Shown one piece after another: positions 1 through 64,000 of a DNA stretch of 64,000 nucleotides. The translations under genes were made by a program, and so were the position numbers. Within the stretch, counting starts at the first letter, position 1, and each line of letters starts with the position of its first letter. Source of the stretch: Novisyntrophococcus fermenticellae (GTDB lineage: Bacteria > Bacillota > Clostridia > Lachnospirales > Lachnospiraceae); assembly GCF_018866245.1 (NCBI RefSeq), contig NZ_CP076458.1:1860001-1924000 (forward strand). The letters run 5' to 3'. The notes below the pieces were generated by a model. The model saw nothing but the letters and a program-made list of their open reading frames with translations, had not been told where the DNA came from and did not search any database.

Positions 1-1650
1 TCCCCCGGGAAGCTGCAGCTTTTCAAAGAGAATCACGCCCAGCTGCTTGGGCGAGTTAATGTTAAATTCCTCTTGGGCCTGCTCGTAAATTATTTTCTGC
101 AGCTCGTCAATCCGTACCTGAAGCTGCTCTCCATAGACCTTCAAGGCTTCAGCATCCACCCGGATGCCTGCTTTTTCCATATCATAAAGAGTAAAAGCGA
201 GTGGAATCTCAATCCTGTTATAGAGTTCCTCCATTCCCAGCTTTTTTAACTGACCGAGCAATGGCTCCTTGCTGCAGTAGGAACTGTATGCCATGTATCC
301 GGCATAGGAAGCCAGCGTCTCTTCTGTCAGTGTCTTAAATTTGGGCAGCTTATTGCTTCCAAACAAATCTTCAGCTGTGGCCAGCAGTTCACCCGCAAAT
401 TCCTTGGCAATATCGTCGTACGTGTAATTTGATTTCAAAGGGTTAATCAGATATGCTGCAATCTGAGTATCAAACACCTGCCCTGGTTTCGCTGTGTCCA
501 CATAAGTAAGTATTGCTTTCAGATCCAGAACTGAGATTTGCGCACACCCTTCAAATAATCGTCTCAGTACATTTTTTACTTCGTTCTCTGTGAAATCGGC
601 ATCGACCCGGAGATAATAGACGGCCTCTCTTCCAAGCGAAATTCCGATTCCCCAAAGCTGTGCGTCATGAATCAGAGAAATACCTGCCAAGCCCTCTTCA
701 CACGCCTTTTGAATCATATGGTCTGCCTCTTCTCTGGTACGGAGAATCACAGTCTCAATCGGCTTTTCCTGAACTGTATTATCTTCTTCGAACCGCGTCA
801 GCAGATTCTTGAAATCGAGTCTGCGGAAAATCTCGTAAGCAGCCGTCGTATAAAAGTTCTGCAGTCTTGTATCCTGTACATCGAATTGAATGGGGCAGTC
901 TGTACATATTGTGGCCAATTCTTTCGACAATTGTGCCAGATCATAATGCTCTCTTAAGGATTGCTGCGCCTTATTGGGCTTAATCTCATCCACATGTTCA
1001 TATGCAGTCTCTATGTCTTTAAACTCTATCAGGATTTTCGTAGCCGTCTTCTCTCCAACTCCCGGAATTCCCGGGATATTGTCAGAAGCATCCCCCATCA
1101 GTGCCTTCAGGTCAATGATCTGCTTTGGAGCCAGTTGATACTTCTCCAGCACCTGGGCTGTGTGGTAGTCTTCTATTGTCGTCTGGCCCATACGGGTTTT
1201 CGGGATCCTGATTAGGATATGCTCCGTTGCAAGCTGAAGCAGGTCCCTGTCTCCGGATACAATCGTCACTTCTTTTCCTTCTTTTTCACTTCTGACAGCA
1301 AGAGTGCCCAGGATATCATCCGCCTCATATCCTTCCTTTGTCACGATTGTCACACCCATGGCGGTCAAAACCTCTTTCATCAGAGGAACCTGCTCACGCA
1401 GCTCCTCGGGCATGGCTTTTCTCGTTCCCTTATATTCGGCATATTGCCGGTGACGGAAGGTTGGAGCATGTAAATCAAAGGCAACCGTCAGATACTGCGG
1501 CTGCTCCTCGTCCAGAATTTTAAACAGAATGTTCAGGAAGCCATATACTGCATTGGTATGAATCCCTTCAGAGTTGGTCAAATTCGGTACACCGTAAAAC
1601 GCACGGTTTAAGATGCTGTGTCCGTCTATCAGTACTATTTTTTCGCTCAT
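1..1650 (-). CDS. polA: DNA polymerase I, N-terminal 550 residues (runs off left edge)
   Basis: Replication and repair polymerase. The reverse strand is open from an ATG at 1648-1650 to base 1. The start MSEKIVLIDGHSILNRAFYG is the classic 5'-nuclease opening, followed by the GIPGVGEKTA helix-hairpin-helix motif of that domain. A middle exonuclease-like region follows, and the visible end (NINSPKQLGVILFEKLQLPG) is the segment just before the polymerase fingers and palm. The catalytic polymerase domain lies outside the window. The family is usually about 880 residues, so roughly the last third is missing. The frame is continuous with no break. Whether the middle 3'-5' exonuclease domain keeps its metal ligands was not checked residue by residue. 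Confidence 0.95.
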   Translation of the reverse strand, partial: MSEKIVLIDGHSILNRAFYGVPNLTNSEGIHTNAVYGFLNILFKILDEEQPQYLTVAFDLHAPTFRHRQYAEYKGTRKAMPEELREQVPLMKEVLTAMGVTIVTKEGYEADDILGTLAVRSEKEGKEVTIVSGDRDLLQLATEHILIRIPKTRMGQTTIEDYHTAQVLEKYQLAPKQIIDLKALMGDASDNIPGIPGVGEKTATKILIEFKDIETAYEHVDEIKPNKAQQSLREHYDLAQLSKELATICTDCPIQFDVQDTRLQNFYTTAAYEIFRRLDFKNLLTRFEEDNTVQEKPIETVILRTREEADHMIQKACEEGLAGISLIHDAQLWGIGISLGREAVYYLRVDADFTENEVKNVLRRLFEGCAQISVLDLKAILTYVDTAKPGQVFDTQIAAYLINPLKSNYTYDDIAKEFAGELLATAEDLFGSNKLPKFKTLTEETLASYAGYMAYSSYCSKEPLLGQLKKLGMEELYNRIEIPLAFTLYDMEKAGIRVDAEALKVYGEQLQVRIDELQKIIYEQAQEEFNINSPKQLGVILFEKLQLPGG

Positions 1651-1676
1651 TTGGTTTTGAAACCTTTCTATTCTTT

Positions 1677-2009
1677 TTAAAAGTTGCCCAGCAGGTGGAA
1701 AGTCAGTATGAGATCCAATATCAAGAACAGAAGGATCATCGACAACAAGAGAATGAACCTTCGCTTCTTTTTATTCAAAGTTTTCTCCTTATCATTTAAA
1801 TCCTGCTCTAACATGTCTTTTATATCATAAGACACCTCTGCACTTTCATCCAATACACGGGTAGCCAGTGCAATAATAAAATATGTCTCCAGTTCTTCAT
1901 AACAGACAGGGCAGGAACGTACATGGCTGATAAATGATTCCAGTTCCTTTTTGTTCAATTGATTATTCAGATATTCCGGAATCAGCTTCTGGCATTCATT
2001 ACATGTCAT
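1677..2009 (-). CDS. zf-HC2 domain membrane protein, anti-sigma-factor-like
   Basis: A 110-residue protein. It starts with a zinc-finger-like segment (CNECQ...HVRSCPVC, the H-x3-C-x2-C pattern of zf-HC2 anti-sigma domains), then a charged linker, then one membrane helix near the C-terminus (FILLLSMILLFLILDLILTF). I chose the ATG at 2007-2009 because AAGGAGATCCAG sits right before it; an in-frame ATG ten codons upstream lacks such a site. The family anchors redox- or metal-sensitive anti-sigma factors in the membrane. No sigma-factor gene lies beside it here, so a partner is not evident. It sits 26 bases upstream of polA and may be co-transcribed with it. Confidence 0.7.
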   Translation of the reverse strand: MTCNECQKLIPEYLNNQLNKKELESFISHVRSCPVCYEELETYFIIALATRVLDESAEVSYDIKDMLEQDLNDKEKTLNKKKRRFILLLSMILLFLILDLILTFHLLGNF

Positions 2010-2099
2010 CTGGATCTCCTTTCCCCTGGAATTATACATTTATCATACACCAAAATGAAAGTAAGGTAAACAAAGAAATCCCAATCCATACATGATTAA

Positions 2100-2129
2100 G
2101 GCAGAGTACATATTCCTATATACTCCGCC
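2100..2129 (-). terminator. hairpin downstream of ldhA
   Basis: A 30-base inverted repeat. Read on the minus strand, GGCGGAGTATATA pairs with TATGTACTCTGCC through about 13 pairs if two G-U pairs are allowed, with a short loop. It lies 13 bases past the ldhA stop. The following U-run is weak, so this may act as an mRNA 3'-end stem as much as a strong terminator. Confidence 0.5.
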
Positions 2130-2142
2130 CTAAGTCTTTGTA

Positions 2143-3138
2143 TTATCTTTTCACTTCATTTGGTGATCTTTCACCTTTTTCGAAAAGAATCGCGTTGTCC
2201 AGTGTCGTTCTTGCGATAGCCGCCAGTGCTTCGGCTGTGAAAAATCCCTGGTGAGAAGTAATCATCACATTCGGAAATGACAAAAGTCTTGCAGTTACAG
2301 AATGCTCCAGAATCTCATTCGAGCGGTTCTCAAATACATTCGTTGCCTCTTCCTCGTATACATCCAATCCCACCCCGAAAAATTTTCTGGCTCTGATTCC
2401 CTCAATTAAATCCTCAGTTTTGACCAGCGCACCTCTTGATGTGTTAACAAGGATCACACCATCCTTCATCTTCGCGATAGCTTCCTTGTTTATCATATGA
2501 TATGTGCTGTCTATCAACGGGCAATGCAGAGAAATCAAATCGCTTTCGGCCAGTAATTGATCCAGACTTACATACGTTACAAGATCTTTCAAGTCCGGAT
2601 TCTCATACACATCATAAGCGATGACCTTCATGCCGAATCCGTGGCAAATTCTTGCCATGGCAGCACCGATTTTTCCGGTTCCTACAATCCCTGCTGTTTT
2701 CTGGTGAAAATTAAATCCCATAAGCCCGCTTAAGCTGAAATCATTCTCTCTCACCTTAACATATGCCTTGTGAAGACGCCGGTTCACACCAAGTGCAAGA
2801 GCCATAGCATGTTCGGCAACCGCTTCCGGAGAATATCCCGGAACACGTAATACCCTGATTTTATGTTCCGCCGCCGCTTCCAGATCAACGTTGTTAAAAC
2901 CGGCACATCTCAGTAAAATCAGTTTTACTCCAACTTCACCGAGTTTTTCAACTGTTTCTTTTCCTACATCCGAATTTACAAATGCACATACCCCGTCATA
3001 TCCGGCAGCCAGCGGGGCTGTTGCGGGATTTAAGTCTGCCTCCAGATACTTTATCTCAATTCCGTTGTAATGGCTCAATGCTTCATTGAAGGAAACACTG
3101 TCATATTGTTTGGTATCGTAAAATAATATTTTCAACAC
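2143..3138 (-). CDS. ldhA: D-lactate dehydrogenase (2-hydroxyacid dehydrogenase family)
   Basis: Cytosolic NADH-dependent reduction of pyruvate to D-lactate. The 331 residues match the usual length. The Rossmann motif is GIVGTGKIGAAMA. The family catalytic set is visible: Arg in NTSRGALV, Glu in the DVYEEE region and His in SHQGFFT. RCAGFNNVDL and VPGYSPEAVAEHAM are typical of the fermentative LdhA branch rather than of formate or phosphoglycerate dehydrogenases. It starts at an ATG with GGAGGTACAGC upstream (the coding strand reads ...GGAGGTACAGCGTGTTG, so the first codon is close to this site). The gene stands alone. Its promoter carries a near-consensus Rex site, which fits induction when NADH accumulates. 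Confidence 0.88.
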   Translation of the reverse strand: MLKILFYDTKQYDSVSFNEALSHYNGIEIKYLEADLNPATAPLAAGYDGVCAFVNSDVGKETVEKLGEVGVKLILLRCAGFNNVDLEAAAEHKIRVLRVPGYSPEAVAEHAMALALGVNRRLHKAYVKVRENDFSLSGLMGFNFHQKTAGIVGTGKIGAAMARICHGFGMKVIAYDVYENPDLKDLVTYVSLDQLLAESDLISLHCPLIDSTYHMINKEAIAKMKDGVILVNTSRGALVKTEDLIEGIRARKFFGVGLDVYEEEATNVFENRSNEILEHSVTARLLSFPNVMITSHQGFFTAEALAAIARTTLDNAILFEKGERSPNEVKR

Positions 3139-3183
3139 GCTGTACCTCCATTCCAGATAGGTTCAGTCTTCGGGTTCAAGCTT

Positions 3184-3212
3184 ATTTTACCATATTGTTA
3201 ATTGTTTACCAA
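3184..3212 (-). promoter_or_regulatory. ldhA promoter overlapped by a Rex-type operator
   Basis: On the minus strand a -35-like TTGGTA (3207-3212) and a -10-like TAAAAT (3184-3189) are 17 bases apart. The segment 3195-3212 reads TTGTTAATTGTTTACCAA on the plus strand, one mismatch from the Rex consensus TTGTTAA-N4-TTAACAA. The operator covers the -35 and spacer, a position where Rex binding would block RNA polymerase. Flanking bases extend the dyad (ACCATATTG / CAATATGGT). Rex control of ldh genes by the NADH/NAD+ ratio is established in Firmicutes. Its action here is inference. Confidence 0.7.
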
Positions 3213-3257
3213 TATGGTTTTATCAGAAAATATGTGTATTTTTCCCATTTTATTTAG

Positions 3258-5102
3258 CTAAATTTCCAATTCCGAAATTTCATTCAGAAACCTGGATATT
3301 TCTGTTTTCTTTTCATAGCGTTCCTGAACCGCATAAAGATGAAGTCTGTTCTTAGCTCTTGTCATCCCCACATAGAACATACGTCGCTCTTCTTCCATAT
3401 CTGCGTCCAGAACTGCCTTTTTGTAGGGTATGATTCCATCATTCACATCCAGTATATATACATTATCAAATTCCAGTCCCTTGCTGCTGTGCAGTGTGGA
3501 AATTGTAATTCCATCCGACTTCTGCTGCCGGGTCTGATTCTGGCGTTTCAGCTCTTCTTTATAACGTTCTATATGAGCAAACCAGTCCTCCATCTTATCG
3601 AATCCCCTGGCCGTATCCGCAATCTCATCCATGATTTCCAGCAGCTCCTCGGGTCTTATCCTGCGATACTGTGCATATTCCTTCAGATAGCCCTCGTATC
3701 CGATTCCATATCGTATATAATTAATGGCTCCAAATGGTGTCATAGGAGCCATTACTTTCAAATCATGCTCCAGCTTTTCAATCCGCTCCCACATCCACTG
3801 ACGTTCTTCATACACCTGGTATAAGGATTCAAAAGCAATCTCCGGATCCATAAACGAGGTTCTGGCAAGATAGCGGTTCGGTTTATTGGCGATACGAAGG
3901 AATTCACTCCGAAGTCTGCTGCCTCCCGCCAGATGCATATAGGTAAGTACGTCCTTTGCCACCCAATGCTCATAGAGATTCGGCAAGCCATCCCTTATCT
4001 GAAAAGGGATGTTATACGCCATCAGCTGCTCCACACTCTTTCTGCTGCCGGTATTGGTTCGAAACAGAATAGCAATATCCCTGTATTTATGCCCCTCCTG
4101 CAAGTATTTCCTGATATCCCCAATCATATACTCTACTTCCTGCCGGTCATCTTCAAAGATGTGAATATCGATTTTTATTCCATTCTCCCGGTTTGTCTTA
4201 AGTTCCTTTCCAAAACGCTTTTCATTTTCTCCAATCAGTCTTTGGGACTTCTTTACAATTTCTCCGGTACTTCGGTAATTCATATCCAGAATCACCTGCC
4301 CCGCATCCGGATAATCCTTTGGGAAATTCAACATGATTTCCGGCTTTGCCCCGCGGAACCGGTAGATAGACTGATCGTCATCACCAACGATAAACAGGTT
4401 ATTCCAAGGCTTTGCCAGCATTCGTATGATGTCATATTGTATGAGATTGATGTCCTGAAACTCGTCAATTAATATGTATCGGAATTTCTCCTGCCATTGC
4501 TTCAAGATATCCGGGCGCTTTAAGAAAAGTTTATAAGTCCAGACCATGATATCATCAAAGTCCAGCTTTCTGTTATGGTTCATCCATGCCTGATATTCCT
4601 CAAATATCTTTCGAAAAACATCCTCAGCCATACAGGCAGAATAGTAATGGGACAAATCGATTCTTCCATCCTTTACCATACTGATTTCTCTGGCCAGCTT
4701 CTCCAGAAGATCATTCTCATCTTCTATGTTGCGGCAATAGGTATCCACCAGTTCCCGAAGAAGTTTCAGTTTCAGATCTTCACTTAATATGTTCTGACCG
4801 GATAGCTGATACGTGTGACGCAGGATTCCATAAAACACTCCATGAAAGGTGCCGAATGTGACTTGTGAGGTATGTAGATTCATAAGACGCAGGAAGCGTT
4901 CCTTCATCTCCCTCGCCGCCGCCTTTGTGAAAGTGACGACAAGGATAGAAGAATCTGGAATCCCCTGATTGATCAGATTAGAGGTCCTTTGGGTGATTAC
5001 GGTTGTTTTACCGGATCCCGGACCTGCCAGAACCATCATAGGTCCTTTTATATGGGCGGCTGCCCTGCTTTGAGACTCGTTCAAATTCATAGGAACATAC
5101 AC
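3258..5102 (-). CDS. UvrD/PcrA-family superfamily 1 DNA helicase
   Basis: ATP-dependent 3'-5' DNA unwinding, probably in repair or recombination. Visible motifs: Walker A GPGSGKTT near residue 30, DEFQD (motif II), GDDDQSIYRFRGA (motif III), motif IV/V STLHSSKGLEFDNVY and motif VI VGMTRAKNRL. At 614 residues it is shorter than PcrA (about 730) and lacks its C-terminal extension, a common compact form in Clostridia. The first codon is GTG at 5100-5102, three bases past the gltX stop, so translation is probably coupled to gltX. An ATG four codons later is an equally possible start, since neither has a strong ribosome site. Confidence 0.9.
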   Translation of the reverse strand: MYVPMNLNESQSRAAAHIKGPMMVLAGPGSGKTTVITQRTSNLINQGIPDSSILVVTFTKAAAREMKERFLRLMNLHTSQVTFGTFHGVFYGILRHTYQLSGQNILSEDLKLKLLRELVDTYCRNIEDENDLLEKLAREISMVKDGRIDLSHYYSACMAEDVFRKIFEEYQAWMNHNRKLDFDDIMVWTYKLFLKRPDILKQWQEKFRYILIDEFQDINLIQYDIIRMLAKPWNNLFIVGDDDQSIYRFRGAKPEIMLNFPKDYPDAGQVILDMNYRSTGEIVKKSQRLIGENEKRFGKELKTNRENGIKIDIHIFEDDRQEVEYMIGDIRKYLQEGHKYRDIAILFRTNTGSRKSVEQLMAYNIPFQIRDGLPNLYEHWVAKDVLTYMHLAGGSRLRSEFLRIANKPNRYLARTSFMDPEIAFESLYQVYEERQWMWERIEKLEHDLKVMAPMTPFGAINYIRYGIGYEGYLKEYAQYRRIRPEELLEIMDEIADTARGFDKMEDWFAHIERYKEELKRQNQTRQQKSDGITISTLHSSKGLEFDNVYILDVNDGIIPYKKAVLDADMEEERRMFYVGMTRAKNRLHLYAVQERYEKKTEISRFLNEISELEI

Positions 5103-5105
5103 CGG

Positions 5106-6578
5106 TCAATGCCCAAGTTTTTCTATTGCCGCTTTGATTCTGGCAATTGTTTCATCCTTACCGATAATCTCCAGAATCTCTGTTGCACCGGCTGGAGTCA
5201 TCTGTTTTCCTGACACTGCAGTACGAATCGGCCACATCACGTATCCGTTCTTACAGCCTTTTTCTTTTACATATGCAGACAGTAATCCAAACAGCGCATC
5301 GTTACTATAATCCTCCTGTTCTTCCAGAATCGGAAGGATTTCCTTTAAAACTTCCAGAGAAGTTTCCTGGTTTGTCTTCATCTTTTTATGTGTATACATA
5401 GATACATCATATTCCGGAACCTGTTCAAAAAAATCAATCAATTCCGGAATATCCGGGAATGTCTCAATTCGTGTCTTCACCATGGATGCGATTTTACGGA
5501 AATCATATTCTTTATGCAATACACGTTTCAGATATGGAAAAGCTTTTTCAAAAAATGCCTCATCATCCATCTGTTTGATGTATTCCCCATTCATCCATTT
5601 CAGCTTTGTCATATCAAATACAGCTGGTGATTTGCTGATTCTGTGATAGTCAAATGCCTCTACCAGTTCTGCCAGCGTGAAAATCTCCCGGTCATCCACA
5701 GGGCTCCATCCAAGAAGTGCCACAAAATTGACGATGGCCTCCGTCAGAAATCCCTGATCGATCAAATCTTCATAGGAAGAATGTCCGCTTCGCTTCGATA
5801 ATTTCTGATGTTCTTCATTCGTAATCAGAGGACAGTGGACATAAACCGGAACTTCCCAGCCAAATGCCTCATACAGCCGATTATACTTCGGTGCCGAAGA
5901 CAGATACTCATTTCCGCGCACCACATGGGTAATTCCCATCAGATGATCATCCACGACATTTGCGAAGTTATAGGTGGGGAAACCGTCCGATTTAATCAAT
6001 ATCATATCATCCAGCTCTGCATTCTCCACAGTTATATTCCCATAGATTTCATCGTGAAAAGTCGTTGTGCCTTCTGTAGGCATATTGATGCGGATAACAT
6101 AAGGCTTCCCAGCTGCCAGATTCTTTTCAATCTCTTCTTTTGGCAGATGCAGGCAGTGTTTATCATACATATGAATCTCCTTACCACCCACATTGGCAGA
6201 TAAGGATTCCAGACGCTCCTTATCGCAGAAACAGTAATAGGCATCCCCCTGCGCAATCAATTGCTTCGCATACTTCAGATAAATGCCCTGCGTATTTCTT
6301 TCACTCTGGACGTAAGGTCCCACACCACCGTCCTTATCCGGTCCTTCATCGTGTTTTAATCCCGTTTCGTCCAATGTATGGTATATAATCTCCAGTGCAC
6401 CTTCCATAAAGCGCTCCTGATCTGTGTCCTCAATACGAAGCATAAAATTGCCGCCCTCATGTTTGGCAATCAGATAAGCATACAATGCAGTTCTCAAATT
6501 TCCCACATGCATACGTCCTGTGGGACTGGGCGCAAATCTTGTTTTAACCATCTTCCTGTTATCTCCTGTTTCTTTCAT
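5106..6578 (-). CDS. gltX: glutamyl-tRNA synthetase
   Basis: Charges tRNA(Glu), and possibly tRNA(Gln) if the organism uses the amidotransferase route. Class I signature [13 protein letters not shown] (HIGH-like HVGN) lies at the N-terminus and the KMSKS-like [14 protein letters not shown] in the middle. A helical anticodon-binding C-terminal domain follows. The 490 residues match bacterial GluRS. The first ATG has AGGAAAG seven bases upstream. An ATG at codon 10 ([10 protein letters not shown]) also follows an AGGAG, so the true start could be either. The helicase gene follows after three bases. Confidence 0.95.
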
Positions 6579-6644
6579 CTACCGGCTTTCCTGCATCCGG
6601 TCGTTTGTAAGCTTGAACTATTATAACCCATGCGTTCCATAATT

Positions 6645-8150
6645 TCAAGGCAGCTCTATCTCTATCAGATCTTCCGGGGGCACCTGTCTGGATGAGCCCG
6701 CCTTGTATTTTTTCAGTTCAGTTTCCGCCGTTCTAAATGGAACATTGGTTCCGGCTCCTCCCATGCATCCCCCGGGACAGCCCATCCCTTCAATCAGGCA
6801 TCCTTTCATCTTCCCGGCTTTCGCCATCGTCAGCACCTTCCTGCAATCCGCCAGTCCTTCCGCATGTTCAATACATACCGGAATATCCGGATAGTACTCC
6901 TTCAGACACCTCTCAATAGCAGAAGCTACTCCGCCTGCCACGGCATAGCCTCTTCCCGCTGCAGTGGCATTGTGAAGTCCTTTACCCGGTTCCATATCCG
7001 CCGGTTCAATACCTCTGGCTTCAAACATTCCCTGAAGTTCTTCAAATGTGATTACAAAGTCCACATCGCTGCGGACATGCGTCCGGGATGCCTCCAGTTT
7101 TTTTGCCGCACAGGGACCGATGAATACCACATGAGCGTTGGGATGCTGCTTTTTGATGCTTCTGGCTGATGCCACCATCGGTGTGAGTTCTTCGGAAACA
7201 CTCTCTATCAAATCCGGAAACTGTTTCTTGGCAAGCATCGACCAGGACGGACAGCAGGAGGTAAGCAAAAAAGGCAATTCGCCTGTACTGACCTTGGCAG
7301 CATAATGATGGGCTTCTGAAACCGCTCCGATATCTGCTCCTAAAGCTACTTCATAGACCTCCTTAAAGCCCAGTTTTATTAATGCAGTCTGAAACTTGGC
7401 CGGTGTCACATCTTTTCCGAATTGTCCGATAAATGCCGGCGCAACCTCAGCGATAATCTCCTCTCCGTCCCTTATGGCACGGGCAAGCTGAAAGATCTGC
7501 GATTTATCCGAAATAGCACCAAAAGGACAGTTTACCATACACATTCCACAGGAAACACATTTTTTCGGATTGATTTCAGCCCTTCCCTGTGCATCACTTT
7601 CTATGGCATTGACGCCGCAAGCTCTGGCACATGGACGTTCCATCCTGGATATTGCATCATATGGACAGATGGCCTTGCATTTTCCGCATTTGATGCACTT
7701 ATCCTGGTCAATTACAGATTTGCCGCGAATAATAGAAACTGCCTCTTTGGGACAGACCTGCTTACAGGGATGTGCCACACAGCCTCTGCACATATTACTT
7801 ACCTGATATTTATTTGGTTCACAGGCATCACAGGCTGAGGGAATCACCTGCATAAGCGGCGGCTCATAGTACTTTTCATTAATATTACTGTTCTCCATCC
7901 CGGCCGTGATATGCACTGCCCTGTTCTCCGGACGTAAGGACATACCCATAGCCAGACGCACCCGCTCGCTTGCAACCGCACGCTCACGATAGATGCTGTC
8001 ACGATATGTGGCGCGTTCCTGTACAATATGATAGGGGATCGCTTCAATCTCATCCTGGAAGCTTTCCTTTGTGGATTCAAAAGCCACCTTGCAGATTTCG
8101 GTAAATACTTCCCTGCGTATCTTTTTAATTGGTGTCTCTACGCTTCTCAA
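6645..8150 (-). CDS. monomeric [FeFe]-hydrogenase-like protein with N-terminal ferredoxin clusters
   Basis: 501 residues. The N-terminal half has two or more ferredoxin-type CxxCxxCxxxC motifs (about residues 107-133, 152-162 and 198-208) for electron entry. The H-cluster domain carries all cysteine loops: L1 TSCCPSW (297-303), L2 GPCAAKK (345-351) and L3 GMGCPGGCMGG (455-465). Classical group A enzymes have MPCxxKxxE in L2; here the Met before PC is Gly, so I place it with the less studied non-group-A enzymes. It may evolve or consume H2 with ferredoxin or act as a sensor; the sequence cannot decide. The start is TTG (8148-8150), with AAAAGGAG upstream. No maturases HydEFG are in the window. 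Confidence 0.85.
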   Translation of the reverse strand: MRSVETPIKKIRREVFTEICKVAFESTKESFQDEIEAIPYHIVQERATYRDSIYRERAVASERVRLAMGMSLRPENRAVHITAGMENSNINEKYYEPPLMQVIPSACDACEPNKYQVSNMCRGCVAHPCKQVCPKEAVSIIRGKSVIDQDKCIKCGKCKAICPYDAISRMERPCARACGVNAIESDAQGRAEINPKKCVSCGMCMVNCPFGAISDKSQIFQLARAIRDGEEIIAEVAPAFIGQFGKDVTPAKFQTALIKLGFKEVYEVALGADIGAVSEAHHYAAKVSTGELPFLLTSCCPSWSMLAKKQFPDLIESVSEELTPMVASARSIKKQHPNAHVVFIGPCAAKKLEASRTHVRSDVDFVITFEELQGMFEARGIEPADMEPGKGLHNATAAGRGYAVAGGVASAIERCLKEYYPDIPVCIEHAEGLADCRKVLTMAKAGKMKGCLIEGMGCPGGCMGGAGTNVPFRTAETELKKYKAGSSRQVPPEDLIEIELP

Positions 8151-8194
8151 ATTTGTCTCTCCTTTTCATCGGCGTTGCCAAGTTCTTTCTTAGA

Positions 8195-8220
8195 GAAAAA
8201 ACCGCAGTGCCTGCGGTTTT
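8195..8220 (-). terminator. rho-independent terminator of the oadB operon
   Basis: On the minus strand a perfect stem AAAACCGCAG / CTGCGGTTTT with a 3-base loop, followed by a U-run (TTTTTTCTC). It begins at the stop codon of the 39-residue OadG-like gene and ends the oad unit before the hydrogenase gene. Confidence 0.85.
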
Positions 8221-8338
8221 ATTCTTTACTTCCTATCTTACCCATAATCCATACAGATATCATAATTATAAGAATTGTAACAAAAATACCTGCCATTCCC
8301 TTCCACATAATTTCAAGGGCTACCAGCACATTATTCAT
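8219..8338 (-). CDS. OadG-like 39-residue membrane peptide of a sodium pump
   Basis: A very short gene: ATG at 8336-8338, stop at 8219-8221, with AGGAAGAT just upstream. It encodes one membrane helix (GIFVTILIIMISVWIMGKIG) flanked by an acidic/basic N-terminus and a SKE tail. Size, topology and position directly after the OadB-type subunit match the small OadG-related subunits of sodium-translocating decarboxylases, which stabilise the alpha/beta complex. Normal OadG gamma subunits are about 80-120 residues with a Pro/Ala-rich tail, so this is a minimal form. It starts nine bases after the oadB stop. Confidence 0.75.
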   Translation of the reverse strand: MNNVLVALEIMWKGMAGIFVTILIIMISVWIMGKIGSKE

Positions 8339-8347
8339 ATCTTCCTC

Positions 8348-9487
8348 CTATTTCAAGAACTGGGTCACAAGATTAATTACCATACCGCCGGCAATTACGG
8401 ATGCAATCTGCCCCGATACGTTTGCTCCGGCTGCATGCATCAGGATAATATTGCTCGGATCCTCTTCCATCGCCATCTTCTGAATCACACGCGAAGACAT
8501 GGGAAATGCCGAAATACCTGCGCCTCCTACCATAGGATTAATCTTCTTTTTCAGGAACAGATTCATAAACTTCGCCAGCAGAACTCCGCCGATGGTATCC
8601 ATCACAAAGGCAAAAAGTCCGATAGCCATAATCATGATTGTCTCTACCGTTACAAACTGATCTGCTCTCATACTGAATGAGATGGTAATTCCAAGCAGCA
8701 GCGTAATCAGATTCGCCAGCGTGTTCTGGGCTGTATCCGACATGGTTCCCAGGACGCCGCACTCCCGTATCAGGTTTCCAAACATCAGGAATCCCACCAG
8801 TGCAACCGATTGCGGGGATACAAGCCCCACGATAATCGTTACCACGATTGGAAATGCAATTCTCATCTGTTTTGAAACAGAACCGGGATTATAATCCATA
8901 TGGATTCTGCGCTCTTTCGTGGTGGTTACCAGCTTGATGGCAAAAGGTTGTACAATGGGAACCAGTGCCATATAAGAATAGGCTGCCACCGCTATGGCTC
9001 CAATATACCTGGAGTTAAGTATCTGTGAAACCAAAATCGATGTGGGACCGTCGGCAGCTCCGATAATGCCAATAGAAGCTGCATCGTTTAAATCAAATCC
9101 CAGCAACGTGGCCAGGAGAATTGCGGCAAAGATACCGAACTGTGCACCCGCTCCAAACAGAAACATCAGCGGATTAGACAGCAGCGGACCAAAGTCAATC
9201 ATGGCTCCGATACCGATAAACAGCAGAATCGGCAGTGCTTCGGATGCTTCAATTCCCACATGAAACAGCCACTCGATGATTCCATTGGCAGAAATTCCTC
9301 CCTGAAGTGTCTGATTCAGCACACCGGATAATGGCAGGTTCACAAGAATTGCTCCAAAGCCCATAGGAAGAAGCAAGGATGGCTCGTACTCTTTCTTAAT
9401 AGCCAGCCAAATCAGTACGGCACCTACAACATACATGACAAGTTGCTGCCATGTGAGCGCCATTAGCCCATCAATTAAAAAGCTCAT
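8348..9487 (-). CDS. sodium-translocating decarboxylase beta subunit (OadB/GcdB/MmdB family)
   Basis: 379-residue integral membrane protein with about nine or more hydrophobic helices. The family couples decarboxylation of biotin-bound carboxylate to Na+ export. The conserved intramembrane segment with the essential Asp is seen as GIIGAADGPTSILVSQ, and a second conserved segment GAGISAFPMSSRVIQ lies near the C-terminus. It starts at an ATG with GGAGG nine bases upstream. Only the small OadG-like gene follows; no carboxyltransferase or biotin-carrier gene is in the window, so the alpha partner must be encoded elsewhere and the substrate (oxaloacetate, methylmalonyl-CoA or glutaconyl-CoA) cannot be named. 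Confidence 0.9.
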   Translation of the reverse strand: MSFLIDGLMALTWQQLVMYVVGAVLIWLAIKKEYEPSLLLPMGFGAILVNLPLSGVLNQTLQGGISANGIIEWLFHVGIEASEALPILLFIGIGAMIDFGPLLSNPLMFLFGAGAQFGIFAAILLATLLGFDLNDAASIGIIGAADGPTSILVSQILNSRYIGAIAVAAYSYMALVPIVQPFAIKLVTTTKERRIHMDYNPGSVSKQMRIAFPIVVTIIVGLVSPQSVALVGFLMFGNLIRECGVLGTMSDTAQNTLANLITLLLGITISFSMRADQFVTVETIMIMAIGLFAFVMDTIGGVLLAKFMNLFLKKKINPMVGGAGISAFPMSSRVIQKMAMEEDPSNIILMHAAGANVSGQIASVIAGGMVINLVTQFLK

Positions 9488-9544
9488 AGTTAAAAATCCT
9501 CCATAATCGTTTTAGGGGGACTTTTTTCCCCTTTTATCTACTTT

Positions 9545-9574
9545 ATTATAGTTCAGAAAAAGGCGGACTGTCAA
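9545..9574 (-). promoter_or_regulatory. consensus sigma-A promoter for the oadB unit
   Basis: On the minus strand a perfect TTGACA (9569-9574) and a perfect TATAAT (9545-9550) separated by 18 bases, 58 bases ahead of the oadB start. It begins just past the stop of the XdhC gene, so oadB is transcribed separately from the molybdenum operon. A G-rich/C-rich short hairpin (GGGGA...TCCCC) lies in the leader. Confidence 0.8.
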
Positions 9575-9581
9575 TACCGCT

Positions 9582-10607
9582 TCACCTGTTTTCAAAAACT
9601 TCAAGGAAGATGTCCTGGATTCCTCCGCATACCATACCCTCATCTTCTGCATCCTGGTTCGTCATATTTACATGCGTCATCTGCGTTTTTATATCACCGG
9701 ACCGCAGCATACGCAGGGCAGACTGCATCATATCCGCTTCGGCACAGCCTCCGCCTATAGTTCCTACCGTGCTTCCGTCCTCCATAATCAGCATCTTGGT
9801 TCCAATCTGACGCGGCGCAGAACCCTTCCTCATGACAATTGTTGCCAGAATCTTATTTTGCGGACGCTTCATTCCTTCTATAATCTCGTCTGAGAAGCCA
9901 CCGCCGCCCCGATTCGAGTTCTTAATCTGTATAATTTCACCCAGAATAGAAACAGCAATTTCCGCAGGAGTTTCACTCTTAATTGAAAGTCCAATCGGAG
10001 CATGGAGATCATCCAGCTTTTCTTCCGGGATCCCCTCCTCATTCATCACTCCTTTTAAAAGACGGACTCTGGAACGGCTTCCCATCATTCCCATATAGGC
10101 ATAGGGTTTTTTTAATATCGCTTCCAGACAATCCTTATCATAACGATGCCCCCTGGTCACAATTACAAAATAAGTGTCTGGACCGCCCTGTATCTGTCTT
10201 AACCCCTGATCAAAGGTGTCACATATGACTTGATCTGCCCTGGCTTCTCTCGCCTGATTTGCATAAAGTGGGCGATCTTCAATCACTGTGACAGAAAAAT
10301 CCAGAAACTTTGCCAGTTTAACGATGGCTACTCCAACATGGCCCCCTCCGCAGACAACGAGCTGCGGAGTTTCCCCTAATACCTCGCAGAACAGTCTGCC
10401 TCCTTCGTATTCCCTGCTGCAGGTCTTTTCCACAGATTCCACAGCTTCATGGATTTTCCGACACACCTCTTTCTCAATCGCATGATTTTCATAAATCCAT
10501 GTCTTTTCAGTGCGAACGCAGCGATACCCTTGATTCTTTCCTTCAACGACCGTAACAATCATCGTCTTTTTATTCATATCTATCTCTTGCAACAGCTCTG
10601 TAAACAT
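9582..10607 (-). CDS. XdhC/CoxI-family maturation factor with rearranged domains
   Basis: XdhC proteins bind molybdenum cofactor and sulfurate or insert it into xanthine-dehydrogenase-type hydroxylases. In this 341-residue protein a degenerate N-terminal part (1-80) leads into the Rossmann domain (VVCGGGHVGVAIVKLAKFLD, about 84-240). The recognisable XdhC_CoxI signature (GSAPRQIGTKM...GTIGGGCAEA) comes at the C-terminus, about 260-335. The usual order is the reverse. It starts at ATG with GGAGGAGCAAAG upstream. It is the last gene of the molybdenum operon, 26 bases after modC, so its client should be a Mo hydroxylase encoded elsewhere. Confidence 0.8.
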   Translation of the reverse strand: MFTELLQEIDMNKKTMIVTVVEGKNQGYRCVRTEKTWIYENHAIEKEVCRKIHEAVESVEKTCSREYEGGRLFCEVLGETPQLVVCGGGHVGVAIVKLAKFLDFSVTVIEDRPLYANQAREARADQVICDTFDQGLRQIQGGPDTYFVIVTRGHRYDKDCLEAILKKPYAYMGMMGSRSRVRLLKGVMNEEGIPEEKLDDLHAPIGLSIKSETPAEIAVSILGEIIQIKNSNRGGGGFSDEIIEGMKRPQNKILATIVMRKGSAPRQIGTKMLIMEDGSTVGTIGGGCAEADMMQSALRMLRSGDIKTQMTHVNMTNQDAEDEGMVCGGIQDIFLEVFENR

Positions 10608-10633
10608 CTTTGCTCCTCCTATCGCCCTTCGTT

Positions 10634-11701
10634 TCAGAGGTCCCCTCTCAGAAGCATGATTGCTTCCGGGAGAACCCGCAGATAATCCGGCACAACATTT
10701 GATGAATCATCGCTATGCAGACTTTTTTCGGTCTTCCACCATAGCCCGTTCTCCAAAGTAACATACCACTCAAATGGCATCTCAGAAATAGCCGCATCTC
10801 CCGGAGAAATGAGGTTCGCATCCGGACGGACAGCAAAAGCTTCTGCCTCTGTTTTCATAAGCGGCATAAAATCATGTGCGCGGATTCCTACATAACGCAT
10901 ATCATCTGTAATCTTTTCACGGGTTGTAAGCGTAATTCCCCAGTCTGTGGCCAATAATCGATAATCTGAGATTTTTTCAAACCTGGACAGATTCTTACAT
11001 CCTGTCATCCGGGCGGCCTGCGCAGTTTGCGGCTTATCAAACAGCTTCTGTGTCTGACCCTGTTCCAGGACTTTTCCCTCCTGGAGCAGCATGATATGGC
11101 TGCAAAGCTGATACGCCTCATCCCTGTCGTGCGTTACAAGGACTGTCACTCCCTGATATCCTTCAATTACCTTTGCCAGCGCAAGCCTGAGTCCTTCTTT
11201 TAAATAAGCATCCATGGCCGAGAAAGGTTCATCCAGCAAAAGTACATCCGGCTCATAAGCCAGAATACGGGCCAAAGCAACCCTCTGCTGCTGCCCTCCC
11301 GATAAACGTCCGGGAAAGCTCTTTTCTAAGCCCTGAAGCTCAAAACGTTCTATCATTTTATAAATAATTTCTGTTCTGTGCGGATGATTCTTTTCAAGTC
11401 CGCAGCCGATATTCTGTTCCACCGTCATATTCGGAAATAAGGCATAATTCTGAAACAGATATCCCACTTTTCGCTTTTGGGGTTTCAGATTTACCTTCTG
11501 CTCAGAGTTATAAAGCATCTGATTCCTTACCTTCACAAATCCGCTGTCCGGAGTCACAATTCCGGCAATTGATTTCAAGGTCATACTTTTCCCGCATCCG
11601 GAAGGTCCGAGAATCCCTAAGCATCCACGCTCGCCCTGAAAGGAAAGCTCCAGCGAAAACTGCCGGAGTTTTTTTCTGATTGCCACATCCAACATTGCCA
11701 T
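10634..11701 (-). CDS. modC: molybdate ABC transporter ATP-binding protein
   Basis: 355 residues; energises molybdate (or tungstate) import with ModB and ModA. Walker A GPSGCGKS at 32-39, Q-loop LFQNYALF, signature LSGGQQQRV, Walker B VLLLDEPFSAMD and H-loop VTHDRDEA are all intact. The C-terminal third (after about residue 235) is a divergent TOBE-like regulatory extension. It follows modB by 21 bases. Assignment to Mo rests mainly on the neighbouring cofactor-synthesis genes. Confidence 0.9.
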   Translation of the reverse strand: MAMLDVAIRKKLRQFSLELSFQGERGCLGILGPSGCGKSMTLKSIAGIVTPDSGFVKVRNQMLYNSEQKVNLKPQKRKVGYLFQNYALFPNMTVEQNIGCGLEKNHPHRTEIIYKMIERFELQGLEKSFPGRLSGGQQQRVALARILAYEPDVLLLDEPFSAMDAYLKEGLRLALAKVIEGYQGVTVLVTHDRDEAYQLCSHIMLLQEGKVLEQGQTQKLFDKPQTAQAARMTGCKNLSRFEKISDYRLLATDWGITLTTREKITDDMRYVGIRAHDFMPLMKTEAEAFAVRPDANLISPGDAAISEMPFEWYVTLENGLWWKTEKSLHSDDSSNVVPDYLRVLPEAIMLLRGDL

Positions 11702-11722
11702 AATTCTCTTGGTCCTTTCGTT

Positions 11723-12397
11723 TCAACGGTTCTTTCTCTTCTTTTCGTGCAGTCCCATCCAGTTCATAGCCAGTACGGACACAAACGCAATGATCACAAT
11801 AATGCCCACATAACCATAGGCAGACTCCATATTTCCAGCTGCAACCTCTGAATATACAGCCATAGGCAGAGTCCTGGTCTTTCCGGCGATATTCCCCGCA
11901 ATCATGGCAGTTGCTCCAAATTCCCCCACCCCCCTTGCGAAAGCCAACACCCCACCCGAGACTACACCCGGAGTTGCATTCGTAAAAATGACTCTCCGAA
12001 AGATGTTCCATTCACTCATCCCCAACGTTCTGGCAGCATCTACCAGGTTTTCGTCTACCTGTTCGAAGGCTCCTCTAGCCGATCGGTACATCAGAGGAAA
12101 TGAAATCACCGTTGCAGCGAGTACGGTAGCAATCCAGGAAAATGCAATCTTTACGCCAAATATGTTAAGGAATAGTTTTCCCAGAGGGCGTTTGACTCCA
12201 AAAAGAAACAGAAGGAAAAATCCCACCACTGTGGGGGGAAGAACAAGCGGTAAGGTCAGCAGACCATCCCAGAACATCTTGGTTCCCTCCTTTTTACAGC
12301 TGATTACCCCCCACGCTGCCAGTATGCCTGCAAAAAAAGTAAATATAATAGACATCGATGCTGTTTTTATTGAAATCCAGATTGGTGACCAATCCAT
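11723..12397 (-). CDS. modB: molybdate ABC transporter permease
   Basis: 224-residue inner-membrane permease with about five to six helices. The typical EAA-loop region is readable as DAARTLGMSEWNIFRRVIF, and the family segment PLVLPPTVVGFFLL lies in the second helix pair. It starts at ATG, 28 codons of hydrophobic sequence follow. It is separated from modA by 154 bases that contain a terminator-like hairpin. Confidence 0.92.
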   Translation of the reverse strand: MDWSPIWISIKTASMSIIFTFFAGILAAWGVISCKKEGTKMFWDGLLTLPLVLPPTVVGFFLLFLFGVKRPLGKLFLNIFGVKIAFSWIATVLAATVISFPLMYRSARGAFEQVDENLVDAARTLGMSEWNIFRRVIFTNATPGVVSGGVLAFARGVGEFGATAMIAGNIAGKTRTLPMAVYSEVAAGNMESAYGYVGIIVIIAFVSVLAMNWMGLHEKKRKNR

Positions 12398-12473
12398 AGC
12401 TTTTTCTCCTTTATCTTAACATTCATACAGAAAACCTGCCACTGGCAGCTTTCCTTGCATACTTTGGTATATC

Positions 12474-12529
12474 AAAAAAGGACAAGCCCCCGGCAGACCT
12501 GTCCGTCTGACCGATGCCTGTCCTTTTTT
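12474..12529 (-). terminator. terminator-like hairpin between modA and modB
   Basis: Perfect 11-bp arms AAAAAAGGACA (12474-12484) and TGTCCTTTTTT (12519-12529) enclose a GC-rich 34-base centre with further complementarity (GGCAGAC / GTCTG). On the minus strand the stem ends in a U-run. It lies inside an operon, so it probably lowers modBC-xdhC expression relative to modA, giving excess binding protein, or it works as a conditional attenuator. Confidence 0.65.
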
Positions 12530-12551
12530 CTGAACCGCATTCAGAAATCAA

Positions 12552-13412
12552 CTATGAAAGTGCATTGGTAAATCCGTATTCCTCGAACACCTTAATTGCC
12601 TCCGGTGTTTTGAGAAACTCAACAAATGCTTTAGCTTCCTCCATATGTTGGGTATTCTTTACAACTGCTGCCGGATAGATTGCCTTGCTGACACTGTCCG
12701 CAGGTGCTTCCGCTACAACTTTCACCTGTTCAGGCATTGAGGCTGCATCTGTAGCATATACAATTCCTGCATCGGCACTACCCGCTGCCACCTGATTCAA
12801 AACCTCTGTTACATTGGTTCCAAGGCTTACTTTATCCTGGATAGAATCCCATATTCCGAGATTTGTAAGTGCTTCCTGCGCATACTGCCCAACCGGTACG
12901 GAAGCCGGATCTCCGATTGCAATACTATTTGCATTCGCAATATCTTCAAATGCTGTAAGCGTACTGTCGCTTCCTGCCGGAACAATCAATACAATTTTAT
13001 TTTCCAGCAAATCTGTCATCGTATCTGACAAGATCAGTCCCTTATCGTTTAACTCGTTCATCTGCTTCGGTGCTGCCGACATAAAGACATCCGCTTCAAG
13101 ACCTTCTTCAATCTGCGTCTGAAGTTTCCCGGATGCATCGTAGGTACCTTCCACCAATACACCGGGATTTGCATCCTGGAACATCGGAATCAGTTTTTCA
13201 TCATATGCATTTTTCAGGCTGGCAGCCGCCGCAACCAAAAGCTTTGTCTGCTCTGCCTCCGGTGTCACCTCTTCCTCCGGTTCAGATTGTGCAGATATAG
13301 ATTCTGCACTTGTCGATTTTGATGTTGAAGAAGACTTTCCTTCGTCTCCACAAGCCGCCAGCATCCCACATGCCATGATACCTGCCAATAATAATGCGAT
13401 TTTTCTTTTCAC
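12552..13412 (-). CDS. modA: molybdate-binding lipoprotein
   Basis: 286 residues. The signal peptide ends in lipobox LAAC with Cys21, so it is a lipid-anchored extracellular solute receptor. A Ser/Glu-rich linker follows, then the ModA-like fold: LLVAAAASLKNAYDE at the start of the mature domain, VEGTYDASGKLQTQIEEG and ADVFMSAAPKQMNEL are family blocks with the oxyanion-binding serines. It starts 15 bases after the MOSC-MogA gene. Tungstate specificity cannot be excluded from sequence. Confidence 0.92.
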   Translation of the reverse strand: MKRKIALLLAGIMACGMLAACGDEGKSSSTSKSTSAESISAQSEPEEEVTPEAEQTKLLVAAAASLKNAYDEKLIPMFQDANPGVLVEGTYDASGKLQTQIEEGLEADVFMSAAPKQMNELNDKGLILSDTMTDLLENKIVLIVPAGSDSTLTAFEDIANANSIAIGDPASVPVGQYAQEALTNLGIWDSIQDKVSLGTNVTEVLNQVAAGSADAGIVYATDAASMPEQVKVVAEAPADSVSKAIYPAAVVKNTQHMEEAKAFVEFLKTPEAIKVFEEYGFTNALS

Positions 13413-13427
13413 ACTAACTTTCCCCTC

Positions 13428-14366
13428 TTATTTTCTTGCACATTCTCCATCAGTTCCTCTTAATAACTTAATTCCGTGGGGCAGATCCGCAAGGATAAAA
13501 TCCAGGCTCTCTCTTACTGCCCGGGGGCTGCCCGGAAGATTGATAATCAAAGTCTTTTTCCTAATAACAGAAACCCCTCTGCTGAGCATTGCCCTACTTG
13601 TAATCTTCATGGAACCCTGGCGGATCGCCTCGGCAATTCCGGGAGCATTCCGGTCTGCAACAGCCATTGTAGCCTCCGGTGTCTGATCGCGCATGGAAAA
13701 TCCTGTTCCCCCACTCGTGAAAACTACATCCAGCTGTCGGCTGTCAGACAGACGAATCAGTTCCTTTTTCAGTAATTCCGGCTCATCCGGTATTACAAGG
13801 ACTTCAACTACCTCATATCCCTGACCTTCCAGAGCTTCCTTTACTGCCGGACCGCTTTCATCCACCCGCTCTCCGCGCGAACCCTTGTCACTGAGTACAA
13901 TTACTGCTGCCTGAAACGGACGATCTGATTTGGGGGGTTCCACCTGCATTTCATCACCGGGACGAATGGTTCCGGCTTTTATAACCTTTGCAAAAACACC
14001 TTCCCGCGGCATGATGCAGTCACCTACTCTTTTATGAATGGCGCAATGACTGTGGCATTCCTTTCCAATTTGTGTCATCTCCAGAATAACATCGCTGCAG
14101 CTAAGGATCGTTCCGACCGGCAGGGAACGGAAATCAATCCCTTCCACCACCAGATTTTCTCCAAAATCTCCGTCTTTTACATCCGCTCCACGCTCGTTAA
14201 ATGCTTCTACCTTGTCGTATGAGAGGAGACTTACCTGCCGATGCCAGTTTCCCGCATGCGCATCTTCCTCTATTCCATAGTTTTCTATAAAATGTCCCTC
14301 AGATACAGGGACTTTTTCTGTCCCTTTTTGCCTGCTGATACAGACAGCCTTCACGATTCCCTTCAT
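13428..14366 (-). CDS. MOSC-MogA/MoaB fusion protein (molybdenum cofactor)
   Basis: 312 residues from the ATG at 14364-14366, chosen because AAGGAAATTAG precedes it. Residues 1-150 form a MOSC domain (GNWHRQVSLLS, FGENLVVEG, GKECHSHCAI with conserved cysteines), which in this family handles sulfur transfer or Mo-cofactor binding. Residues 155-312 form a MogA/MoaB domain with VFTSGGTGFSMRDQTPEAT, the adenylyltransferase signature that activates molybdopterin before metal insertion. The two steps are thus covalently linked. One base separates it from the moaC stop. Confidence 0.88.
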   Translation of the reverse strand: MKGIVKAVCISRQKGTEKVPVSEGHFIENYGIEEDAHAGNWHRQVSLLSYDKVEAFNERGADVKDGDFGENLVVEGIDFRSLPVGTILSCSDVILEMTQIGKECHSHCAIHKRVGDCIMPREGVFAKVIKAGTIRPGDEMQVEPPKSDRPFQAAVIVLSDKGSRGERVDESGPAVKEALEGQGYEVVEVLVIPDEPELLKKELIRLSDSRQLDVVFTSGGTGFSMRDQTPEATMAVADRNAPGIAEAIRQGSMKITSRAMLSRGVSVIRKKTLIINLPGSPRAVRESLDFILADLPHGIKLLRGTDGECARK

Positions 14367-14367
14367 G

Positions 14368-14874
14368 CTAATTTCCTTGCCCTTTCTCCGGCAGATGCTC
14401 CTCCCGTATAAAAGTACCGCTTTTTCCTCCTGTTTTCTCTTCCAGATGAATTTCTCCGATTTCCATGGTTTTATCCACAGCCTTACACATATCATAGATG
14501 GTCAGCAGGCAGACAGAAACGCCGGTAAGTGCCTCCATCTCCACACCTGTTATACCATTACATCCGGCCGTACATACAGCCTGGATTTTATGCGCATCGT
14601 CATCCATCACAAAATCTAAGGACAGTTTTGTAAGATTCAGGATATGGCAAAGTGGAATCAACTCCGAGGTCCTCTTTGCACCCATAATTCCCGCAACCCG
14701 GGCCACACCCAGAACATCACCTTTTCCCATAGTCCCCAGAGACACCTTTTGGTAACACTCTTTACTCATCGAAATCCATCCGCTGGCTGTCGCTTCTCTT
14801 CTTGTCCCGGCTTTTTCCGATACATCCACCATCCAGGCGTTTCCGCCCTCATCAAAATGACTGAATTCTGCCAT
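14368..14874 (-). CDS. moaC: cyclic pyranopterin monophosphate synthase
   Basis: 168 residues, the usual length. It completes the first stage of molybdenum cofactor synthesis after MoaA. Family blocks seen: GNAWMVDVSEK at the N-terminus, PLCHILNLTKLSLDF in the middle and GVEMEALTGVSVCLLTIYDMCKA near the end, with the active-site His and Lys in context. It overlaps nothing, two bases after the MoeA-like gene. MoaA is not in the window. Confidence 0.95.
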   Translation of the reverse strand: MAEFSHFDEGGNAWMVDVSEKAGTRREATASGWISMSKECYQKVSLGTMGKGDVLGVARVAGIMGAKRTSELIPLCHILNLTKLSLDFVMDDDAHKIQAVCTAGCNGITGVEMEALTGVSVCLLTIYDMCKAVDKTMEIGEIHLEEKTGGKSGTFIREEHLPEKGQGN

Positions 14875-14876
14875 CG

Positions 14877-15908
14877 TTAAGCCCCTTTCCCAAAGCCGCA
14901 GTTAGGAAAGGTGCAGACCGGACAGGAAAGGCACAAGCCGCCCTCTCCCAGAGCTGCCAGACTTTCGGCAGTTACCTCGTCATCTGCCATCACCCTGGGA
15001 AGCACCAGATCAAAGATAGTGCGCTTCGCATACATCACACATCCAGGAAGACCCATCACAGGTACTTTCTTTCCATCCTTTTCATAATAGGCCAGTAAAA
15101 ACATGGCACCAGGCAATACCGGTGCACCATAAGATACGATCCTGGCTCCTGTATTTTTGATAGCAAGCGGAGTTTTATCGTCCGGGTCTACACTCATACC
15201 CCCGGTGCAGATTACCATGTCTGCGCCATCCTCAATCATCTCCAGAATACTGGCTGTGATCTTGGTGTGGTCGTCGTTCCAGACCACATGAGAACAGACC
15301 TCACCGCCATATTCCTTCAGCTTGTCTTCAATCACAGGTGTAAAGGTATCCTGTATTCTTCCGTAATACACTTCATTCCCTGTAGTAACAATCCCCACCT
15401 TTTTTTGCAGGAAAGGCATCAGTTTCAGAATCGGCTGATCTGCCAGCTTTTCCGCCTGCTTCATCTTTTCTTCCTCGATGACCAGCGGTATGATTCTGGT
15501 TCCTGCCAGCTTGTCCCCCTTCTTCACCGGAAAATCTCCATGCACTGTAGCAATCATCATCTCTCCGAAAGCATTGACTGCTTTTAATGCGGGGCGGTTA
15601 ATCTTCAACAAACCGTCACATGCAGCAGTCAACTCTATCTTGCCCTCTTTTACTTCACTTCGTTCCATATGTTCATTCCTGCACATCCTGCACAGGATCT
15701 CGGCAGCTTCATTCTCATGGAGCATCCCTTCTTCTTTTTCCCAGATATATAACTGATCTTTTCCCACACTTAAAAGAACCGGAATGTCTTCTTCCCGAAC
15801 CACATGGCCCTTTCGAAATACCGGTCCCTTCTTTTCGCCCCTGATAATCTGGGTGATGTCATGGCAAAGCACTTGCCCTGCGGCATCCTGGGTACGAATC
15901 AACTTCAT
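14877..15908 (-). CDS. MoeA-like molybdopterin-binding protein with cysteine-rich tail
   Basis: 343 residues from the ATG at 15906-15908 (GGGAGGCAGGTTTT upstream; the frame is open further up but without a ribosome site). A molybdopterin-binding MoCF domain is clear: VGIVTTGNEVYYGRI, then DMVICTGGMSVDPDDKTP and VLPGAMFLLAYY...GLPGCVMYAKRT. It lacks the full four-domain MoeA length (about 400), so it is a shorter Glp-like version. The last residues form CLSCPVCTFPNCGFGKG, a four-cysteine tail that could bind a metal or cluster. It is the first gene of the Mo operon. Confidence 0.85.
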   Translation of the reverse strand: MKLIRTQDAAGQVLCHDITQIIRGEKKGPVFRKGHVVREEDIPVLLSVGKDQLYIWEKEEGMLHENEAAEILCRMCRNEHMERSEVKEGKIELTAACDGLLKINRPALKAVNAFGEMMIATVHGDFPVKKGDKLAGTRIIPLVIEEEKMKQAEKLADQPILKLMPFLQKKVGIVTTGNEVYYGRIQDTFTPVIEDKLKEYGGEVCSHVVWNDDHTKITASILEMIEDGADMVICTGGMSVDPDDKTPLAIKNTGARIVSYGAPVLPGAMFLLAYYEKDGKKVPVMGLPGCVMYAKRTIFDLVLPRVMADDEVTAESLAALGEGGLCLSCPVCTFPNCGFGKGA

Positions 15909-15957
15909 AAAACCTGCCTCCCATTCCGTTATGTTTTCAAACAAACAACGTATTTTT

Positions 15958-15986
15958 ATTTTAGCATGAACAGTCCTAAATGTAAA
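15958..15986 (-). promoter_or_regulatory. promoter of the molybdenum operon
   Basis: Minus strand TTTACA (15981-15986) and TAAAAT (15958-15963), 17 bases apart, about 50 bases before the MoeA-like start. The leader is too short for a Moco riboswitch, so regulation at this level is not visible. Confidence 0.6.
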
Positions 15987-15987
15987 T

Positions 15988-16048
15988 AACAATATGCCTG
16001 AATGTCCCTGTGACTATCATCCGGAAACATACAGGCATATCTGTTGTT
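15988..16048 (-). terminator. hairpin after the 59-residue gene
   Basis: Arms AACAATATGCCTGAATGT (15988-16005) and ACATACAGGCATATCTGTTGTT pair with one mismatch and a four-base bulge. It lies between the stop at 16070 and the Mo-operon promoter, so it most likely ends the small upstream gene. Confidence 0.6.
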
Positions 16049-16069
16049 CAATTTCTAGCTCTTACACAA

Positions 16070-16249
16070 TCAAAACATTCTCATGTTCTCTATATAGGAG
16101 CGCATCTCATCCCTTGTCTTCACTTCTCTGGCTCCATCAATCAGCTCTTTCTTCTTTGTCTCATCCAGCTTAGAAAATGAATTAAGTATATCCGAATGCT
16201 GTGCCAGCTCCATGGTAAATCCAATTGGTAATTCTTCATTTTGAATCAT
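16070..16249 (-). CDS. 59-residue conserved-type small protein
   Basis: Short ORF from ATG 16247-16249 to TGA 16070-16072, too small for usual length cut-offs. It reads MIQNEELPIGFTMELAQHSD then a helical charged segment (SKLDETKKKELIDGAREV) and ends EMRSYIENMRMF. The pattern PIGFxMxLAQ...F..L....K..IIDGA...K..EM..Y I recall from many small uncharacterised Lachnospiraceae proteins; function unknown. No signal peptide or membrane helix. A hairpin follows it. Coding support is the family-like pattern and amphipathic layout; the ribosome site upstream is weak. Confidence 0.6.
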   Translation of the reverse strand: MIQNEELPIGFTMELAQHSDILNSFSKLDETKKKELIDGAREVKTRDEMRSYIENMRMF

Positions 16250-16315
16250 AGTTTACACCAAGTACACAAACGTTCCTTTCTGCTTTATTTATCTCTATAT
16301 AGAATGTGCACTTAT

Positions 16316-17305
16316 TTATTCTTTATTCTCATCCGCTTCTTTTTTGTCTGCATCTGCATGCGGCTTCTTCCCCAATCCGGTTTTTTCCTCCTCGATGAGA
16401 TCCATCTTTTCATTATGTTTTTTTATTGCTTTAATGACTAAACAGATAATTAAGATAAGAATTCCGGCAACTACCCAGTAGGGAATGGCTCCCAGAAACC
16501 ACAGAGTAAAAGAATATATACCTTTTTGTATACTGTACATGTTTCTGGACAAACGTTCCTTCAACTGACCGCCAAAGGATTCCGAAACCTGTATTTCCCT
16601 CTCCACCTCGCTGATATTCAAGGTTATCGTACTGTATTGTATTTCGTTATCATAAGTGCGGATCTGTGATTCATAACTTTCCAACTGATACCGGACCTCC
16701 GTCAGTCGGTTTTGAATCGCTATAATAGACTCCAGGTTTTCGGCCTTTTCCAACATAGCAATCAGAGTTTCCTGCTCAGCCTTCAGCGCCGTAATGTGGC
16801 TTTCAGTATCCACGTAATTCAAGGTCACATCCTGAACCTGTTCGGAAAAATGGGTTATTGTTACCCGTTTACCAATAGACGCCTTAAAGTCTGCCAGATT
16901 ATCCACCGGAATTCTAAGCGTATAATTCGCATATCTGTTTCCACTGTCACTGTCAGTACTGCCCTGTACATCTGATTGCTCTACATAACCCTTACTCGTA
17001 TTAACCAATTCATTCAGTTCATCTAGAAACTTGTCAAACTCTTTCGTCTCTACAGAATAATCCTGTGTTTTAATTAGTTTACGATTCGGATCAGTCACCT
17101 GACCTACACTGTCGCTTCCTGAACCGGCATCTGCTGTACTTTCTGCCGCCTGACCTGCCGTATCTGCGTTTTTCGCTTCACCGGGAGCTGTAGCAACCTC
17201 CGTTCGAGCATAAGAATCCATCTTATTGCTGCCGGAATTTCCACATCCCGGCAGAACAGCCAGCAGAAGTGTAAGCATTACTGCTGCTATCCTATAGATT
17301 TTCAT
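16316..17305 (-). CDS. DUF4349 lipoprotein with C-terminal membrane helix
   Basis: 329 residues. Lipobox LPGC (Cys21) ends the signal peptide. A Ser/Ala/Gly-rich linker follows, then the DUF4349 domain (about 75-300) beginning RKLIKTQDYSVETKEFDKFL, containing a long coiled coil (residues about 170-240, ESHITALKAEQETLIAMLEK...). A membrane helix near 265-295 (WVVAGILILIICLVIKAI) puts the last 35 charged residues in the cytoplasm. A lipid anchor plus a C-terminal helix means both ends are membrane-held. Function of the family is unknown; an envelope role is inferred. It starts at ATG with GGAGGAGATGCT upstream. Confidence 0.85.
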   Translation of the reverse strand: MKIYRIAAVMLTLLLAVLPGCGNSGSNKMDSYARTEVATAPGEAKNADTAGQAAESTADAGSGSDSVGQVTDPNRKLIKTQDYSVETKEFDKFLDELNELVNTSKGYVEQSDVQGSTDSDSGNRYANYTLRIPVDNLADFKASIGKRVTITHFSEQVQDVTLNYVDTESHITALKAEQETLIAMLEKAENLESIIAIQNRLTEVRYQLESYESQIRTYDNEIQYSTITLNISEVEREIQVSESFGGQLKERLSRNMYSIQKGIYSFTLWFLGAIPYWVVAGILILIICLVIKAIKKHNEKMDLIEEEKTGLGKKPHADADKKEADENKE

Positions 17306-17351
17306 AGCATCTCCTCCTACTTTTCTTCATACAACCAGTTACAAAATGCTT

Positions 17352-17702
17352 TCATAGGTCATTTTTTTCAAAAAACTCGAGTAATTTGAGTGCATCCTCC
17401 AAAGTGTTTTTCCAGCCAAATTTATCAAGATCCACATGTTCGTCTGCGTCCAGGCGAATGCCTTCTATCTCCAGAAGATGGCGCTGAATCCCCGGTATCT
17501 CAAAGGCAGCTGCACCGCTTAAAGCGCCTTTTGCATTCACAACCCGGTAAGCCGGAACATCCGACACTTTATGCCCCAGGGCATAGCCCACTTGCCGGGC
17601 ATTTCCCGGTTTTCCGCAGAGCAGAGCTATCTGACCGTAGGTAGCGACCCTGCCATATGGGACCTCTCTGCAGACAGCCTCCACCCGTTTGTAAAAATCC
17701 AT
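17352..17702 (-). CDS. alkyltransferase-like (ATL) DNA-binding protein, MGMT fold without catalytic Cys
   Basis: 116 residues covering only the DNA-binding domain of O6-alkylguanine-DNA alkyltransferases (VPYGRVATYGQIALLCG, then ARQVGYALG). The reactive PCHRV motif is replaced by PAYRVV, so the methyl-accepting Cys is Ala and the following His is Tyr. That is the hallmark of ATL proteins, which mark alkylated guanines for nucleotide excision repair and do not repair directly. E. coli and yeast ATLs usually have Trp at this place. It begins one base before the hydrolase stop, so the two genes are coupled. Confidence 0.88.
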   Translation of the reverse strand: MDFYKRVEAVCREVPYGRVATYGQIALLCGKPGNARQVGYALGHKVSDVPAYRVVNAKGALSGAAAFEIPGIQRHLLEIEGIRLDADEHVDLDKFGWKNTLEDALKLLEFFEKNDL

Positions 17703-17703
17703 T

Positions 17704-18717
17704 TTATCCCGTTTCTAATCCTTTCTCTGTGATAAAGTTTTTCAAAAATGAAAACACTGTTGTGTAATACTCTTCCGGATTTTTATACTGTGCCTGTGCA
17801 TGTCCCGCCCCTTTAACGACCAACAACTCTTTTTCTCCATTGGCAGCTTTGTACAGCTCCCTGGCCATCTCCACCGGAATAAAGACATCCTGATCCCCAT
17901 GAATGAATAAGATGGGAATCCTGGTTCGCTTTACGGCCTCGATTGCAGAAGCCTTCTTTATATCATATCCTCCCCGCAGACGGAGCACAAGATTTGCACC
18001 ATCAATAACAGGAAAAGCCGGAAGATGAAACCATTCTTTTATCTGCTTTTGAAACATGTGGTATACATCCGTATAGGCACAGTCAGAAACAACTGCTTTT
18101 ACGTTCTTGGGAAGTTTTTCTCCGGTCATCATCAGTGCGCTGGCTGCTCCCATGGATTGCCCATGAATCACAATCTCTGCCTCCGGATCCAATTTTAATA
18201 TGTAATTCAGCCACAGCAGATTATCCAGGCGGTCCGTCCATCCCATACCGATAAAATCACCCCCGCTTTCCCCGCTGCAGCGCAAATCCGGGGCAAGCAC
18301 CTGATATCCCTGCTTTGCATATTCGTAACCAATGGGATATAATTCCTCTTTCCATCCGGTATACCCATGCAGCAGAAGCACCCACTTGTGACTCTCCTTT
18401 TCCTGAAAAAATACCCGGCCAATCAATTGATAGCCATCACTTGTCGTTACCGAAAGTTTTTCTGTCCGGGCCTGTGCAAGCCATGCGTTTGTTTCATTGC
18501 CTGCCTCTGCCTGATTGTTCTGAATATCATCCGTATGTACCAGGGCTTCCATACTTTCTTCCGTAATTTCGCCAAAAGCCTCTGTCTGTTCCATCTTTTC
18601 AGGAATAAGTGCAACATCTACCAGGATATTACAGATAATAAAAAAAACAGCTGTAATAACAATCAGAAGCACACCTATCGTTCTCTTTAACCATTTTCTC
18701 TTATGCATTGGATACAC
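17704..18717 (-). CDS. membrane-anchored alpha/beta hydrolase
   Basis: 337 residues. An N-terminal uncleaved helix (IGVLLIVITAVFFIICNILVDV) anchors the protein, and the rest is an extracellular-facing alpha/beta hydrolase. Oxyanion motif LLHGYTGWKEE, nucleophile elbow HGQSMGAAS, acid in IHGDQDVFIP and His in KGAGHAQA form a complete triad. The family includes BD-FAE-like and YqkD-type serine hydrolases; substrate unknown. Followed directly by the ATL gene. Confidence 0.85.
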   Translation of the reverse strand: MYPMHKRKWLKRTIGVLLIVITAVFFIICNILVDVALIPEKMEQTEAFGEITEESMEALVHTDDIQNNQAEAGNETNAWLAQARTEKLSVTTSDGYQLIGRVFFQEKESHKWVLLLHGYTGWKEELYPIGYEYAKQGYQVLAPDLRCSGESGGDFIGMGWTDRLDNLLWLNYILKLDPEAEIVIHGQSMGAASALMMTGEKLPKNVKAVVSDCAYTDVYHMFQKQIKEWFHLPAFPVIDGANLVLRLRGGYDIKKASAIEAVKRTRIPILFIHGDQDVFIPVEMARELYKAANGEKELLVVKGAGHAQAQYKNPEEYYTTVFSFLKNFITEKGLETG

Positions 18718-18756
18718 CTATCCTCCTGGTTTTAGATATGGTTTTTGAATGAATTT

Positions 18757-18786
18757 ATTATATCACACTTTCATCTGAACATACAA
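18757..18786 (-). promoter_or_regulatory. promoter of the hydrolase-ATL unit
   Basis: Minus strand TTGTAT (18781-18786), 18-base spacer and a perfect TATAAT (18757-18762), about 40 bases before the hydrolase start. Confidence 0.55.
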
Positions 18787-18946
18787 GGATGGTATTTATT
18801 CGTTTGTGTCAATTAAAAAAAGTAATTTGCAACAATTTTATGGCAGTTAAAAATCATGTTTATTTTTGATACCATCTTCCAAAATACACCTCTATGGGAT
18901 ATACTATATCTATCAGAAAACCATGCACAGAATGGAGGACTTTCAT

Positions 18947-19222
18947 ATGGAGCTAAAACAAGGAGAGAACAGATTTTATTTTGCAGACGACAAGGGGGGC
19001 GAAGCCGGTGAAATAACCTACTACCCCTCAGGTGATAACATCTGGACTATCGATCATACCTATGTTTCCGATGAATACAGGGGACAGAAGCTTGCGGCAA
19101 GACTGCTTCAGGCTGTTGTCGACCAGGCGAGAAAAGAAGGGAAGAAAATCATACCGCTCTGCTCTTACGCAGTCAGAGAATTTGAACGCCGTAATGACTA
19201 TCAGGATGTCAAAGCAAAGTAG
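18947..19222 (+). CDS. short GNAT-type N-acetyltransferase (YidJ/CG family)
   Basis: 91 residues from the ATG at 18947, chosen for the GGAGG eight bases upstream; upstream in-frame ATGs lack one. It has the compact acetyltransferase core: TIDHTYVSDEYRGQKLAARLL, with the R/Q-x-x-G-x-G/A acetyl-CoA loop (YRGQKLA), then IIPLCSYAVREFER. At under 100 residues it matches the Gcn5-related Acetyltransf_CG group, whose physiological substrates are unknown. It is one of the few plus-strand genes and is followed by the repeat block. Confidence 0.85.
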   Translation: MELKQGENRFYFADDKGGEAGEITYYPSGDNIWTIDHTYVSDEYRGQKLAARLLQAVVDQARKEGKKIIPLCSYAVREFERRNDYQDVKAK

Positions 19223-19253
19223 ACCCCAATAACCTGTTTCATAAAAGTCGTGC

Positions 19254-19515
19254 TTTTTCATGCAAGCATGAAACTCATGACCTTTTGACCCTGCAGCTTT
19301 TGGGGGGCATATGATACCTACGGATTGCTATGCACTTCGTGCTCCCGCAATCCGCTTTTGGGGGGCATACGATACCTACGGATTGCTATGCACTTCGTGC
19401 TCCCGCAATCCGAAAACATTCGAATTCCGCCCTTTCGGGCTCCTTTCTCATGTTTGGCGGGTCCCAAAGTCATGATTTTTCATGCAAGCATGAAACTCAT
19501 GACCTTTTGACCCTG
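19254..19515. repeat. composite intergenic repeat block (two 40-bp copies flanking a 58-bp tandem duplication)
   Basis: This fills most of the 19223-19549 gap. A 40-base unit occurs identically at 19254-19293 and 19476-19515 (core CATGCAAGCATGAAACTCAT, followed by GACCTTTTGACCCTG). Between them a 58-base unit is repeated head-to-tail at 19296-19353 and 19354-19411 with one mismatch. Its 3' half can fold: GGATTGC and GCAATCC enclose GCAC-TTC-GTGC. A third segment (19412-19475) contains CCCTTTCGGG. Pieces recur at 20831-20860 and 57801-57853, so this is a dispersed chromosomal element, not coding. Confidence 0.8.
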
Positions 19516-19549
19516 GTATCATATAATAAAGTATCATTATATAAGACGG

Positions 19550-20047
19550 GTGAATTTTATGAAACAATCTACTATTAAGACTTATCAAATACATTATCAT
19601 AATCTGATTCAGGCGAAGCATCTTAATCCAGTATCTTATCAGATAGCTTCCGGGGATGTCCCTTTGACGGCGCCTGAGCCTCAACCGGGGTATCGTTTTC
19701 TTGGATGGTATAAATCTTCTGCTGACAAGCACAGGATTACCATGATTCCACACGGAAGCATCGGTGATCTGAATCTTTATGCCAGGTGGGAGGCCATATT
19801 TTGTACTTTACACTATCATGCAAATGTTCCTGATGATATAGAGGTTATCAATCTTCCTGCTCCTATAAGAATACGGGAAGGCGAAACCTTACGCATCTCT
19901 GACTGTATTCCAGCCAGACAAGGATATCAGTTTTGGGGGTGGAATACCATACCGGGCGGATCCGGAACCATGTATCAGCCCGGCACTTTCCTTCGAAGTA
20001 TCAAAGACGACACGGACTTATATTGTCAGTGGTCTGCTCAGCCATAA
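19550..20047 (+). CDS. InlB B-repeat / Listeria-Bacteroides repeat protein without signal peptide
   Basis: 165 residues from a GTG at 19550 (or 162 from ATG 19559; ribosome site weak for both). Two repeats of the Flg_new/InlB B-repeat type are visible: PGYRFLGWYKSS...LYARWE and QGYQFWGWNTIPGGSGTMYQPG...LYCQWS. Such modules normally sit in secreted surface proteins, but here no signal sequence or anchor is present, so it may be cytoplasmic or a fragment of a former larger gene. The coding 3' end forms the left arm of a 69-base palindrome. Confidence 0.65.
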   Translation: MNFMKQSTIKTYQIHYHNLIQAKHLNPVSYQIASGDVPLTAPEPQPGYRFLGWYKSSADKHRITMIPHGSIGDLNLYARWEAIFCTLHYHANVPDDIEVINLPAPIRIREGETLRISDCIPARQGYQFWGWNTIPGGSGTMYQPGTFLRSIKDDTDLYCQWSAQP

Positions 20048-20101
20048 TCAGCAACTGCCGGTCAATGAGACCGGCAGTTTGCATGATTATGGCTGAGCAG
20101 A
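20033..20101. terminator. 69-bp nested palindrome, bidirectional terminator
   Basis: Outer arms TCTGCTCAGCCATAATCA (20033-20050) and TGATTATGGCTGAGCAGA (20084-20101) match exactly. Inside, AACTGCCGGTC and GACCGGCAGTT form a second perfect stem around a short loop. The left arm contains the last codons and stop of the InlB-repeat gene, and the right arm ends six bases before the stop of the converging DUF3786 gene. Very stable; it should block read-through from both sides. Confidence 0.8.
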
Positions 20102-20106
20102 AGATG

Positions 20107-20778
20107 TTAATCATAAATATGCCCTTTCAACGGAAGTCCCGCTTCTTCCGCCAGGCGGAGTATTCCGTCTGATGCAATAGATACCGTAGACTCCACATGT
20201 ATAAAGTCAGTGACGCCATAATCAAACAAGATGTTGGACTGCGCCTGAAATTCATCATCTTCGTCCCAGAAAAAGAACTGAACAGGAATACAGTCAAAAG
20301 CCTTAATCTGATAGCCCGCGTCTCCCTGAGGTAATGCGATGCCTCCTAACTTTTGCGCCGCATGATGCAGCTTCTCCAAATGTCCGCTGAAAGTCTCAGA
20401 AAAAGGCTGCAATACATGGGCTGTAAACGCGGATGTAAATGGAGATGCATTCCTTACGCTACGAAAAGGCACCCACCGATTTTGAATATGAGCACCCTCC
20501 TTTGCATACCACAGCAGATTATAAATCGTCAACTGGTTTTCACAGGAAACAGAATCCATTGAACCCGGCCCCTGAATCCGCCCATTCTCACGGTTAATAC
20601 GATATTCCTTACCATAATACGTCAGCAGAATATGCTCTTCCTGCCAGATAAGTTCCGGAAGTTTAACAGCCAGTTCCTGCTCATCTATCTCCAGAAACCT
20701 CCCCCTCCAGTATTCGCATAACTTTTCGTAATTTGATATTACTCCGGCATTCCCGTCATCATATCTGTTCTCAGACAT
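20107..20778 (-). CDS. DUF3786 protein
   Basis: 223 residues from the ATG at 20776-20778 (GGGAGAGGATGGT upstream; the frame extends 17 codons further without a site). Family blocks: LPELIWQEEHILLTYYGKEYRI near residue 45, TIYNLLWYAKEG, then GGIALPQGDAGYQIKAFDCIPVQFFFWDEDDEFQAQ and the C-terminal stretch NILFDYGVTDFIHVEST. The family function is not settled; it occurs in anaerobes, sometimes beside corrinoid-enzyme genes. No signal peptide. Confidence 0.75.
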   Translation of the reverse strand: MSENRYDDGNAGVISNYEKLCEYWRGRFLEIDEQELAVKLPELIWQEEHILLTYYGKEYRINRENGRIQGPGSMDSVSCENQLTIYNLLWYAKEGAHIQNRWVPFRSVRNASPFTSAFTAHVLQPFSETFSGHLEKLHHAAQKLGGIALPQGDAGYQIKAFDCIPVQFFFWDEDDEFQAQSNILFDYGVTDFIHVESTVSIASDGILRLAEEAGLPLKGHIYD

Positions 20779-20830
20779 TATACCATCCTCTCCCTTCAGA
20801 TACATAATACCCCTGATATCCAAACTCATG

Positions 20831-20860
20831 CTTTTTCATGCAAACATGACCTTTTGGCTT
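20831..20860. repeat. partial copy of the 40-bp intergenic repeat
   Basis: CTTTTTCATGCAAACATGAC then CTTTTGGCTT resembles the 40-base unit at 19254 and 19476 with an internal deletion of about ten bases. It lies in the DUF3786-DUF2971 spacer. Confidence 0.5.
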
Positions 20861-20903
20861 TTGTATCATGATACCAGATTCCAGGAGGTATAACAACAGG
20901 TTT

Positions 20904-21722
20904 TCAGGAATATGTGGCACTTGACTGCAGGATCTGAACCCGCTCTTTCTCATATCCCCAAAGTCCCAGACACATCTGTACATCCCGTTTTTCCAGTCTG
21001 CATTTTGGTCCAAGTATGATTTCCTTTACCATACGGTCCTTTTTCTTCGAAAATTCAAGCTCAATATAAGAAATGAGTCTGTAATTACTATAATAAATCC
21101 GAACAGGTGACAGACAGAAACCCTCTTTTATATGAGATGGCACTGTACATGCTTCCGGGGCAGCTGCCAGACAGATTCTCCATTCCTGCTCCTCTTCAAA
21201 TGCGGGATTCTTCATGACGCTGAGTTCAACCTCTGTCTTTCCATATACAGCACACACAACCTCTTTCATAGACAACCCATTTCCCAGCAGTCTGTAAATT
21301 TCTTCTGCCTGTGTTCTGGCATATACCCTTTCCTTCTCCTGATCGTAACAGATTTTTAAAAACCTGACCGCAGGATTCGCCGCTTCATTGAAAGCCGTTT
21401 TTTCAAAACCGATAGCAACTCCCCTTCCGTCCATTGCATAAGCACGCCACTGGCTTAAAAGATCCGGCTTTTCAGAAAAACAGGCCGCATACAGATTTTT
21501 CTGTTCTGTAAATGACTGAAAACAGGCACGAAATTCCCTTTGCTTCTCGTATGCATCGGGCATCAGATGACAGAATTCCTCTGCAATCATCTCCTGCATC
21601 CATCGACGCTCCGCATAATCATTAGATTTTTCCATGTCCGAAAGCCGAATGCTCCTGTTCTTCAAAATATTCATCAAAGCTTCCACTGTACAATAATGAT
21701 AAACTAACTGCTGCCCGGCCAT
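20904..21722 (-). CDS. DUF2971 protein
   Basis: 272 residues. The N-terminal block YHYCTVEALMNILKNRSIRL followed by SDMEKSNDYAE, the central CFSEKPDLLSQWRAYAMDGRGVAIGFE and the EEQEWRI segment are diagnostic of DUF2971. The family is widespread in accessory regions of bacteria and its activity is unknown; it has been seen near phage-defence genes, but nothing here supports that role. It starts at ATG after GGGAGATGAAT. Transcribed alone. Confidence 0.75.
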   Translation of the reverse strand: MAGQQLVYHYCTVEALMNILKNRSIRLSDMEKSNDYAERRWMQEMIAEEFCHLMPDAYEKQREFRACFQSFTEQKNLYAACFSEKPDLLSQWRAYAMDGRGVAIGFEKTAFNEAANPAVRFLKICYDQEKERVYARTQAEEIYRLLGNGLSMKEVVCAVYGKTEVELSVMKNPAFEEEQEWRICLAAAPEACTVPSHIKEGFCLSPVRIYYSNYRLISYIELEFSKKKDRMVKEIILGPKCRLEKRDVQMCLGLWGYEKERVQILQSSATYS

Positions 21723-21855
21723 ATATTCATCTCCCGTCCTATATGTAGCTTTTTATCTAAAAAATGCTTTATTCTTCTTAATATTGACCAGGCTTTCTTC
21801 TTTCATGCAGTATATGTACATCTTTTTTGAGCAAGGGCTTTTGTTCCTGATAAAA

Positions 21856-22224
21856 CTAAAATGTACCCTCTGAAACATGTTTTTTTAATCCCCGGAATAC
21901 TTCTTCGCTGATAATGTGCTCTATCTTGCAGGCATCTTTTTCGGCAATTTCGGTCGAAACCTGGGCATACTTCTCCAGAAATTTTGTCAGAACCATATGT
22001 CTTTCAAATATTTTCTCCGCCATGAAACGTCCCTTTTCTGTAAGTTCCAATGCCGTTCCTTCCCCATTTTTCACGTAGCCTTCCCGCTTCAGAACACGGA
22101 TTCCATTACTGACACTGGCCTTGCTGTACCCAAGCTCATTTGCCACATCTACTGCCCTCACTCTGGGGCTTTTTAAGATTAAGATATAGATAGTTTCAAG
22201 ATAATTCTCGGATGCCTCATGCAT
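21856..22224 (-). CDS. DtxR/MntR-family metal-dependent repressor
   Basis: 122 residues from the ATG at 22222-22224 with AAAGGAGGGG upstream (the frame is open 53 codons further but that part is non-coding promoter). N-terminal winged helix: ENYLETIYIL, RAVDVANELGYSKASVSNGI, LKREGYVKNGEGTALELTEKG. The metal-binding dimerisation half follows: ERHMVLTKFLE, KDACKIEHIISEEVF, with the usual His/Glu/Cys ligands. No SH3-like third domain, as in MntR-type short members. Fe2+ or Mn2+ specificity is not decidable. Its own promoter carries an operator-like dyad. Confidence 0.88.
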   Translation of the reverse strand: MHEASENYLETIYILILKSPRVRAVDVANELGYSKASVSNGIRVLKREGYVKNGEGTALELTEKGRFMAEKIFERHMVLTKFLEKYAQVSTEIAEKDACKIEHIISEEVFRGLKKHVSEGTF

Positions 22225-22242
22225 ATATACCCCTCCTTTATA

Positions 22243-22274
22243 GTTAGTATATCCTAACCAATAATTCTTGTCAA
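22243..22274 (-). promoter_or_regulatory. DtxR-like gene promoter with overlapping operator
   Basis: Minus strand TTGACA (22269-22274), 17 bases, TATACT (22246-22251). The dyad GTTAG-GATATA-CTAAC (22243-22258) covers the -10 and resembles the TTAGG/CCTAA half-sites of DtxR/IdeR boxes, so autorepression is likely. Confidence 0.7.
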
Positions 22275-22290
22275 GCCTGTACATACAGGC

Positions 22291-22330
22291 AAAAAATCCC
22301 CATTCAGCCCTGAACCAAATGAGGATTTTT
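22291..22330 (-). terminator. terminator of nrdD
   Basis: AAAAATCC-CCATT pairs with AATG-A-GGATTTTT around a 12-base loop, with A-run and U-run flanks on both strands. It lies four bases past the nrdD stop. Confidence 0.75.
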
Positions 22331-22333
22331 ACA

Positions 22334-24724
22334 TTATTCTGATTTTTGAATTGTATCTGCAAAGCTGCGAATATTAGAAGCATTTACATATAAAATATGT
22401 TTCCCTTCTTTTTGCACAACCAATGTGGGCGCACTTCTCACTCCGTACTGTACGGCCAAATCCGTATTATCTTCCACGGGTATTGTTTCATATGGAATAT
22501 TTGCTTCCGTCAGGAACGTTTTCGCCATCTTACAGTTCGGGCAGGTTTTTGTTGTAAATAGCAGCATCTTTCCCGGATGATCTATCGCCGAAAAATCCTT
22601 ATCGGATTCTGTTCTGAAATCACCGGCAGCCGTTTTCGGCTGTAAACCATAGGATTTTTCAGGTGCATATAGTTTACGGTCTTTAAACTCCTGGGTTTTT
22701 CCCTCATTCCAGTTCTGCACCGGACGGTAATAACCGGTAATCCGGCTGTATACCTCCGTAGGTTCACCACACTGGTCGCAAACATATGTTTCACCGCTGA
22801 TATATCCATGGTTTTTACATACAGAGTAAGTCGGGGATATCGTGTAGTATGGCAAGGTATAGTTCTCCGCAATCTTACGCACCAGTGCAGCCGCTGATTT
22901 CCAGCCGGGCAGCTTTTCACCGACAAATGCATGGAATACTGTGCCGGAGGTATAAAGTGTCTGTAAATCGTCCTGAAGCTCAAGTGCTTCAAAGATATCA
23001 TCCGTAAATCCTACAGGCAGATGCGAAGAATTTGTATAGTAAGGCGTTTCACCCTTTTCCCCGGCGGTAATGATATCCGGATAGCGCTTCACATCGTGTT
23101 TAGCCAGACGATATGTAGTGCTCTCTGCCGGAGTTGCCTCCAGGTTGTACAGATCACCATATTGCTCCTGGTAATCGGATAAACGCTCCCGCATATGATT
23201 TAATACATCTTTTGCAAATGCGTGGGCCTTCGGCCGGGAAATGTCCTCCTTCAGCCATCCGGCATTTAACAGGGCTTCATTCATCCCAATCAGTCCGATC
23301 GTGGAAAAATGACTGTCGAACGAACCCAGATACCGCTTCGTATATGGATATAGTCCTTCCTCCAGAAGCTTTGTAATCACCTCCCGCTTTACCTTAAGGC
23401 TTCTTGCTGCAATGTCCATCATCTTGTCCAGACGGGCATAGAAGTCTGCCTCATCCTTCGCCAGATAAGCGATGCGTGGAAGATTAATCGTGACTACGCC
23501 TACAGAGCCAGTGCTCTCACCGCTTCCGAAAAAACCTCCGGATTTTTTCCGAAGCTCACGTAAATCCAATCTCAAACGGCAGCACATGCTGCGGACATCG
23601 CTTGGCTCCATCTCACTGTTAATATAGTTTGAGAAATACGGAGTACCGTATTTTGCTGCCATTTCAAATAAAAGACGGTTATTTTCCGTATCGCTCCAGT
23701 CAAAATCTTTTGTAATGGAATAGGTGGGTATTGGGTATTGGAACCCGCGTCCATTGGCATCCCCTTCAATCATGATTTCGATAAATGCCCGATTTACCAT
23801 ATCCATCTCTTTTTTACAGTCTTTGTATTTAAAGTCCATCTCTTTTCCGCCGACGATGGCAGGCAGTTCTGCCAGATCATCCGGAACCACCCAATCCAGC
23901 GTAATGTTGGAAAATGGAGCCTGGGTCCCCCAGCGCGAAGGTGTATTTACTCCGTAGATAAAGCTTTCGATGGATTTTTTTACCGCATCATAAGAAAGAT
24001 TATCTGCCTTCACAAAAGGCGCCAGATAGGTGTCAAAAGAAGAAAATGCCTGTGCTCCCGCCCATTCATTCTGCATGATCCCGAGGAAATTCACCATCTG
24101 GTTACAGAGTGTTGCGAGGTGTCTGGCGGGAGCTGATGTAATCTTGCCCCGAATTCCCCCTAAGCCTTCCGTAATCAGTTGTTTTAAGCTCCATCCGGCA
24201 CAATATCCGGTCAGCATGGACAAATCATGAATATGTATATCGGCACTTCTGTGCGCTTCCGCTATCTCGGAGTCATAGATCTCGCTGAGCCAGTAGTTCG
24301 CAGTAATCGTACCGGAATTACTTAAAATCAAACCGCCTACAGAATACGTAACGGTCGAATTCTCCTTCACTCTCCAGTCTGTCACCTTTAAGTAGCTGTC
24401 TACAGTTTCTTTGAAGTCCAGAATCGTGGATTTCATATTCCGTATCTTCTCATGCTGCTTCCGGTAGAGGATAAATGCCTTTGCCACATCTGCATAACCG
24501 CTTTTACTCAAAATTGTCTCTACGCTGTCCTGGATATCCTCTACCGACACATATCCATTCGTAATTTTAGGTTCAAAATCTGCCGTAACATTCAGTGCCA
24601 GCAGTTCAATTGTCTGACGGTTATATTCCCTGTTCTTTGAATCAAAAGCTTTGGTAATTGCCCGGATGATTTTCGTCAAATCAAACTCAGCAGTCTGTCC
24701 GTCTCTTTTTACAACCTGATACAT
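22334..24724 (-). CDS. nrdD: anaerobic ribonucleoside-triphosphate reductase with fused C-terminal redoxin domain
   Basis: 796 residues; oxygen-sensitive glycyl-radical enzyme making dNTPs. An ATP-cone regulatory domain opens the protein (VVKRDGQTAEFDLTKIIRAI). The catalytic barrel follows. Near the C-terminus a four-cysteine zinc site (CKNHG...CDQC) precedes the glycyl-radical loop RITGYYRPVQNWN with Gly664. After it, residues 719-796 form a glutaredoxin/NrdH-like domain with CPNC at 728-731 and a cis-Pro loop SAPTLVV. Most NrdD proteins end soon after the radical loop, so a dedicated reductant appears to be attached. Own promoter with NrdR-like boxes; nrdG lies upstream. Confidence 0.93.
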   Translation of the reverse strand: MYQVVKRDGQTAEFDLTKIIRAITKAFDSKNREYNRQTIELLALNVTADFEPKITNGYVSVEDIQDSVETILSKSGYADVAKAFILYRKQHEKIRNMKSTILDFKETVDSYLKVTDWRVKENSTVTYSVGGLILSNSGTITANYWLSEIYDSEIAEAHRSADIHIHDLSMLTGYCAGWSLKQLITEGLGGIRGKITSAPARHLATLCNQMVNFLGIMQNEWAGAQAFSSFDTYLAPFVKADNLSYDAVKKSIESFIYGVNTPSRWGTQAPFSNITLDWVVPDDLAELPAIVGGKEMDFKYKDCKKEMDMVNRAFIEIMIEGDANGRGFQYPIPTYSITKDFDWSDTENNRLLFEMAAKYGTPYFSNYINSEMEPSDVRSMCCRLRLDLRELRKKSGGFFGSGESTGSVGVVTINLPRIAYLAKDEADFYARLDKMMDIAARSLKVKREVITKLLEEGLYPYTKRYLGSFDSHFSTIGLIGMNEALLNAGWLKEDISRPKAHAFAKDVLNHMRERLSDYQEQYGDLYNLEATPAESTTYRLAKHDVKRYPDIITAGEKGETPYYTNSSHLPVGFTDDIFEALELQDDLQTLYTSGTVFHAFVGEKLPGWKSAAALVRKIAENYTLPYYTISPTYSVCKNHGYISGETYVCDQCGEPTEVYSRITGYYRPVQNWNEGKTQEFKDRKLYAPEKSYGLQPKTAAGDFRTESDKDFSAIDHPGKMLLFTTKTCPNCKMAKTFLTEANIPYETIPVEDNTDLAVQYGVRSAPTLVVQKEGKHILYVNASNIRSFADTIQKSE

Positions 24725-24783
24725 CTCATATCACCTCAATATTTTCTATATTTGGCTGCTGTTCCGCCATATCCGTAGATATG

Positions 24784-24812
24784 ATTATAGCATAAGCAGG
24801 AAAATTCTTCAA
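24784..24812 (-). promoter_or_regulatory. nrdD promoter
   Basis: Minus strand TTGAAG (24807-24812), 17-base spacer, perfect TATAAT (24784-24789), about 60 bases before the nrdD start. Confidence 0.7.
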
Positions 24813-24820
24813 CATGTAAA

Positions 24821-24866
24821 GCACAATATATAGTGCCTGTTTAAATTCTTCCCCCAATATATGCTT
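24821..24866 (-). promoter_or_regulatory. pair of NrdR-like boxes
   Basis: GCACAATATATAGTGC (24821-24836) matches the NrdR palindrome acaCwATATaTwGTgt closely. A second, weaker site CCCAATATATGCTT (24853-24866) is centred about 31 bases away, the three-turn spacing usual for NrdR box pairs. They lie just upstream of the nrdD -35, so dATP-NrdR repression is expected. Confidence 0.7.
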
Positions 24867-25558
24867 TATACTCCCCGAAGACGCACAGAAGGTACAAGTG
24901 TTTGTACAACTTTAAGAAATTCCTGCAGTTCTTCGCTGGAGCAGCTGTGGAATCCACTTACAAGCACATCTTCGGAGTCCACAAAGCTCTGAAGATAATA
25001 ATGCTCTGCTCCCTGTATCCAGCGGGCAATTTTCTGAAAATCTCCGCAGGTATGAAGTTCACGTACTACGGTCGTTCTGAACTCATACGGCAGTTTTCCC
25101 GACAGCAGAAGGGAAATACTTTCTTCAACCGGACGGATATCATAGTTTTCTGTTCCGACTGTCAGGCCGTACTTTTCCGGAGAATTTTTCACATCCATAG
25201 CCACATAGTCCAGCAGATTTGCCTCTATAAGTTCGTTCAGCTTGTCCGGAAAGCTTCCATTTGTATCCAGCTTTACCAGAAAACCAAGTCCCCGTATGTT
25301 CGCAATGAAGTCTGCAATCTGTGGCTGCAGCAAAGGTTCCCCCCCGGTAATGCATACCCCGTCAATCAAACCCTTGCGCTTCTTTAAAAACTCCAGAACC
25401 TCTTCCTCCGGTATTGCCGGGCTTCGAAGATCGGGCTGCAGGATAGATGCATTATGGCAAAATGGACATCTGTAATTACAACCCGCTGTAAAAATTGTAC
25501 AACAGATTTTCTCCGGATAATCCAGCAGTGACAGCTTCTGTATTCCACCAATTAACAA
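24866..25558 (-). CDS. nrdG: anaerobic ribonucleotide reductase activating protein (radical SAM)
   Basis: About 230 residues; generates the glycyl radical on NrdD using S-adenosylmethionine and a 4Fe-4S cluster. The CxxxCxxC loop is FTAGCNYRCPFCHN. GGEPLL and the family blocks follow (VKLDTNGSFPDKL, YVAMDVKNSPEKYG). I chose TTG at 25556-25558, which overlaps the upstream stop codon and follows GGGGGAAG; a GTG 13 codons earlier (25597) would give a 46-base overlap. The length is that of the NrdG2/PflA-like type. It is translationally coupled to the TIM-barrel gene and so to the sortase/ECF operon. Confidence 0.88.
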   Translation of the reverse strand: MLIGGIQKLSLLDYPEKICCTIFTAGCNYRCPFCHNASILQPDLRSPAIPEEEVLEFLKKRKGLIDGVCITGGEPLLQPQIADFIANIRGLGFLVKLDTNGSFPDKLNELIEANLLDYVAMDVKNSPEKYGLTVGTENYDIRPVEESISLLLSGKLPYEFRTTVVRELHTCGDFQKIARWIQGAEHYYLQSFVDSEDVLVSGFHSCSSEELQEFLKVVQTLVPSVRLRGV

Positions 25559-26553
25559 ATAATCTTCCCCCTTCTGTCGGGCGTTAACGCCGACCACTGT
25601 GCCTGCAGATATCTTTCGTGCTCCACTCTGTTTCTCGTGATAAATTCAAAGGTCAGATACTCCGGAGCAATTTCCTCAACCAACCCCTTTACCCCGGCTG
25701 CCGTAAATGGTTTATGCTGATCCAGCTGGAAAATGTAAGAGTATACCTGGGCAAATCGTTCCCAATAGTCAGTTTTCAGCCGAATCTCCCCGCTTTCAAG
25801 TCTTTGCTTCATATCGCAGGCCACATCTCCGGTCAGGGATTGATTCAGATGAATTCCTTTTATATAGCTTTTTATCTGCCGGTTCCTGTCCAGCACCTGC
25901 AGAATATAGTCTACCCCTTCTTCCTGTGAATGCAGGCCGATATTCGTATGGAGCAGATGTCCGGTATCCAGCATAATTCCCTTTTTTTCGTAATGTACAT
26001 GTTCCAGCAATTCTTCTGTAATTTCCGGATTCATAAGGTTCATCCCCGGCCACCAGAGATTTTCCATAAGGAAATCAAAGGAATAGTCCTCTGCATCCAG
26101 AACCTGATTGATAAGCTCTGCAGCGGCTGTTATCACCTCACGATCCGTGTACTGAAACCGGTGTGTAAAGGATTCTATGATTTTAACCTCACTCACATGG
26201 AAAACCACATATTTTGCACCAAGAGCCTGTGCCTGGTTCAGCTCGCCGCGAAGGTTTTCAATCAGGGTCTGTGGAGTGATTCCTCCATAAAGCTGTTCGA
26301 CCACCTCCATGCTGCCATACTCTTCCAGAAGCACTTTTTTCTTTCTCAGCCATAAGTCCATCCAGCTTTGATACGAAGAGAGGTGAATTCCCTGAATTAA
26401 TTCCATCGGTACCTTATCCTCCGGACACTGAGGTATTCTCATATACTCCATCCCATCCAGATGATTTTTGATACAGAATCTCCGAATGTCATCCTTTTCT
26501 TCATATCTTGCCATATCTTCTGTGCTGTTGTTAAAATTCGTTGTAACTATCAT
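25552..26553 (-). CDS. TIM-barrel protein (xylose-isomerase-like/endonuclease IV-like)
   Basis: 333 residues from ATG 26551-26553 (GGTGATGAG ahead). The barrel opens with MIVTTNFNNSTEDMARYEEK. Strands with putative metal ligands: VVFHVSEV (His), FLMENLWWPG (Glu), GIMLDTGHLLHTN (Asp/His), IKGIHLNQS (His) and LTFEFITRN (Glu). This is the ligand layout of the AP_endonuc_2/sugar epimerase superfamily. Substrate unknown. It starts 28 bases after the sortase stop and overlaps nrdG, so it links the corrinoid operon to nrdG. No cobalamin-biosynthesis family is recognisable, but a role in corrinoid handling cannot be excluded. Confidence 0.7.
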   Translation of the reverse strand: MIVTTNFNNSTEDMARYEEKDDIRRFCIKNHLDGMEYMRIPQCPEDKVPMELIQGIHLSSYQSWMDLWLRKKKVLLEEYGSMEVVEQLYGGITPQTLIENLRGELNQAQALGAKYVVFHVSEVKIIESFTHRFQYTDREVITAAAELINQVLDAEDYSFDFLMENLWWPGMNLMNPEITEELLEHVHYEKKGIMLDTGHLLHTNIGLHSQEEGVDYILQVLDRNRQIKSYIKGIHLNQSLTGDVACDMKQRLESGEIRLKTDYWERFAQVYSYIFQLDQHKPFTAAGVKGLVEEIAPEYLTFEFITRNRVEHERYLQAQWSALTPDRRGKIIC

Positions 26554-26581
26554 CTCATCACCCGCATTTTCATTTGCTGAC

Positions 26582-27388
26582 CTATGACTGTTTTTTGTTT
26601 TCCTCCACCAGTACCCCATGTACGACTAACCGTACCGACGAATCACTGGTACAGGTAGCAAGCGAAACAATTTTATCCGTCTCTTTTACCTTCACATCAA
26701 GCTTTTCTTCTGATTTTTTCTCCAGGGAGCGGATAAACTGCCCAAAGGCCTGCTTGTTTTCAAATTTAATTTGAAAAGCTACGTCCTTCCTGTCTGCATC
26801 CGCATCATGGTAAGAAAAAATCTGGTATGTCCGCCAGTCGTTTTCCGTATAAATCCAGAAATAAGGATTTTCCTTTACAGTATCCGCTTCCCTGATTCGT
26901 TTCAGATGTCCGAACATAGAACCATCCCTCATGTTATGGCCGAATATATAAGTATTATCGTCTGTAAATTCCTCATTCCCATATGAATCCATAAACAGAC
27001 TTCCGGCAGCATTTTTCTCGCCGGAAAATGTGTGATTTATATAATATGTATTATCCTCATCCTGCATAATCGGATAGTTAATACCCAATACCGGATAATA
27101 CAGCCATCCGATTGTATCCGGATTTTCCTTTTGAAGGCTTTTCAGATCTATAGCCGGAAGTTCCTTCCTATCCGCCTGCTCCAGCATGTCGGCCCCTGCG
27201 CTTTGCCTTACGTTTTCATATTCTTGCCTGGCTTCTTTATATTCTTTCTGTACCGATACCATATTCCAGATTCCATATGCGATGATACAAAGCGCCGCTG
27301 CAATAACAATATTTAAAATCGTTTTTTTTCTTTTGTCATCTGTCAGTTCTGTCTTTTTAATTTCTATTTTATCATAATTATCTGCCAT
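26582..27388 (-). CDS. srtB: class B sortase
   Basis: 268 residues. One N-terminal membrane helix (IVIAAALCIIAYGIWNMV) gives the type II topology of sortases. The class B core follows: IGWLYYPVLGINYPI, YYINHTFSG, catalytic His151 in YIFGHNMRDG, Cys246 in LATCTSDSS and Arg253 in VRLVVHG. The insertion typical of SrtB between strands beta6 and beta7 is present (residues about 205-235). In C. difficile SrtB accepts (S/P)PxTG-type signals, so the VPKTG signal of the 1741-residue protein in the same operon is a likely substrate. Three bases after the ECF S-component gene. Confidence 0.92.
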   Translation of the reverse strand: MADNYDKIEIKKTELTDDKRKKTILNIVIAAALCIIAYGIWNMVSVQKEYKEARQEYENVRQSAGADMLEQADRKELPAIDLKSLQKENPDTIGWLYYPVLGINYPIMQDEDNTYYINHTFSGEKNAAGSLFMDSYGNEEFTDDNTYIFGHNMRDGSMFGHLKRIREADTVKENPYFWIYTENDWRTYQIFSYHDADADRKDVAFQIKFENKQAFGQFIRSLEKKSEEKLDVKVKETDKIVSLATCTSDSSVRLVVHGVLVEENKKQS

Positions 27389-27391
27389 AGC

Positions 27392-28264
27392 CTACTCCTG
27401 AATCATCCCATATTTTATTTTAATCCGCTCCAGTTTCTCAATCATGGGTCTGGCAGCCAAAAAGAGAAATGTAACAGTGGCCGAAGCATGTACGAAATCT
27501 ACAGGGAGTCCAGAAATGTAAATTGCGAGCAGATTCTTTTTCGTAATGGCATATGACATCATGACCAGTGATGCCGGATTCATAATTCCCCCATAGATAA
27601 AAAGGGTGGCCAGAAATCCATAAATACACAAAGAACCTTTTCTCGCTTTGAGCCACCCCTTCTGAAACAGGATGCCTGCAAGAAACCCTATGATACCCAT
27701 AGCAAACATCTGCCATGGTGTCCATGGTCCCTGCCCAAATAGCATGTTCGAGGCAAGCATAGAAACAGCTCCCACCATAAAACCCGCTTCTGCACCAAAG
27801 CAAACACCTGAGATAATCACTACTGCAGCCACCGGCTTAAAGCTTGGAACCATGAAAAATGCTGCCCTGCCTGCCACAGCAATAGCGGCCAGGACAGAAA
27901 TTGTCAAAAGTTCTTTTGTCTGCGGCTTTCTGCCTTCAAATACCATAAAAAACGGAACCGTAGAAAGAAAAGCGATTGCCAGACTGACCTTCAGATATTT
28001 CCTGTCATCCCAATAGCGGATACCTCCAAAGATAATAACAGGGATCAGAATTAAAATCAAAAAGACAGATGCAATTGTCCGGGGAGGCAGTTTCCCTTTC
28101 CCTTTCGGAGCTGTCAGTATTTCCTGATAGTCCCAGAATCTTTCCTTTTCCGGCTGACGTATCTTTTCCGCTTCCTCCCAGAAATCCAGATCCACTTTCG
28201 GTGGGTTTTCTCTTCCTTCGAGGAATGCATCCAGAAACGTATCCAACTTATCTTCCCTCAGCAT
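27392..28264 (-). CDS. ECF transporter S component, corrinoid/cobalamin-precursor type (CblT/CbrT-like)
   Basis: 290 residues. An 80-residue soluble N-terminus and one or two extra helices precede the six-helix S-component core. Core blocks: RAAFFMVPSFKPVAAVVIISGVC, then GFMVGAVSMLASNMLFGQGP and WTPWQMFAMGIIGFLAGILF. The GQGPWTPWQMFA signature is shared by S components commonly found under cobalamin riboswitches. S components bind the vitamin and topple in the membrane with EcfT. The ATG overlaps the stop of the ATPase gene (ATGCTGA). The exact ligand (cobalamin, cobinamide, lower-ligand base) is inferred only from context. Confidence 0.8.
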   Translation of the reverse strand: MLREDKLDTFLDAFLEGRENPPKVDLDFWEEAEKIRQPEKERFWDYQEILTAPKGKGKLPPRTIASVFLILILIPVIIFGGIRYWDDRKYLKVSLAIAFLSTVPFFMVFEGRKPQTKELLTISVLAAIAVAGRAAFFMVPSFKPVAAVVIISGVCFGAEAGFMVGAVSMLASNMLFGQGPWTPWQMFAMGIIGFLAGILFQKGWLKARKGSLCIYGFLATLFIYGGIMNPASLVMMSYAITKKNLLAIYISGLPVDFVHASATVTFLFLAARPMIEKLERIKIKYGMIQE

Positions 28265-30024
28265 ACATCCTGCTCTCCTTTCACCGCTTTTTGAACCTGG
28301 AGAATATCCGCTATAACATCCCCGGCAGTAACCGCATCCGGAAAATATTGACGAGCCATACGATTTGCTGCCGTAGTATAAAAATTATTACCTGCGAAAA
28401 AACTACGTGAATCTTTGCAGCTTACCACATTTCCCTGAAAAAAGAGGCCCGTACGATCAGCATACTGGGCACAGAATTCAACATCATGGCTGATCAGAAG
28501 AATCGTCACCCCGTGCTGTGTCAATGTGTGCAGAATATCTCCCAATTCCTTTTTATAATGGTTATCGATGCCTTTTGTCGGTTCATCCATCAGTAAGATT
28601 CTGGGACGAAGCAGTAATACCTTTGCAAGTGCCAGCCTTTGCTGCTCACCTCCGCTTAAGTCATAGGGATGACGATTTAATAGATGTTCAAGCTTCGTAA
28701 GGGCGATGATGCCATTCACCGCATCTGCTTTTTTCATAGCAATCGGATAGGCTTTACTTTTCTTCTCCTTATCTCCATCAATCATCTCATAGAGGTCCTC
28801 CAGAACCGTCTTTTTTACAAAGAGGCTCTGGGGATTTTGCGGCATAACACCTAAAAATCCATGATACAGCTCGTCATCACTGTATTTTCCGATTTCTCTG
28901 CCTTCCAGCCAGATTTTACCCCGGTATGGATATCGGATTCTTGCTATCAGGCTCATTGTTGTACTTTTCCCGGTACCATTTCCCCCCACCAGTGCAAAGA
29001 TTTCTCCCTTCTTTACATCCAATGACAGTCCCTTTACCACATCCGGCAGATTTCTTTCATAGCGGAACCAGACATCCCGAATACGTATTGCAGGAATTTC
29101 CTTTTCCTCATTCCTCTTTTTTTTCTTTTCACCGAGCTCACGTTGTTCGGATTTCTTCAAATGTTTCTCTGCGGAAGCTTCTGTTGAAATCTTTTCCCCA
29201 ATCTCCTGAGAAAGCCAGCGACGGCCCTGACTGACTGTCAAAGGACAATGCAAAGAACTGTCTGTTCCTGCATAAATCTGCATAGGTGTAGGCATGGATA
29301 AAAACATGTTATGTTTCAGATTTTTGAGTAAGTTCCCGATTTCTCCCGGAGTTCCCTGTGCAATCATCTTGCCCTCATCCATGACATAAACCTGATTGGC
29401 CCAGGGAATCACATCCTCCAGTCTGTGTTCCGTCAAAATTACCGTGGTTCCGATATCACGGTTGATTTTTCGTACGGTCTCCAGAAAATCTGAGGCTGCA
29501 ATCGGATCCAGCTGTGAAGTAGGCTCGTCCAGGATTAAAAGCTGCGGGTGCATCGCCATGACGGAGGCCAGATTCAAAAGCTGCTTTTGTCCTCCCGAGA
29601 GTTCAGAAACATTCTTCATAAACCACTCATGGATGCCAAAATAAGAAGCCATCTCTGCTACGCGGAGCCGGATTGTAGGCGTGTCATATCCCAAGCTTTC
29701 CAATCCAAATGCCAGTTCATGCCACACCTTATCTGTTACAATCTGATTATCCGGATTTTGCAGCACATACCCAATCCCTGCACTCTGTGTACGCTGGTCT
29801 ACCTTCTGCAGTTCTTTTCCCATATAACGAATGCTCCCCGCTGCTTCTCCGTGAGGCGCAAGAACGGTTTTCAGGTGGCGTAAGAGTGTACTCTTTCCAC
29901 AGCCGCTCTTCCCACAAAGAACTACAAAGCTGCCTTCCTCCACTTCCATCTGAATATCCATTAAGGCAAGCGTGTCATTCTTTGGATACTTAAAACTAAA
30001 ATGTTCGATTTCAATACAATTCAA
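28258..30024 (-). CDS. fused ECF transporter ATPase (EcfA-EcfA')
   Basis: 588 residues with two complete ABC domains in one chain. First domain (about 1-270): Walker A CGKSGCGKSTLL, LSGGQKQLL, Walker B LLILDEPTSQLDP. Second (about 345-570): VGGNGTGKSTTM, LSGGEQQRLA, ILLMDEPTKGID. In most ECF systems these are two genes. The start is TTG at 30022-30024, overlapping the EcfT stop by TTGA, with GGAGGACAGCTGCC ahead; the frame is open 44 codons further inside ecfT. Provides ATP-driven energy for the adjacent T and S components. Confidence 0.9.
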   Translation of the reverse strand: MNCIEIEHFSFKYPKNDTLALMDIQMEVEEGSFVVLCGKSGCGKSTLLRHLKTVLAPHGEAAGSIRYMGKELQKVDQRTQSAGIGYVLQNPDNQIVTDKVWHELAFGLESLGYDTPTIRLRVAEMASYFGIHEWFMKNVSELSGGQKQLLNLASVMAMHPQLLILDEPTSQLDPIAASDFLETVRKINRDIGTTVILTEHRLEDVIPWANQVYVMDEGKMIAQGTPGEIGNLLKNLKHNMFLSMPTPMQIYAGTDSSLHCPLTVSQGRRWLSQEIGEKISTEASAEKHLKKSEQRELGEKKKKRNEEKEIPAIRIRDVWFRYERNLPDVVKGLSLDVKKGEIFALVGGNGTGKSTTMSLIARIRYPYRGKIWLEGREIGKYSDDELYHGFLGVMPQNPQSLFVKKTVLEDLYEMIDGDKEKKSKAYPIAMKKADAVNGIIALTKLEHLLNRHPYDLSGGEQQRLALAKVLLLRPRILLMDEPTKGIDNHYKKELGDILHTLTQHGVTILLISHDVEFCAQYADRTGLFFQGNVVSCKDSRSFFAGNNFYTTAANRMARQYFPDAVTAGDVIADILQVQKAVKGEQDVC

Positions 30025-30989
30025 GGCAGCTGTCCTCCTGTTTGCTTCATATACCACGGTAAGCTCCGCTCCATGTTTGCCTTCTTTTCCAGTCTGCGAA
30101 AGGATAAATCCTCCAATACTCCCATAAGCACCGGAAAAAGACAAATTATCCCCCATGCCAGATACACAGACACGCTTTGTATGCGCAAAGGGAATCCTCC
30201 AATCTTAATCACCGGATTATATTGGGCAAACAGAATTCCCTGACGAAATCCAATGATACAGATTGACATCAGACCTGCCAGAAATACACTCACCTTTACA
30301 TCCCGCCGGTCAAAATGAAAGATTGAAAACGCCGTTCTTCCCTTTAATCCATACCCTCTTGCACGCATGGAATCAGATGTTTCAATTGCATTTTCCAACG
30401 CCCAGGTAATCAGTATTGATAAGATGGTGATTCCATACTTAATCTTTCGCAGTAAATTACCATTACTCATATCCCGTCCCAACGCCTTTTGCCCACTTCG
30501 TATCACATTAAGCTGTGCTCCGAAATGTGGCACAAAACGAAATACCATAGAAAAGACCAAAGAAAGCGCCGGAATTACCCTTCCAAACAGATATACAAAT
30601 TTATCAGTAGTCATTACCTCGTTATAGCAGGAAAACCACAAAATAGCGATGAATAACATGGAAGCCAAAACAACTCCGTAAACAATGGCTTCCAAGGTCA
30701 CAGGACCTGTCTTCAGGTAAAACAGGAAAGTTACTCCATAATGATTAAAAGTCGGGTTAATAAATGCAACCACTACCATGGCCGGCAGCGTAAACAGCAA
30801 ATTAAACTTTATTACCTGTCGCCATCCTCTCAGTCGTATCGCATAACATAAGGCGCCCAGAAATGAAATACCAAGCAGAACCGGATGGCTTGTAAACATG
30901 GAAATCAGTATTACGGCCATAAAATAAAAAAAATTTACAGCAGGATGGCATTGGGAAAATGCATCTGCCCTCTTTTGATTTTGATTCAT
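30021..30989 (-). CDS. ECF transporter transmembrane component EcfT
   Basis: 322 residues, CbiQ/EcfT family. Five or six hydrophobic helices and the coupling helices with the Ala-Arg-Gly motifs; the second is readable as SDSMRARGYGLKGR, the first as RSGQKALGRD (divergent). It couples ATP hydrolysis to S-component movement. The ATG follows the stop of the DUF4430 lipoprotein gene immediately. A GGGGGAG ribosome site lies within that gene's end. Being next to a matching ATPase and S component makes this a dedicated (group I-like) ECF transporter. Confidence 0.9.
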   Translation of the reverse strand: MNQNQKRADAFSQCHPAVNFFYFMAVILISMFTSHPVLLGISFLGALCYAIRLRGWRQVIKFNLLFTLPAMVVVAFINPTFNHYGVTFLFYLKTGPVTLEAIVYGVVLASMLFIAILWFSCYNEVMTTDKFVYLFGRVIPALSLVFSMVFRFVPHFGAQLNVIRSGQKALGRDMSNGNLLRKIKYGITILSILITWALENAIETSDSMRARGYGLKGRTAFSIFHFDRRDVKVSVFLAGLMSICIIGFRQGILFAQYNPVIKIGGFPLRIQSVSVYLAWGIICLFPVLMGVLEDLSFRRLEKKANMERSLPWYMKQTGGQLP

Positions 30990-32162
30990 TTACGACTCCC
31001 CCATATACTGATCACCGACATCGCGGCCTAAATCGCATGTATAACGCCACTCTATGTTATCGCCATCACTCACTTCATATTTAGAGCACCCATAATTGGG
31101 ATACCAGCCATTCACACGATACATCCAGCCTGAAAGTTCTCCACAGTCAAATTCATAAAGCTGATTGATTCCTTTAACATAATAAGAGCTGTAGGCCGGA
31201 GTATAGGAGGCATCCATATGAAGCTTGTTGTCACGGCATATGCGGTAAAGAACATCATAAACGGTTTCTCCTGGCGTGTACTCCACTGTTGTGCTGCCCA
31301 TGATCCAACCATCGGAGGGTACAAAGCTACTCTTGGACTGCTTCAGATTATCCCAGTTATCTAAAATGGTGGAGCATTCTATGGAGATGGTACAGGTATG
31401 CCCGGATGCTTCTGTACGGTTCGATTCCTGCTGATTTTCTTCACCTGCAGAAGCCGCGTTTTCCGTTGTCTGGTTTCTGTTTTCTGCCGACGTACTGCTC
31501 GTATCTGCATCTTCTGTTTTATCATCCACTTTTGTCTTTCCGCCAACCAGATAATAGGTGTCTCCGGTTTCTGTCACAGGAAAGCTTAAACGCGTAACCT
31601 CTTTATCACCCTTTGTTTCCGTATCCAGGGTAACATCACACATTTTCCCCGGTCCTTTATCAGTCATCTTACATAATATAACAGAATCAGCATCCCACTT
31701 TTCCGTAAGTATAAGTGTCAGCTTCACGGGAGCGGCCAGATTCCCCTTATCCAACGTAAGACCCAACCCAACTGTAGCATTATTAGCGGCTTTCTTTATT
31801 TCCTCCACCTTTTCATCCGGAAACTGAACCTTCAATTTCTGCTCAATAGGGTTTTGGATCTTCTTTCCCTCATACGTCCAGATATACGTAATCCCTGTAT
31901 CCTGGTCTGTAGCGGAAAATTCATAATTACCATCCTTTCCGGTGATTGTTTCCATCTGATCCTGTGTAATAATACCGTCTTTCGGAAGTTCATTCTTTTC
32001 CTTCAGGCTTTTCACTGGCTTTTCTGAACTTTCTGATATGGCAGTTTCCGCTTTCTCCAGTTTTGTAATCTCTGCACTGTTGGTCGCCGGACCACAGCCA
32101 GAGGTCAGCACCGATATACAGACAAGCACCGCTGCCAGATATCTGCCGATTTTCCATCTCAT
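30990..32162 (-). CDS. DUF4430 (transcobalamin C-terminal-like) lipoprotein
   Basis: 390 residues from ATG 32160-32162 (GGAGGAAACCCT ahead). The signal peptide ends in LTSGC, so it is lipid-anchored outside the membrane. Residues 80-220 hold a beta-rich domain of unknown type, then a Ser/Thr/Glu linker (about 225-260). Residues 265-390 are a DUF4430 domain: TVEYTPGETVYDVLYRICRD, YVKGINQLYEFDCGELSGWM, YRVNGWYPNYGCSKYEVSDG and DNIEWRYT. DUF4430 is homologous to the beta domain of intrinsic factor and transcobalamin, which caps cobalamin. Its position right before ecfT suggests it is the receptor that hands ligand to the ECF transporter. Confidence 0.85.
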   Translation of the reverse strand: MRWKIGRYLAAVLVCISVLTSGCGPATNSAEITKLEKAETAISESSEKPVKSLKEKNELPKDGIITQDQMETITGKDGNYEFSATDQDTGITYIWTYEGKKIQNPIEQKLKVQFPDEKVEEIKKAANNATVGLGLTLDKGNLAAPVKLTLILTEKWDADSVILCKMTDKGPGKMCDVTLDTETKGDKEVTRLSFPVTETGDTYYLVGGKTKVDDKTEDADTSSTSAENRNQTTENAASAGEENQQESNRTEASGHTCTISIECSTILDNWDNLKQSKSSFVPSDGWIMGSTTVEYTPGETVYDVLYRICRDNKLHMDASYTPAYSSYYVKGINQLYEFDCGELSGWMYRVNGWYPNYGCSKYEVSDGDNIEWRYTCDLGRDVGDQYMGES

Positions 32163-32186
32163 AGGGTTTCCTCCTAACCGTATCAA

Positions 32187-32232
32187 AAGGGAGACTGCAA
32201 AAAAGCGTTTTTATTCAGCTAGCAGCTCCCTT
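32187..32232 (-). terminator. terminator-like hairpin between toroid gene and DUF4430 lipoprotein gene
   Basis: Minus strand AAGGGAGCTGC pairs with GCAGTCTCCCTT (one bulge), followed by TTTG. It lies ten bases past the toroid-gene stop and could attenuate transcription into the lipoprotein-ECF part. Confidence 0.5.
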
Positions 32233-32241
32233 AAATAATCC

Positions 32242-35200
32242 TTAAATTTTCTTTCTGAAATAAATACATACACCTACTACTGCACCGCCGCAAATCACAC
32301 ACAGTACATACGGAATATTATTCTTTGAGAATATACCCTTATTATTATCCTGTTTCGCTGTCTTTGCCGCCGCCGGAACACTTTCTTTCGTTTCTGTATT
32401 CTCATCGTCTGCAAGCTCTTTTGTGTCCGGTTTATAGTCGGCTCCGTCAAAGCTCCAGACTTTTTCCTCATCTGTCTTGTTTTCAGAAGTTTTCTTTTGG
32501 GCAGTCTTTTTTGCAGCTGCAGTCTTTGTCACAGAACTGCCCGCTGTTGTCCGGGAATTTGTTTGTGATAACCGAGATGTATTGCCGCCGTTGCTTGTAT
32601 TCGCAACAGTATCCGGCTGTTCCATACCTGTACCACTGCCATCACCCTCTCCGCCTGGGGTCACCGCCAGATCTGACATATCATATAAAGCCGTTTTGCC
32701 ATCCAGGAGCCTTTGATAAGCTACAAGAGAATAAAAGCCCTGACCGGTAGCCAGACCATCCACCTCTCCTGCAGCGGCTCCGCCGTTATTACCACTTCCT
32801 GCCTTTACATGCATGAATCCACTTTCAGCAATATGATAAGAGATCAGGTTCTCTACTGTCCATGCCCCATTCTTTATAAATCTGGCATCTTTTTCAGGAT
32901 TGATTTCGAGTGCTGTAAGAGCTGTAATTACCTGAGCATTGGACTCTGATGTTTCCACCCCCATCGTACTATAACCACCCGCTTTTGTCTGCATACTGCC
33001 CAGACAGTCTAACGCTTTATTCACTGCTGCAGTCACATCTTCATAACCGGATTTGTTATAAAATGGTGCTAAGGACTGTAATGCCATCCCTGTCATATCG
33101 GAGTCGGCCTTTTTGCCGGATAATGCCCATCCCCCATCCTCTAACTGTCTGCCCAGGATAAAACTTAAAAGCTTCTTTTCGGTGGTCTGTTCTGCAACAC
33201 CGGATACCTGTGGAATTTGATAGTCAGGATGTGACTTCAACGCAATCAATGCCCATATCGGACCATTTAGCCCCTGATTCTTCACCTGATTGAAATCAGC
33301 CAACGGTTTTAGCAGATTATATCCCCCGACATTTCTTGCATCCTTTCCTATCGCAGTAACCGCAAGAATCGTCTTTGAATATTCCGTATACGCCGATTCG
33401 CTTAAAACACCGTTCTCCTGCTTCAGATAATTGGCAAGATGATTATAGTAAACCGAGAAATAAGGGTCATTCAAGTCCATACCATTTCTTGCCTGCGATA
33501 TCACATACCATTCGCTGCCCAATGTAGGGCTTTTATCGGTTGCTTTGACATAAGCCGCAGTCTCTTTGATAACGTCCTTGACAGTTTTAGACAGCGAATT
33601 AGCCGTAGTGACTACGGTAACCTTGGTCGCAGCCTTAACCTTCTCCTGTCCTTTTATGGATACAGTAATCACAGCAGTTCCCGCTTTTTTGCCTGTTGCA
33701 TTTCCTCTGGCGTCCACGGAGACAATCGAAGAATCCGAACTCTTCCACGCATACTCTACCTTACTTGTGGCATTCTCAGGAATTTTTTCCGGTGAAAGTG
33801 CAATTGTACTGTCTTTGGTTACCTTACACGTATTTTTTATATCCAGGCCGGTAATCGGGATTGGAACATCCACAATCAGAAATAGTCCGTTCTTATTTGT
33901 CTTTATCGTTGCCGTACCTAGTCCGGTATCCAGTTGTGCTTTTACAGCTTTTAACCCATTCTTATCATAATAGAATACCTGTGGATTCTCCATCCCTGAC
34001 AGACTTTTACAAGAAAGCGTAAGCGCAATGTTTTTCTCTTGTTTATAGCTGCTTTGATTCCGGATATCGGTATAGGAAATCTCCCATGCCTTTGCAGGGT
34101 CTTCTGCATATTTATATTTCTTTTTTAATGCTTTTACTGCTTCTGTAAGATTTTCTGGCTCATCTGCATGTGTTTGTATATACCAGTAGCTTTCTGCCAA
34201 GACTCCATTTTGTGCACGAATCCCATTACTGATCCAGATTTTTATCTGCCCGATCTGCTCCTTTTGCTCTTCACTGACTGCAAGTAAATCCTTTAATTCG
34301 TCATAAGCTACGGCGGCCTGCAAAAATGTCTGTACCTGCGTGCTCTCTGGTTGAACCGAAGCTGAAAGGTCTATCGCATGCACTGCATCCGCAATCAGGA
34401 GCGGCAGCGTATTTAACGCATCCGTCAGCCGCTGCACAACACCTTGATTTAACTGTTCTTTCTGTATCTCATCAAGTGCCTCATAATTCTCAGATGCATC
34501 GATAACCGCTGATACGTCATCCAAGGTAACCGGATCTGGAACAGATGCCAGCAGCTCATTTGTTTCCTGTACCTCCATCACCATCTCTTCCATGCGGGTT
34601 CTGACCTTTTCCAGTCTTTTTCTGTATGCCGCATCTACGAGGATTTTTTCTTCAGGTTTAAGTGCGTCATAAGCGCCTGCCGCATCTTCGACAGTCTTTT
34701 GGTCATTCATGGTCAATACAGACAAGGATGGAAGCTTCTGAATCAGTCCTTCCGCTTTATTTACATTTTCGTATTTCTCCGACAGTGTTTGTATGACAGA
34801 AACGCAGCGGGAAAGCTTCTGCTCCAACGCATCTTTGTTCTCCAGATAACTTTTTGAAATATCACTCAAAGATTCCCAGGAGTCCCAAGCCGCCCAAACC
34901 TCATTGGCATCTTCTATTGTAAGTACACCTGCCTTCGGTAAGGCTTCAATTAAGGTCTGTGTCTGAAGTGCAAGCTCCTTTGCATCTCCTACCGTGATCT
35001 GACAGATTCCCTGGATATCCGTATCAGCCTGCCGTGCCGTAATTGTGACCGTTCCCTTGGAGACGGCGGTTACAACTCCTTCTGTGGAAACCCCGGCAAT
35101 AGAGGCATCGGAACTGCTCCATGTAATCAGCAAAGGCTCTGTGGCATTATCCGGCTTGCCGGACACCTCAAGCTGATATGTATCCCCGGCCTCCATGGAA

Positions 35201-36072
35201 AGGGCTGTCTTATTCAGGTTAATGGATGTATACGGTCTTGGGATGACCGTCACAACACAAGACTCACTGATACCGTTCTGTGTCATTGCAGTAATAACAG
35301 CTGTCCCGGCTTTTTGGGGAGTGATTCTCCCGGTCTGACTCACACTGGCAATTCCCGCATCTGATGAATTCCACGAAATGCCTGGAAAAGAAGTGTCCTC
35401 CGGATAGACTTTGGCTGTCAAGGATGTCACCGGATCATTCTCATAGAGTGTCATACTGCTGTTAGAAAGAACAATGGATTCCGGCCAGATCACTCCCTGA
35501 TCCGGCAACGCATTTAATGCCTGATCCACCTCCTTTTGTGTCGCATTTAGTTTCTGTGCAATCTTCACTGCACTTTCATAGGCTGTCCGATCCTGTTCTG
35601 TCAAAAGCCAGCTGTCCGGAGCCTGATTGATATAAGCCAGCCTTACGAAAAGCTCTGACTTATCGGCTCTGGTATAGGCCTTTCCTGAAGGACTCTCTCC
35701 ACTGACATCAAGACCGGTTCCATATAGGGTGAACTGAATACGTAAAACATCGTTATTCTTGAGTTTATAGTTTCCCATGCTCGTTCCCGGGAATTCATTA
35801 TTCACAGAATACATCCATCCGGAAGTCTCTGTCCCCGCATCTAAAGAAGCATAAGAAAACTCTTTAAGGTCAGGTGCATATTTATTAATTAGATTGTATG
35901 TCAGTGTCCGCCCATCCTTTTTCGCCATATCCTTGATAAACTGGGGGATATTTAAATCTCCCCCTTTGTCACCTCCGGCAATTCCTGCAAGATACCAGCC
36001 ATAACCACTATTCAGATTCACAATCAGAGGATACTCTTTTTGTTCCATGTATCTGGTAAGCAGGCTGCTCAC
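32242..36072 (-). CDS. DUF4430-Ig-like-alpha/alpha-toroid surface protein (main frame; cut off from its signal peptide by a frameshift)
   Basis: 1276 residues from the first usable codon (GTG). Order: DUF4430-like domain (1-105; LNSGYGWYLAGIAGG, SGWMYSVNNEFPG), a helical FIVAR-like unit, two Big_2-type Ig folds (195-360), helical repeats (370-670), a third Big_2 fold (about 755-830), an alpha/alpha toroid of the prenyltransferase/squalene-oxidase-repeat type (860-1134; RQLEDGGWALSGKKADSDMT, QTKAGGYSTMGVETSESNA), a charged linker, a membrane helix and FRKKI tail. The coding frame stays open upstream to 36180 and encodes the missing domain start (VSVEKFTLGKGWITEP), but the signal peptide is in another frame. 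Alpha toroid plus DUF4430 is the intrinsic-factor combination. Corrinoid binding is inferred. Confidence 0.8.
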   Translation of the reverse strand: MSSLLTRYMEQKEYPLIVNLNSGYGWYLAGIAGGDKGGDLNIPQFIKDMAKKDGRTLTYNLINKYAPDLKEFSYASLDAGTETSGWMYSVNNEFPGTSMGNYKLKNNDVLRIQFTLYGTGLDVSGESPSGKAYTRADKSELFVRLAYINQAPDSWLLTEQDRTAYESAVKIAQKLNATQKEVDQALNALPDQGVIWPESIVLSNSSMTLYENDPVTSLTAKVYPEDTSFPGISWNSSDAGIASVSQTGRITPQKAGTAVITAMTQNGISESCVVTVIPRPYTSINLNKTALSMEAGDTYQLEVSGKPDNATEPLLITWSSSDASIAGVSTEGVVTAVSKGTVTITARQADTDIQGICQITVGDAKELALQTQTLIEALPKAGVLTIEDANEVWAAWDSWESLSDISKSYLENKDALEQKLSRCVSVIQTLSEKYENVNKAEGLIQKLPSLSVLTMNDQKTVEDAAGAYDALKPEEKILVDAAYRKRLEKVRTRMEEMVMEVQETNELLASVPDPVTLDDVSAVIDASENYEALDEIQKEQLNQGVVQRLTDALNTLPLLIADAVHAIDLSASVQPESTQVQTFLQAAVAYDELKDLLAVSEEQKEQIGQIKIWISNGIRAQNGVLAESYWYIQTHADEPENLTEAVKALKKKYKYAEDPAKAWEISYTDIRNQSSYKQEKNIALTLSCKSLSGMENPQVFYYDKNGLKAVKAQLDTGLGTATIKTNKNGLFLIVDVPIPITGLDIKNTCKVTKDSTIALSPEKIPENATSKVEYAWKSSDSSIVSVDARGNATGKKAGTAVITVSIKGQEKVKAATKVTVVTTANSLSKTVKDVIKETAAYVKATDKSPTLGSEWYVISQARNGMDLNDPYFSVYYNHLANYLKQENGVLSESAYTEYSKTILAVTAIGKDARNVGGYNLLKPLADFNQVKNQGLNGPIWALIALKSHPDYQIPQVSGVAEQTTEKKLLSFILGRQLEDGGWALSGKKADSDMTGMALQSLAPFYNKSGYEDVTAAVNKALDCLGSMQTKAGGYSTMGVETSESNAQVITALTALEINPEKDARFIKNGAWTVENLISYHIAESGFMHVKAGSGNNGGAAAGEVDGLATGQGFYSLVAYQRLLDGKTALYDMSDLAVTPGGEGDGSGTGMEQPDTVANTSNGGNTSRLSQTNSRTTAGSSVTKTAAAKKTAQKKTSENKTDEEKVWSFDGADYKPDTKELADDENTETKESVPAAAKTAKQDNNKGIFSKNNIPYVLCVICGGAVVGVCIYFRKKI

Positions 36073-36140
36073 CGTTTCTTCTCCCAGAAGTGGAACGACC
36101 TCCGGCTCTGTAATCCACCCTTTCCCCAGCGTGAATTTTT

Positions 36141-36260
36141 CTACTGATACAATAACTGAAGAGGCTCCCCCTGCGCCCGGGCAGGAATTGCATCATACAT
36201 CCCTCCGCCAAAGCACAAAAGAAGTGCCAGGAGAAATGCCAGAATTCTCTTAATTCCCAT
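36141..36260 (-). pseudogene. displaced signal-peptide start of the toroid gene
   Basis: ATG 36258-36260 opens MGIKRILAFLLALLLCFGG then MYDAIPARAQG, a textbook signal peptide, and stops at 36141-36143 after nine unrelated residues. Adding one G to the run of five at 36167-36171 (C on the plus strand) would join it to ASSVIVSVEKFTLGKGW of the main frame. So the intact gene would be about 32242-36260. It may be a real mutation, a slipped-strand switch or a sequencing error. Confidence 0.75.
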
Positions 36261-36290
36261 GTTATCTCTTCTCATGTATCTCCCCATTTC

Positions 36291-39200
36291 TCAGATGCTC
36301 TGATTTTTTTTCTTTTTCAGGCAAAGCATAAGGACACCTGTGCTCATGAACAGCAACAGCATCATGGATTCTGCCCTGTCTGCAAGTACATCCCCGGTCT
36401 TTGGCACACCCGCATTGCCTCCTGTAGTGTTTCCAGGAGGGGTACTGCTGTTTCCGCCGCTGTTTTTTTTCTGCGTTCCATTATTCGAATTATTTGTATT
36501 GCTGCCATTATTGTTGTTTCCATCTCCATCATCTCCGGAGCCTGTATTCTCCCGGATTACACCGGATGCAAACGAAGACAGGCTTTGGGTTGTAAATGTA
36601 ATATCTCCATCTTTTGCGTCCGCCTGAAGGAACTCCACGGTTCCATCCTCTTTCAGGTGTACGATTACCGGCGTCTTTCCTGACAGATCCTCATCGGTAT
36701 GTACCGTAAGGCTCATTCCTCCTTCGGGCATGAAATCCTGATAACTTCCATCCTCCAGGATCTGATAGGCAGTTACGTTGAATGCATTCAGGGTGGATGC
36801 TTTTTTCTCTTCATCCAGCTCATCACGCAGGACGGCATAGCGGTCTTCCGACTGGGCAATGCGCTCTATCTTGAGTACAACATCCCAGGGAATCGTCCCG
36901 TTATAAGTAACCAGTTTATTCTTTACATTTTCCTCTTTCTTTGCTGCAGAGATTTTCTCCTTCATCGTATCCATGGCCTTCACCAGATCAGCGGATATCA
37001 GTGTCTTCTGGGAAGGGGTCAGTGCATCGTAGGCGGCTTCGGCTTTTTTCAGCGCCACAATCGTATCCTCCGACAAAAGATCATTATCTTCATCAACCGC
37101 ATCCTCTATCTGAGACATCACAGCTTCGGTTATCTTCTGAGCCTCCAGGAAATCATCCAGTCCCGTTTTTATATCTTCCCAGCGGTCAAGATAGATGATA
37201 AAGGTTTTTGCCTGTTCACTCAACGCATTGTACTGCTTTTGTATCTGCTCCAGGGCTGCCTTTACATCTTTAACATTCCCCTGATTGACTTCATCGGGCA
37301 GATCTTCGATCCGGTTATCCACTTTAGCTGCAGCTTCCAGATCACTGTTCAGGGTGGACAACTGACTTTCAACTGTCTCCATCTTATCCTGCAGACGGGT
37401 TCCATCCTCCCAGGCGATACTATTCAGATAAGTCTTTGCCTCCTCATTTGCCTGGTATCTGGTGAGCAGGTCTCCCGCAATTCCCATATTGTATTTTGTA
37501 ACCGGGAGTTCAAAGGATGCAATTTCTTCCACCAGCGGTGTCAGCACCTCTTCGATATAACCGTTATATTGCTCTGCGATTTGTTTCAAGTCCATAAGCT
37601 TCCGGTATTCTGCAGGGTTTTCATTGGCAAATACTTTTTGCAATGCTTCATCCATAGACTGATACCGGCTCACAGCCGCTGCAATTTCCTGAAGGACTCT
37701 CTCTGTTATCTTCATATCAGAGCCGTCTTCCTTATGTCCTTCCAGAGTTTCAGGATCAGGCAGCTTCTCAATCAGTTCCAGCAGATCCTCCTGCTTCAAG
37801 GCTGTCAGTTTCGCCTCCGCCCCTGTCAGTACGGTGTAATTAGTTACCCTCGCCTTTAATGCCTCCGTAGAAAGGCTCTCATACAAACCTCTGACACTTT
37901 TTACAAATGCATCATCCTCCAGGGTAAGTTCCTCAAGCGCCGGAATATCCGCGATGTTCTCAATCACTTCCTGAACCGCCTCGGCATCGCTTTGCTGCCC
38001 TTTGATCGTCTCATAATCGTCCAGCAGCTTATCGCGCTGATCGGAATCCAGTAGTTCCCTCTGTTCTTCTGTGAGCAGCATATATTCCTGATATGCCTTC
38101 TTTACCGCATCCCCGTCTGTCTCGTAGGAAAGATCTTTCGAATCCGGCAGGGCCTCGATCAGTTCCGATACAGTCTTAACAGCTTTCAGATTCCGAATTT
38201 TCTTCTCGGCAGTAATCAAATCGGAAGAATTGGATATCTGCGCTTTTAAATCTGTATCCAATACATCATACGAAGCTCTGGCCGCACTGACAGCATCTGC
38301 ATCTTCAAGGGCAAGAACATCTGCTGACGGTAAGTTAGCAATCGCTGTGATGACCTGATATACCGTATGGTTCTCCTGTAATATCTTGTATCTTTCCTTT
38401 ACCGGCTGCTCCTGTTTTAAAGAATCGTCCAATTCCTCATATGCATCCTGCGCCGCCTGGATTGCTGCACCACTGTTTACATCAACGGTTCCTACCGCTG
38501 CTACTTTATCGGCAAAATTCTGATACTTTTCTGCCTGAATTAAGAGTTTCTGATTGGTAACGTATCCCTGCAGCTTTGCTTTTAGCTCCACATCGCCGCC
38601 GCCCAGAGCTCCAAAGGCTTCCCTTACTTCTGCTATCTTTTCTTCGCTCACGGCAGCCAGATCATGCAGGGATTCTATAGATACGATTACCGTATCCACT
38701 TGATCTGATTCTTCCAAGGTACATACGCGAACCTGCGGTTTTTTCACAAGTTCCGGATTGATATTCGCCACTGCTTCATATAATGCATAGTAGTATTTGC
38801 CCAATCCCTCGACAATATCAGTACTATCTGGCAGTGCATCTGCTGCCTGTTCTAATGTTTCCTTTAATGCTTCACGTTTTTTCTCATCGTCTATGCCCTG
38901 TCCATCGTCTCCGTAGAGCACACTGGCAACATTTAAAAGATCCTGATACTTGTCTACCGTAAGTGCATAACGATTCCAGACATTATCCCCATGAACGATA
39001 TCTCCCAACCCTATAATGGCATCCTTTGCCCACATGGGTTCTTTTTTACTAATGTCATACCAGAAAGACCCATCTTCCAACTGATATCCCTGCAATGCTT
39101 TTAAAGGAGTGATGGAATCATTGACGGCAAATACTTTTTCAATATCGATTCCTGCGGCGGCCATGCCTTCCAACACGCATCCATGGGATATTGTATTCGC

Positions 39201-41516
39201 ATATTTGTACCAGAAGTTATAGAACATCCCAGCTTCGTCACCTTCTGTAATGAGTGTTGGTCTGAATTTTTCCACCAGCGCAGCCAGCTGGGTCTTGGGA
39301 ATCAAATCGGAAACAGCACCCAGCGCCCATGCACGCATATCCAGATCAAAGAACTCATTTCCCGCCAGTGCTGTCACATCCTTCACCAGCCCGTCCGGAA
39401 TGTTCGCACCCGCTGCCCGTAGTCCCATCAAAGCCCAGATCTTATTGGCAAAGGGTCCAGTCCAGTCCTGTTCCAGATGTTCCACCAGGTTATTCCCCTT
39501 ATCATCGGTATATTCATACGGATTTTCACCGGTCATAACTAACTGTAAGATATCCCGGCCATAATCTGTGGGCTGATTATATGTGTTTTTTCTAACATCA
39601 TTTATAACATTTCCGTCCAAATTATTATTTTCATCTGTCGCTGTTGCACATGCAGAGAAAATCGGCCATGAACCACGCAAGTCTTTTTTTTGCGACTTAG
39701 GACGGGCATGCCATCCTGATAGCATATCATTGGCAAGATCTTTTGTTTCCTGGGAAACAGAGAAGTACGGTAACGTTCCATCCTCCATTTTATGCAGGAA
39801 AAGATAGAGCTTTGATGTAATCTCATCCTCTGCAAGAACTTCCAGCCTTGTGATATCGCCCGCAGATACGGTAATCTTATCACCCTCAACCCTTTGCCCG
39901 TCTACTGTATAAGTTGCATCGGAAGAGACCTGAATATTATCCAACGTAATTGGACTGTTATCAGAATCCAAGTCGAGAATAAAACTCTGTTCACCCTGAC
40001 TCAGCTGCTGATCCAGATCACGTACACTTCCTCCCTGAAACGTAAGTGATTCAAGCGAACACTCACTGGATTTGCGCATGATTTCAATTCTATGTATTTT
40101 TTTCGTAATCCCATCCGGTGCCGTTACCTCTATCTTGACAATTTTATTGTCGTTATCATCTGTTTCTATGGTTGGATCATCCAGATTAATTCCATAATAA
40201 TTTCCACAATGATCTTTTCCATCCTCGAAATAGCCGCCCTCGCTTTGTTCATTACCAAGAACATTGACATTGGCTCCGGGAGCAGATGGTAGAATCCCCA
40301 GAAGGAGCTTGTTGTTTTTAATGGTTTTTGGAATACTCACCTTAAATCCACCAGAATTTATATCGATTCCTATCTCGTATTGAGTTGGAACTTTATAATC
40401 CTCTGGAAATGAATTTGCTTTTAATTCAGCAATATCAGCATCATTACTTGGCTCAATTTCAGATTCCTCCCCATCCCAGTATATAATATATGGAATATTT
40501 AAAACGTATCTTTGTTCCATATTATTAGATGAATTCAGCCATGGAATACTTATATCCTTATCTTTCATGCCTGGAGGCATTGTACTAAAATCGTATGCAA
40601 TTGGGGGTTTTCCAACTATAAACGATAAATTTATTACATTTAATCCTTTTTTCAGATGTAGCGGCGGTGTACTATTTTGATTTTTGTAGATATTACTATT
40701 TACAACAAAGCGCTGTACCAGACCACCATTGACCGAAATATAATTATTTCCAATGCTCATCCAGTAAAGACTTTTCCCTGATGCCTCACTGAATTTAACT
40801 GTTTCTATTTTACTTTGTTGTCTATTAACAACCATGGATATATCACGAATTTCTTTCGATAATTCGGCGTAATGAAATTTGCTGTCACCCTTTCCAAGCT
40901 TTGTCATTTCCGTAGTACCTGACAAGATTTCATCTGAATCGTTATTTTTCACTCCTACATATTCGGTAAGAAACAATGAATCTTTACTAGTGTCAACTGG
41001 TAGCGCTTTGTTATCCAATATGGCAATATAGTTATCAGTACTGCCATTCAGACTTTCTGTTTTGATTTCAAAATAAAGGGCTCCCTTTATGTTTGTATTA
41101 AAATAAATATCCATATTAGACATTAGGTTTTCATAAGTAATTTTAAAATTATTTTTTCCGTCCACTATCTGGTTTTCAATTGTTTTGTCAGATTCATTAA
41201 ACACTGTTCCTTCACTATTAAAAAGATCTAATGAGCCAAAAACTTCAGAAACCCGACTATCCGCATCAGGTAAAGTTCCTTCTATCGTTATTTTCGTTTG
41301 AACGCTAATATTAAAAAGGTCAATATTACCTACTAGTATCTTAGAATTTGCATCCAAAGGTTCAAGCTCCGTTACACTTCTATCGTTGTATATAAGTTTC
41401 ATCTGTATTTGGGATTCATCTTCCCCCGCCCCAGATGCCTGGGCATTTGTTAGGTTCATACTTGAGCAAATACCTATTGTTGTAATCAAAACTAATAAAT
41501 TAATAAATCTTTTCAT
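36291..41516 (-). CDS. 1741-residue cell-wall-anchored toroid/helical-repeat surface protein
   Basis: Signal peptide at the N-terminus (NLLVLITTIGICSSMNLTNA), ribosome site GGAGGAAGGCT. Residues 30-570 are beta-rich, ending in a cadherin-like sandwich (CSLESLTFQGGSVRDL...). About 590-900 reads as an alpha/alpha toroid (GPFANKIWALMGLRAAGANI, MRAWALGAVSDL, LKALQGYQLEDGSFWYD). Residues 960-1590 are helical FIVAR-like repeats with recurrent LPD/LPSAD turns. The C-terminus is Gly/Asn-rich, then the sorting signal VPKTGD, a hydrophobic helix and KKKKNQSI. The first third of the gene is visibly AT-richer than the rest. Second gene of the cobalamin-riboswitch operon. Confidence 0.82.
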   Translation of the reverse strand: MKRFINLLVLITTIGICSSMNLTNAQASGAGEDESQIQMKLIYNDRSVTELEPLDANSKILVGNIDLFNISVQTKITIEGTLPDADSRVSEVFGSLDLFNSEGTVFNESDKTIENQIVDGKNNFKITYENLMSNMDIYFNTNIKGALYFEIKTESLNGSTDNYIAILDNKALPVDTSKDSLFLTEYVGVKNNDSDEILSGTTEMTKLGKGDSKFHYAELSKEIRDISMVVNRQQSKIETVKFSEASGKSLYWMSIGNNYISVNGGLVQRFVVNSNIYKNQNSTPPLHLKKGLNVINLSFIVGKPPIAYDFSTMPPGMKDKDISIPWLNSSNNMEQRYVLNIPYIIYWDGEESEIEPSNDADIAELKANSFPEDYKVPTQYEIGIDINSGGFKVSIPKTIKNNKLLLGILPSAPGANVNVLGNEQSEGGYFEDGKDHCGNYYGINLDDPTIETDDNDNKIVKIEVTAPDGITKKIHRIEIMRKSSECSLESLTFQGGSVRDLDQQLSQGEQSFILDLDSDNSPITLDNIQVSSDATYTVDGQRVEGDKITVSAGDITRLEVLAEDEITSKLYLFLHKMEDGTLPYFSVSQETKDLANDMLSGWHARPKSQKKDLRGSWPIFSACATATDENNNLDGNVINDVRKNTYNQPTDYGRDILQLVMTGENPYEYTDDKGNNLVEHLEQDWTGPFANKIWALMGLRAAGANIPDGLVKDVTALAGNEFFDLDMRAWALGAVSDLIPKTQLAALVEKFRPTLITEGDEAGMFYNFWYKYANTISHGCVLEGMAAAGIDIEKVFAVNDSITPLKALQGYQLEDGSFWYDISKKEPMWAKDAIIGLGDIVHGDNVWNRYALTVDKYQDLLNVASVLYGDDGQGIDDEKKREALKETLEQAADALPDSTDIVEGLGKYYYALYEAVANINPELVKKPQVRVCTLEESDQVDTVIVSIESLHDLAAVSEEKIAEVREAFGALGGGDVELKAKLQGYVTNQKLLIQAEKYQNFADKVAAVGTVDVNSGAAIQAAQDAYEELDDSLKQEQPVKERYKILQENHTVYQVITAIANLPSADVLALEDADAVSAARASYDVLDTDLKAQISNSSDLITAEKKIRNLKAVKTVSELIEALPDSKDLSYETDGDAVKKAYQEYMLLTEEQRELLDSDQRDKLLDDYETIKGQQSDAEAVQEVIENIADIPALEELTLEDDAFVKSVRGLYESLSTEALKARVTNYTVLTGAEAKLTALKQEDLLELIEKLPDPETLEGHKEDGSDMKITERVLQEIAAAVSRYQSMDEALQKVFANENPAEYRKLMDLKQIAEQYNGYIEEVLTPLVEEIASFELPVTKYNMGIAGDLLTRYQANEEAKTYLNSIAWEDGTRLQDKMETVESQLSTLNSDLEAAAKVDNRIEDLPDEVNQGNVKDVKAALEQIQKQYNALSEQAKTFIIYLDRWEDIKTGLDDFLEAQKITEAVMSQIEDAVDEDNDLLSEDTIVALKKAEAAYDALTPSQKTLISADLVKAMDTMKEKISAAKKEENVKNKLVTYNGTIPWDVVLKIERIAQSEDRYAVLRDELDEEKKASTLNAFNVTAYQILEDGSYQDFMPEGGMSLTVHTDEDLSGKTPVIVHLKEDGTVEFLQADAKDGDITFTTQSLSSFASGVIRENTGSGDDGDGNNNNGSNTNNSNNGTQKKNSGGNSSTPPGNTTGGNAGVPKTGDVLADRAESMMLLLFMSTGVLMLCLKKKKNQSI

Positions 41517-41543
41517 AGCCTTCCTCCATTGTTTTCATAACAG

Positions 41544-41579
41544 ATCACAGGACGATATGTATACATACCGCCCTGTGAT
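41544..41579 (-). repeat. 36-bp intercistronic palindrome
   Basis: Read on the minus strand the 36 bases fold end to end (18 pairs, two of them G-U: ATCACAGGGCGGTATGTA / TACATATCGTCCTGTGAT). It fills the gap between the small DUF4430 gene and the 1741-residue gene. No U-run, so an mRNA-processing or stability stem is more likely than a terminator. Confidence 0.65.
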
Positions 41580-41599
41580 TTAGATAAAATCTTTTGCTA

Positions 41600-42124
41600 T
41601 TATGCAGTTTTGGGATAGTAATAATTACTATATTTGAGTGCAACACTGGATCCATCTATACTAATCGTATTCTGGCTCATATAGTTGTTTTCATCCAATG
41701 GGCTGCTTCCGTCAAAGCCTGAGTATGTCCATCCAACTCCATAATATGCAACATCGGACTCGTAGGCCTTTCCCTGGTAATGCAAATCTGATGGCGCTGT
41801 CCCATTGATATACAGACCATCCAGTGCATTGTAAGTAATGCTGGGATTTACCCAATCCGGCACCACTTTCCAGTAGCCCTGTGTGATATTCAGACCTAAA
41901 CCTGGTAATGCTTGTTTAACAATTGTCTCTACATCGGTACCAGGCGCAACATACACTGTTTTCGTTCCATGCAGTGCCGGATGTGTTCCATCGCTTACTG
42001 CATCAAGTGTCACCGTAACCGAAATATCCGTGCCGGCAGCGAACACACTCATGCTCATGGACATTACCATCACCATTGCCAGAACAACTCCAACCATCCT
42101 CTTAACTGAATTCTTTAACCTCAT
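41600..42124 (-). CDS. small secreted DUF4430-type protein
   Basis: 174 residues from ATG 42122-42124, with AAAGGAGTAACA ahead. Signal peptide RMVGVVLAMVMVMSMSMSVF ends at AAG. The 145-residue mature part is a single beta domain with the family layout: VTVTLDAVSDG, VYVAPGTDVETIVKQALPGL, a Trp/Tyr-rich stretch (YWKVVPDWVN) and GVGWTYSGFDG with a C-terminal NYYYP. It resembles the DUF4430/transcobalamin beta domain without an alpha barrel and without an anchor, so it should be released. First gene of the riboswitch-1 operon; in excess it could scavenge corrinoid or supply a cap domain to the toroid proteins. Confidence 0.75.
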   Translation of the reverse strand: MRLKNSVKRMVGVVLAMVMVMSMSMSVFAAGTDISVTVTLDAVSDGTHPALHGTKTVYVAPGTDVETIVKQALPGLGLNITQGYWKVVPDWVNPSITYNALDGLYINGTAPSDLHYQGKAYESDVAYYGVGWTYSGFDGSSPLDENNYMSQNTISIDGSSVALKYSNYYYPKTA

Positions 42125-42279
42125 TGTTACTCCTTTCTCCGCTTTTCTAAGCGGTTTAAGTATTACTAACGTAAAAGTTCCTATCATACCGGGACGGCGC
42201 CTGTCCCACTATAATCAATAATACCTATCGGAGTGTACAAAAAATACACCTCCATTCTGCCTATGGACGTAGCATCTAG

Positions 42280-42440
42280 GGTTTTTGTGTTCGTATTCTG
42301 ACTTGGGTTCCTCCTACTCAAAAGCGCCTTCCCGGATATCCTCCAGTGGCATCCTGCTTTTTTTCGTCCCCCATACAGCAGGGATAACTGTTCCGGATTC
42401 TCACCGGATTCCTTTAAACAGAGCGTATACTCTGACCACA
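42280..42440 (-). promoter_or_regulatory. cobalamin riboswitch 1 (full form)
   Basis: Minus-strand RNA carries the B12-aptamer landmarks in order: AAAGGAATCC-GGTGAGAATCC, the B12 box GCCACTGG (42343-42350), GGGAAGGC, a GGAGGAACCC arm and AAGTCAGAATAC (42293-42303). It lies between a strong promoter and the small DUF4430 gene. Cobalamin binding would lower expression of the downstream operon. The expression platform includes GGGAC-AGGCGCC-GTCCC (about 42190-42210) and CCGCTT-AGAA-AAGCGG just ahead of the ribosome site. Confidence 0.9.
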
Positions 42441-42477
42441 AAAGCTTTTCAATATTCAGTTTTTTTTCTTCACTTTC

Positions 42478-42506
42478 AGTATAGTACTAAGTATATGGCT
42501 TGTCAA
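42478..42506 (-). promoter_or_regulatory. promoter of the corrinoid-uptake operon
   Basis: Minus strand TTGACA (42501-42506), 17 bases, TATACT (42478-42483). Transcription would start about 30 bases before the riboswitch aptamer. Confidence 0.8.
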
Positions 42507-42527
42507 TATTTAACATATTTTTTATTT

Positions 42528-43376
42528 TCAAACCTTCTTCTCTATATATTCTACCTGAAATCCAGACTCCTGACAATAAGAATCCACAATTCCACCTTTT
42601 CGGCATCGGATTTTAGCACTGCGGTTGATAATCCACGGTCCGATTTCCGCCGGATCCCTTCTGATTTCCAGAATCTTCAGCCGGTTACAGCCATGAAATG
42701 CCCACTTTTCAATCGCCTTTACACTCTCAGGAATACACACATACTCCAATTGATTACATTTTAAGAATGCGCTGTCCCCGATTTTTACCAAGCCCTCCGG
42801 CAGCGTCAATTCTTTTAGCGCCGTCTGATAGAAGGCCTCTGTGCCAATCTCTTTTAATCCGGCGGGAAATTTCATCTCCTCCAGCGCTGTACATTTGTAA
42901 AATGCCCGCCGTTCAATTCTTGTGATGCCGTCCGGAATGTTCACAGAATTCAGATTACTGCAGCCTGCGAAGGTCTCAGGCTTAATCTCCCTGCAGACAC
43001 TTCCCCGCTCAATCTGCACCTGTTCCAGACGCCGGCACTGTGCAAATGCCCTTTTTCCTATGAAATTAGCTGTTCTGGGAATACGAACCTGACTCAGCCT
43101 GGTACAGTTATAAAACGCTTCCTTCCTGACCGACACGATTCCCTTCATCTCCACATTCCTGAGCGATGTATTCTCAAAACTCTTAACACCCACCTCTTTT
43201 ACATGTTCCGGCAGGATAACCCTCCGCAATTTGGTGTTGTTTCTGAAGGCTCCCTCACCAATCGACCGGCAGCTCTGATCTGCCGTCCATTCTTTCTGTC
43301 TTCCGATTTCTTTATCCTGTGACTTTGTAAACGTATTTCCTGATTCTGCTCTCCATACGGAGACCCTTCCTCCCAT
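42528..43376 (-). CDS. BspA-like leucine-rich-repeat protein without signal peptide
   Basis: 282 residues from ATG 43374-43376 with AGGAGGTAATAAA ahead; the frame is open 18 codons further but that part is the riboswitch terminator. About nine LRR_5 (BspA/Treponema) repeats of the IGxxAFxxCxxLxxVxIPxxV type fill residues 35-270 (e.g. IGKRAFAQCRRLEQVQI, IERRAFYKCTALEEMKFP). Cysteines are frequent. BspA proteins are usually exported, but no signal sequence, anchor or membrane helix is seen, so it may be intracellular or leave by another route. It sits alone behind a cobalamin riboswitch. Confidence 0.8.
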   Translation of the reverse strand: MGGRVSVWRAESGNTFTKSQDKEIGRQKEWTADQSCRSIGEGAFRNNTKLRRVILPEHVKEVGVKSFENTSLRNVEMKGIVSVRKEAFYNCTRLSQVRIPRTANFIGKRAFAQCRRLEQVQIERGSVCREIKPETFAGCSNLNSVNIPDGITRIERRAFYKCTALEEMKFPAGLKEIGTEAFYQTALKELTLPEGLVKIGDSAFLKCNQLEYVCIPESVKAIEKWAFHGCNRLKILEIRRDPAEIGPWIINRSAKIRCRKGGIVDSYCQESGFQVEYIEKKV

Positions 43377-43391
43377 TTTATTACCTCCTGC

Positions 43392-43420
43392 AAAAAAAGA
43401 TGCAGCATCACACTGCACCT
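43392..43420 (-). terminator. intrinsic terminator of riboswitch 2
   Basis: Minus strand GGTGCAG / CTGCATC stem with 7-base loop, followed by TTTTTTT, ending eight bases before the ribosome site of the LRR gene. This is the OFF structure of the leader. Confidence 0.8.
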
Positions 43421-43562
43421 CAGCTTTCAATCACAAGAAAATAAAGCTATCTTAACGATTACCTTCGCTGCCGCAGTATGCGCATGATAAATAGGAAATC
43501 TCTCTTTGTAAAAAGGGTACAAAAAGAAAGACAATTTCCCACTCCATTTATCATTGCGTGTA

Positions 43563-43765
43563 ATAATTGGCAACAGCTTTAAGCAGGTCTCCTGGCTTAC
43601 GCAATCCCATCTCTCCCCTTCTCATACAATTTTACAATGTGTACAATGGTATATGGAGAAATTACGCGCATACAGTAGCACGACTGCCAAGGATTCTAAC
43701 CTTGTTCCCTCTTGGCCTGATGCCTGCACCCAATCGCACATAGCACCAGGAACTTAAAACCGGTA
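43563..43765 (-). promoter_or_regulatory. cobalamin riboswitch 2 (short form)
   Basis: Minus-strand RNA: GGTGC...AAGAGGGAACAAGGTTAGAATCC, GGCAGTCGTGCTACTGTA and the distal AGCCAGGAGACCTGC (43583-43598) match the core of the B12 aptamer. Unlike riboswitch 1 it lacks the internal CCACTGG...GGGAAGGC arm, so the peripheral domain is reduced. Between it and the LRR gene lie a 65-base hairpin (about 43488-43555, GATAAAT / ATTTATC arms) and the terminator. Together these fill the 43377-43836 gap. Confidence 0.82.
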
Positions 43766-43787
43766 ATTGTTTTATTAATTATATATA

Positions 43788-43816
43788 AAGGTAGCACATT
43801 TTTTTAAGGATGTCAA
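43788..43816 (-). promoter_or_regulatory. promoter ahead of riboswitch 2
   Basis: Minus strand TTGACA (43811-43816), 17-base spacer, TACCTT (43788-43793). It lies just past the histidine-kinase stop, so the LRR gene is not simply read from the kinase operon. Confidence 0.6.
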
Positions 43817-43836
43817 ATTTTATCTTTAAATCATTG

Positions 43837-45219
43837 CTATCCCGGAAGCTTCACCGTAAACTTACTTCCCCTGCCATTTTTGCTTTCCACGGTAATCGTG
43901 CCTCCATGAGCCGTTACAATGGATTTTGCTATTGCAAGCCCGATGCCTGCTCCTCCACTTTTTCGGTTTCTGGATTTATCGGTACGGTAGAACCGTTCGA
44001 ATATAAAAGGCAGCTCGTCTTCCGGTATACCTATGCCGCTGTCACGGACTTCAAGCACTGCACTTTGCTCTGTGGTGAATATGGAAACATCGATTTCTCC
44101 GTTCTCCGGTGTATATTTCACCGCATTTGATAAAAGATTCATCACCACCTGTGCCAACCTGTCTTTGTCTGCCGGTACAACAGCCTTTGAACCGCTGACC
44201 GAAAATCTGATATTCTGTTTCCTTGCCTCCGCTTCCCAGGTCGGAGCAACACTTTGTACGACCTCCCACACGTCTGTCAATACCAGATTCAGCCTCAGAT
44301 TCTGATACTCTACCCTGGCAAGCTGTTCCAGGTCACTCACAATTGAGCCCAGCCGTAAAACTTCCTCCCGGCAGCTTTGCAGGCGCTGTGTTGTCGGCTC
44401 CCAGATTCCTTCAATCATAGCTTCCAGATGGGAACCAACAGAGGTCAGAGGTGTCCGAAGCTCGTGGGCGACATCCGCAGTCAGCTGCTGGCGTAATTTT
44501 TCCTGGTCTTCAAGCGCTGCGGAAAGATGGTTTATAGCAGAAATAAGATCCTCCAATTCCCTGGTATTCGTTTCATTTTTAATACGGACCGCATAATCAC
44601 CCTTTGAAATACGCTTTGCAGCTTCAGCAGCTCTTGAAACCGGGCGCGTAATGCGGCGTGCAAGTAATAATCCGGTTATGATGGAGACCGCAAATGCAGC
44701 CAGACCGATACAAATCAGGAACGTATTCATAGCATTGATAAATCGGAAATCACTTTCACTGTAGAAATAGGGGCCATAGTAGCTGATGATAACCGAGCCA
44801 GTCTTTTGTCCGCTTTGCACAAGATCAAATGTATGTGAATCAAAATCACCGGACTTTTTGGCTTTCTCCATTCGAGCGATAATATCGGACATGATCTGGG
44901 AGCACAGCGTCATATCGTGATTTTCTGCGTCCCAGATTACCTGATGGTTATTATCCAGTATTTTTAAGATATATCCGTCATACAGAGAATACATGCCTAC
45001 GGCATGAATATATTCTTTATTCCAGGTCTTCGTCATCGCATTCCACTGTCCGCCAAGATCAGATACGATATTTTCACTTCGCGCTGTCTCCTGCTCTGCA
45101 AGATATGACTCAAACTGCCGGTTAATAACGAAATTAGCAAAAATGCTGATCAGCCCGATTACAAGCAGCAGGACAGTGAGGATCGTCAGCGACAGCTGCG
45201 TTCTTAAACTACGTCTCAT
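43837..45219 (-). CDS. sensor histidine kinase
   Basis: 460 residues from ATG 45217-45219 (GGAGGTGAAG ahead). Two membrane helices (about 8-35 and 160-185) frame an extracellular sensor domain of about 125 residues. Then HAMP (RRITRPVSRAAEAAKRISKG), the H-box DVAHELRTPLTSV with phospho-acceptor His, N-box LLSNAVKYTPE, DSGIGIPEDELPFIFERFYR and GGAGIGLAIAKSI. It phosphorylates the response regulator encoded just upstream; genes overlap by 11 bases. The signal is unknown; the copper/zinc-type genes upstream suggest a metal or envelope cue. Confidence 0.92.
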   Translation of the reverse strand: MRRSLRTQLSLTILTVLLLVIGLISIFANFVINRQFESYLAEQETARSENIVSDLGGQWNAMTKTWNKEYIHAVGMYSLYDGYILKILDNNHQVIWDAENHDMTLCSQIMSDIIARMEKAKKSGDFDSHTFDLVQSGQKTGSVIISYYGPYFYSESDFRFINAMNTFLICIGLAAFAVSIITGLLLARRITRPVSRAAEAAKRISKGDYAVRIKNETNTRELEDLISAINHLSAALEDQEKLRQQLTADVAHELRTPLTSVGSHLEAMIEGIWEPTTQRLQSCREEVLRLGSIVSDLEQLARVEYQNLRLNLVLTDVWEVVQSVAPTWEAEARKQNIRFSVSGSKAVVPADKDRLAQVVMNLLSNAVKYTPENGEIDVSIFTTEQSAVLEVRDSGIGIPEDELPFIFERFYRTDKSRNRKSGGAGIGLAIAKSIVTAHGGTITVESKNGRGSKFTVKLPG

Positions 45220-45907
45220 CTTCACCTCCGAACTTGTACCCCAGCCGATGAACGGTACGTATATAAACCGGGGTTTTGGGATCGTTTTCAATCTTCTGGC
45301 GCAGATTCTTGATATGGCTGTCTACCGCACGGTCATATCCGTCAAAGCCGTCCCCAAGTGCAATATTGATGAGTTCCCCACGAGTAAATACTTTTCCGGA
45401 GTATTTTACAAGCGCAGCCAGAATTTTCATCTCACTTGCCGTTAAAGCAACCTCTACCCCGTTTTTCCTGACAATTCCCTGTTCAAAATCAGCAAATAAT
45501 TCACCGTTTCTCCAGGAATTACGGACCGTCAGAGGGACAAGATCCGGTGCCGAACGTCTGAGCAGTGCTTCCGCACGGGCAAACAGCTCCTTCAGGCTGA
45601 ATGGTTTCGTGATATAGTCATCCGCGCCTGTCGCAAATCCATGCAGAAGATCCTCCTCTTCAACCTTTGCAGTCAGCATTATAACCGGCACCCGTGAATG
45701 CTGACGGATTCGGCGGCAGACTTCTTCACCGGAAATATCAGGGAGCATAAGGTCAAGCACAATCAGCGACAGGTTCTCCCTGCCGCTGATTTCCATAGCC
45801 TTATGACCATCCGAAGCCGCGAATACCTTGAATCCTTTACTTTCAAACAAGGCTGTCACGACTTCCAGAATCTTATGTTCATCATCCACCACAAGTACAT
45901 GCTTCAT
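45209..45907 (-). CDS. OmpR/PhoB-family response regulator
   Basis: 232 residues from ATG 45905-45907 with AGGAGGTATTTTTGAAA ahead. Receiver domain: VLVVDDEHKI (acidic pair), LIVLDLMLPDISGEE with phospho-Asp, VIMLTAKVEEED and DDYITKPFSLKEL (Lys). The winged-helix output domain ends in YDRAVDSHIKNLRQKI and VYIRTVHRLGYKF. It overlaps the kinase gene and has its own promoter. Confidence 0.93.
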   Translation of the reverse strand: MKHVLVVDDEHKILEVVTALFESKGFKVFAASDGHKAMEISGRENLSLIVLDLMLPDISGEEVCRRIRQHSRVPVIMLTAKVEEEDLLHGFATGADDYITKPFSLKELFARAEALLRRSAPDLVPLTVRNSWRNGELFADFEQGIVRKNGVEVALTASEMKILAALVKYSGKVFTRGELINIALGDGFDGYDRAVDSHIKNLRQKIENDPKTPVYIRTVHRLGYKFGGEDET

Positions 45908-45947
45908 TTTCAAAAATACCTCCTGTGTAACCGTGGTTTTTGTAGCT

Positions 45948-45975
45948 ATTATAACCCTTTTTATAATTGTGTCAA
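45948..45975 (-). promoter_or_regulatory. promoter of the two-component operon
   Basis: Minus strand perfect TTGACA (45970-45975) and perfect TATAAT (45948-45953), 16 bases apart. The -35 lies in the last codons of the DUF2318 gene. Confidence 0.75.
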
Positions 45976-46496
45976 TACTCTGTCTTCCAATTGGCAAAGA
46001 TGGCTGTTGCTTCTTTCAGATAATCAGCTGATATCGTGATATTTGTGTCGCTCACAGACTTATTCTCATCGAATATCGGCACCGGATTACACCCGCCCGA
46101 CTCTATTTCAACCTGGCTCATTGCAAATCGGTTACCGCAGTTCTGACATACAAGTACATCACCCTCCTGCTTGTAATATCCTCTGCCTGAGCTGTAACAG
46201 ATTTGACAAGTATTAAACGCTGTACGTACGCTTCCATCCGGAGCTTTTACAGCAAGAACCTCCAGATTTGTATCATCAATCCTGGCTGAATAAAATTTCG
46301 CAGTTTCACTGACTTCGCTGATGGGAATTACAATGTCGGTATTTACTGCAGTATCGCTCTTCCCGGTGCTCTCTGTCTTGCTTCCCGGTCTGGCTGCAAA
46401 TCCCAAAACAACTGCAAGACATATAATTCCTGCCACAGTGGGAACTATCCACTTTTTCCTGAAACCTTTTCCTTGTGCCCTTTTATTCTGCACCAT
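45972..46496 (-). CDS. DUF2318 membrane-anchored protein
   Basis: 174 residues. One N-terminal helix (WIVPTVAGIICLAVVLGFAA) and an extracellular DUF2318 domain with two CxxC pairs (NTCQICYSSGRGYYKQ and LVCQNCGNRF) plus ESGGCNPVPI. The family is linked to iron/copper handling and periplasmic electron transfer near FTR1/P19-type systems. Here it follows the SafE/HMA/cupredoxin gene by 53 bases and likely works with it. It starts at ATG with GGAAACAGGAAATG ahead. Confidence 0.82.
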   Translation of the reverse strand: MVQNKRAQGKGFRKKWIVPTVAGIICLAVVLGFAARPGSKTESTGKSDTAVNTDIVIPISEVSETAKFYSARIDDTNLEVLAVKAPDGSVRTAFNTCQICYSSGRGYYKQEGDVLVCQNCGNRFAMSQVEIESGGCNPVPIFDENKSVSDTNITISADYLKEATAIFANWKTEY

Positions 46497-46549
46497 TTCC
46501 TGTTTCCTCCTGCTTTTCTTTCCGGCTCGTTCTTCTCATTATTATAAAA

Positions 46550-48388
46550 TCACTGGCAGCACGAAGCTGTCTGAAACCACGATGGCGGATAAATCAGTGT
46601 TTCAAATTCTGAAACCTCTTTTTTAACAGCCTCTTCGTCAAAATTATTTATATCATCCACAACTTTCACGTACCCATAAGCCGTATTGTCGCCATTGGAA
46701 AAATCAAAATCCTCTGTGGGATTCAACCCAAGTGAATTTTCACCCTTCTGAAGTACTCCCTTCAAATTGTACACAGGCACAATCATCGTTGTATTTTCAT
46801 CCTTTTCCGACTGATTGTCAATGACCCACTCCACAGGAATTCCTGTCTGAACAACCACGATGGCTGGACTAAAAGCTTCATCTGTGAGTGTAATCTTTAC
46901 CTGCTGAATGCTGGTTTTATCCTCCTTTGTAACCATTTCGGCAATCGCCATATTATCAGAAGGAATCTGTACGTTGGCAGGCTGTGGCCCGGAATCAGAT
47001 GTATCACCACCATTATCAGAAGCCTCGGGAATTTCCGTACCCGGATCAACCACTGTAATTATACTTCGTATCATTCCCATCCAGCAGCTGTAATTATACT
47101 GTCCTGTTTTATCCGGCATAAACTCAATGATATTTTCTCCTGTTTTAAACTTATATTCGATGTCATATTCGGGTATGTATATGGCGTTATTGCAACCGTT
47201 GACACTCCCCTTTGGTGCATCGATAACCCATTTTACAGGAATCCCTGCATGAACCGTAATTTCCGGATAGCTGCCCGGCTGCAGCGTTGAATTCACAATC
47301 TGCTCTCCGTCTGCAATTTCAGCCGCATCGCCTGTGCTTTCTGATGTCTTTGATGCATTGGCAGAAATAGAAGGAATCGAAAATCCTGATAAAGTAAATC
47401 CCTGTGAGAGCATCGACAGTCCCAATACGGTAACAAGCACAGCACCGGCAGTCATTACCTTATGCGTGAACTTCTTGCTGAGCATGGAAGAAAGTGCACC
47501 AATACCGAACATGAGCGGAACAGTTCCCAGACTGAACAGGAACATGGACAAGGCTCCGGCAAACGGGCTGCCCGTAGACAGTGCATAGATCTGCATGGAC
47601 TGCAAGGGACCGCAGGGCATCAGACCGTTCAGCAGTCCGACAATCAGGGGGCTGTTACTCTTCGCCTTTTCAGCGTTTATCCTGCGGGAAAAGATCCGGG
47701 GCATTCTGGGAGTCAGCCTGCGAAGCCCGGGGAAAATGCCCAGCATATTCATGCCCATGATCATCATAAAAATACCGGCTGTCAGTTTTAATGCGCCCTG
47801 AGCTGTGGTGGAAAATGTAATCACTGAACCCAGACCGCCGACTATAAAGCCAACGATCGTGTAGGATACTACCCTTCCAAGGTTGTATAAAAACGTTGGG
47901 CGGAGTGCAGCGAACCGGCTTTCCCCCTCGTTGCTCTGGTTTTGTGTAATACACTGAGAAAGGTTTATGCCCCCACACATCGCCACACAATGAACGGATG
48001 TAATCAGGCCAATAACAAAGAGCATACCATATCCCATGTTTGTTTCAGCAAGCTGACCTGGTACAAGCAGATTCAAAATTCCTGATTGCTCAAGCAGAAC
48101 ATATAACGCAGCGATGATAATCAGAAATCCAACAGCTCGGTTTTTGTTCTGAGCCCTATCTGTATGTTCCTTTAATACTGAATATCCGGTTTCTTCTATT
48201 ACATTTTTAATCTTTGATTCGGAAATCTGCTGTATATCAAAATCCACATCAGCGGTTCCGGTACTGTAACTGACCTTTACTTTGCGGATACCCTTTGTTT
48301 TCTGCAGTGCATTTTCAATCCGCTGCTGGCAGCTTATGCATGTCATACCACCAATTCGAAGACTTATATGTCTGATGTCTGATGCCAT
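46550..48388 (-). CDS. HMA - SafE/DsbD-like membrane - cupredoxin-like fusion protein
   Basis: 612 residues. An HMA metal-binding domain opens it (IGGMTCISCQQRIENALQ, CxxC). About six to seven membrane helices of the SafE/UreH/DsbD type follow (residues 85-330; HCVAMCGGINLSQC, NGLMPCGPLQSMQIYALS), with paired cysteines that fit thiol or metal transfer. Two cupredoxin-like extracellular domains close it: one with NGCNNAIYIPEYDIEYKF and QYNYSCWMGM, one ending before YPPSWFQTASCCQ. This layout suggests copper or other soft-metal transfer across the membrane. It starts at ATG after GGAGTGGTGAC. The DUF2318 gene follows. Confidence 0.8.
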   Translation of the reverse strand: MASDIRHISLRIGGMTCISCQQRIENALQKTKGIRKVKVSYSTGTADVDFDIQQISESKIKNVIEETGYSVLKEHTDRAQNKNRAVGFLIIIAALYVLLEQSGILNLLVPGQLAETNMGYGMLFVIGLITSVHCVAMCGGINLSQCITQNQSNEGESRFAALRPTFLYNLGRVVSYTIVGFIVGGLGSVITFSTTAQGALKLTAGIFMMIMGMNMLGIFPGLRRLTPRMPRIFSRRINAEKAKSNSPLIVGLLNGLMPCGPLQSMQIYALSTGSPFAGALSMFLFSLGTVPLMFGIGALSSMLSKKFTHKVMTAGAVLVTVLGLSMLSQGFTLSGFSIPSISANASKTSESTGDAAEIADGEQIVNSTLQPGSYPEITVHAGIPVKWVIDAPKGSVNGCNNAIYIPEYDIEYKFKTGENIIEFMPDKTGQYNYSCWMGMIRSIITVVDPGTEIPEASDNGGDTSDSGPQPANVQIPSDNMAIAEMVTKEDKTSIQQVKITLTDEAFSPAIVVVQTGIPVEWVIDNQSEKDENTTMIVPVYNLKGVLQKGENSLGLNPTEDFDFSNGDNTAYGYVKVVDDINNFDEEAVKKEVSEFETLIYPPSWFQTASCCQ

Positions 48389-48480
48389 GTCACCACTCCT
48401 TTCAATATAGGGTATACTATAACTCCAAAATATGTAGAAGTTATGGAGAAATGAAAGAAATACCCCTTATCCGGCTATTA

Positions 48481-49002
48481 TCAGGAAAAGACTATTTTTG
48501 AATTCACCAACCGGCAATACTGATACTCCCCTTCTTTATAAATTTCAAAGGTACCTGTGACAGAAATCTCAGTTCCCACTTCAGGGTAGTCATCCGGATA
48601 AACAGAATCACCAGCTAAGACAAACTCTAATCCCTGCTGACAGCAGGCAGTTGCATCCGCAATAACTACCGAAAAATAACGATCCCCTCCATAGTTATAG
48701 TCCGAATCCGGATCGGCTTCATAAACCGTAAATTGCCCACGCATTTTTACCGTTTTTCCGATATAGTTCTCCGGTGTGACCATCATGTTGTAAACTTCAG
48801 AATAGACCATTGTACTGCTAAGCTGTGTCAGGTCAACATCTGCCATCCCATCATCTGCGGCTGCTGCCCCTTCTGTGACTGTAATATTGGCAGGAAGAGC
48901 ATCAGAAACTGTTTTGGGATTCTCCTTTCCTTCTGAGCACCCAACCAGTGCCATTAGCAGTACAAAAGCAATGAGCTTTTTGATGATGCTTTTTCTGTTC
49001 AT
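48481..49002 (-). CDS. lipoprotein of the zinc-type ABC operon
   Basis: 173 residues from ATG 49000-49002, overlapping the permease stop, with GGCAGGAGGTATAAG ahead. Lipobox ALVGC. The mature part reads like a small beta-barrel (OB-fold-type) domain: PENYIGKTVKMRGQFTVYEA, YFSVVIADATACCQQGLEF, EVGTEISVTGTFEIYKEGEY. This resembles the TM2/CcmE-like bacterial OB family often encoded beside metal ABC transporters; function unknown. It is the last gene of the znu operon. Confidence 0.75.
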   Translation of the reverse strand: MNRKSIIKKLIAFVLLMALVGCSEGKENPKTVSDALPANITVTEGAAAADDGMADVDLTQLSSTMVYSEVYNMMVTPENYIGKTVKMRGQFTVYEADPDSDYNYGGDRYFSVVIADATACCQQGLEFVLAGDSVYPDDYPEVGTEISVTGTFEIYKEGEYQYCRLVNSKIVFS

Positions 49003-49853
49003 TTTCTTATACCTCCTGCCACAATTCCTGCCAGAGAAAAAAATGCAAAAGCCACAATATCCACGGCTACGATTGTAGATCCTACCGGGGTTCCCGCAAG
49101 AATAGAAATCAAAATGCCTGCTAAAGCACAGAACACAGAAAGTACCGCCGAGCAAATCGTAACAGCCTTGAAATTCTTAAACACCCGCATAGCAGACAGT
49201 GCCGGGAATATCACCAGCGCAGAAATCAGAAGTGACCCTACAAGATTCATCGCCAGAACGATAATTACAGCAATCACAACGGCAATCAGCAAGTTATAGG
49301 CCCCGGCATTGCTCCCTACCGCCTGTGCAAAGGTTTCATCGAAGGTTACTGCAAAAATCTTGTTATAAAATAAAATGAAGATTGCAACTACCAGCACAGA
49401 CAGTCCGGCACACAACCATACCTCACCTTTGGTCAGTGTCAGAATAGAAGTAGAGCCAAATAGTGTACTGCAGACATCGCCCGACAGATTTGATGATGTG
49501 GAAAATAAATTCATCAACAGATAGCCGATAGCCAGCGCCCCAACTGAAATCATGGCAATTGCGGCATCCCCTTTGATTTTAGCGTTCTGTCCTGTTTTCA
49601 GAAGCAGTACAGCACACACAACCGTTGCCGGAAGAACGAACAGTATCTCATTGCTCAGATTTAATATGGCTGCAATTGCCATAGCTCCAAATGCCACGTG
49701 GGAAAGACCGTCCCCGATAAAAGAAAAGCGTTTTAATACCAGTGTCACACCGAACAAAGATGAGCAAAGGGCAATCAAAACACCCACAATCAACGCATAG
49801 CGGACAAACGGATATCCCAGATATAATGCCAGCTTTTCAAAAAATATATTCAT
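48999..49853 (-). CDS. zinc/manganese ABC transporter permease (ZnuB-like)
   Basis: 284 residues, eight or nine helices, ABC-3 family. VTLVLKRFSFIGDGLSHVAFGAM is the family signature near the N-terminus and LNLVGSLLISALVIFPAL-type helix 6 is seen as AMNLVGSLLISALVIFPALS. It overlaps the ATPase gene by four bases. Metal identity is inferred from the binding protein. Confidence 0.92.
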   Translation of the reverse strand: MNIFFEKLALYLGYPFVRYALIVGVLIALCSSLFGVTLVLKRFSFIGDGLSHVAFGAMAIAAILNLSNEILFVLPATVVCAVLLLKTGQNAKIKGDAAIAMISVGALAIGYLLMNLFSTSSNLSGDVCSTLFGSTSILTLTKGEVWLCAGLSVLVVAIFILFYNKIFAVTFDETFAQAVGSNAGAYNLLIAVVIAVIIVLAMNLVGSLLISALVIFPALSAMRVFKNFKAVTICSAVLSVFCALAGILISILAGTPVGSTIVAVDIVAFAFFSLAGIVAGGIRK

Positions 49854-50563
49854 TGCCGCGCACCTCCTTCCATAAATAGAAACTGCTTTCCGGAATTGCT
49901 TTTCAGATAGTCTTCTTTTGTGCCAAAGAAAGTCGTATCCGATATATGCAGAATGTGGCTGGCGTAGGTAATTGCCGCTTGTATATCATGGGAAATCATA
50001 AGGATGGTAATACCGTCTTTACGATTCAGCTGCTCAATTAAGCGGTACATTTCGGCAGTGACTTTCGGGTCAAGGCCGGATACCGGCTCATCTAAAAGCA
50101 GCACCTTTCTGGTTGCACAAAGTGCACGGGCGAGCAGCGCCCGCTGCTGTTGACCCCCGGACAATTCCCGGTAACAGTGACTTCCAAGATCTTCCAGCCC
50201 CATTTTTTTTATATTTTCTTCTGCCAATGCTTTTTCTTCCCTGTTATAGAATGGCCGAAGGCCGCAGTGTCCCTGACACCCGGAGAGAACAACCTCTCTA
50301 ACGGATGCAGGGAAATCCCTCTGAACCATGGTCTGCTGCGGTAAATAGCCGATCTCGTTTGACTTCAGTCCGTCACCTGTCATAATGTTTCCGCTGATGG
50401 GCGGCTGTAAGTGAAGCAGGGCTTTCATTAATGTAGATTTTCCGGAACCGTTTTCTCCTACAATGCAGAAATACTCTCCGGCATGGATTGAAAAGCTGAG
50501 ATCTTGCACGATGGCCTTGCCATCATACCCCAGCGTCAGATTTTGACAGGTAATAAGTGCCAT
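49850..50563 (-). CDS. zinc-type ABC transporter ATP-binding protein (ZnuC-like)
   Basis: 237 residues. Walker A GENGSGKSTLM, Q-loop IGYLPQQTMVQRDFPASVRE, signature ELSGGQQQRALLARA, Walker B KVLLLDEPVSGLDP and H-loop ISHDI. It lies 19 bases after the binding-protein gene and overlaps the permease gene by ATGA. Family-typical length. Confidence 0.92.
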   Translation of the reverse strand: MALITCQNLTLGYDGKAIVQDLSFSIHAGEYFCIVGENGSGKSTLMKALLHLQPPISGNIMTGDGLKSNEIGYLPQQTMVQRDFPASVREVVLSGCQGHCGLRPFYNREEKALAEENIKKMGLEDLGSHCYRELSGGQQQRALLARALCATRKVLLLDEPVSGLDPKVTAEMYRLIEQLNRKDGITILMISHDIQAAITYASHILHISDTTFFGTKEDYLKSNSGKQFLFMEGGARQ

Positions 50564-50582
50564 GTTCTATCCCTCCTCCTTT

Positions 50583-51560
50583 TTATTGCAGCGCTTCTTT
50601 CAACACGGACAGATTACTATCCATGACAGAAAGATATGTCACGCCGTTTGCAGCATCCTCGGAAGTGGCAGACTGCATGGAGTCGAGCGTTAAAATATTC
50701 TGGTCCTTCGTCTGTGTATTATCTATGATTGTCTGAGCGATTTTCTGATCAGAGCTTTCAATCGTCAAAACACACGTTAGCCCCAGTTCCTCTGTCTTGC
50801 CGGCAAGGAAAGCGATTGTTTCAAAGCTGGCCTCAGTTTCCGCGGAGCATCCGACAAAAGCAGCATAATAAGAAAGCCCGTAATCATCCACCAGATACCG
50901 GAATGGAAAACGATCGCCAAAAAGCAAGGTCTTCTGAGAAGAGGCATCTAGCGTGCTCTTATAGTCTTCATCCAGAGACGCCAGCTTTTCATTATATGCA
51001 GCAGCATTATTTTGATATTTATCTGCATTTTGTGAATCAATTTCTGCCAGATTATCTGCAATCTCATGCACGAACACCTGTGTATTTTTTAATGACAGCC
51101 ATACATGTTCATCATATTCAGGACCTTCCTCCTCTGCACCGGACTCTTCTCCTTCTTCACTTTCCATGCCCTCTACGAGTTCTTCTTCCTTTGCAGAGCT
51201 GCCAAGCACATCCAACAGATTGATTACCCGCATATTCTTGTTTGTGGCTTCCTGTAACGCATCCTCCACCCAGGCATCAGACTCACCGCCAACATAGATA
51301 AACAGGTCACAGGTGGAAATTTTTAAGATATCCTCTGCCGTGGGCTGATAGCTATGCAGATCAACACCATTATTCAGCAGCATAGTAAGTTCTGTATGGT
51401 CCGCATCAGCTCCAAGAATTTCACGAACCCAATCATATTCCGGGAAAATAGTTGTTACGATTTGAAGTGATTTTTCCTGACTATCATTTTCATTGCCACA
51501 AGCTGACAATAGAAACAAAGCCAGTGCTCCTGCCAGAATTATAGAAATATATTTTTTCAT
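50583..51560 (-). CDS. zinc-type ABC transporter substrate-binding lipoprotein (ZnuA-like)
   Basis: 325 residues from the ATG at 51558-51560, nine bases after GGAGG (an ATG two codons earlier is too close to it). Lipobox LLSAC. Cluster A-I metal receptor: GVDLHSYQPTAED gives the first His, the acidic loop (ELVEGMESEEGEESGAEEEG) precedes YDEHVWLSLKN with the second His. The third conserved His region reads LLFGDRFPFRYLVDDYGL with Arg/Asp where ZnuA usually has His, and FVGCSAETEAS contributes a Cys. So the metal site differs in one ligand from classical ZnuA. Confidence 0.88.
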   Translation of the reverse strand: MKKYISIILAGALALFLLSACGNENDSQEKSLQIVTTIFPEYDWVREILGADADHTELTMLLNNGVDLHSYQPTAEDILKISTCDLFIYVGGESDAWVEDALQEATNKNMRVINLLDVLGSSAKEEELVEGMESEEGEESGAEEEGPEYDEHVWLSLKNTQVFVHEIADNLAEIDSQNADKYQNNAAAYNEKLASLDEDYKSTLDASSQKTLLFGDRFPFRYLVDDYGLSYYAAFVGCSAETEASFETIAFLAGKTEELGLTCVLTIESSDQKIAQTIIDNTQTKDQNILTLDSMQSATSEDAANGVTYLSVMDSNLSVLKEALQ

Positions 51561-51675
51561 TATCATGAACCTCCAGATTTTTTATTGCAGTCTAAAAAAG
51601 GGTGCAAAAATACAAGGAAGCAATTATCCCGCTTAAAACTGAGTAGAATATGCCCTTGTCAGTGAAAGTTCTTAT

Positions 51676-51975
51676 TCAATTGTTCATTCTCACCTTTTGG
51701 CTGATAGGGGTAATACATGGTATTACAAATAACGCTGTAAAACAGCATAGTACAGCCGGAAAAAAAAGCGATACAATGATAAATGGCTCAGTTAAGCCAT
51801 TGCCCAGCTGCTTCAGCGACTGTTCTGCATGGTGAATACTTGCACAGACATGACAGCCTTCTCCCGTACAGGCATGCTCTGCCTCTTCGGTAATAAAGAG
51901 TATAGAGAAAAGCGTGACAAACAGAACAGCCATGCAGGTCACAAGTGCTATGGTACGCTGTTTCTTTGTATACAT
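51676..51975 (-). CDS. small two-helix membrane protein heading the zinc-type operon
   Basis: 99 residues from ATG 51973-51975 (GGAAAGGAGAGAAGC ahead; the frame extends 24 codons upstream without a site). Two helices (TIALVTCMAVLFVTLFSILF and PFIIVSLFFPAVLCCFTALF) flank a short exterior loop HACTGEGCHVCASIHHAEQS, rich in Cys and His and thus a possible zinc-binding site. I do not recognise a named family. It lies 115 bases before the ZnuA-like gene in the same direction. Confidence 0.65.
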   Translation of the reverse strand: MYTKKQRTIALVTCMAVLFVTLFSILFITEEAEHACTGEGCHVCASIHHAEQSLKQLGNGLTEPFIIVSLFFPAVLCCFTALFVIPCITPISQKVRMNN

Positions 51976-52035
51976 ACGCTTCTCTCCTTTCCAAATTCTA
52001 TATTGTTTGACTCCCGTCAATTGAAAACTATTTTT

Positions 52036-52064
52036 ATAGTATAGCACTTGTTCTGAAATGTCAA
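52036..52064 (-). promoter_or_regulatory. promoter of the zinc-type operon
   Basis: Minus strand TTGACA (52059-52064), 17-base spacer, TACTAT (52036-52041). A dyad TTGAC-TCCC-GTCAA (52007-52020) lies just downstream of the start point and could be an operator, but it matches no Zur or AdcR consensus I know. Confidence 0.55.
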
Positions 52065-52205
52065 TATGGGAATCTTAAATGTATAGAATCGTGACTCCTG
52101 AAAAGCTGATTTCTCCTGTCAGTGTAACCTCCGAAATTCCATCCGGAATGTTTTTATTCTTTTCTTCTATTCCGCCAAAGGAGGTATTCAAGTACTTTAG
52201 TATGA

Positions 52206-52242
52206 AAAACCGGAATCTCCAAAAGGAAACTCCGGCTTTTTT
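52206..52242 (-). terminator. terminator after the uroporphyrinogen-decarboxylase-like gene
   Basis: Minus strand GCCGGA-GT-TTCC TTTT GGAG-AT-TCCGG then TTTTT; six bases past the stop at 52248. Confidence 0.7.
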
Positions 52243-52247
52243 ATTAT

Positions 52248-53234
52248 TTAAAACATTTTCTTTGACATTTCATCAATTGCTTCGGAAACAGCCTCATAAA
52301 CTCCCGGATATGTACTTTCAGGTCCTCCCATGGTGGTTCCGGGTATATAATACAGTTTACCACATGCTTTGCACATCTCTTCCACTTCATTCATAATGTT
52401 TTCTTTCGACCAGTCTACCCGGTCTACTATACCATTGTCAATCCCTGCATGGAAGGATATCTGCCCCCCGTACTTTTGAACCAGTTCGGGAACATTATTC
52501 GTAGACATGACTCCCTGCCAGATATTAATGCCTGCATCAATCATATATGGTACCAGATTGGCTGCATAAGAATCGCTGTGGTGTACAATCAGTTCTACGC
52601 CATTATTTTTCCAGAAACCGTAGATTTTCTTATAGGCCGGCGCTATAAACTCCCCAAACATATCGGGTGAAAGGAAAGAGGAGCGCTGACTTCCCCAGTC
52701 ATCATGATGAAACAAGGCATCCGGATGAAGATGTTTTATAATCTCTGCGGCTGCAGATATTTCATAGTCCACCAGAAAATCAATCAGTTCATGCATAGCC
52801 TCAGGCTCTTCATAAAATGCCATCATTGCTTCTTCCATCCCCATCAGATAATGGAGCTTTTCAAAGATGCCCGGTCCCACAAATGGAGCTACAAACTGCT
52901 CATTCCGGTCAGCATCCTCTGCCATCGCTACAAATGGAGCCCATTCCTCATTATTAAAATGTATCTCCGGTGCTTTTACATAATCGCGCCATCTGGTCAC
53001 ATCCTTTATGACTTTGAATTCTTCGCTCGTATCGGGGAACGGACCGGGTACGTTTTCCGGAAAACGAATCATAACACCCCAACCATTGCGTCCGCTTCCT
53101 CCCTTTGGACAGTTTCCTAAGGATGCCAGTGTTGTCGGATCATATACCAACTGAAGATATTCATATTGGTTTACAAACCGATCCGGATTCCCCCCATGGA
53201 TTGTTTCCAGTAAATTTTGTCTTTTTGTTAACAT
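52248..53234 (-). CDS. uroporphyrinogen-decarboxylase-family methyltransferase
   Basis: 328 residues. URO-D/MtaA/CmuA TIM barrel: RFVNQYEYLQLVYDPTT at the N-terminus, HHDDWGSQRSSFLSPDMF in the middle, VHHSDSYAANLVPYMIDAGI and SFHAGIDN towards the end; the His-x-His and Cys region near LEEMCKACGK fits zinc-site variants of corrinoid methyltransferases. These enzymes move methyl groups to or from corrinoid proteins during O- or N-demethylation. No corrinoid protein or activase lies here. It precedes no other gene but is 50 bases after an MFS transporter gene, probably its substrate importer. Confidence 0.82.
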   Translation of the reverse strand: MLTKRQNLLETIHGGNPDRFVNQYEYLQLVYDPTTLASLGNCPKGGSGRNGWGVMIRFPENVPGPFPDTSEEFKVIKDVTRWRDYVKAPEIHFNNEEWAPFVAMAEDADRNEQFVAPFVGPGIFEKLHYLMGMEEAMMAFYEEPEAMHELIDFLVDYEISAAAEIIKHLHPDALFHHDDWGSQRSSFLSPDMFGEFIAPAYKKIYGFWKNNGVELIVHHSDSYAANLVPYMIDAGINIWQGVMSTNNVPELVQKYGGQISFHAGIDNGIVDRVDWSKENIMNEVEEMCKACGKLYYIPGTTMGGPESTYPGVYEAVSEAIDEMSKKMF

Positions 53235-53284
53235 AATATAACCCTCCCGTCTTTTTTCTAAAATGCAAAATTAACAAATCAATA

Positions 53285-54463
53285 TTACGCTTCAGATTTT
53301 TTTTGTGGTTTCGCTTTAAATGGATTATAAAAAATGAAAGCAACAGCTGTTACAAAGAATATCACAATTTCTACTATAATTGCACTATACATATTTTCTC
53401 CGATAACTCCCTTTAGGATTTTCAGCCAAAAGGAACTGGCAAATCCTCCCAGATTCATAAGTGCCATCAATATAGATGTAGCCGCAGCTACGGTCGCCGG
53501 CGGAGTACAAATTCCTATCCAGGCAAAAAACGTCGGCATAATGATAGAGAATCCAAAACCAAGCATCATCAGCCCGGCAGTCATCACTGCAGCCTGACTA
53601 CCCGTATAAACCAGAAGTGCTCCTACACCACACAGAGCATATCCCAGTGTCAGACACCACCGCTGCGCGATCTGGAAAATCTTCCCGAACAGAAAACCTG
53701 CTACGCAGCCCGCTACAGTATACATGGACAATGCGGTTGCTGCTGCTGCCGCACCTCCGGCATCTCTCTCGGCAAATAACACCGACATGTTCATCATAAC
53801 CGGATAATTCAACATATTAAAGAGGAAAAACAAAATTGCAATTCCCCATACTGCACCGCTTACTTTTTCCTTTGGCTTTACACCCACATCTTTTGATGCT
53901 GCCGGTGCAGTTTCCGGTTCCGGAAGGAAAAACGCCATAATTAAACCAATCAGACTGAATGCATGACCATAGAAAGTATAATTCCATCCGATTTCTGCCA
54001 GGCCGCCGCCCAGCAACTGCATAATAATACCTCCGGCATTCATGAATAAAGTTCCATAACCCAGCATTGATGCCTGTTTCTGTCCATTATACAATCCAAT
54101 AATCAAGGCATTGCCAAGAGGTGCCATCAGACCAAGACCGAACCCGAGAATCGCTCTGCAGACCAGGGTTCCTGTATAATTATCAAAAAATGCCGGCGCA
54201 CAGCCTCCCGCCAGATAAAGCAGACTGGCCACGATAGCCAACGTACGGTACTTCACCTTTTTTCCCATAACCCCGCCTGCAATAAAAGTCGCGATTACCA
54301 CGAACAATGTGGGTAAGGTGGAAATCCAGGATACATCTTTTCCCTCAAAATGTGCCGCCAGAGTGGCCATGGCTGGAGTCACAATTGTCACTCCCATAGA
54401 TACCAGGAATAAGGATAAAATGGACGCTGTACTGATTGGACTGACCTTGTTTTTCTCTTTCAT
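53285..54463 (-). CDS. major facilitator superfamily transporter
   Basis: 392 residues from ATG 54461-54463, with AAAGGGGGATATTT ahead. Twelve hydrophobic helices; MFS loop 2-3 motif is seen as GGVMGKKVKYRTLAIVASLL. A charged hairpin in the middle (AASKDVGVKPKEKVS) separates two six-helix halves. The family part ASILSLFLVSMGVTIVTPAM is typical of small organic acid or drug transporters; substrate unknown. Co-directional with the methyltransferase gene. Confidence 0.88.
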   Translation of the reverse strand: MKEKNKVSPISTASILSLFLVSMGVTIVTPAMATLAAHFEGKDVSWISTLPTLFVVIATFIAGGVMGKKVKYRTLAIVASLLYLAGGCAPAFFDNYTGTLVCRAILGFGLGLMAPLGNALIIGLYNGQKQASMLGYGTLFMNAGGIIMQLLGGGLAEIGWNYTFYGHAFSLIGLIMAFFLPEPETAPAASKDVGVKPKEKVSGAVWGIAILFFLFNMLNYPVMMNMSVLFAERDAGGAAAAATALSMYTVAGCVAGFLFGKIFQIAQRWCLTLGYALCGVGALLVYTGSQAAVMTAGLMMLGFGFSIIMPTFFAWIGICTPPATVAAATSILMALMNLGGFASSFWLKILKGVIGENMYSAIIVEIVIFFVTAVAFIFYNPFKAKPQKKSEA

Positions 54464-54725
54464 AAATATCCCCCTTTTATAATGTAACATCATCTTATAG
54501 TTCTTTCTATTCCGTTTCACTCTAAAATATTATACAAAATATTATTTGGGGATGCTATGTGTGTTGCGTACGAATTTGGTATAAGATAAAATCAGTATTT
54601 TTGTACGATTAATATGTACAGCCTTTCATGAACATCCTCATACCTATGTGCATAAACTATCTTCAAATGCACGCTGGTATAGCCGTTCATATGTCGCCTA
54701 TACGAGTCAGAAGGAAGAATAGCTT

Positions 54726-56393
54726 ATGCATAAAGTTATGAATGAAAACTATATCGATTTACTTGTAGATACTTCATTACTCAATGAATTAGGCAAAGGA
54801 TATACACTTGAAAGGCTAAATGATAGATATTCGATTCTACATTATCCTGTCAGCAAGTTGAACATGTGCCATCTTGGCTACCTTCCCTATCACGTGTTTC
54901 CAACACTGTATACATTAAATTCGGCAATCAGTCTTCAAAAATCCGGTGTAACCAGTATTCAGGATAACAGCAACTTTTCTTTATTCGGAGGCGGTGTCTT
55001 GATTGGTTTTGTGGATACCGGAATTGATTACAGACATAATGCCTTTTTAAAGTCTGATGGTACCACAAAAATATTTTCTATCTGGGATCAGACGGAAGAT
55101 GACGGAACGCCTCCTCCCCAATTTACTTTTGGGTCGGAATATAATCAGGAAGTAATCAATCTGGCTTTACTGAACAACGACTCCTTTGAACTTGTCCCCA
55201 CTACAGATGACAACGGGCATGGTACCATGATGGCTGGAATTGCTGCCGGAAACCGGAATCAATCTGCCAATTTCGGCGGCGTCGCACCAGAAGCAGAGCT
55301 GATTGTTGTAAAACTTGCACCTGCAAAGCAAGCAAATAAGTGGATTTTCAGTATTCGGGAAGACGCCCTCTGTTACCCTGAAACAAATATCATTGCCGGC
55401 ATTCACTATGTAAGGGAGGTTGCAGAACGGCTCAGGCGGCCTTTAATCATTTGCCTTGGTATAGGCTCGAGTCAAAGCGCTCATGATGGACAAAGTGCAT
55501 TAAGTTGGTATCTGAATACTCTGGCCACCTATCCAAGAGTTGGCATATGCACATCCGTCGGCAACGAAGGAAATAACCAAAGACATTACCGCGGAAATAT
55601 GAATGCAGGAGAGGGTTCAAAAAAAATCGAATTTAGTATCGACGCAGCTGATTCCCAATTCCCTCTGGAACTATGGCAACCCTCTCCTAACAGACTGACA
55701 TTGGAATTGAAATCACCCACAGGGCAGCATATACAGAGTCTCAATCCCGGCTTTAACAGATGTTATGAACACAATTTTATTCTCGAATCCACAAAAGTCT
55801 ACCTCAACAATTTTATTATGGAAGAAGAAACCGGAGATCAGTTGATTCTAATGAGGTTTGAAAGTGCACAAGCCGGAATCTGGACTTTACGTGTAACAAA
55901 TCTCGACAGTATTGACACTCACTTTAATATCTGGATGCCTTCAGGGAATATTATTACCAACAGAACACATTTTCTGGAACCTGATCCATTCACTACAGTA
56001 ACATCGCCCAGTAATGCTGCTAACGCAATATCCGTTACCGCTTATAATCCGCTGGAAAATAGTATTCTGCTCACCTCAAGCCGGGGCTTTTCCACCAACA
56101 ACACGATAACACCTGATATCGCTGCTCCGGGTTACAACCTCAGCTGCCCGATTCCCGGGCAGGGTTACGGCACAGCTACGGGAACCGGTGCTGCGTCTGC
56201 ACATACAGCTGGAATTTTGGCATTACTTATGGAGTGGGCTGTCTCAAAAGGAAATTATACAACCATTACCGGCAGAGACCTCAATCGGTTGATCATACGG
56301 GGAGCACGCAGGGATCCCTTCCTCACCTATCCCAATCAAATCTGGGGCTATGGAAAAATTAATATTTCCGGAGTATTTGAAAGTCTGATTTAA
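54726..56393 (+). CDS. S8 subtilase-like protein (Csp type) lacking the catalytic serine
   Basis: 555 residues, no signal peptide. Subtilisin core: Asp97 in GFVDTGIDYRH, His165 in DDNGHGTMMAG and the oxyanion Asn in TSVGNEGNN. The serine loop should read GTSxAA; here it is GTGAASAHTAG, with Gly488 in place of the nucleophile (DNA reads GGA ACC GGT GCT). The jelly-roll insertion (300-420) and domain order match the Csp germination proteases of Clostridia. C. difficile CspC is likewise a dead protease acting as a germinant receptor. So this is probably a pseudoprotease, though Ser491 three residues on could be tested. Own transcript; terminator follows. Confidence 0.88.
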   Translation: MHKVMNENYIDLLVDTSLLNELGKGYTLERLNDRYSILHYPVSKLNMCHLGYLPYHVFPTLYTLNSAISLQKSGVTSIQDNSNFSLFGGGVLIGFVDTGIDYRHNAFLKSDGTTKIFSIWDQTEDDGTPPPQFTFGSEYNQEVINLALLNNDSFELVPTTDDNGHGTMMAGIAAGNRNQSANFGGVAPEAELIVVKLAPAKQANKWIFSIREDALCYPETNIIAGIHYVREVAERLRRPLIICLGIGSSQSAHDGQSALSWYLNTLATYPRVGICTSVGNEGNNQRHYRGNMNAGEGSKKIEFSIDAADSQFPLELWQPSPNRLTLELKSPTGQHIQSLNPGFNRCYEHNFILESTKVYLNNFIMEEETGDQLILMRFESAQAGIWTLRVTNLDSIDTHFNIWMPSGNIITNRTHFLEPDPFTTVTSPSNAANAISVTAYNPLENSILLTSSRGFSTNNTITPDIAAPGYNLSCPIPGQGYGTATGTGAASAHTAGILALLMEWAVSKGNYTTITGRDLNRLIIRGARRDPFLTYPNQIWGYGKINISGVFESLI

Positions 56394-56397
56394 TAAA

Positions 56398-56442
56398 AAA
56401 AGAAATTCACACTCTTTTCTGTAAGAACTGTGAATTTCTTTT
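56398..56442. terminator. bidirectional terminator
   Basis: AAAAGAAATTCACA (56398-56411) and TGTGAATTTCTTTT (56429-56442) are exact inverse copies around a 17-base loop. It lies between the converging subtilase and VOC genes. Confidence 0.85.
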
Positions 56443-56446
56443 AGAT

Positions 56447-56854
56447 TTAAGATAAGTATTGACTGAATTCTATCCTTTCCCTGTTTGGCCCTTCGATTGT
56501 AAAGAACCTCACCCCATTCTCCCAGAACGGAAGAAAATGTATCTCATCGTTCAGGGTGTTCAATCCCAGCAGGCCCACTTCCTTATATATTTCTTCAACA
56601 TCTGTCACGTCGATTGCCACGTGATCTATCGCACCATACTCCATCTTCACGTCTTGCGCCTCATAAGCTTCAATCACAAGGTTTTTCAGCCTAAAAAAAA
56701 CCACTCTCGCATGTTCCTGTTCGTTCACAGTCTCGAATGCAATATCGAATCCCAGCTTTTCATAAAATTCAATCGTAGCCTGCATATTCTGTGTAGGTAT
56801 TCCTACATGTTGTATCCCTGTCAAATAGTTCTGCATCTTCTGTCTTCCTGTCAT
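56447..56854 (-). CDS. VOC-family (glyoxalase/dioxygenase-fold) protein
   Basis: 135 residues. Two beta-alpha-beta-beta-beta units: GIQHVGIPTQNMQATIEFYE with KLGFDI, then AIDHVAIDVTDVEEIYKEV and EGPNRERIEFSQYLS. Metal ligands His (IQHVG), Glu (VIEAYE), His (IDHVAI) and Glu (RIEFSQ) are in place, so a metal-dependent lyase or isomerase is likely. Short form; substrate unknown. ATG with CAGGAGGAATACAG ahead. The DegV gene lies 15 bases upstream. Confidence 0.85.
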   Translation of the reverse strand: MTGRQKMQNYLTGIQHVGIPTQNMQATIEFYEKLGFDIAFETVNEQEHARVVFFRLKNLVIEAYEAQDVKMEYGAIDHVAIDVTDVEEIYKEVGLLGLNTLNDEIHFLPFWENGVRFFTIEGPNRERIEFSQYLS

Positions 56855-56869
56855 CTGTATTCCTCCTGA

Positions 56870-57760
56870 TTAACTTTTATTGTCTATTAAGTCAAGCCGG
56901 TATCCGCCTGATCTCTCATTAAAGAAAAAGACTCCAATTCCGCTCATACCCAGATGGACCCCCAGCACTCCGCCGATTTCTGTAATTGCCGTCGCACATT
57001 CCGGAAGAGACTTTTTAATCTTCTCCTCCACCTTTTCAGCCAACAGCCTGTCCCCTGCATGGGCAATCGCAATCAGCTGCCTTGAGAAAGCTCCCGAACG
57101 TTTCTTTACTTCCTCTGTTATGAGAGCAATTGCCCTTTTTTCTCCACGCACCATGCCCTTAACAATCATCTTCCCTCGTTCCACATCAAGCCACGGGCGA
57201 ATATTTAATACACTTCCCGCAAGACCAAGCGGCTTACTGATTCTTCCACCTTTCACCATCCAATTTAAATCAGCAACTGTAAAAATATGCTCTACATGGT
57301 CAATCATAAATCTGATTTCCTTCAGAATTTCATCCATGGTATGCCCTGCTTCCGCCATCTTCAGTGCCTGGAGCACAATCAATCCCGTCGCACAGGAACC
57401 TCCCTGCGAGTCCACAATCTCCATTCTTATATTATCGTATTCCGCTTTCAGTTCTTCTGTTATAACCGCTGACAGTGAAAAGCACCCGGACATCTCACTG
57501 GAAAAGGAAAGGTATATAAAGTCCTCACCCCTTTTACAGCAGTCTTCAAAAGCATTTCTCATCACATCATAAGGGACTTGTGCCGTCTGCGGAAGAATGT
57601 CCCGCCGCATCCAGTCATACACCTGTTCTATTCCTATATCCACTCCATCCAGATAGTTCTGTCCGTCAACTGTAATCACCAGAGGTAATGTAATCAAATC
57701 ATATCCTCTTAATAACTCTTCTGCAATGTCACAGGTACTGTCTGCTATAATCCGAATCAT
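56870..57760 (-). CDS. DegV-family fatty-acid-binding protein
   Basis: 296 residues. N-terminal IIADSTCDI is the DegV signature; FIYLSFSSEMSGCFSLSA and SQGGSCATGLIVLQAL follow, with DVERGKMIVKGMVRGEKRAI and the C-terminal GGVLGVHLGMSGIGVFFF. Family members (FakB) hold fatty acids for phosphorylation by FakA in phospholipid synthesis. FakA is not in the window. It starts at ATG after AGGTGAAAAT. Confidence 0.9.
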   Translation of the reverse strand: MIRIIADSTCDIAEELLRGYDLITLPLVITVDGQNYLDGVDIGIEQVYDWMRRDILPQTAQVPYDVMRNAFEDCCKRGEDFIYLSFSSEMSGCFSLSAVITEELKAEYDNIRMEIVDSQGGSCATGLIVLQALKMAEAGHTMDEILKEIRFMIDHVEHIFTVADLNWMVKGGRISKPLGLAGSVLNIRPWLDVERGKMIVKGMVRGEKRAIALITEEVKKRSGAFSRQLIAIAHAGDRLLAEKVEEKIKKSLPECATAITEIGGVLGVHLGMSGIGVFFFNERSGGYRLDLIDNKS

Positions 57761-57800
57761 ATTTTCACCTGATTTTTCTTTTTATGTTGGGGTCAGAAAG

Positions 57801-57853
57801 TATTTTGCCCCCTGATACCTGCGGATTGCTACGCACTTTGTGACCCTGGTATC
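57801..57853. repeat. third, shuffled copy of the intergenic repeat
   Basis: TATTTTGCCCCCTGATACCT then GCGGATTGCTACGCACTTTG and TGACCCTGGTATC combines the head of the 58-base unit with the tail of the 40-base unit of the 19.3-19.5 kb block. It lies between the DegV gene and the ABC permease gene. Confidence 0.65.
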
Positions 57854-57890
57854 TTTTATATTATATCACTATCCATAAAGAATAGCTATA

Positions 57891-59462
57891 CTACATCCTG
57901 ATTTTAAAGGTTTTCGGCGCCAGCCTGTAAATCAGGATACACGCTATGATACTGTACAGGATGCAGAAAACAATTGTCATCACTCCAAACAATAATGTCT
58001 GCATGCGCAGTTTCGTCATATAAAAACAGAACAGGTACGTCACTGACATCACAATCTGATAGGTAGCGCTTTTCAGTTCCGTTCCCGCATTGTAAGGCTG
58101 GAGCAGGTAATAAACAGTGAGATAATGTACAGAGAAAAAGAGACTCATGGCAGGAATTGAAACAATCAGTACCACATAGTTCACCGGATTATCCGTACCT
58201 CCCGAGAAAAAGAGAATAAGAGAGAGTCCGATTCCAATAATTACAGCCGGAACCGCATTGATTTTCATTATCTCACGCAGGCGGATCTGGAAAAGCTTCA
58301 GCATGAATTTGGGTTGTTTATAAAATGAATACGTCAAAAGGCTGTGGTCACAATTCATAAACAAGGCTCTGGTAAATCCCGTGCCACGATTGATTGCATA
58401 CATAATAAATACAAAATAAGGCAGCCAATTCAATATCAGCTCGTTGATTTTCTTCTTGATTTCCGGTGCCAGATACAAGGTCAGCAGTACACCACAAATG
58501 AGACCGGCACATACAAAAGCAATTTTTTTCGTAGCATTCCAAAGTATTTTCTGATGGCGCTTGATAAAAAGTTCATTGAGATATTCATAGCCCTTTCGAT
58601 TACTGCTGATGGATATATCCGTGGAAATTGTCTTTTCACTGGCTTTCTTCGTGTTCTGTGCAACTGTATCCATCTGATTTATCATCTGGGAAAGCATCTG
58701 CTGATTTATCTCCCGGTAGTCCTGAAAAGAAATAAGCTTTCTGATACCAACTGCTCCTGCCGGAATAAATACGAGCATCAATACAGCAGAAAGAATACCC
58801 GGAAGAACAATTCCCGCAGCAGGCAAACCATATGCCGCACCTAAAAGAACCGCGGTACACAACCACAGATACTTACTGATTTTATTCTCGTTATAGACAA
58901 ATCCACGCCGTTCATAGTCCCAAAGGGAAAAGGCCGCAATCGTCAATTTCACTCCTGCAATTGAAAATGGAAGCAGCAGGCAAAGCCAGACCGGAAGACC
59001 TCTGCCCATTCCAAGCCAAAGTATAAATGGAGTAAAACCAAGGATGACCTTGATAATGGAGTAGGTATAATTGACCAGCGTATATTCCCTTGCATCCATA
59101 CGCATCAGAATCATGGCATAGTACTTGTCTCTTGTAGGATTAAACAGGCTGGTATTCGTAAATGCACCAATAATCGTCAGAAGCAGAAGAATATGCAGAA
59201 ATACCTGATCACCAGGTACCTTTCTGTACAGTGAACCGATTCCGGCTACCATCGTGAGCAGATATAAGAGCTTTCCCAAAAAGACGGATATCAGCTCCCA
59301 AAGTACGGAAAGTACATTTGCAAAGATTTTTAATCCCCAGACTTTATACAGTGCTTCCGGTAACAGCTTCTTTACAAGCGGAATCTGTTTCAGAGAATAC
59401 AGGATGCTGTTCACATGATATGTATTTTTCAGGGAAAAGGAAATCTGTAGAGTTCTATTCAT
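57891..59462 (-). CDS. ABC exporter permease
   Basis: 523 residues with about ten to twelve helices. Between the two halves is a charged cytoplasmic region (QQMLSQMINQMDTVAQNTKK). No lipobox. The family resembles large single-chain permeases of bacteriocin/antibiotic or lipid exporters in Clostridia; I cannot name the substrate. Overlaps the ATPase gene by eight bases, so the two form one transporter. Confidence 0.78.
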   Translation of the reverse strand: MNRTLQISFSLKNTYHVNSILYSLKQIPLVKKLLPEALYKVWGLKIFANVLSVLWELISVFLGKLLYLLTMVAGIGSLYRKVPGDQVFLHILLLLTIIGAFTNTSLFNPTRDKYYAMILMRMDAREYTLVNYTYSIIKVILGFTPFILWLGMGRGLPVWLCLLLPFSIAGVKLTIAAFSLWDYERRGFVYNENKISKYLWLCTAVLLGAAYGLPAAGIVLPGILSAVLMLVFIPAGAVGIRKLISFQDYREINQQMLSQMINQMDTVAQNTKKASEKTISTDISISSNRKGYEYLNELFIKRHQKILWNATKKIAFVCAGLICGVLLTLYLAPEIKKKINELILNWLPYFVFIMYAINRGTGFTRALFMNCDHSLLTYSFYKQPKFMLKLFQIRLREIMKINAVPAVIIGIGLSLILFFSGGTDNPVNYVVLIVSIPAMSLFFSVHYLTVYYLLQPYNAGTELKSATYQIVMSVTYLFCFYMTKLRMQTLLFGVMTIVFCILYSIIACILIYRLAPKTFKIRM

Positions 59463-60162
59463 ATCCTTCCTCCCTCAGTGCAGCAATAATTTTATCTTTA
59501 AACCCGCTGCTGTCCAGGTTGGATTTTTCCACCACCTCAAGCTCACCATGACTGAGTAACACAATTTCATCGCATAAATCCAGAGCCAGATCCATAATAT
59601 GTGTTGAAAAGATCGTAATGCGGCCCTGTTTTAAAGAACGCAGCAGCTGCTTCATCTCTTCGGCTACAACCACATCGAGTGATGTCAGAGGCTCGTCAAG
59701 AAGAAGAATGTTCGGCTCTGCAATAATATTGATAAGCATCTGCATCTTATTCTTCATACCATGTGAATAATCCTTCAAGAGCTTATCGCGATCCTCCGGA
59801 GCAATTTTCATATACTCAAAATATTCGTCAATAGATTCGGGACTCTGGACAGACTTCTCATTGATATCCAGAAAGAACTTAAGAAACTCTCTCCCTGTCA
59901 GGAATTCGGGTACTGTAGGGGTTGACAGTACGTATCCTATGTCTTCTGCCACAACTTCACGACGAACTCCCTCCGATACCAGGTAAAAACTGCCGCTATC
60001 CTTTTTGATGTCCCGATTCAGACAATTGAACAATGTGGTTTTCCCTGCACCGTTTCTGCCCAATAGCCCATAGATTTTACCCTCTTCAAAAGTAAAATTA
60101 ATATCTCGAAGCACCTCCTTTTTCTCAAAATGCTTCGATAAATGCTCGATAACAAAATCCAT
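59455..60162 (-). CDS. ABC exporter ATP-binding protein
   Basis: 235 residues. Walker A LGRNGAGKTTLFN, Q-loop DIGYVLSTPTV (degenerate), signature YSHGMKNKMQ in place of LSGGQ, Walker B ILLLDEPLTSLDV and H-loop STHIM. The YSHGMKNKM signature places it with CcmA/BcrA-type exporter ATPases. ATG follows AGGAGGATAT. A TATAAT box (60209-60214, minus) lies about 50 bases ahead. Confidence 0.9.
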   Translation of the reverse strand: MDFVIEHLSKHFEKKEVLRDINFTFEEGKIYGLLGRNGAGKTTLFNCLNRDIKKDSGSFYLVSEGVRREVVAEDIGYVLSTPTVPEFLTGREFLKFFLDINEKSVQSPESIDEYFEYMKIAPEDRDKLLKDYSHGMKNKMQMLINIIAEPNILLLDEPLTSLDVVVAEEMKQLLRSLKQGRITIFSTHIMDLALDLCDEIVLLSHGELEVVEKSNLDSSGFKDKIIAALREEGYE

Positions 60163-60330
60163 ATATCCTCCTGTACTATATCATTGTGAAATTTAATCCT
60201 TTATTTTTATTATAGCAAAATTGTTTATACAAAGGAACTGGCTGGAGGCAGTTTTTTTGTATATCAATATATATTGATTGTTTATAGGGAAATTGTATCT
60301 AAAAAAGTACACTATGACTCCAGAATTGAA

Positions 60331-60359
60331 TTGCCTAAATTTATTTTAAGCCTTATAAT
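60331..60359 (+). promoter_or_regulatory. promoter of the alcohol dehydrogenase gene
   Basis: TTGCCT (60331-60336), 17 bases, TATAAT (60354-60359). Downstream at 60379-60394 lies the 16-base palindrome TTAACAATCTTGTTAA, directly before the GGAGG. Confidence 0.65.
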
Positions 60360-60407
60360 GTAGAAGTAAGATATTTTTTTAACAATCTTGTTAAGGAGGT
60401 AACAATA

Positions 60408-61457
60408 TTGAAAGGTTATGGAATGTTTTCAATCAATAATGCCGGATGGATAGAAAAGGACAGGCCCGTGTGTGGTCCGTTAGATGCTATTATAGAACCT
60501 ATAGTTGTGGCACCCTGCTCTTCTGATACACATGTTCTTCATGGGGGATCCGGTGAAAAGAACAATCTGATTTTAGGACATGAAGCTGTTGGTAAGGTTA
60601 CTGAAACCGGAAATCTGGTAAAAAATTTTAAATCCGGAGATATCGTAGTGGTGCCTTGTTGTACACCTGACTGGCTTTCTCTGAACACGCAGGGTGAGTA
60701 CAATGCTCATGATGAAGGACTTATGGCAAGTTTTAAGTTTTTAGGTTCAAAAGACGGCACTTTTGCGGAATATTTTCATGTAAATCAGGCTGACGCCAAT
60801 CTTGTACTGCTTCCTGAGAAGGTCGCTCCTGAGGCTGCTATTATGACTGTTGATATGATGTCCACAGGCTTTCACGGCGTTGAAAATGCAAATGTAGGTT
60901 TTGGAGATACTGTTGTTGTAATCGGCATTGGGCCTGTCGGTTTGATGGCTGTTGCAGGAACAAAATTAAAAGGCGCAGGCCGGATCATCGCGGTCGGAAC
61001 CCGTCCGAACTGCGTTGCCATCGCAAAAGAATATGGAGCAACGGATATTATCAGCTACAAAGATGGCGATATTGTGAATCAGGTACTGGAATTAACAAAA
61101 GAAGGCGCTGATTCTGTCATCATTGCCGGAGGAAATGCTGAGACTTTCCGCCAGGCCGTAGACATGACAAAACCCGGCGGCTATATTTCCAACGTTAACT
61201 TCTTCGATATCACAGACACATTGTCGATGCCTGCCTATTCATGGGGTCTTGGAATGGCAAATAAAACAATTCGCGGCGGTTTTTGCCCCGGAGGTGCATT
61301 ACGGATTCACAAAATGCTGGAAATGCTGGAGCACGACAGAGTAGATACAACGAAACTGATCACGCATACATTCAGAGGTTTCGATAAGATTGAAGATGCA
61401 TTCAAACTCATGGATGAAAAACCAGGAGACTTGATTAAACCCGTCGTTTTCATTTAA
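60408..61457 (+). CDS. NADP-dependent secondary alcohol dehydrogenase (zinc MDR family)
   Basis: 349 residues; oxidises or makes secondary alcohols such as isopropanol/butanol from ketones. It aligns along its whole length by eye with the Clostridium beijerinckii/Thermoanaerobacter brockii enzyme (MKGYGMFSINNAGWIEKDRP opening). Catalytic zinc ligands Cys in PCSSDTH, His/Glu in GHEAVG and Asp in VDMMSTGFHG are present; the structural zinc lobe is reduced. The cofactor loop AVGTRPNCVAIAKEYGATDI has the Gly-Thr-Arg and Tyr pattern expected for NADP. Start TTG 60408-60410, with TTAAGGAGGT ahead. Plus strand, single gene. Confidence 0.9.
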   Translation: MKGYGMFSINNAGWIEKDRPVCGPLDAIIEPIVVAPCSSDTHVLHGGSGEKNNLILGHEAVGKVTETGNLVKNFKSGDIVVVPCCTPDWLSLNTQGEYNAHDEGLMASFKFLGSKDGTFAEYFHVNQADANLVLLPEKVAPEAAIMTVDMMSTGFHGVENANVGFGDTVVVIGIGPVGLMAVAGTKLKGAGRIIAVGTRPNCVAIAKEYGATDIISYKDGDIVNQVLELTKEGADSVIIAGGNAETFRQAVDMTKPGGYISNVNFFDITDTLSMPAYSWGLGMANKTIRGGFCPGGALRIHKMLEMLEHDRVDTTKLITHTFRGFDKIEDAFKLMDEKPGDLIKPVVFI

Positions 61458-61551
61458 AATAAGGAGACAGGACTCTCACCACTTCCGTATTGAAAGCAAA
61501 AATTATATGAAAAGAATAAATCCATAAACGGTAATATTCGCTGATGTTTAA

Positions 61552-61577
61552 AGCCAGCTCCTTTTGCGGGGCTGGCT
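61552..61577. terminator. terminator between converging adh and flavin-reductase genes
   Basis: AGCCAGCTCC / GGGGCTGGCT (one G-U pair) with a 6-base loop, followed by CTCTTT. Serves both converging genes. Confidence 0.75.
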
Positions 61578-61592
61578 CTCTTTACAAAATTG

Positions 61593-62153
61593 CTATTTTA
61601 TCTTCTTCCCATCCTTAAAAGCATGTCCTGCGACTTCATTTGATCTGAAATACAGGTTTCCAACAGAATCGAAAGTAATCGGGTCCAACTTTACAGGATC
61701 AATTTCCCCCTCCTCATTCAGGATACATTCATCCACGCTGACATTTACAATGTCACCCACGAGACGGCATGTGTTTTCGTCGTAGCTTATTTCTTTACAT
61801 TCCAGGGTCATGGCAAGCTCTTCGATGATCGGAGCATCCACAAACTGACTTTTAACTGCATGAAAGCCGGATTTTTCAAACTTGTCTGGTGTATCATTTG
61901 CAGACACAATCCCCACATAATCAGCCTCTGTCACATGCTCAGCATCTGCCATGCTCACTGTGAAGGCTTTCCTTATAAGAATATTTTTTAAAGTCTTGCG
62001 CCATGGGCTGACATAAATAGAAATTTCATTATTACCGCTTATTCCGCCCCAGGCTGCATTCATGGCATCCGGCGTACCATCTTCACTGTATGTACCGATA
62101 ATCAGTACAGGCATTGGATATATATACGACTTTGGTCCCAAATCTCTTCTCAA
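61593..62153 (-). CDS. flavin reductase-like FMN-binding protein
   Basis: 186 residues, split-barrel FMN-binding fold. Opening YIYPMPVLIIGTYSEDGTPD, then AAWGGISGNNEISIYVSPWR and RKAFTVSMADAEHV are family blocks; the domain ends ...GHAFKDGKKIK. Such proteins reduce or hold FMN for partner oxygenases or act on their own. It starts at an ATG after a run of six C/G bases on the coding strand that resembles a GGGGG ribosome site. No clear partner; the OYE gene upstream is a candidate. Confidence 0.85.
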   Translation of the reverse strand: MRRDLGPKSYIYPMPVLIIGTYSEDGTPDAMNAAWGGISGNNEISIYVSPWRKTLKNILIRKAFTVSMADAEHVTEADYVGIVSANDTPDKFEKSGFHAVKSQFVDAPIIEELAMTLECKEISYDENTCRLVGDIVNVSVDECILNEEGEIDPVKLDPITFDSVGNLYFRSNEVAGHAFKDGKKIK

Positions 62154-62307
62154 TAAAACACCCCCCTTTTTCGGTCAGATATCCTCTAAGAATATCAAAC
62201 TATATATGCTACACGTTCATGGTAACATATGGAAGTTAAAAACTCAATCATCAATCATATGGATATGCTGTTCCCTGCCTTGTACGGACCTGCATTTTTG
62301 ATATAAC

Positions 62308-62350
62308 AAATCCCCGGCTCATCCATAAATATAGGCTTTTCCGGGGATTT
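62308..62350. terminator. hairpin between OYE and flavin-reductase genes
   Basis: AAATCCCCGG (62308-62317) and CCGGGGATTT (62341-62350) pair perfectly over a 23-base loop. The U-run is short on both sides. Confidence 0.6.
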
Positions 62351-62440
62351 CAGATTCATTAATCAGCGAATATTTGCAATCCGATTCTTGCACCGTTAGA
62401 TTTAGCTATATGAATAATCTAGGGTTAATAATATATGTTA

Positions 62441-64000
62441 TTAGTATCTTCCGATATCTCTAGCTATTGTAAAAGCTGTTGAATTGGCAGCATATATATT
62501 TTTAGGTTCTACGCAGTCACCTAGTTCTAAAAATAATGGTGCACATTCCCTTAATGCATTAGCTTCATCCCTCAATGGAATCATTCCAAATGCATAAATA
62601 ACGGAATCTGCTTTATACAATTTTTTATCTCCTATTTCAACGTTACCATCTTTTATTTGTGTTATCACTGACTCTAACATACCTTCCTTTATTGTTTTGG
62701 ATAGTGATGCTGGTGAAAACTCATTCCCTGCATATTCTCCTATTACACCCGTTTCATTAATCTCAGTTGCTTTTGTTGAAGTAATAATTTGTATATTATA
62801 ACGTTCAATTTCTCCTTTTATGGCCATGGAATGGATTATGTTTCCTGAAAAATTCAAGCTGTTTGCCATCTCCATTATTGATACTTTTTTACCTAATCCT
62901 GCAAGATAAATAGCCAGTTCAATACCTGATAGTCCTCCTCCAAGAACTATTACATTGTCTCCCACTTTCTCTGCATGCATATATGCATAATCTGCTTCAA
63001 ATACATTTTTACCGTCAATTCCAGGTATTTTAGGAATTAATGGTTTAGCACCCAAAGCTGCTATAATTACATCAGCATTGATTTCTTTTGCGAGTTCTGG
63101 TGTTACTTTAGTATTCATTCTAAGATCTATATTAGAATCTTTGATTCTTTCAGCTTGACCATCTAAATACTTTTGTGTGTTTTGTTTAAACGGTACTTTT
63201 AATTCACAACGAAGAGCTCCACCTAGTATATCAGTTTTTTCACAAAGAATGACCTCATGTCCCCTTTCAGCCGCTGTAAGGGCTGCCTGCATTCCGCCTA
63301 CACCACCACCAGCTACAAGAATTTTTTTCTTATATTTAGCGATAGGATCTACATATCTTGTTTCTACTTCAAATCCAATTTCAGGATTTATTGCACAATA
63401 TGTTGTTTTTTTTGTGAATTCTGCTGAGAAACATTCAAAACATCTTATACATTTTCTTATCTCTTTGGCTTTACCCATTTGCGCTTTATACGCCGTATCT
63501 GGGTCCGCTATTAATTGACGGCATAAATAGACTACATCTGCTTTTCCACTGGCAATAATTTCTTCCATCATTTCCGGTTCTGCTATAGCCCCCACTGCTG
63601 CCACCTTAGAATATCTCATATGTTTCTTCACTGCTTCAGCATACTTCACATTTGTACCATCTTCTAAAAACATACTAGGATGTGTTATAGTAAAGACACT
63701 TGGTACTTCATGGGCACCAACTGAAACGTTAATCAGGTCATAATGACCATCTAATTGTTTTGCAATCTCTACCCCATAATCGATGTCATAACCACCTTCA
63801 AACATCTCAGAACCACTAATTCTTATACAAATAGGAAATCCCTGACCACATTTTTTCTTAATATTGGATGCAATTGCATTTACGAAACGGGCTCTATTTT
63901 CCATATTTCCGCCCCACTGATCTTTTCTATTATTTTCCGGCCCCAGAAATTGATTGAACAGCCAGCCATGTCCAGCATGAATGGTAACCATACCATATCC
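62441..64000 (-). CDS. NADH:flavin oxidoreductase / old yellow enzyme with FAD domain, 3' part (runs off right edge)
   Basis: 520 residues visible; the frame is still open at base 64000. The visible part opens inside the FMN TIM barrel (VTIHAGHGWLFNQFLGPENN, the catalytic His-x-x-His-Gly loop). A 4Fe-4S cluster motif follows (CIRCFECFSAEFTKKTTYC), then the FAD/NAD(P) domain with VAGGGVGGMQAALTAAERGHEV and VIVLGGGLSGIELAIYLAG. This is the 2,4-dienoyl-CoA reductase/BaiCD/BaiH class, ene-reductases of anaerobes. Bile-acid or other substrate cannot be told. The DNA is clearly AT-richer than its neighbours (runs of A/T, AGA/ATA codons), so recent transfer is possible. Confidence 0.88.
   Translation of the reverse strand, partial: GYGMVTIHAGHGWLFNQFLGPENNRKDQWGGNMENRARFVNAIASNIKKKCGQGFPICIRISGSEMFEGGYDIDYGVEIAKQLDGHYDLINVSVGAHEVPSVFTITHPSMFLEDGTNVKYAEAVKKHMRYSKVAAVGAIAEPEMMEEIIASGKADVVYLCRQLIADPDTAYKAQMGKAKEIRKCIRCFECFSAEFTKKTTYCAINPEIGFEVETRYVDPIAKYKKKILVAGGGVGGMQAALTAAERGHEVILCEKTDILGGALRCELKVPFKQNTQKYLDGQAERIKDSNIDLRMNTKVTPELAKEINADVIIAALGAKPLIPKIPGIDGKNVFEADYAYMHAEKVGDNVIVLGGGLSGIELAIYLAGLGKKVSIMEMANSLNFSGNIIHSMAIKGEIERYNIQIITSTKATEINETGVIGEYAGNEFSPASLSKTIKEGMLESVITQIKDGNVEIGDKKLYKADSVIYAFGMIPLRDEANALRECAPLFLELGDCVEPKNIYAANSTAFTIARDIGRY

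Follow-up and report, generated by a model that had tools for sequence, protein, structure and literature searches.

Organisation of the locus

The cluster lies on the minus strand of a 64,000-nucleotide stretch of DNA from the gut-type Gram-positive Novisyntrophococcus fermenticellae (the window), in which an Rfam search identified two cobalamin riboswitches of class RF00174, both scoring above the gathering score of 31.5 and both placed upstream on the same strand as the cluster, as in a cobalamin riboswitch regulon (Table 1). The riboswitch-led minus-strand operon described in the first-pass annotation is thus present; the second riboswitch was absent from that description. A consensus scan placed promoter-like hexamers immediately upstream of riboswitch 1 (43807-43778), a terminator-like hairpin between this riboswitch and the next gene (43421-43397) and promoter-like hexamers for riboswitch 2 (42506-42478; 11/12). 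The gene behind riboswitch 1 encodes a leucine-rich-repeat protein with a probable start near 43375; inspection by eye revealed no signal peptide in this protein, and orthologues are present in the related loci L037 and L038. At the opposite end, the TIM-barrel gene follows the S component and sortase region in all three same-genus loci compared, with NrdG and NrdD next.

Table 1. Features of the cluster, ordered along the minus strand (positions in the window).
Feature	Position	Strand	Evidence
Cobalamin riboswitch 1	43565..43772	-	Rfam RF00174, 95.9 bits
BspA-type leucine-rich-repeat protein	42528..43430	-	PF13306 E 1.2e-54; behind riboswitch 1
Cobalamin riboswitch 2	42271..42456	-	Rfam RF00174, 82.1 bits
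Small secreted protein, doubtful DUF4430/SLBB relative	41600..42187	-	Weak links to DUF4430
1741-aa surface protein with alpha/alpha toroid	36291..41516	-	hhalign 99.1% to toroid alignment
Large DUF4430-toroid surface protein	32242..36171	-	Pfam, structure prediction, VIA-align of toroid, frame break
SLBB lipoprotein	30990..32186	-	DUF4430 PF14478 E 5.7e-19; alignment, structure model, VIA-align
EcfT, CbiQ-type membrane subunit	30021..30989	-	PF02361 E 1.2e-9
Fused EcfA-EcfA' ATPase	28258..30156	-	TIGR04520 341 bits; two ABC_tran stretches, one chain
CbrT-like S component	27392..28264	-	6fnp_A E 7.3e-9; family profile E 2.1e-21
Class B sortase	26582..27388	-	TIGR03064 186.6 bits
Xylose-isomerase-like TIM-barrel protein	25552..26619	-	PF01261 E 1.7e-11; synteny

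ECF importer and sortase

All parts of the full ECF transporter claimed in the first-pass annotation could be recognised, namely EcfT, an ATPase with two ABC stretches and an S component. The latter consists of a core (residues 113-290) and an additional N-terminal part of approximately 112 residues, and its sole PDB match is 6fnp_A. Since the family profile retrieves CbrT far ahead of RibU (E 9.4e-5), the S component appears from its sequence to be nearer to CbrT than to other solved S components. The previously noted GQGPWTPWQMFA signature is real: 17 aligned S components show no variation at the second G, the first P or the second Q of this signature, whilst the first W, T and M are each conserved in >90%. 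Transport of cobalt or another metal could be suggested by the Pfam description of CbiQ as a "cobalt transport protein" and by a solved bacterial protein, 3u7z, that is labelled as putative metal binding, but CbiQ is the general EcfT family and the genome encodes a separate CbiM under another cobalamin riboswitch. As the S component is CbrT-like, the cobalt-transport reading was rejected, and metal transport in general appears extremely improbable. For CbrT itself, binding of cobalamin and cobinamide is described in the available part of the original report (PMC5997447).

The sortase was correctly assigned to class B, its score exceeding the NCBIfam equivalog cut-off of 153.75 bits. Of two same-genus genomes, one (G003) carries this gene split across two frames, whilst in the other (G005) no sortase was found between the S component and the next gene.

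SLBB and toroid proteins

The DUF4430 profile scores 68.8 bits on the lipoprotein and 31.7 bits at the N-terminus of the large surface protein (E 2.1e-7), both over the curated cut-off of 23.8 bits, which places these two proteins in the transcobalamin-like clade (DUF4430, PF14478) of the SLBB superfamily. The lipoprotein combines an N-terminal beta domain (residues 64-216) with a C-terminal DUF4430/SLBB domain (260-388), and its lipobox cysteine C31 is an invariant column in an alignment of 82 sequences; a crude motif test, however, found lipobox-like stretches in only 5 of 64 and 7 of 13 SLBB proteins adjoining EcfT in two locus sets, which counts against the general scheme. The SLBB domain is modelled with strands 263-270, 294-303, 353-358 and 377-383, a helix (309-319) and a hairpin (324-329/334-340), and the top fold matches of this predicted structure in VIA-align are the animal carriers intrinsic factor, transcobalamin and haptocorrin. 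With the sequence profile, transcobalamin-2 was retrieved at E 0.78 only, second in the list.

Three DUF4430 proteins had been claimed initially, and we count two certain members and one doubtful, because the small secreted protein (probable start 42124, giving 174 aa; fast-evolving) has no Pfam match, DUF4430 included, and only weak links to this domain: hhalign gives 9%, a same-genus protein at the equivalent place matches DUF4430 at E 0.0013, below the cut-off, and a 76% identical protein (P0243) bears the UniRef name "DUF4430 domain-containing". Its status as a certain third member is hence not established. The family of this protein comprises 18 database proteins, itself included, two of which are named by organism as Blautia.

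That two proteins contain alpha/alpha-toroid regions was confirmed. The large surface protein is composed of the DUF4430/SLBB domain, Big_2 domains, a helical region, Big_2, the toroid and a C-terminal membrane anchor, and structure prediction together with VIA-align indicates that its toroid (about residues 857-1169 of the segment) forms an alpha6/alpha6 barrel, as in the animal cobalamin carrier family. The mean pLDDT of this model is 86.6, with the SLBB part weaker (mostly 53-87), and the pTM of 0.42 gives no confidence in the relative placement of toroid and SLBB domain, so that the domain arrangement cannot be read from it. In this assembly the gene is broken near the signal peptide, which lies in a different frame from the body; intact counterparts are P0001, P0007, L037 and L038. 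The 1741-aa protein comprises an N-terminal part, the toroid (~residues 580-935), long helical-looking repeats and a GVPKTGD sorting-like motif followed by a hydrophobic stretch and a basic tail, this C-terminal arrangement being kept in 3 of 3 same-genus loci compared (2 of 2 relatives). Its toroid has no Pfam match and was recognised through the toroid alignment (hhalign E 1.2e-18).

Barrel and SLBB cap folds like those of the animal carriers are both predicted. A point against corrinoid capture is that, by Z as well as by sequence, transcobalamin is more distant from the toroid than terpene cyclases are. In the VIA-align fold matches, terpene cyclases are nearest by Z and GH105/GH88-like proteins and transcobalamin are also listed; intrinsic factor and haptocorrin are not in this list, which matches to the toroid filled. 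The toroid profile matched cyclases, prenyltransferases, macroglobulins/complement and one pectate lyase in the PDB, with neither intrinsic factor nor transcobalamin among 37 matches up to E 10. Pfam matches of the window toroid to prenyltransferase, SQHop and pectate-lyase families are all below threshold, and one of three toroid relatives (L058) exceeds the SQHop_cyclase_C cut-off.

Conservation of the gene set

The conserved set amongst relatives consists of riboswitch, toroid/SLBB protein, membrane-side SLBB protein, EcfT, EcfAA' and S component. When the surface protein was used as bait, the best 80 of 189 matches corresponded to 74 loci in ~69 genomes, 57 of these loci being from Paenibacillaceae and hence not independent of one another, and most of the 74 loci contained both a riboswitch and a CbrT-like S component. 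Within these best 80 of 189 matches there are 59 close riboswitches, four of them weak (L146-L148 and L150; E 0.0005-0.04), and the riboswitch is less constant in the 17 named clostridial loci, where five strong ones and another four weak ones lie at a distance of up to 3 kb; toroid and SLBB domain share one reading frame in 61 of the 73 loci with both. In the other locus set this is the case for 13 of 23 loci with both domains. This recovery with the surface protein alone, and the joining of the two domains in one frame as in the animal carriers, argue against a reading in which the corrinoid is handled by the S component and ECF module only and the toroid/Big_2 proteins are adhesins or wall proteins that happen to sit in the operon and whose toroid binds glycan or lipid. 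Such a role would fit the likeness of the toroid to terpene cyclases and GH105/GH88-like proteins, as well as the Big_2 domains and the leucine-rich-repeat protein in the same cluster, and we consider it very unlikely.

The riboswitch is not universal: 25 of 58 DUF4430 places are without one, in a count that retains items below cut-off (riboswitch places G054 and G002; DUF4430 place G044 C22), and a separate survey with stricter filters loses weak riboswitches. A laxer Rfam search found a cobalamin riboswitch in none of nine riboswitch-less DUF4430 loci, four of which (L042, L069, L072 and L074) carry the whole toroid-SLBB-ECF-S set. In a search of seven loci only L065 had one, on the opposite strand; no other riboswitch class was seen in these searches upstream of relatives without a cobalamin one. 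As to coverage, A1 took in 45 of 120 listed homologues and A2 81 of 120, A3 29 of 34 SLBB segments, and A4 22 of 24 toroid segments; of the 20 loci matched for S, A8 received 16 and A9 two of the remaining four.

Proposed route of corrinoid uptake

Gene content, predicted folds, riboswitches recognised from sequence and structure model, the kinship between S component and CbrT and the conserved gene set together support the corrinoid-capture reading of the first-pass annotation, and the cluster is very probably a cell-surface capture and uptake system for corrinoids (B12-type). Judging from the riboswitch class, scarce cobalamin would lead both riboswitches to permit expression of the cluster, upon which the secreted toroid proteins would catch corrinoid at the surface, with toroid and SLBB domains as the presumed binding sites. 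Sortase B, encoded nearby, may attach the 1741-aa protein, with its sorting-like motif, to the wall, whilst the large toroid protein is membrane-anchored and carries its own SLBB cap. At the membrane, the SLBB lipoprotein would receive the corrinoid and present it to the CbrT-like S component, for ATP-driven import together with EcfT and EcfAA'.

In a more elaborate version, a "split intrinsic factor" relay that is possible as a whole though on balance doubtful, barrel and cap would sit on different chains. The toroid-only wall protein would be a free barrel that catches corrinoid, caps would be supplied by the lipoprotein, which has no barrel of its own, and possibly by the small secreted protein, transfer from barrel to barrel would proceed by cap exchange, and a final membrane-side cap would dock on the S component. 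Were this true, the system would exist in its simplest form in loci with barrel and cap solely on separate genes (12 of 73 in the bait set, best 80 of 189 matches; 10 of 23 in the other set), and the animal carriers would be a branch of it that became fused and soluble.

The identity of the imported corrinoid bears on a further alternative, in which the system does not serve cobalamin itself and instead brings in corrinoid precursors or cobamides of foreign origin (cobinamide, cobyrinate derivatives, pseudocobalamin) that are then remodelled. The genome contains CbiD, a BtuF/BtuC-type pair and CbiM, and therefore the need for scavenging is not obvious; CbiD matches occur in 10 of 33 DUF4430 genomes (this one and nine others), so these may make cobamide themselves. 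Restriction of the system to B12 non-producers was rejected on the same grounds. CbrT also takes cobinamide according to the portion available of its description (PMC5997447), and cbrUVT is listed with cobyrinate diamide uptake in the accessible section of a review (PMC8123684). Against this, 23 of the 33 genomes are without a CbiD match, and sequence does not separate these ligands; we regard precursor uptake as unlikely, though to be taken seriously.

Relation to known systems

Regarding overall layout, the proposed capture system resembles the Isd haem relay of Staphylococcus, in which wall-anchored binders, a lipoprotein, an importer and sortase B also belong to one operon; Isd differs in its ligand haem, its NEAT domains and its ordinary ABC importer. 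BtuG and BtuB of Bacteroides have folds that are not known to be related to those of the toroid/SLBB proteins. The likeness lies in capture of B12 at the surface before the transporter (PMC6143338). In Bacteroides, by contrast, the capturing lipoprotein sits on the surface of a Gram-negative cell and its partner is a transporter of the outer membrane. Human intrinsic factor, transcobalamin and haptocorrin likewise combine an alpha6/alpha6 barrel with an SLBB beta domain, although their sequence match to the bacterial domains is weak or none, and unlike them the toroid here scores nearer to terpene cyclases, with the domains partly on separate chains and anchored at the surface. ECF-CbrT of Lactobacillus delbrueckii (PDB 6fnp) shares the S family by profile and an ECF module, which in the part of the report available is common to other S components (PMC5997447), whereas here a dedicated EcfT and fused EcfAA' lie in the operon, along with the extra N-terminal part of the S component and the surface capture proteins.

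The closest precedent is the prediction of B12 scavenging by Burroughs et al. (2007) for Gram-positive proteins with SLBB and alpha/alpha toroid domains alongside CbiO/CbiQ (PMC1796856). Common to both are the domain pair, secretion, anchoring, paralogous SLBB genes per operon and the CbiO/CbiQ neighbours, and we count the FIVAR and Ig-like additions as a likeness too. The 2007 text does not contain the words riboswitch, sortase, ECF or substrate-specific, and unlike those systems the present one has a second, toroid-only protein in a genome with the B12 synthesis gene CbiD. A literature search found no experimental follow-up of the prediction, which, if our reading is true, becomes directly testable; Gram-positives including gut Blautia would then possess a means of surface B12 capture that parallels BtuG in Bacteroides and that uses bacterial proteins related to human intrinsic factor, with a bearing on gut competition for B12 and on the origin of the animal carriers. 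A proteomics table, in the part available, contains the protein name "Additional lipoprotein component of putative cobalamin ECF transporter" (PMC9963975), which, compared by name only, suggests that annotators had already tied a lipoprotein to cobalamin ECF transporters.

Organisation of the cluster

The cluster lies in a single-contig genome of 3.42 Mb. The first-pass annotation had described a riboswitch-led minus-strand operon with a full ECF transporter and a class B sortase: two cobalamin riboswitches are indeed among its elements, EcfT, fused EcfAA' and the S component are all encoded, and the sortase comes last.

Features of the cluster, in minus-strand order, and of its surroundings
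Feature	Position	Strand	Remark
Whole cluster	43772-26582	minus
Cobalamin riboswitch 1		minus
BspA-type leucine-rich-repeat gene	43430-42528	minus	own cobalamin riboswitch; no obvious signal peptide; conserved in two genus relatives
Cobalamin riboswitch 2		minus
Small secreted protein		minus
1741-aa surface protein		minus	sorting-like end GVPKTGD
SLBB-toroid surface protein		minus	frame difference at 36171-36260
SLBB lipoprotein		minus
EcfT		minus
Fused EcfAA'		minus
S component		minus	28264-27930: about 112 extra residues before the core, two hydrophobic stretches (by eye)
Class B sortase		minus
Apparent response regulator and histidine kinase genes (by eye)	45997-43837		directly upstream of riboswitch 1
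Xylose-isomerase-like TIM-barrel gene, NrdG, NrdD	25552-22334		closely downstream of sortase
Clostridiales-1 sRNA	19370-19521		123 bits

Both riboswitches are closely preceded by promoter-like hexamers and a terminator-like hairpin separates riboswitch 1 from its gene, in each case by consensus match only (scan totals: 47 promoter-like sites vs 39.8 +/- 6.6 in shuffles; 26 terminator-like sites vs 15.2 +/- 4.1). The aptamer-to-gene stretches are predicted to be more stably folded than shuffled sequence (z -2.9 and -3.6), as expected of an expression platform. The TIM-barrel and NrdG genes follow the S component in 3/3 genus loci examined, with NrdD likewise in genome G003; given their close placement behind the sortase, these B12-independent ribonucleotide reductase genes may belong to a common, B12-controlled transcript. 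Another Clostridiales-1 sRNA is found close to DUF4430 and riboswitch places at locus L065.

The S component

When the S component was compared with the PDB, CbrT (6fnp_A) was the only match with E up to 1; CbrT binds cobalamin and cobinamide and transports both (PMC5997447). A profile of 17 such S components matched CbrT with E 2.1e-21 vs 9.4e-5 for RibU. The claimed signature GQGPWTPWQ is barely altered across the aligned S components. In some relatives (loci L039, L040, L058, L060 and L072) the S component is fused to EcfAA'.

Linkage to cobalamin riboswitches

Of 79 genomes, drawn from the genus, family and order besides the genome itself, 33 carry DUF4430 and 59 the cobalamin riboswitch RF00174. 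Same-strand cobalamin riboswitches preceded 33 of 58 DUF4430 places by at most 15 kb (23 of the 33 genomes; 12 places within 1 kb), with about 0.25 expected from random placement; two places lay close to an opposite-strand riboswitch and one on the wrong side. Counting against the capture reading, 25/58 places have no riboswitch in this position, and a laxer search of nine such loci, four of which have the full gene set, found none either. A short form occurs in six genomes (G029, G031, G036, G046, G047 and G054, the last with its riboswitch below cut-off): directly behind the cobalamin riboswitch lie genes for a small DUF4430 protein and, separately, a CbrT-like S component.

Outside the order, a Paenibacillus toroid-SLBB protein was used as bait, yielding 74 loci in named genomes (best 80 of 189 matches) selected ignoring riboswitches; the upstream search used a covariance model trained on 21 riboswitches from this analysis. 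A same-strand riboswitch lay upstream in 64/74 loci; 59 had it no more than 3 kb away, including four weak ones. Among loci whose upstream DNA reached 1.5 kb or more the count was 59/68. By group, 50/57 Paenibacillaceae and 9/17 clostridial loci had such a close riboswitch. Rfam's own model concurred in 5/5 loci. The 74 loci contained a CbrT-like S component in 63, EcfT in 64 and a match to EcfAA' in 66.

Surface proteins and proposed mechanism

Among the matches listed, the toroid's nearest named relative is Blautia liquoris P0007 (83%). Toroid and SLBB share one frame in 61/73 (named set) and 13/23 (relatives set) of the loci having both, and are separate genes in the remainder. In the SLBB-toroid protein itself, the signal-peptide frame differs from that of the body close to a run of G, while its relatives have an intact frame; a sequencing error and a switchable start are the candidate explanations. 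Among loci L079-L152, Paenibacillus versions bear S-layer homology domains, many with toroids flanking the SLBB domain on both sides in a single chain. The GVPKTGD end is kept in 3/3 genus loci examined. The sortase gene is split across two frames in G003 and was not found at the corresponding place in genome G005; sortase B is therefore an accessory rather than a core part of the system.

An SLBB-only gene stands immediately upstream of EcfT in 64/74 named loci and in 13/40 of the relatives set, many of which are fragments or without ECF genes. A crude motif test detected lipobox-like stretches in only 5/64 and 7/13 of these proteins, respectively. The surface toroid proteins would probably trap corrinoid with SLBB domains acting as caps, and the SLBB protein beside EcfT, here a lipoprotein, would probably hand it to the S component. 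According to the title of PDB 5np4, the transcobalamin beta domain can by itself hold cyanocobalamin.

Relation to earlier predictions and to B12 synthesis

The general system is already predicted in the literature, and the present locus is an enlarged variant. The SLBB superfamily was defined by Burroughs et al. 2007 (PMC1796856). In Gram-positive bacteria, usually without key B12 synthesis enzymes, they described surface proteins combining SLBB and toroid, whose operons also hold CbiO, CbiQ and paralogous SLBB genes; B12 scavenging and transfer to animals were both proposed. The words riboswitch, sortase and ECF are absent from the text of that paper. PMC9963975 prints the protein name 'additional lipoprotein component of putative cobalamin ECF transporter'. 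Searches of an open-access library, which lacks most subscription papers, turned up no experimental work on these proteins. Riboswitch, CbrT and fold evidence now make the general prediction a well-supported one.

CbiD matches are rarer in genomes with DUF4430 (10/33 vs 27/46 without, p 0.022), the contrast being weaker among better genomes (p 0.07). Also against the capture reading, the present genome encodes CbiD and, near other cobalamin riboswitches, a BtuF/BtuC-type periplasmic-binding-protein/FecCD pair and CbiM; with these genes, scavenging would here be a supplement or be directed at other corrinoids.
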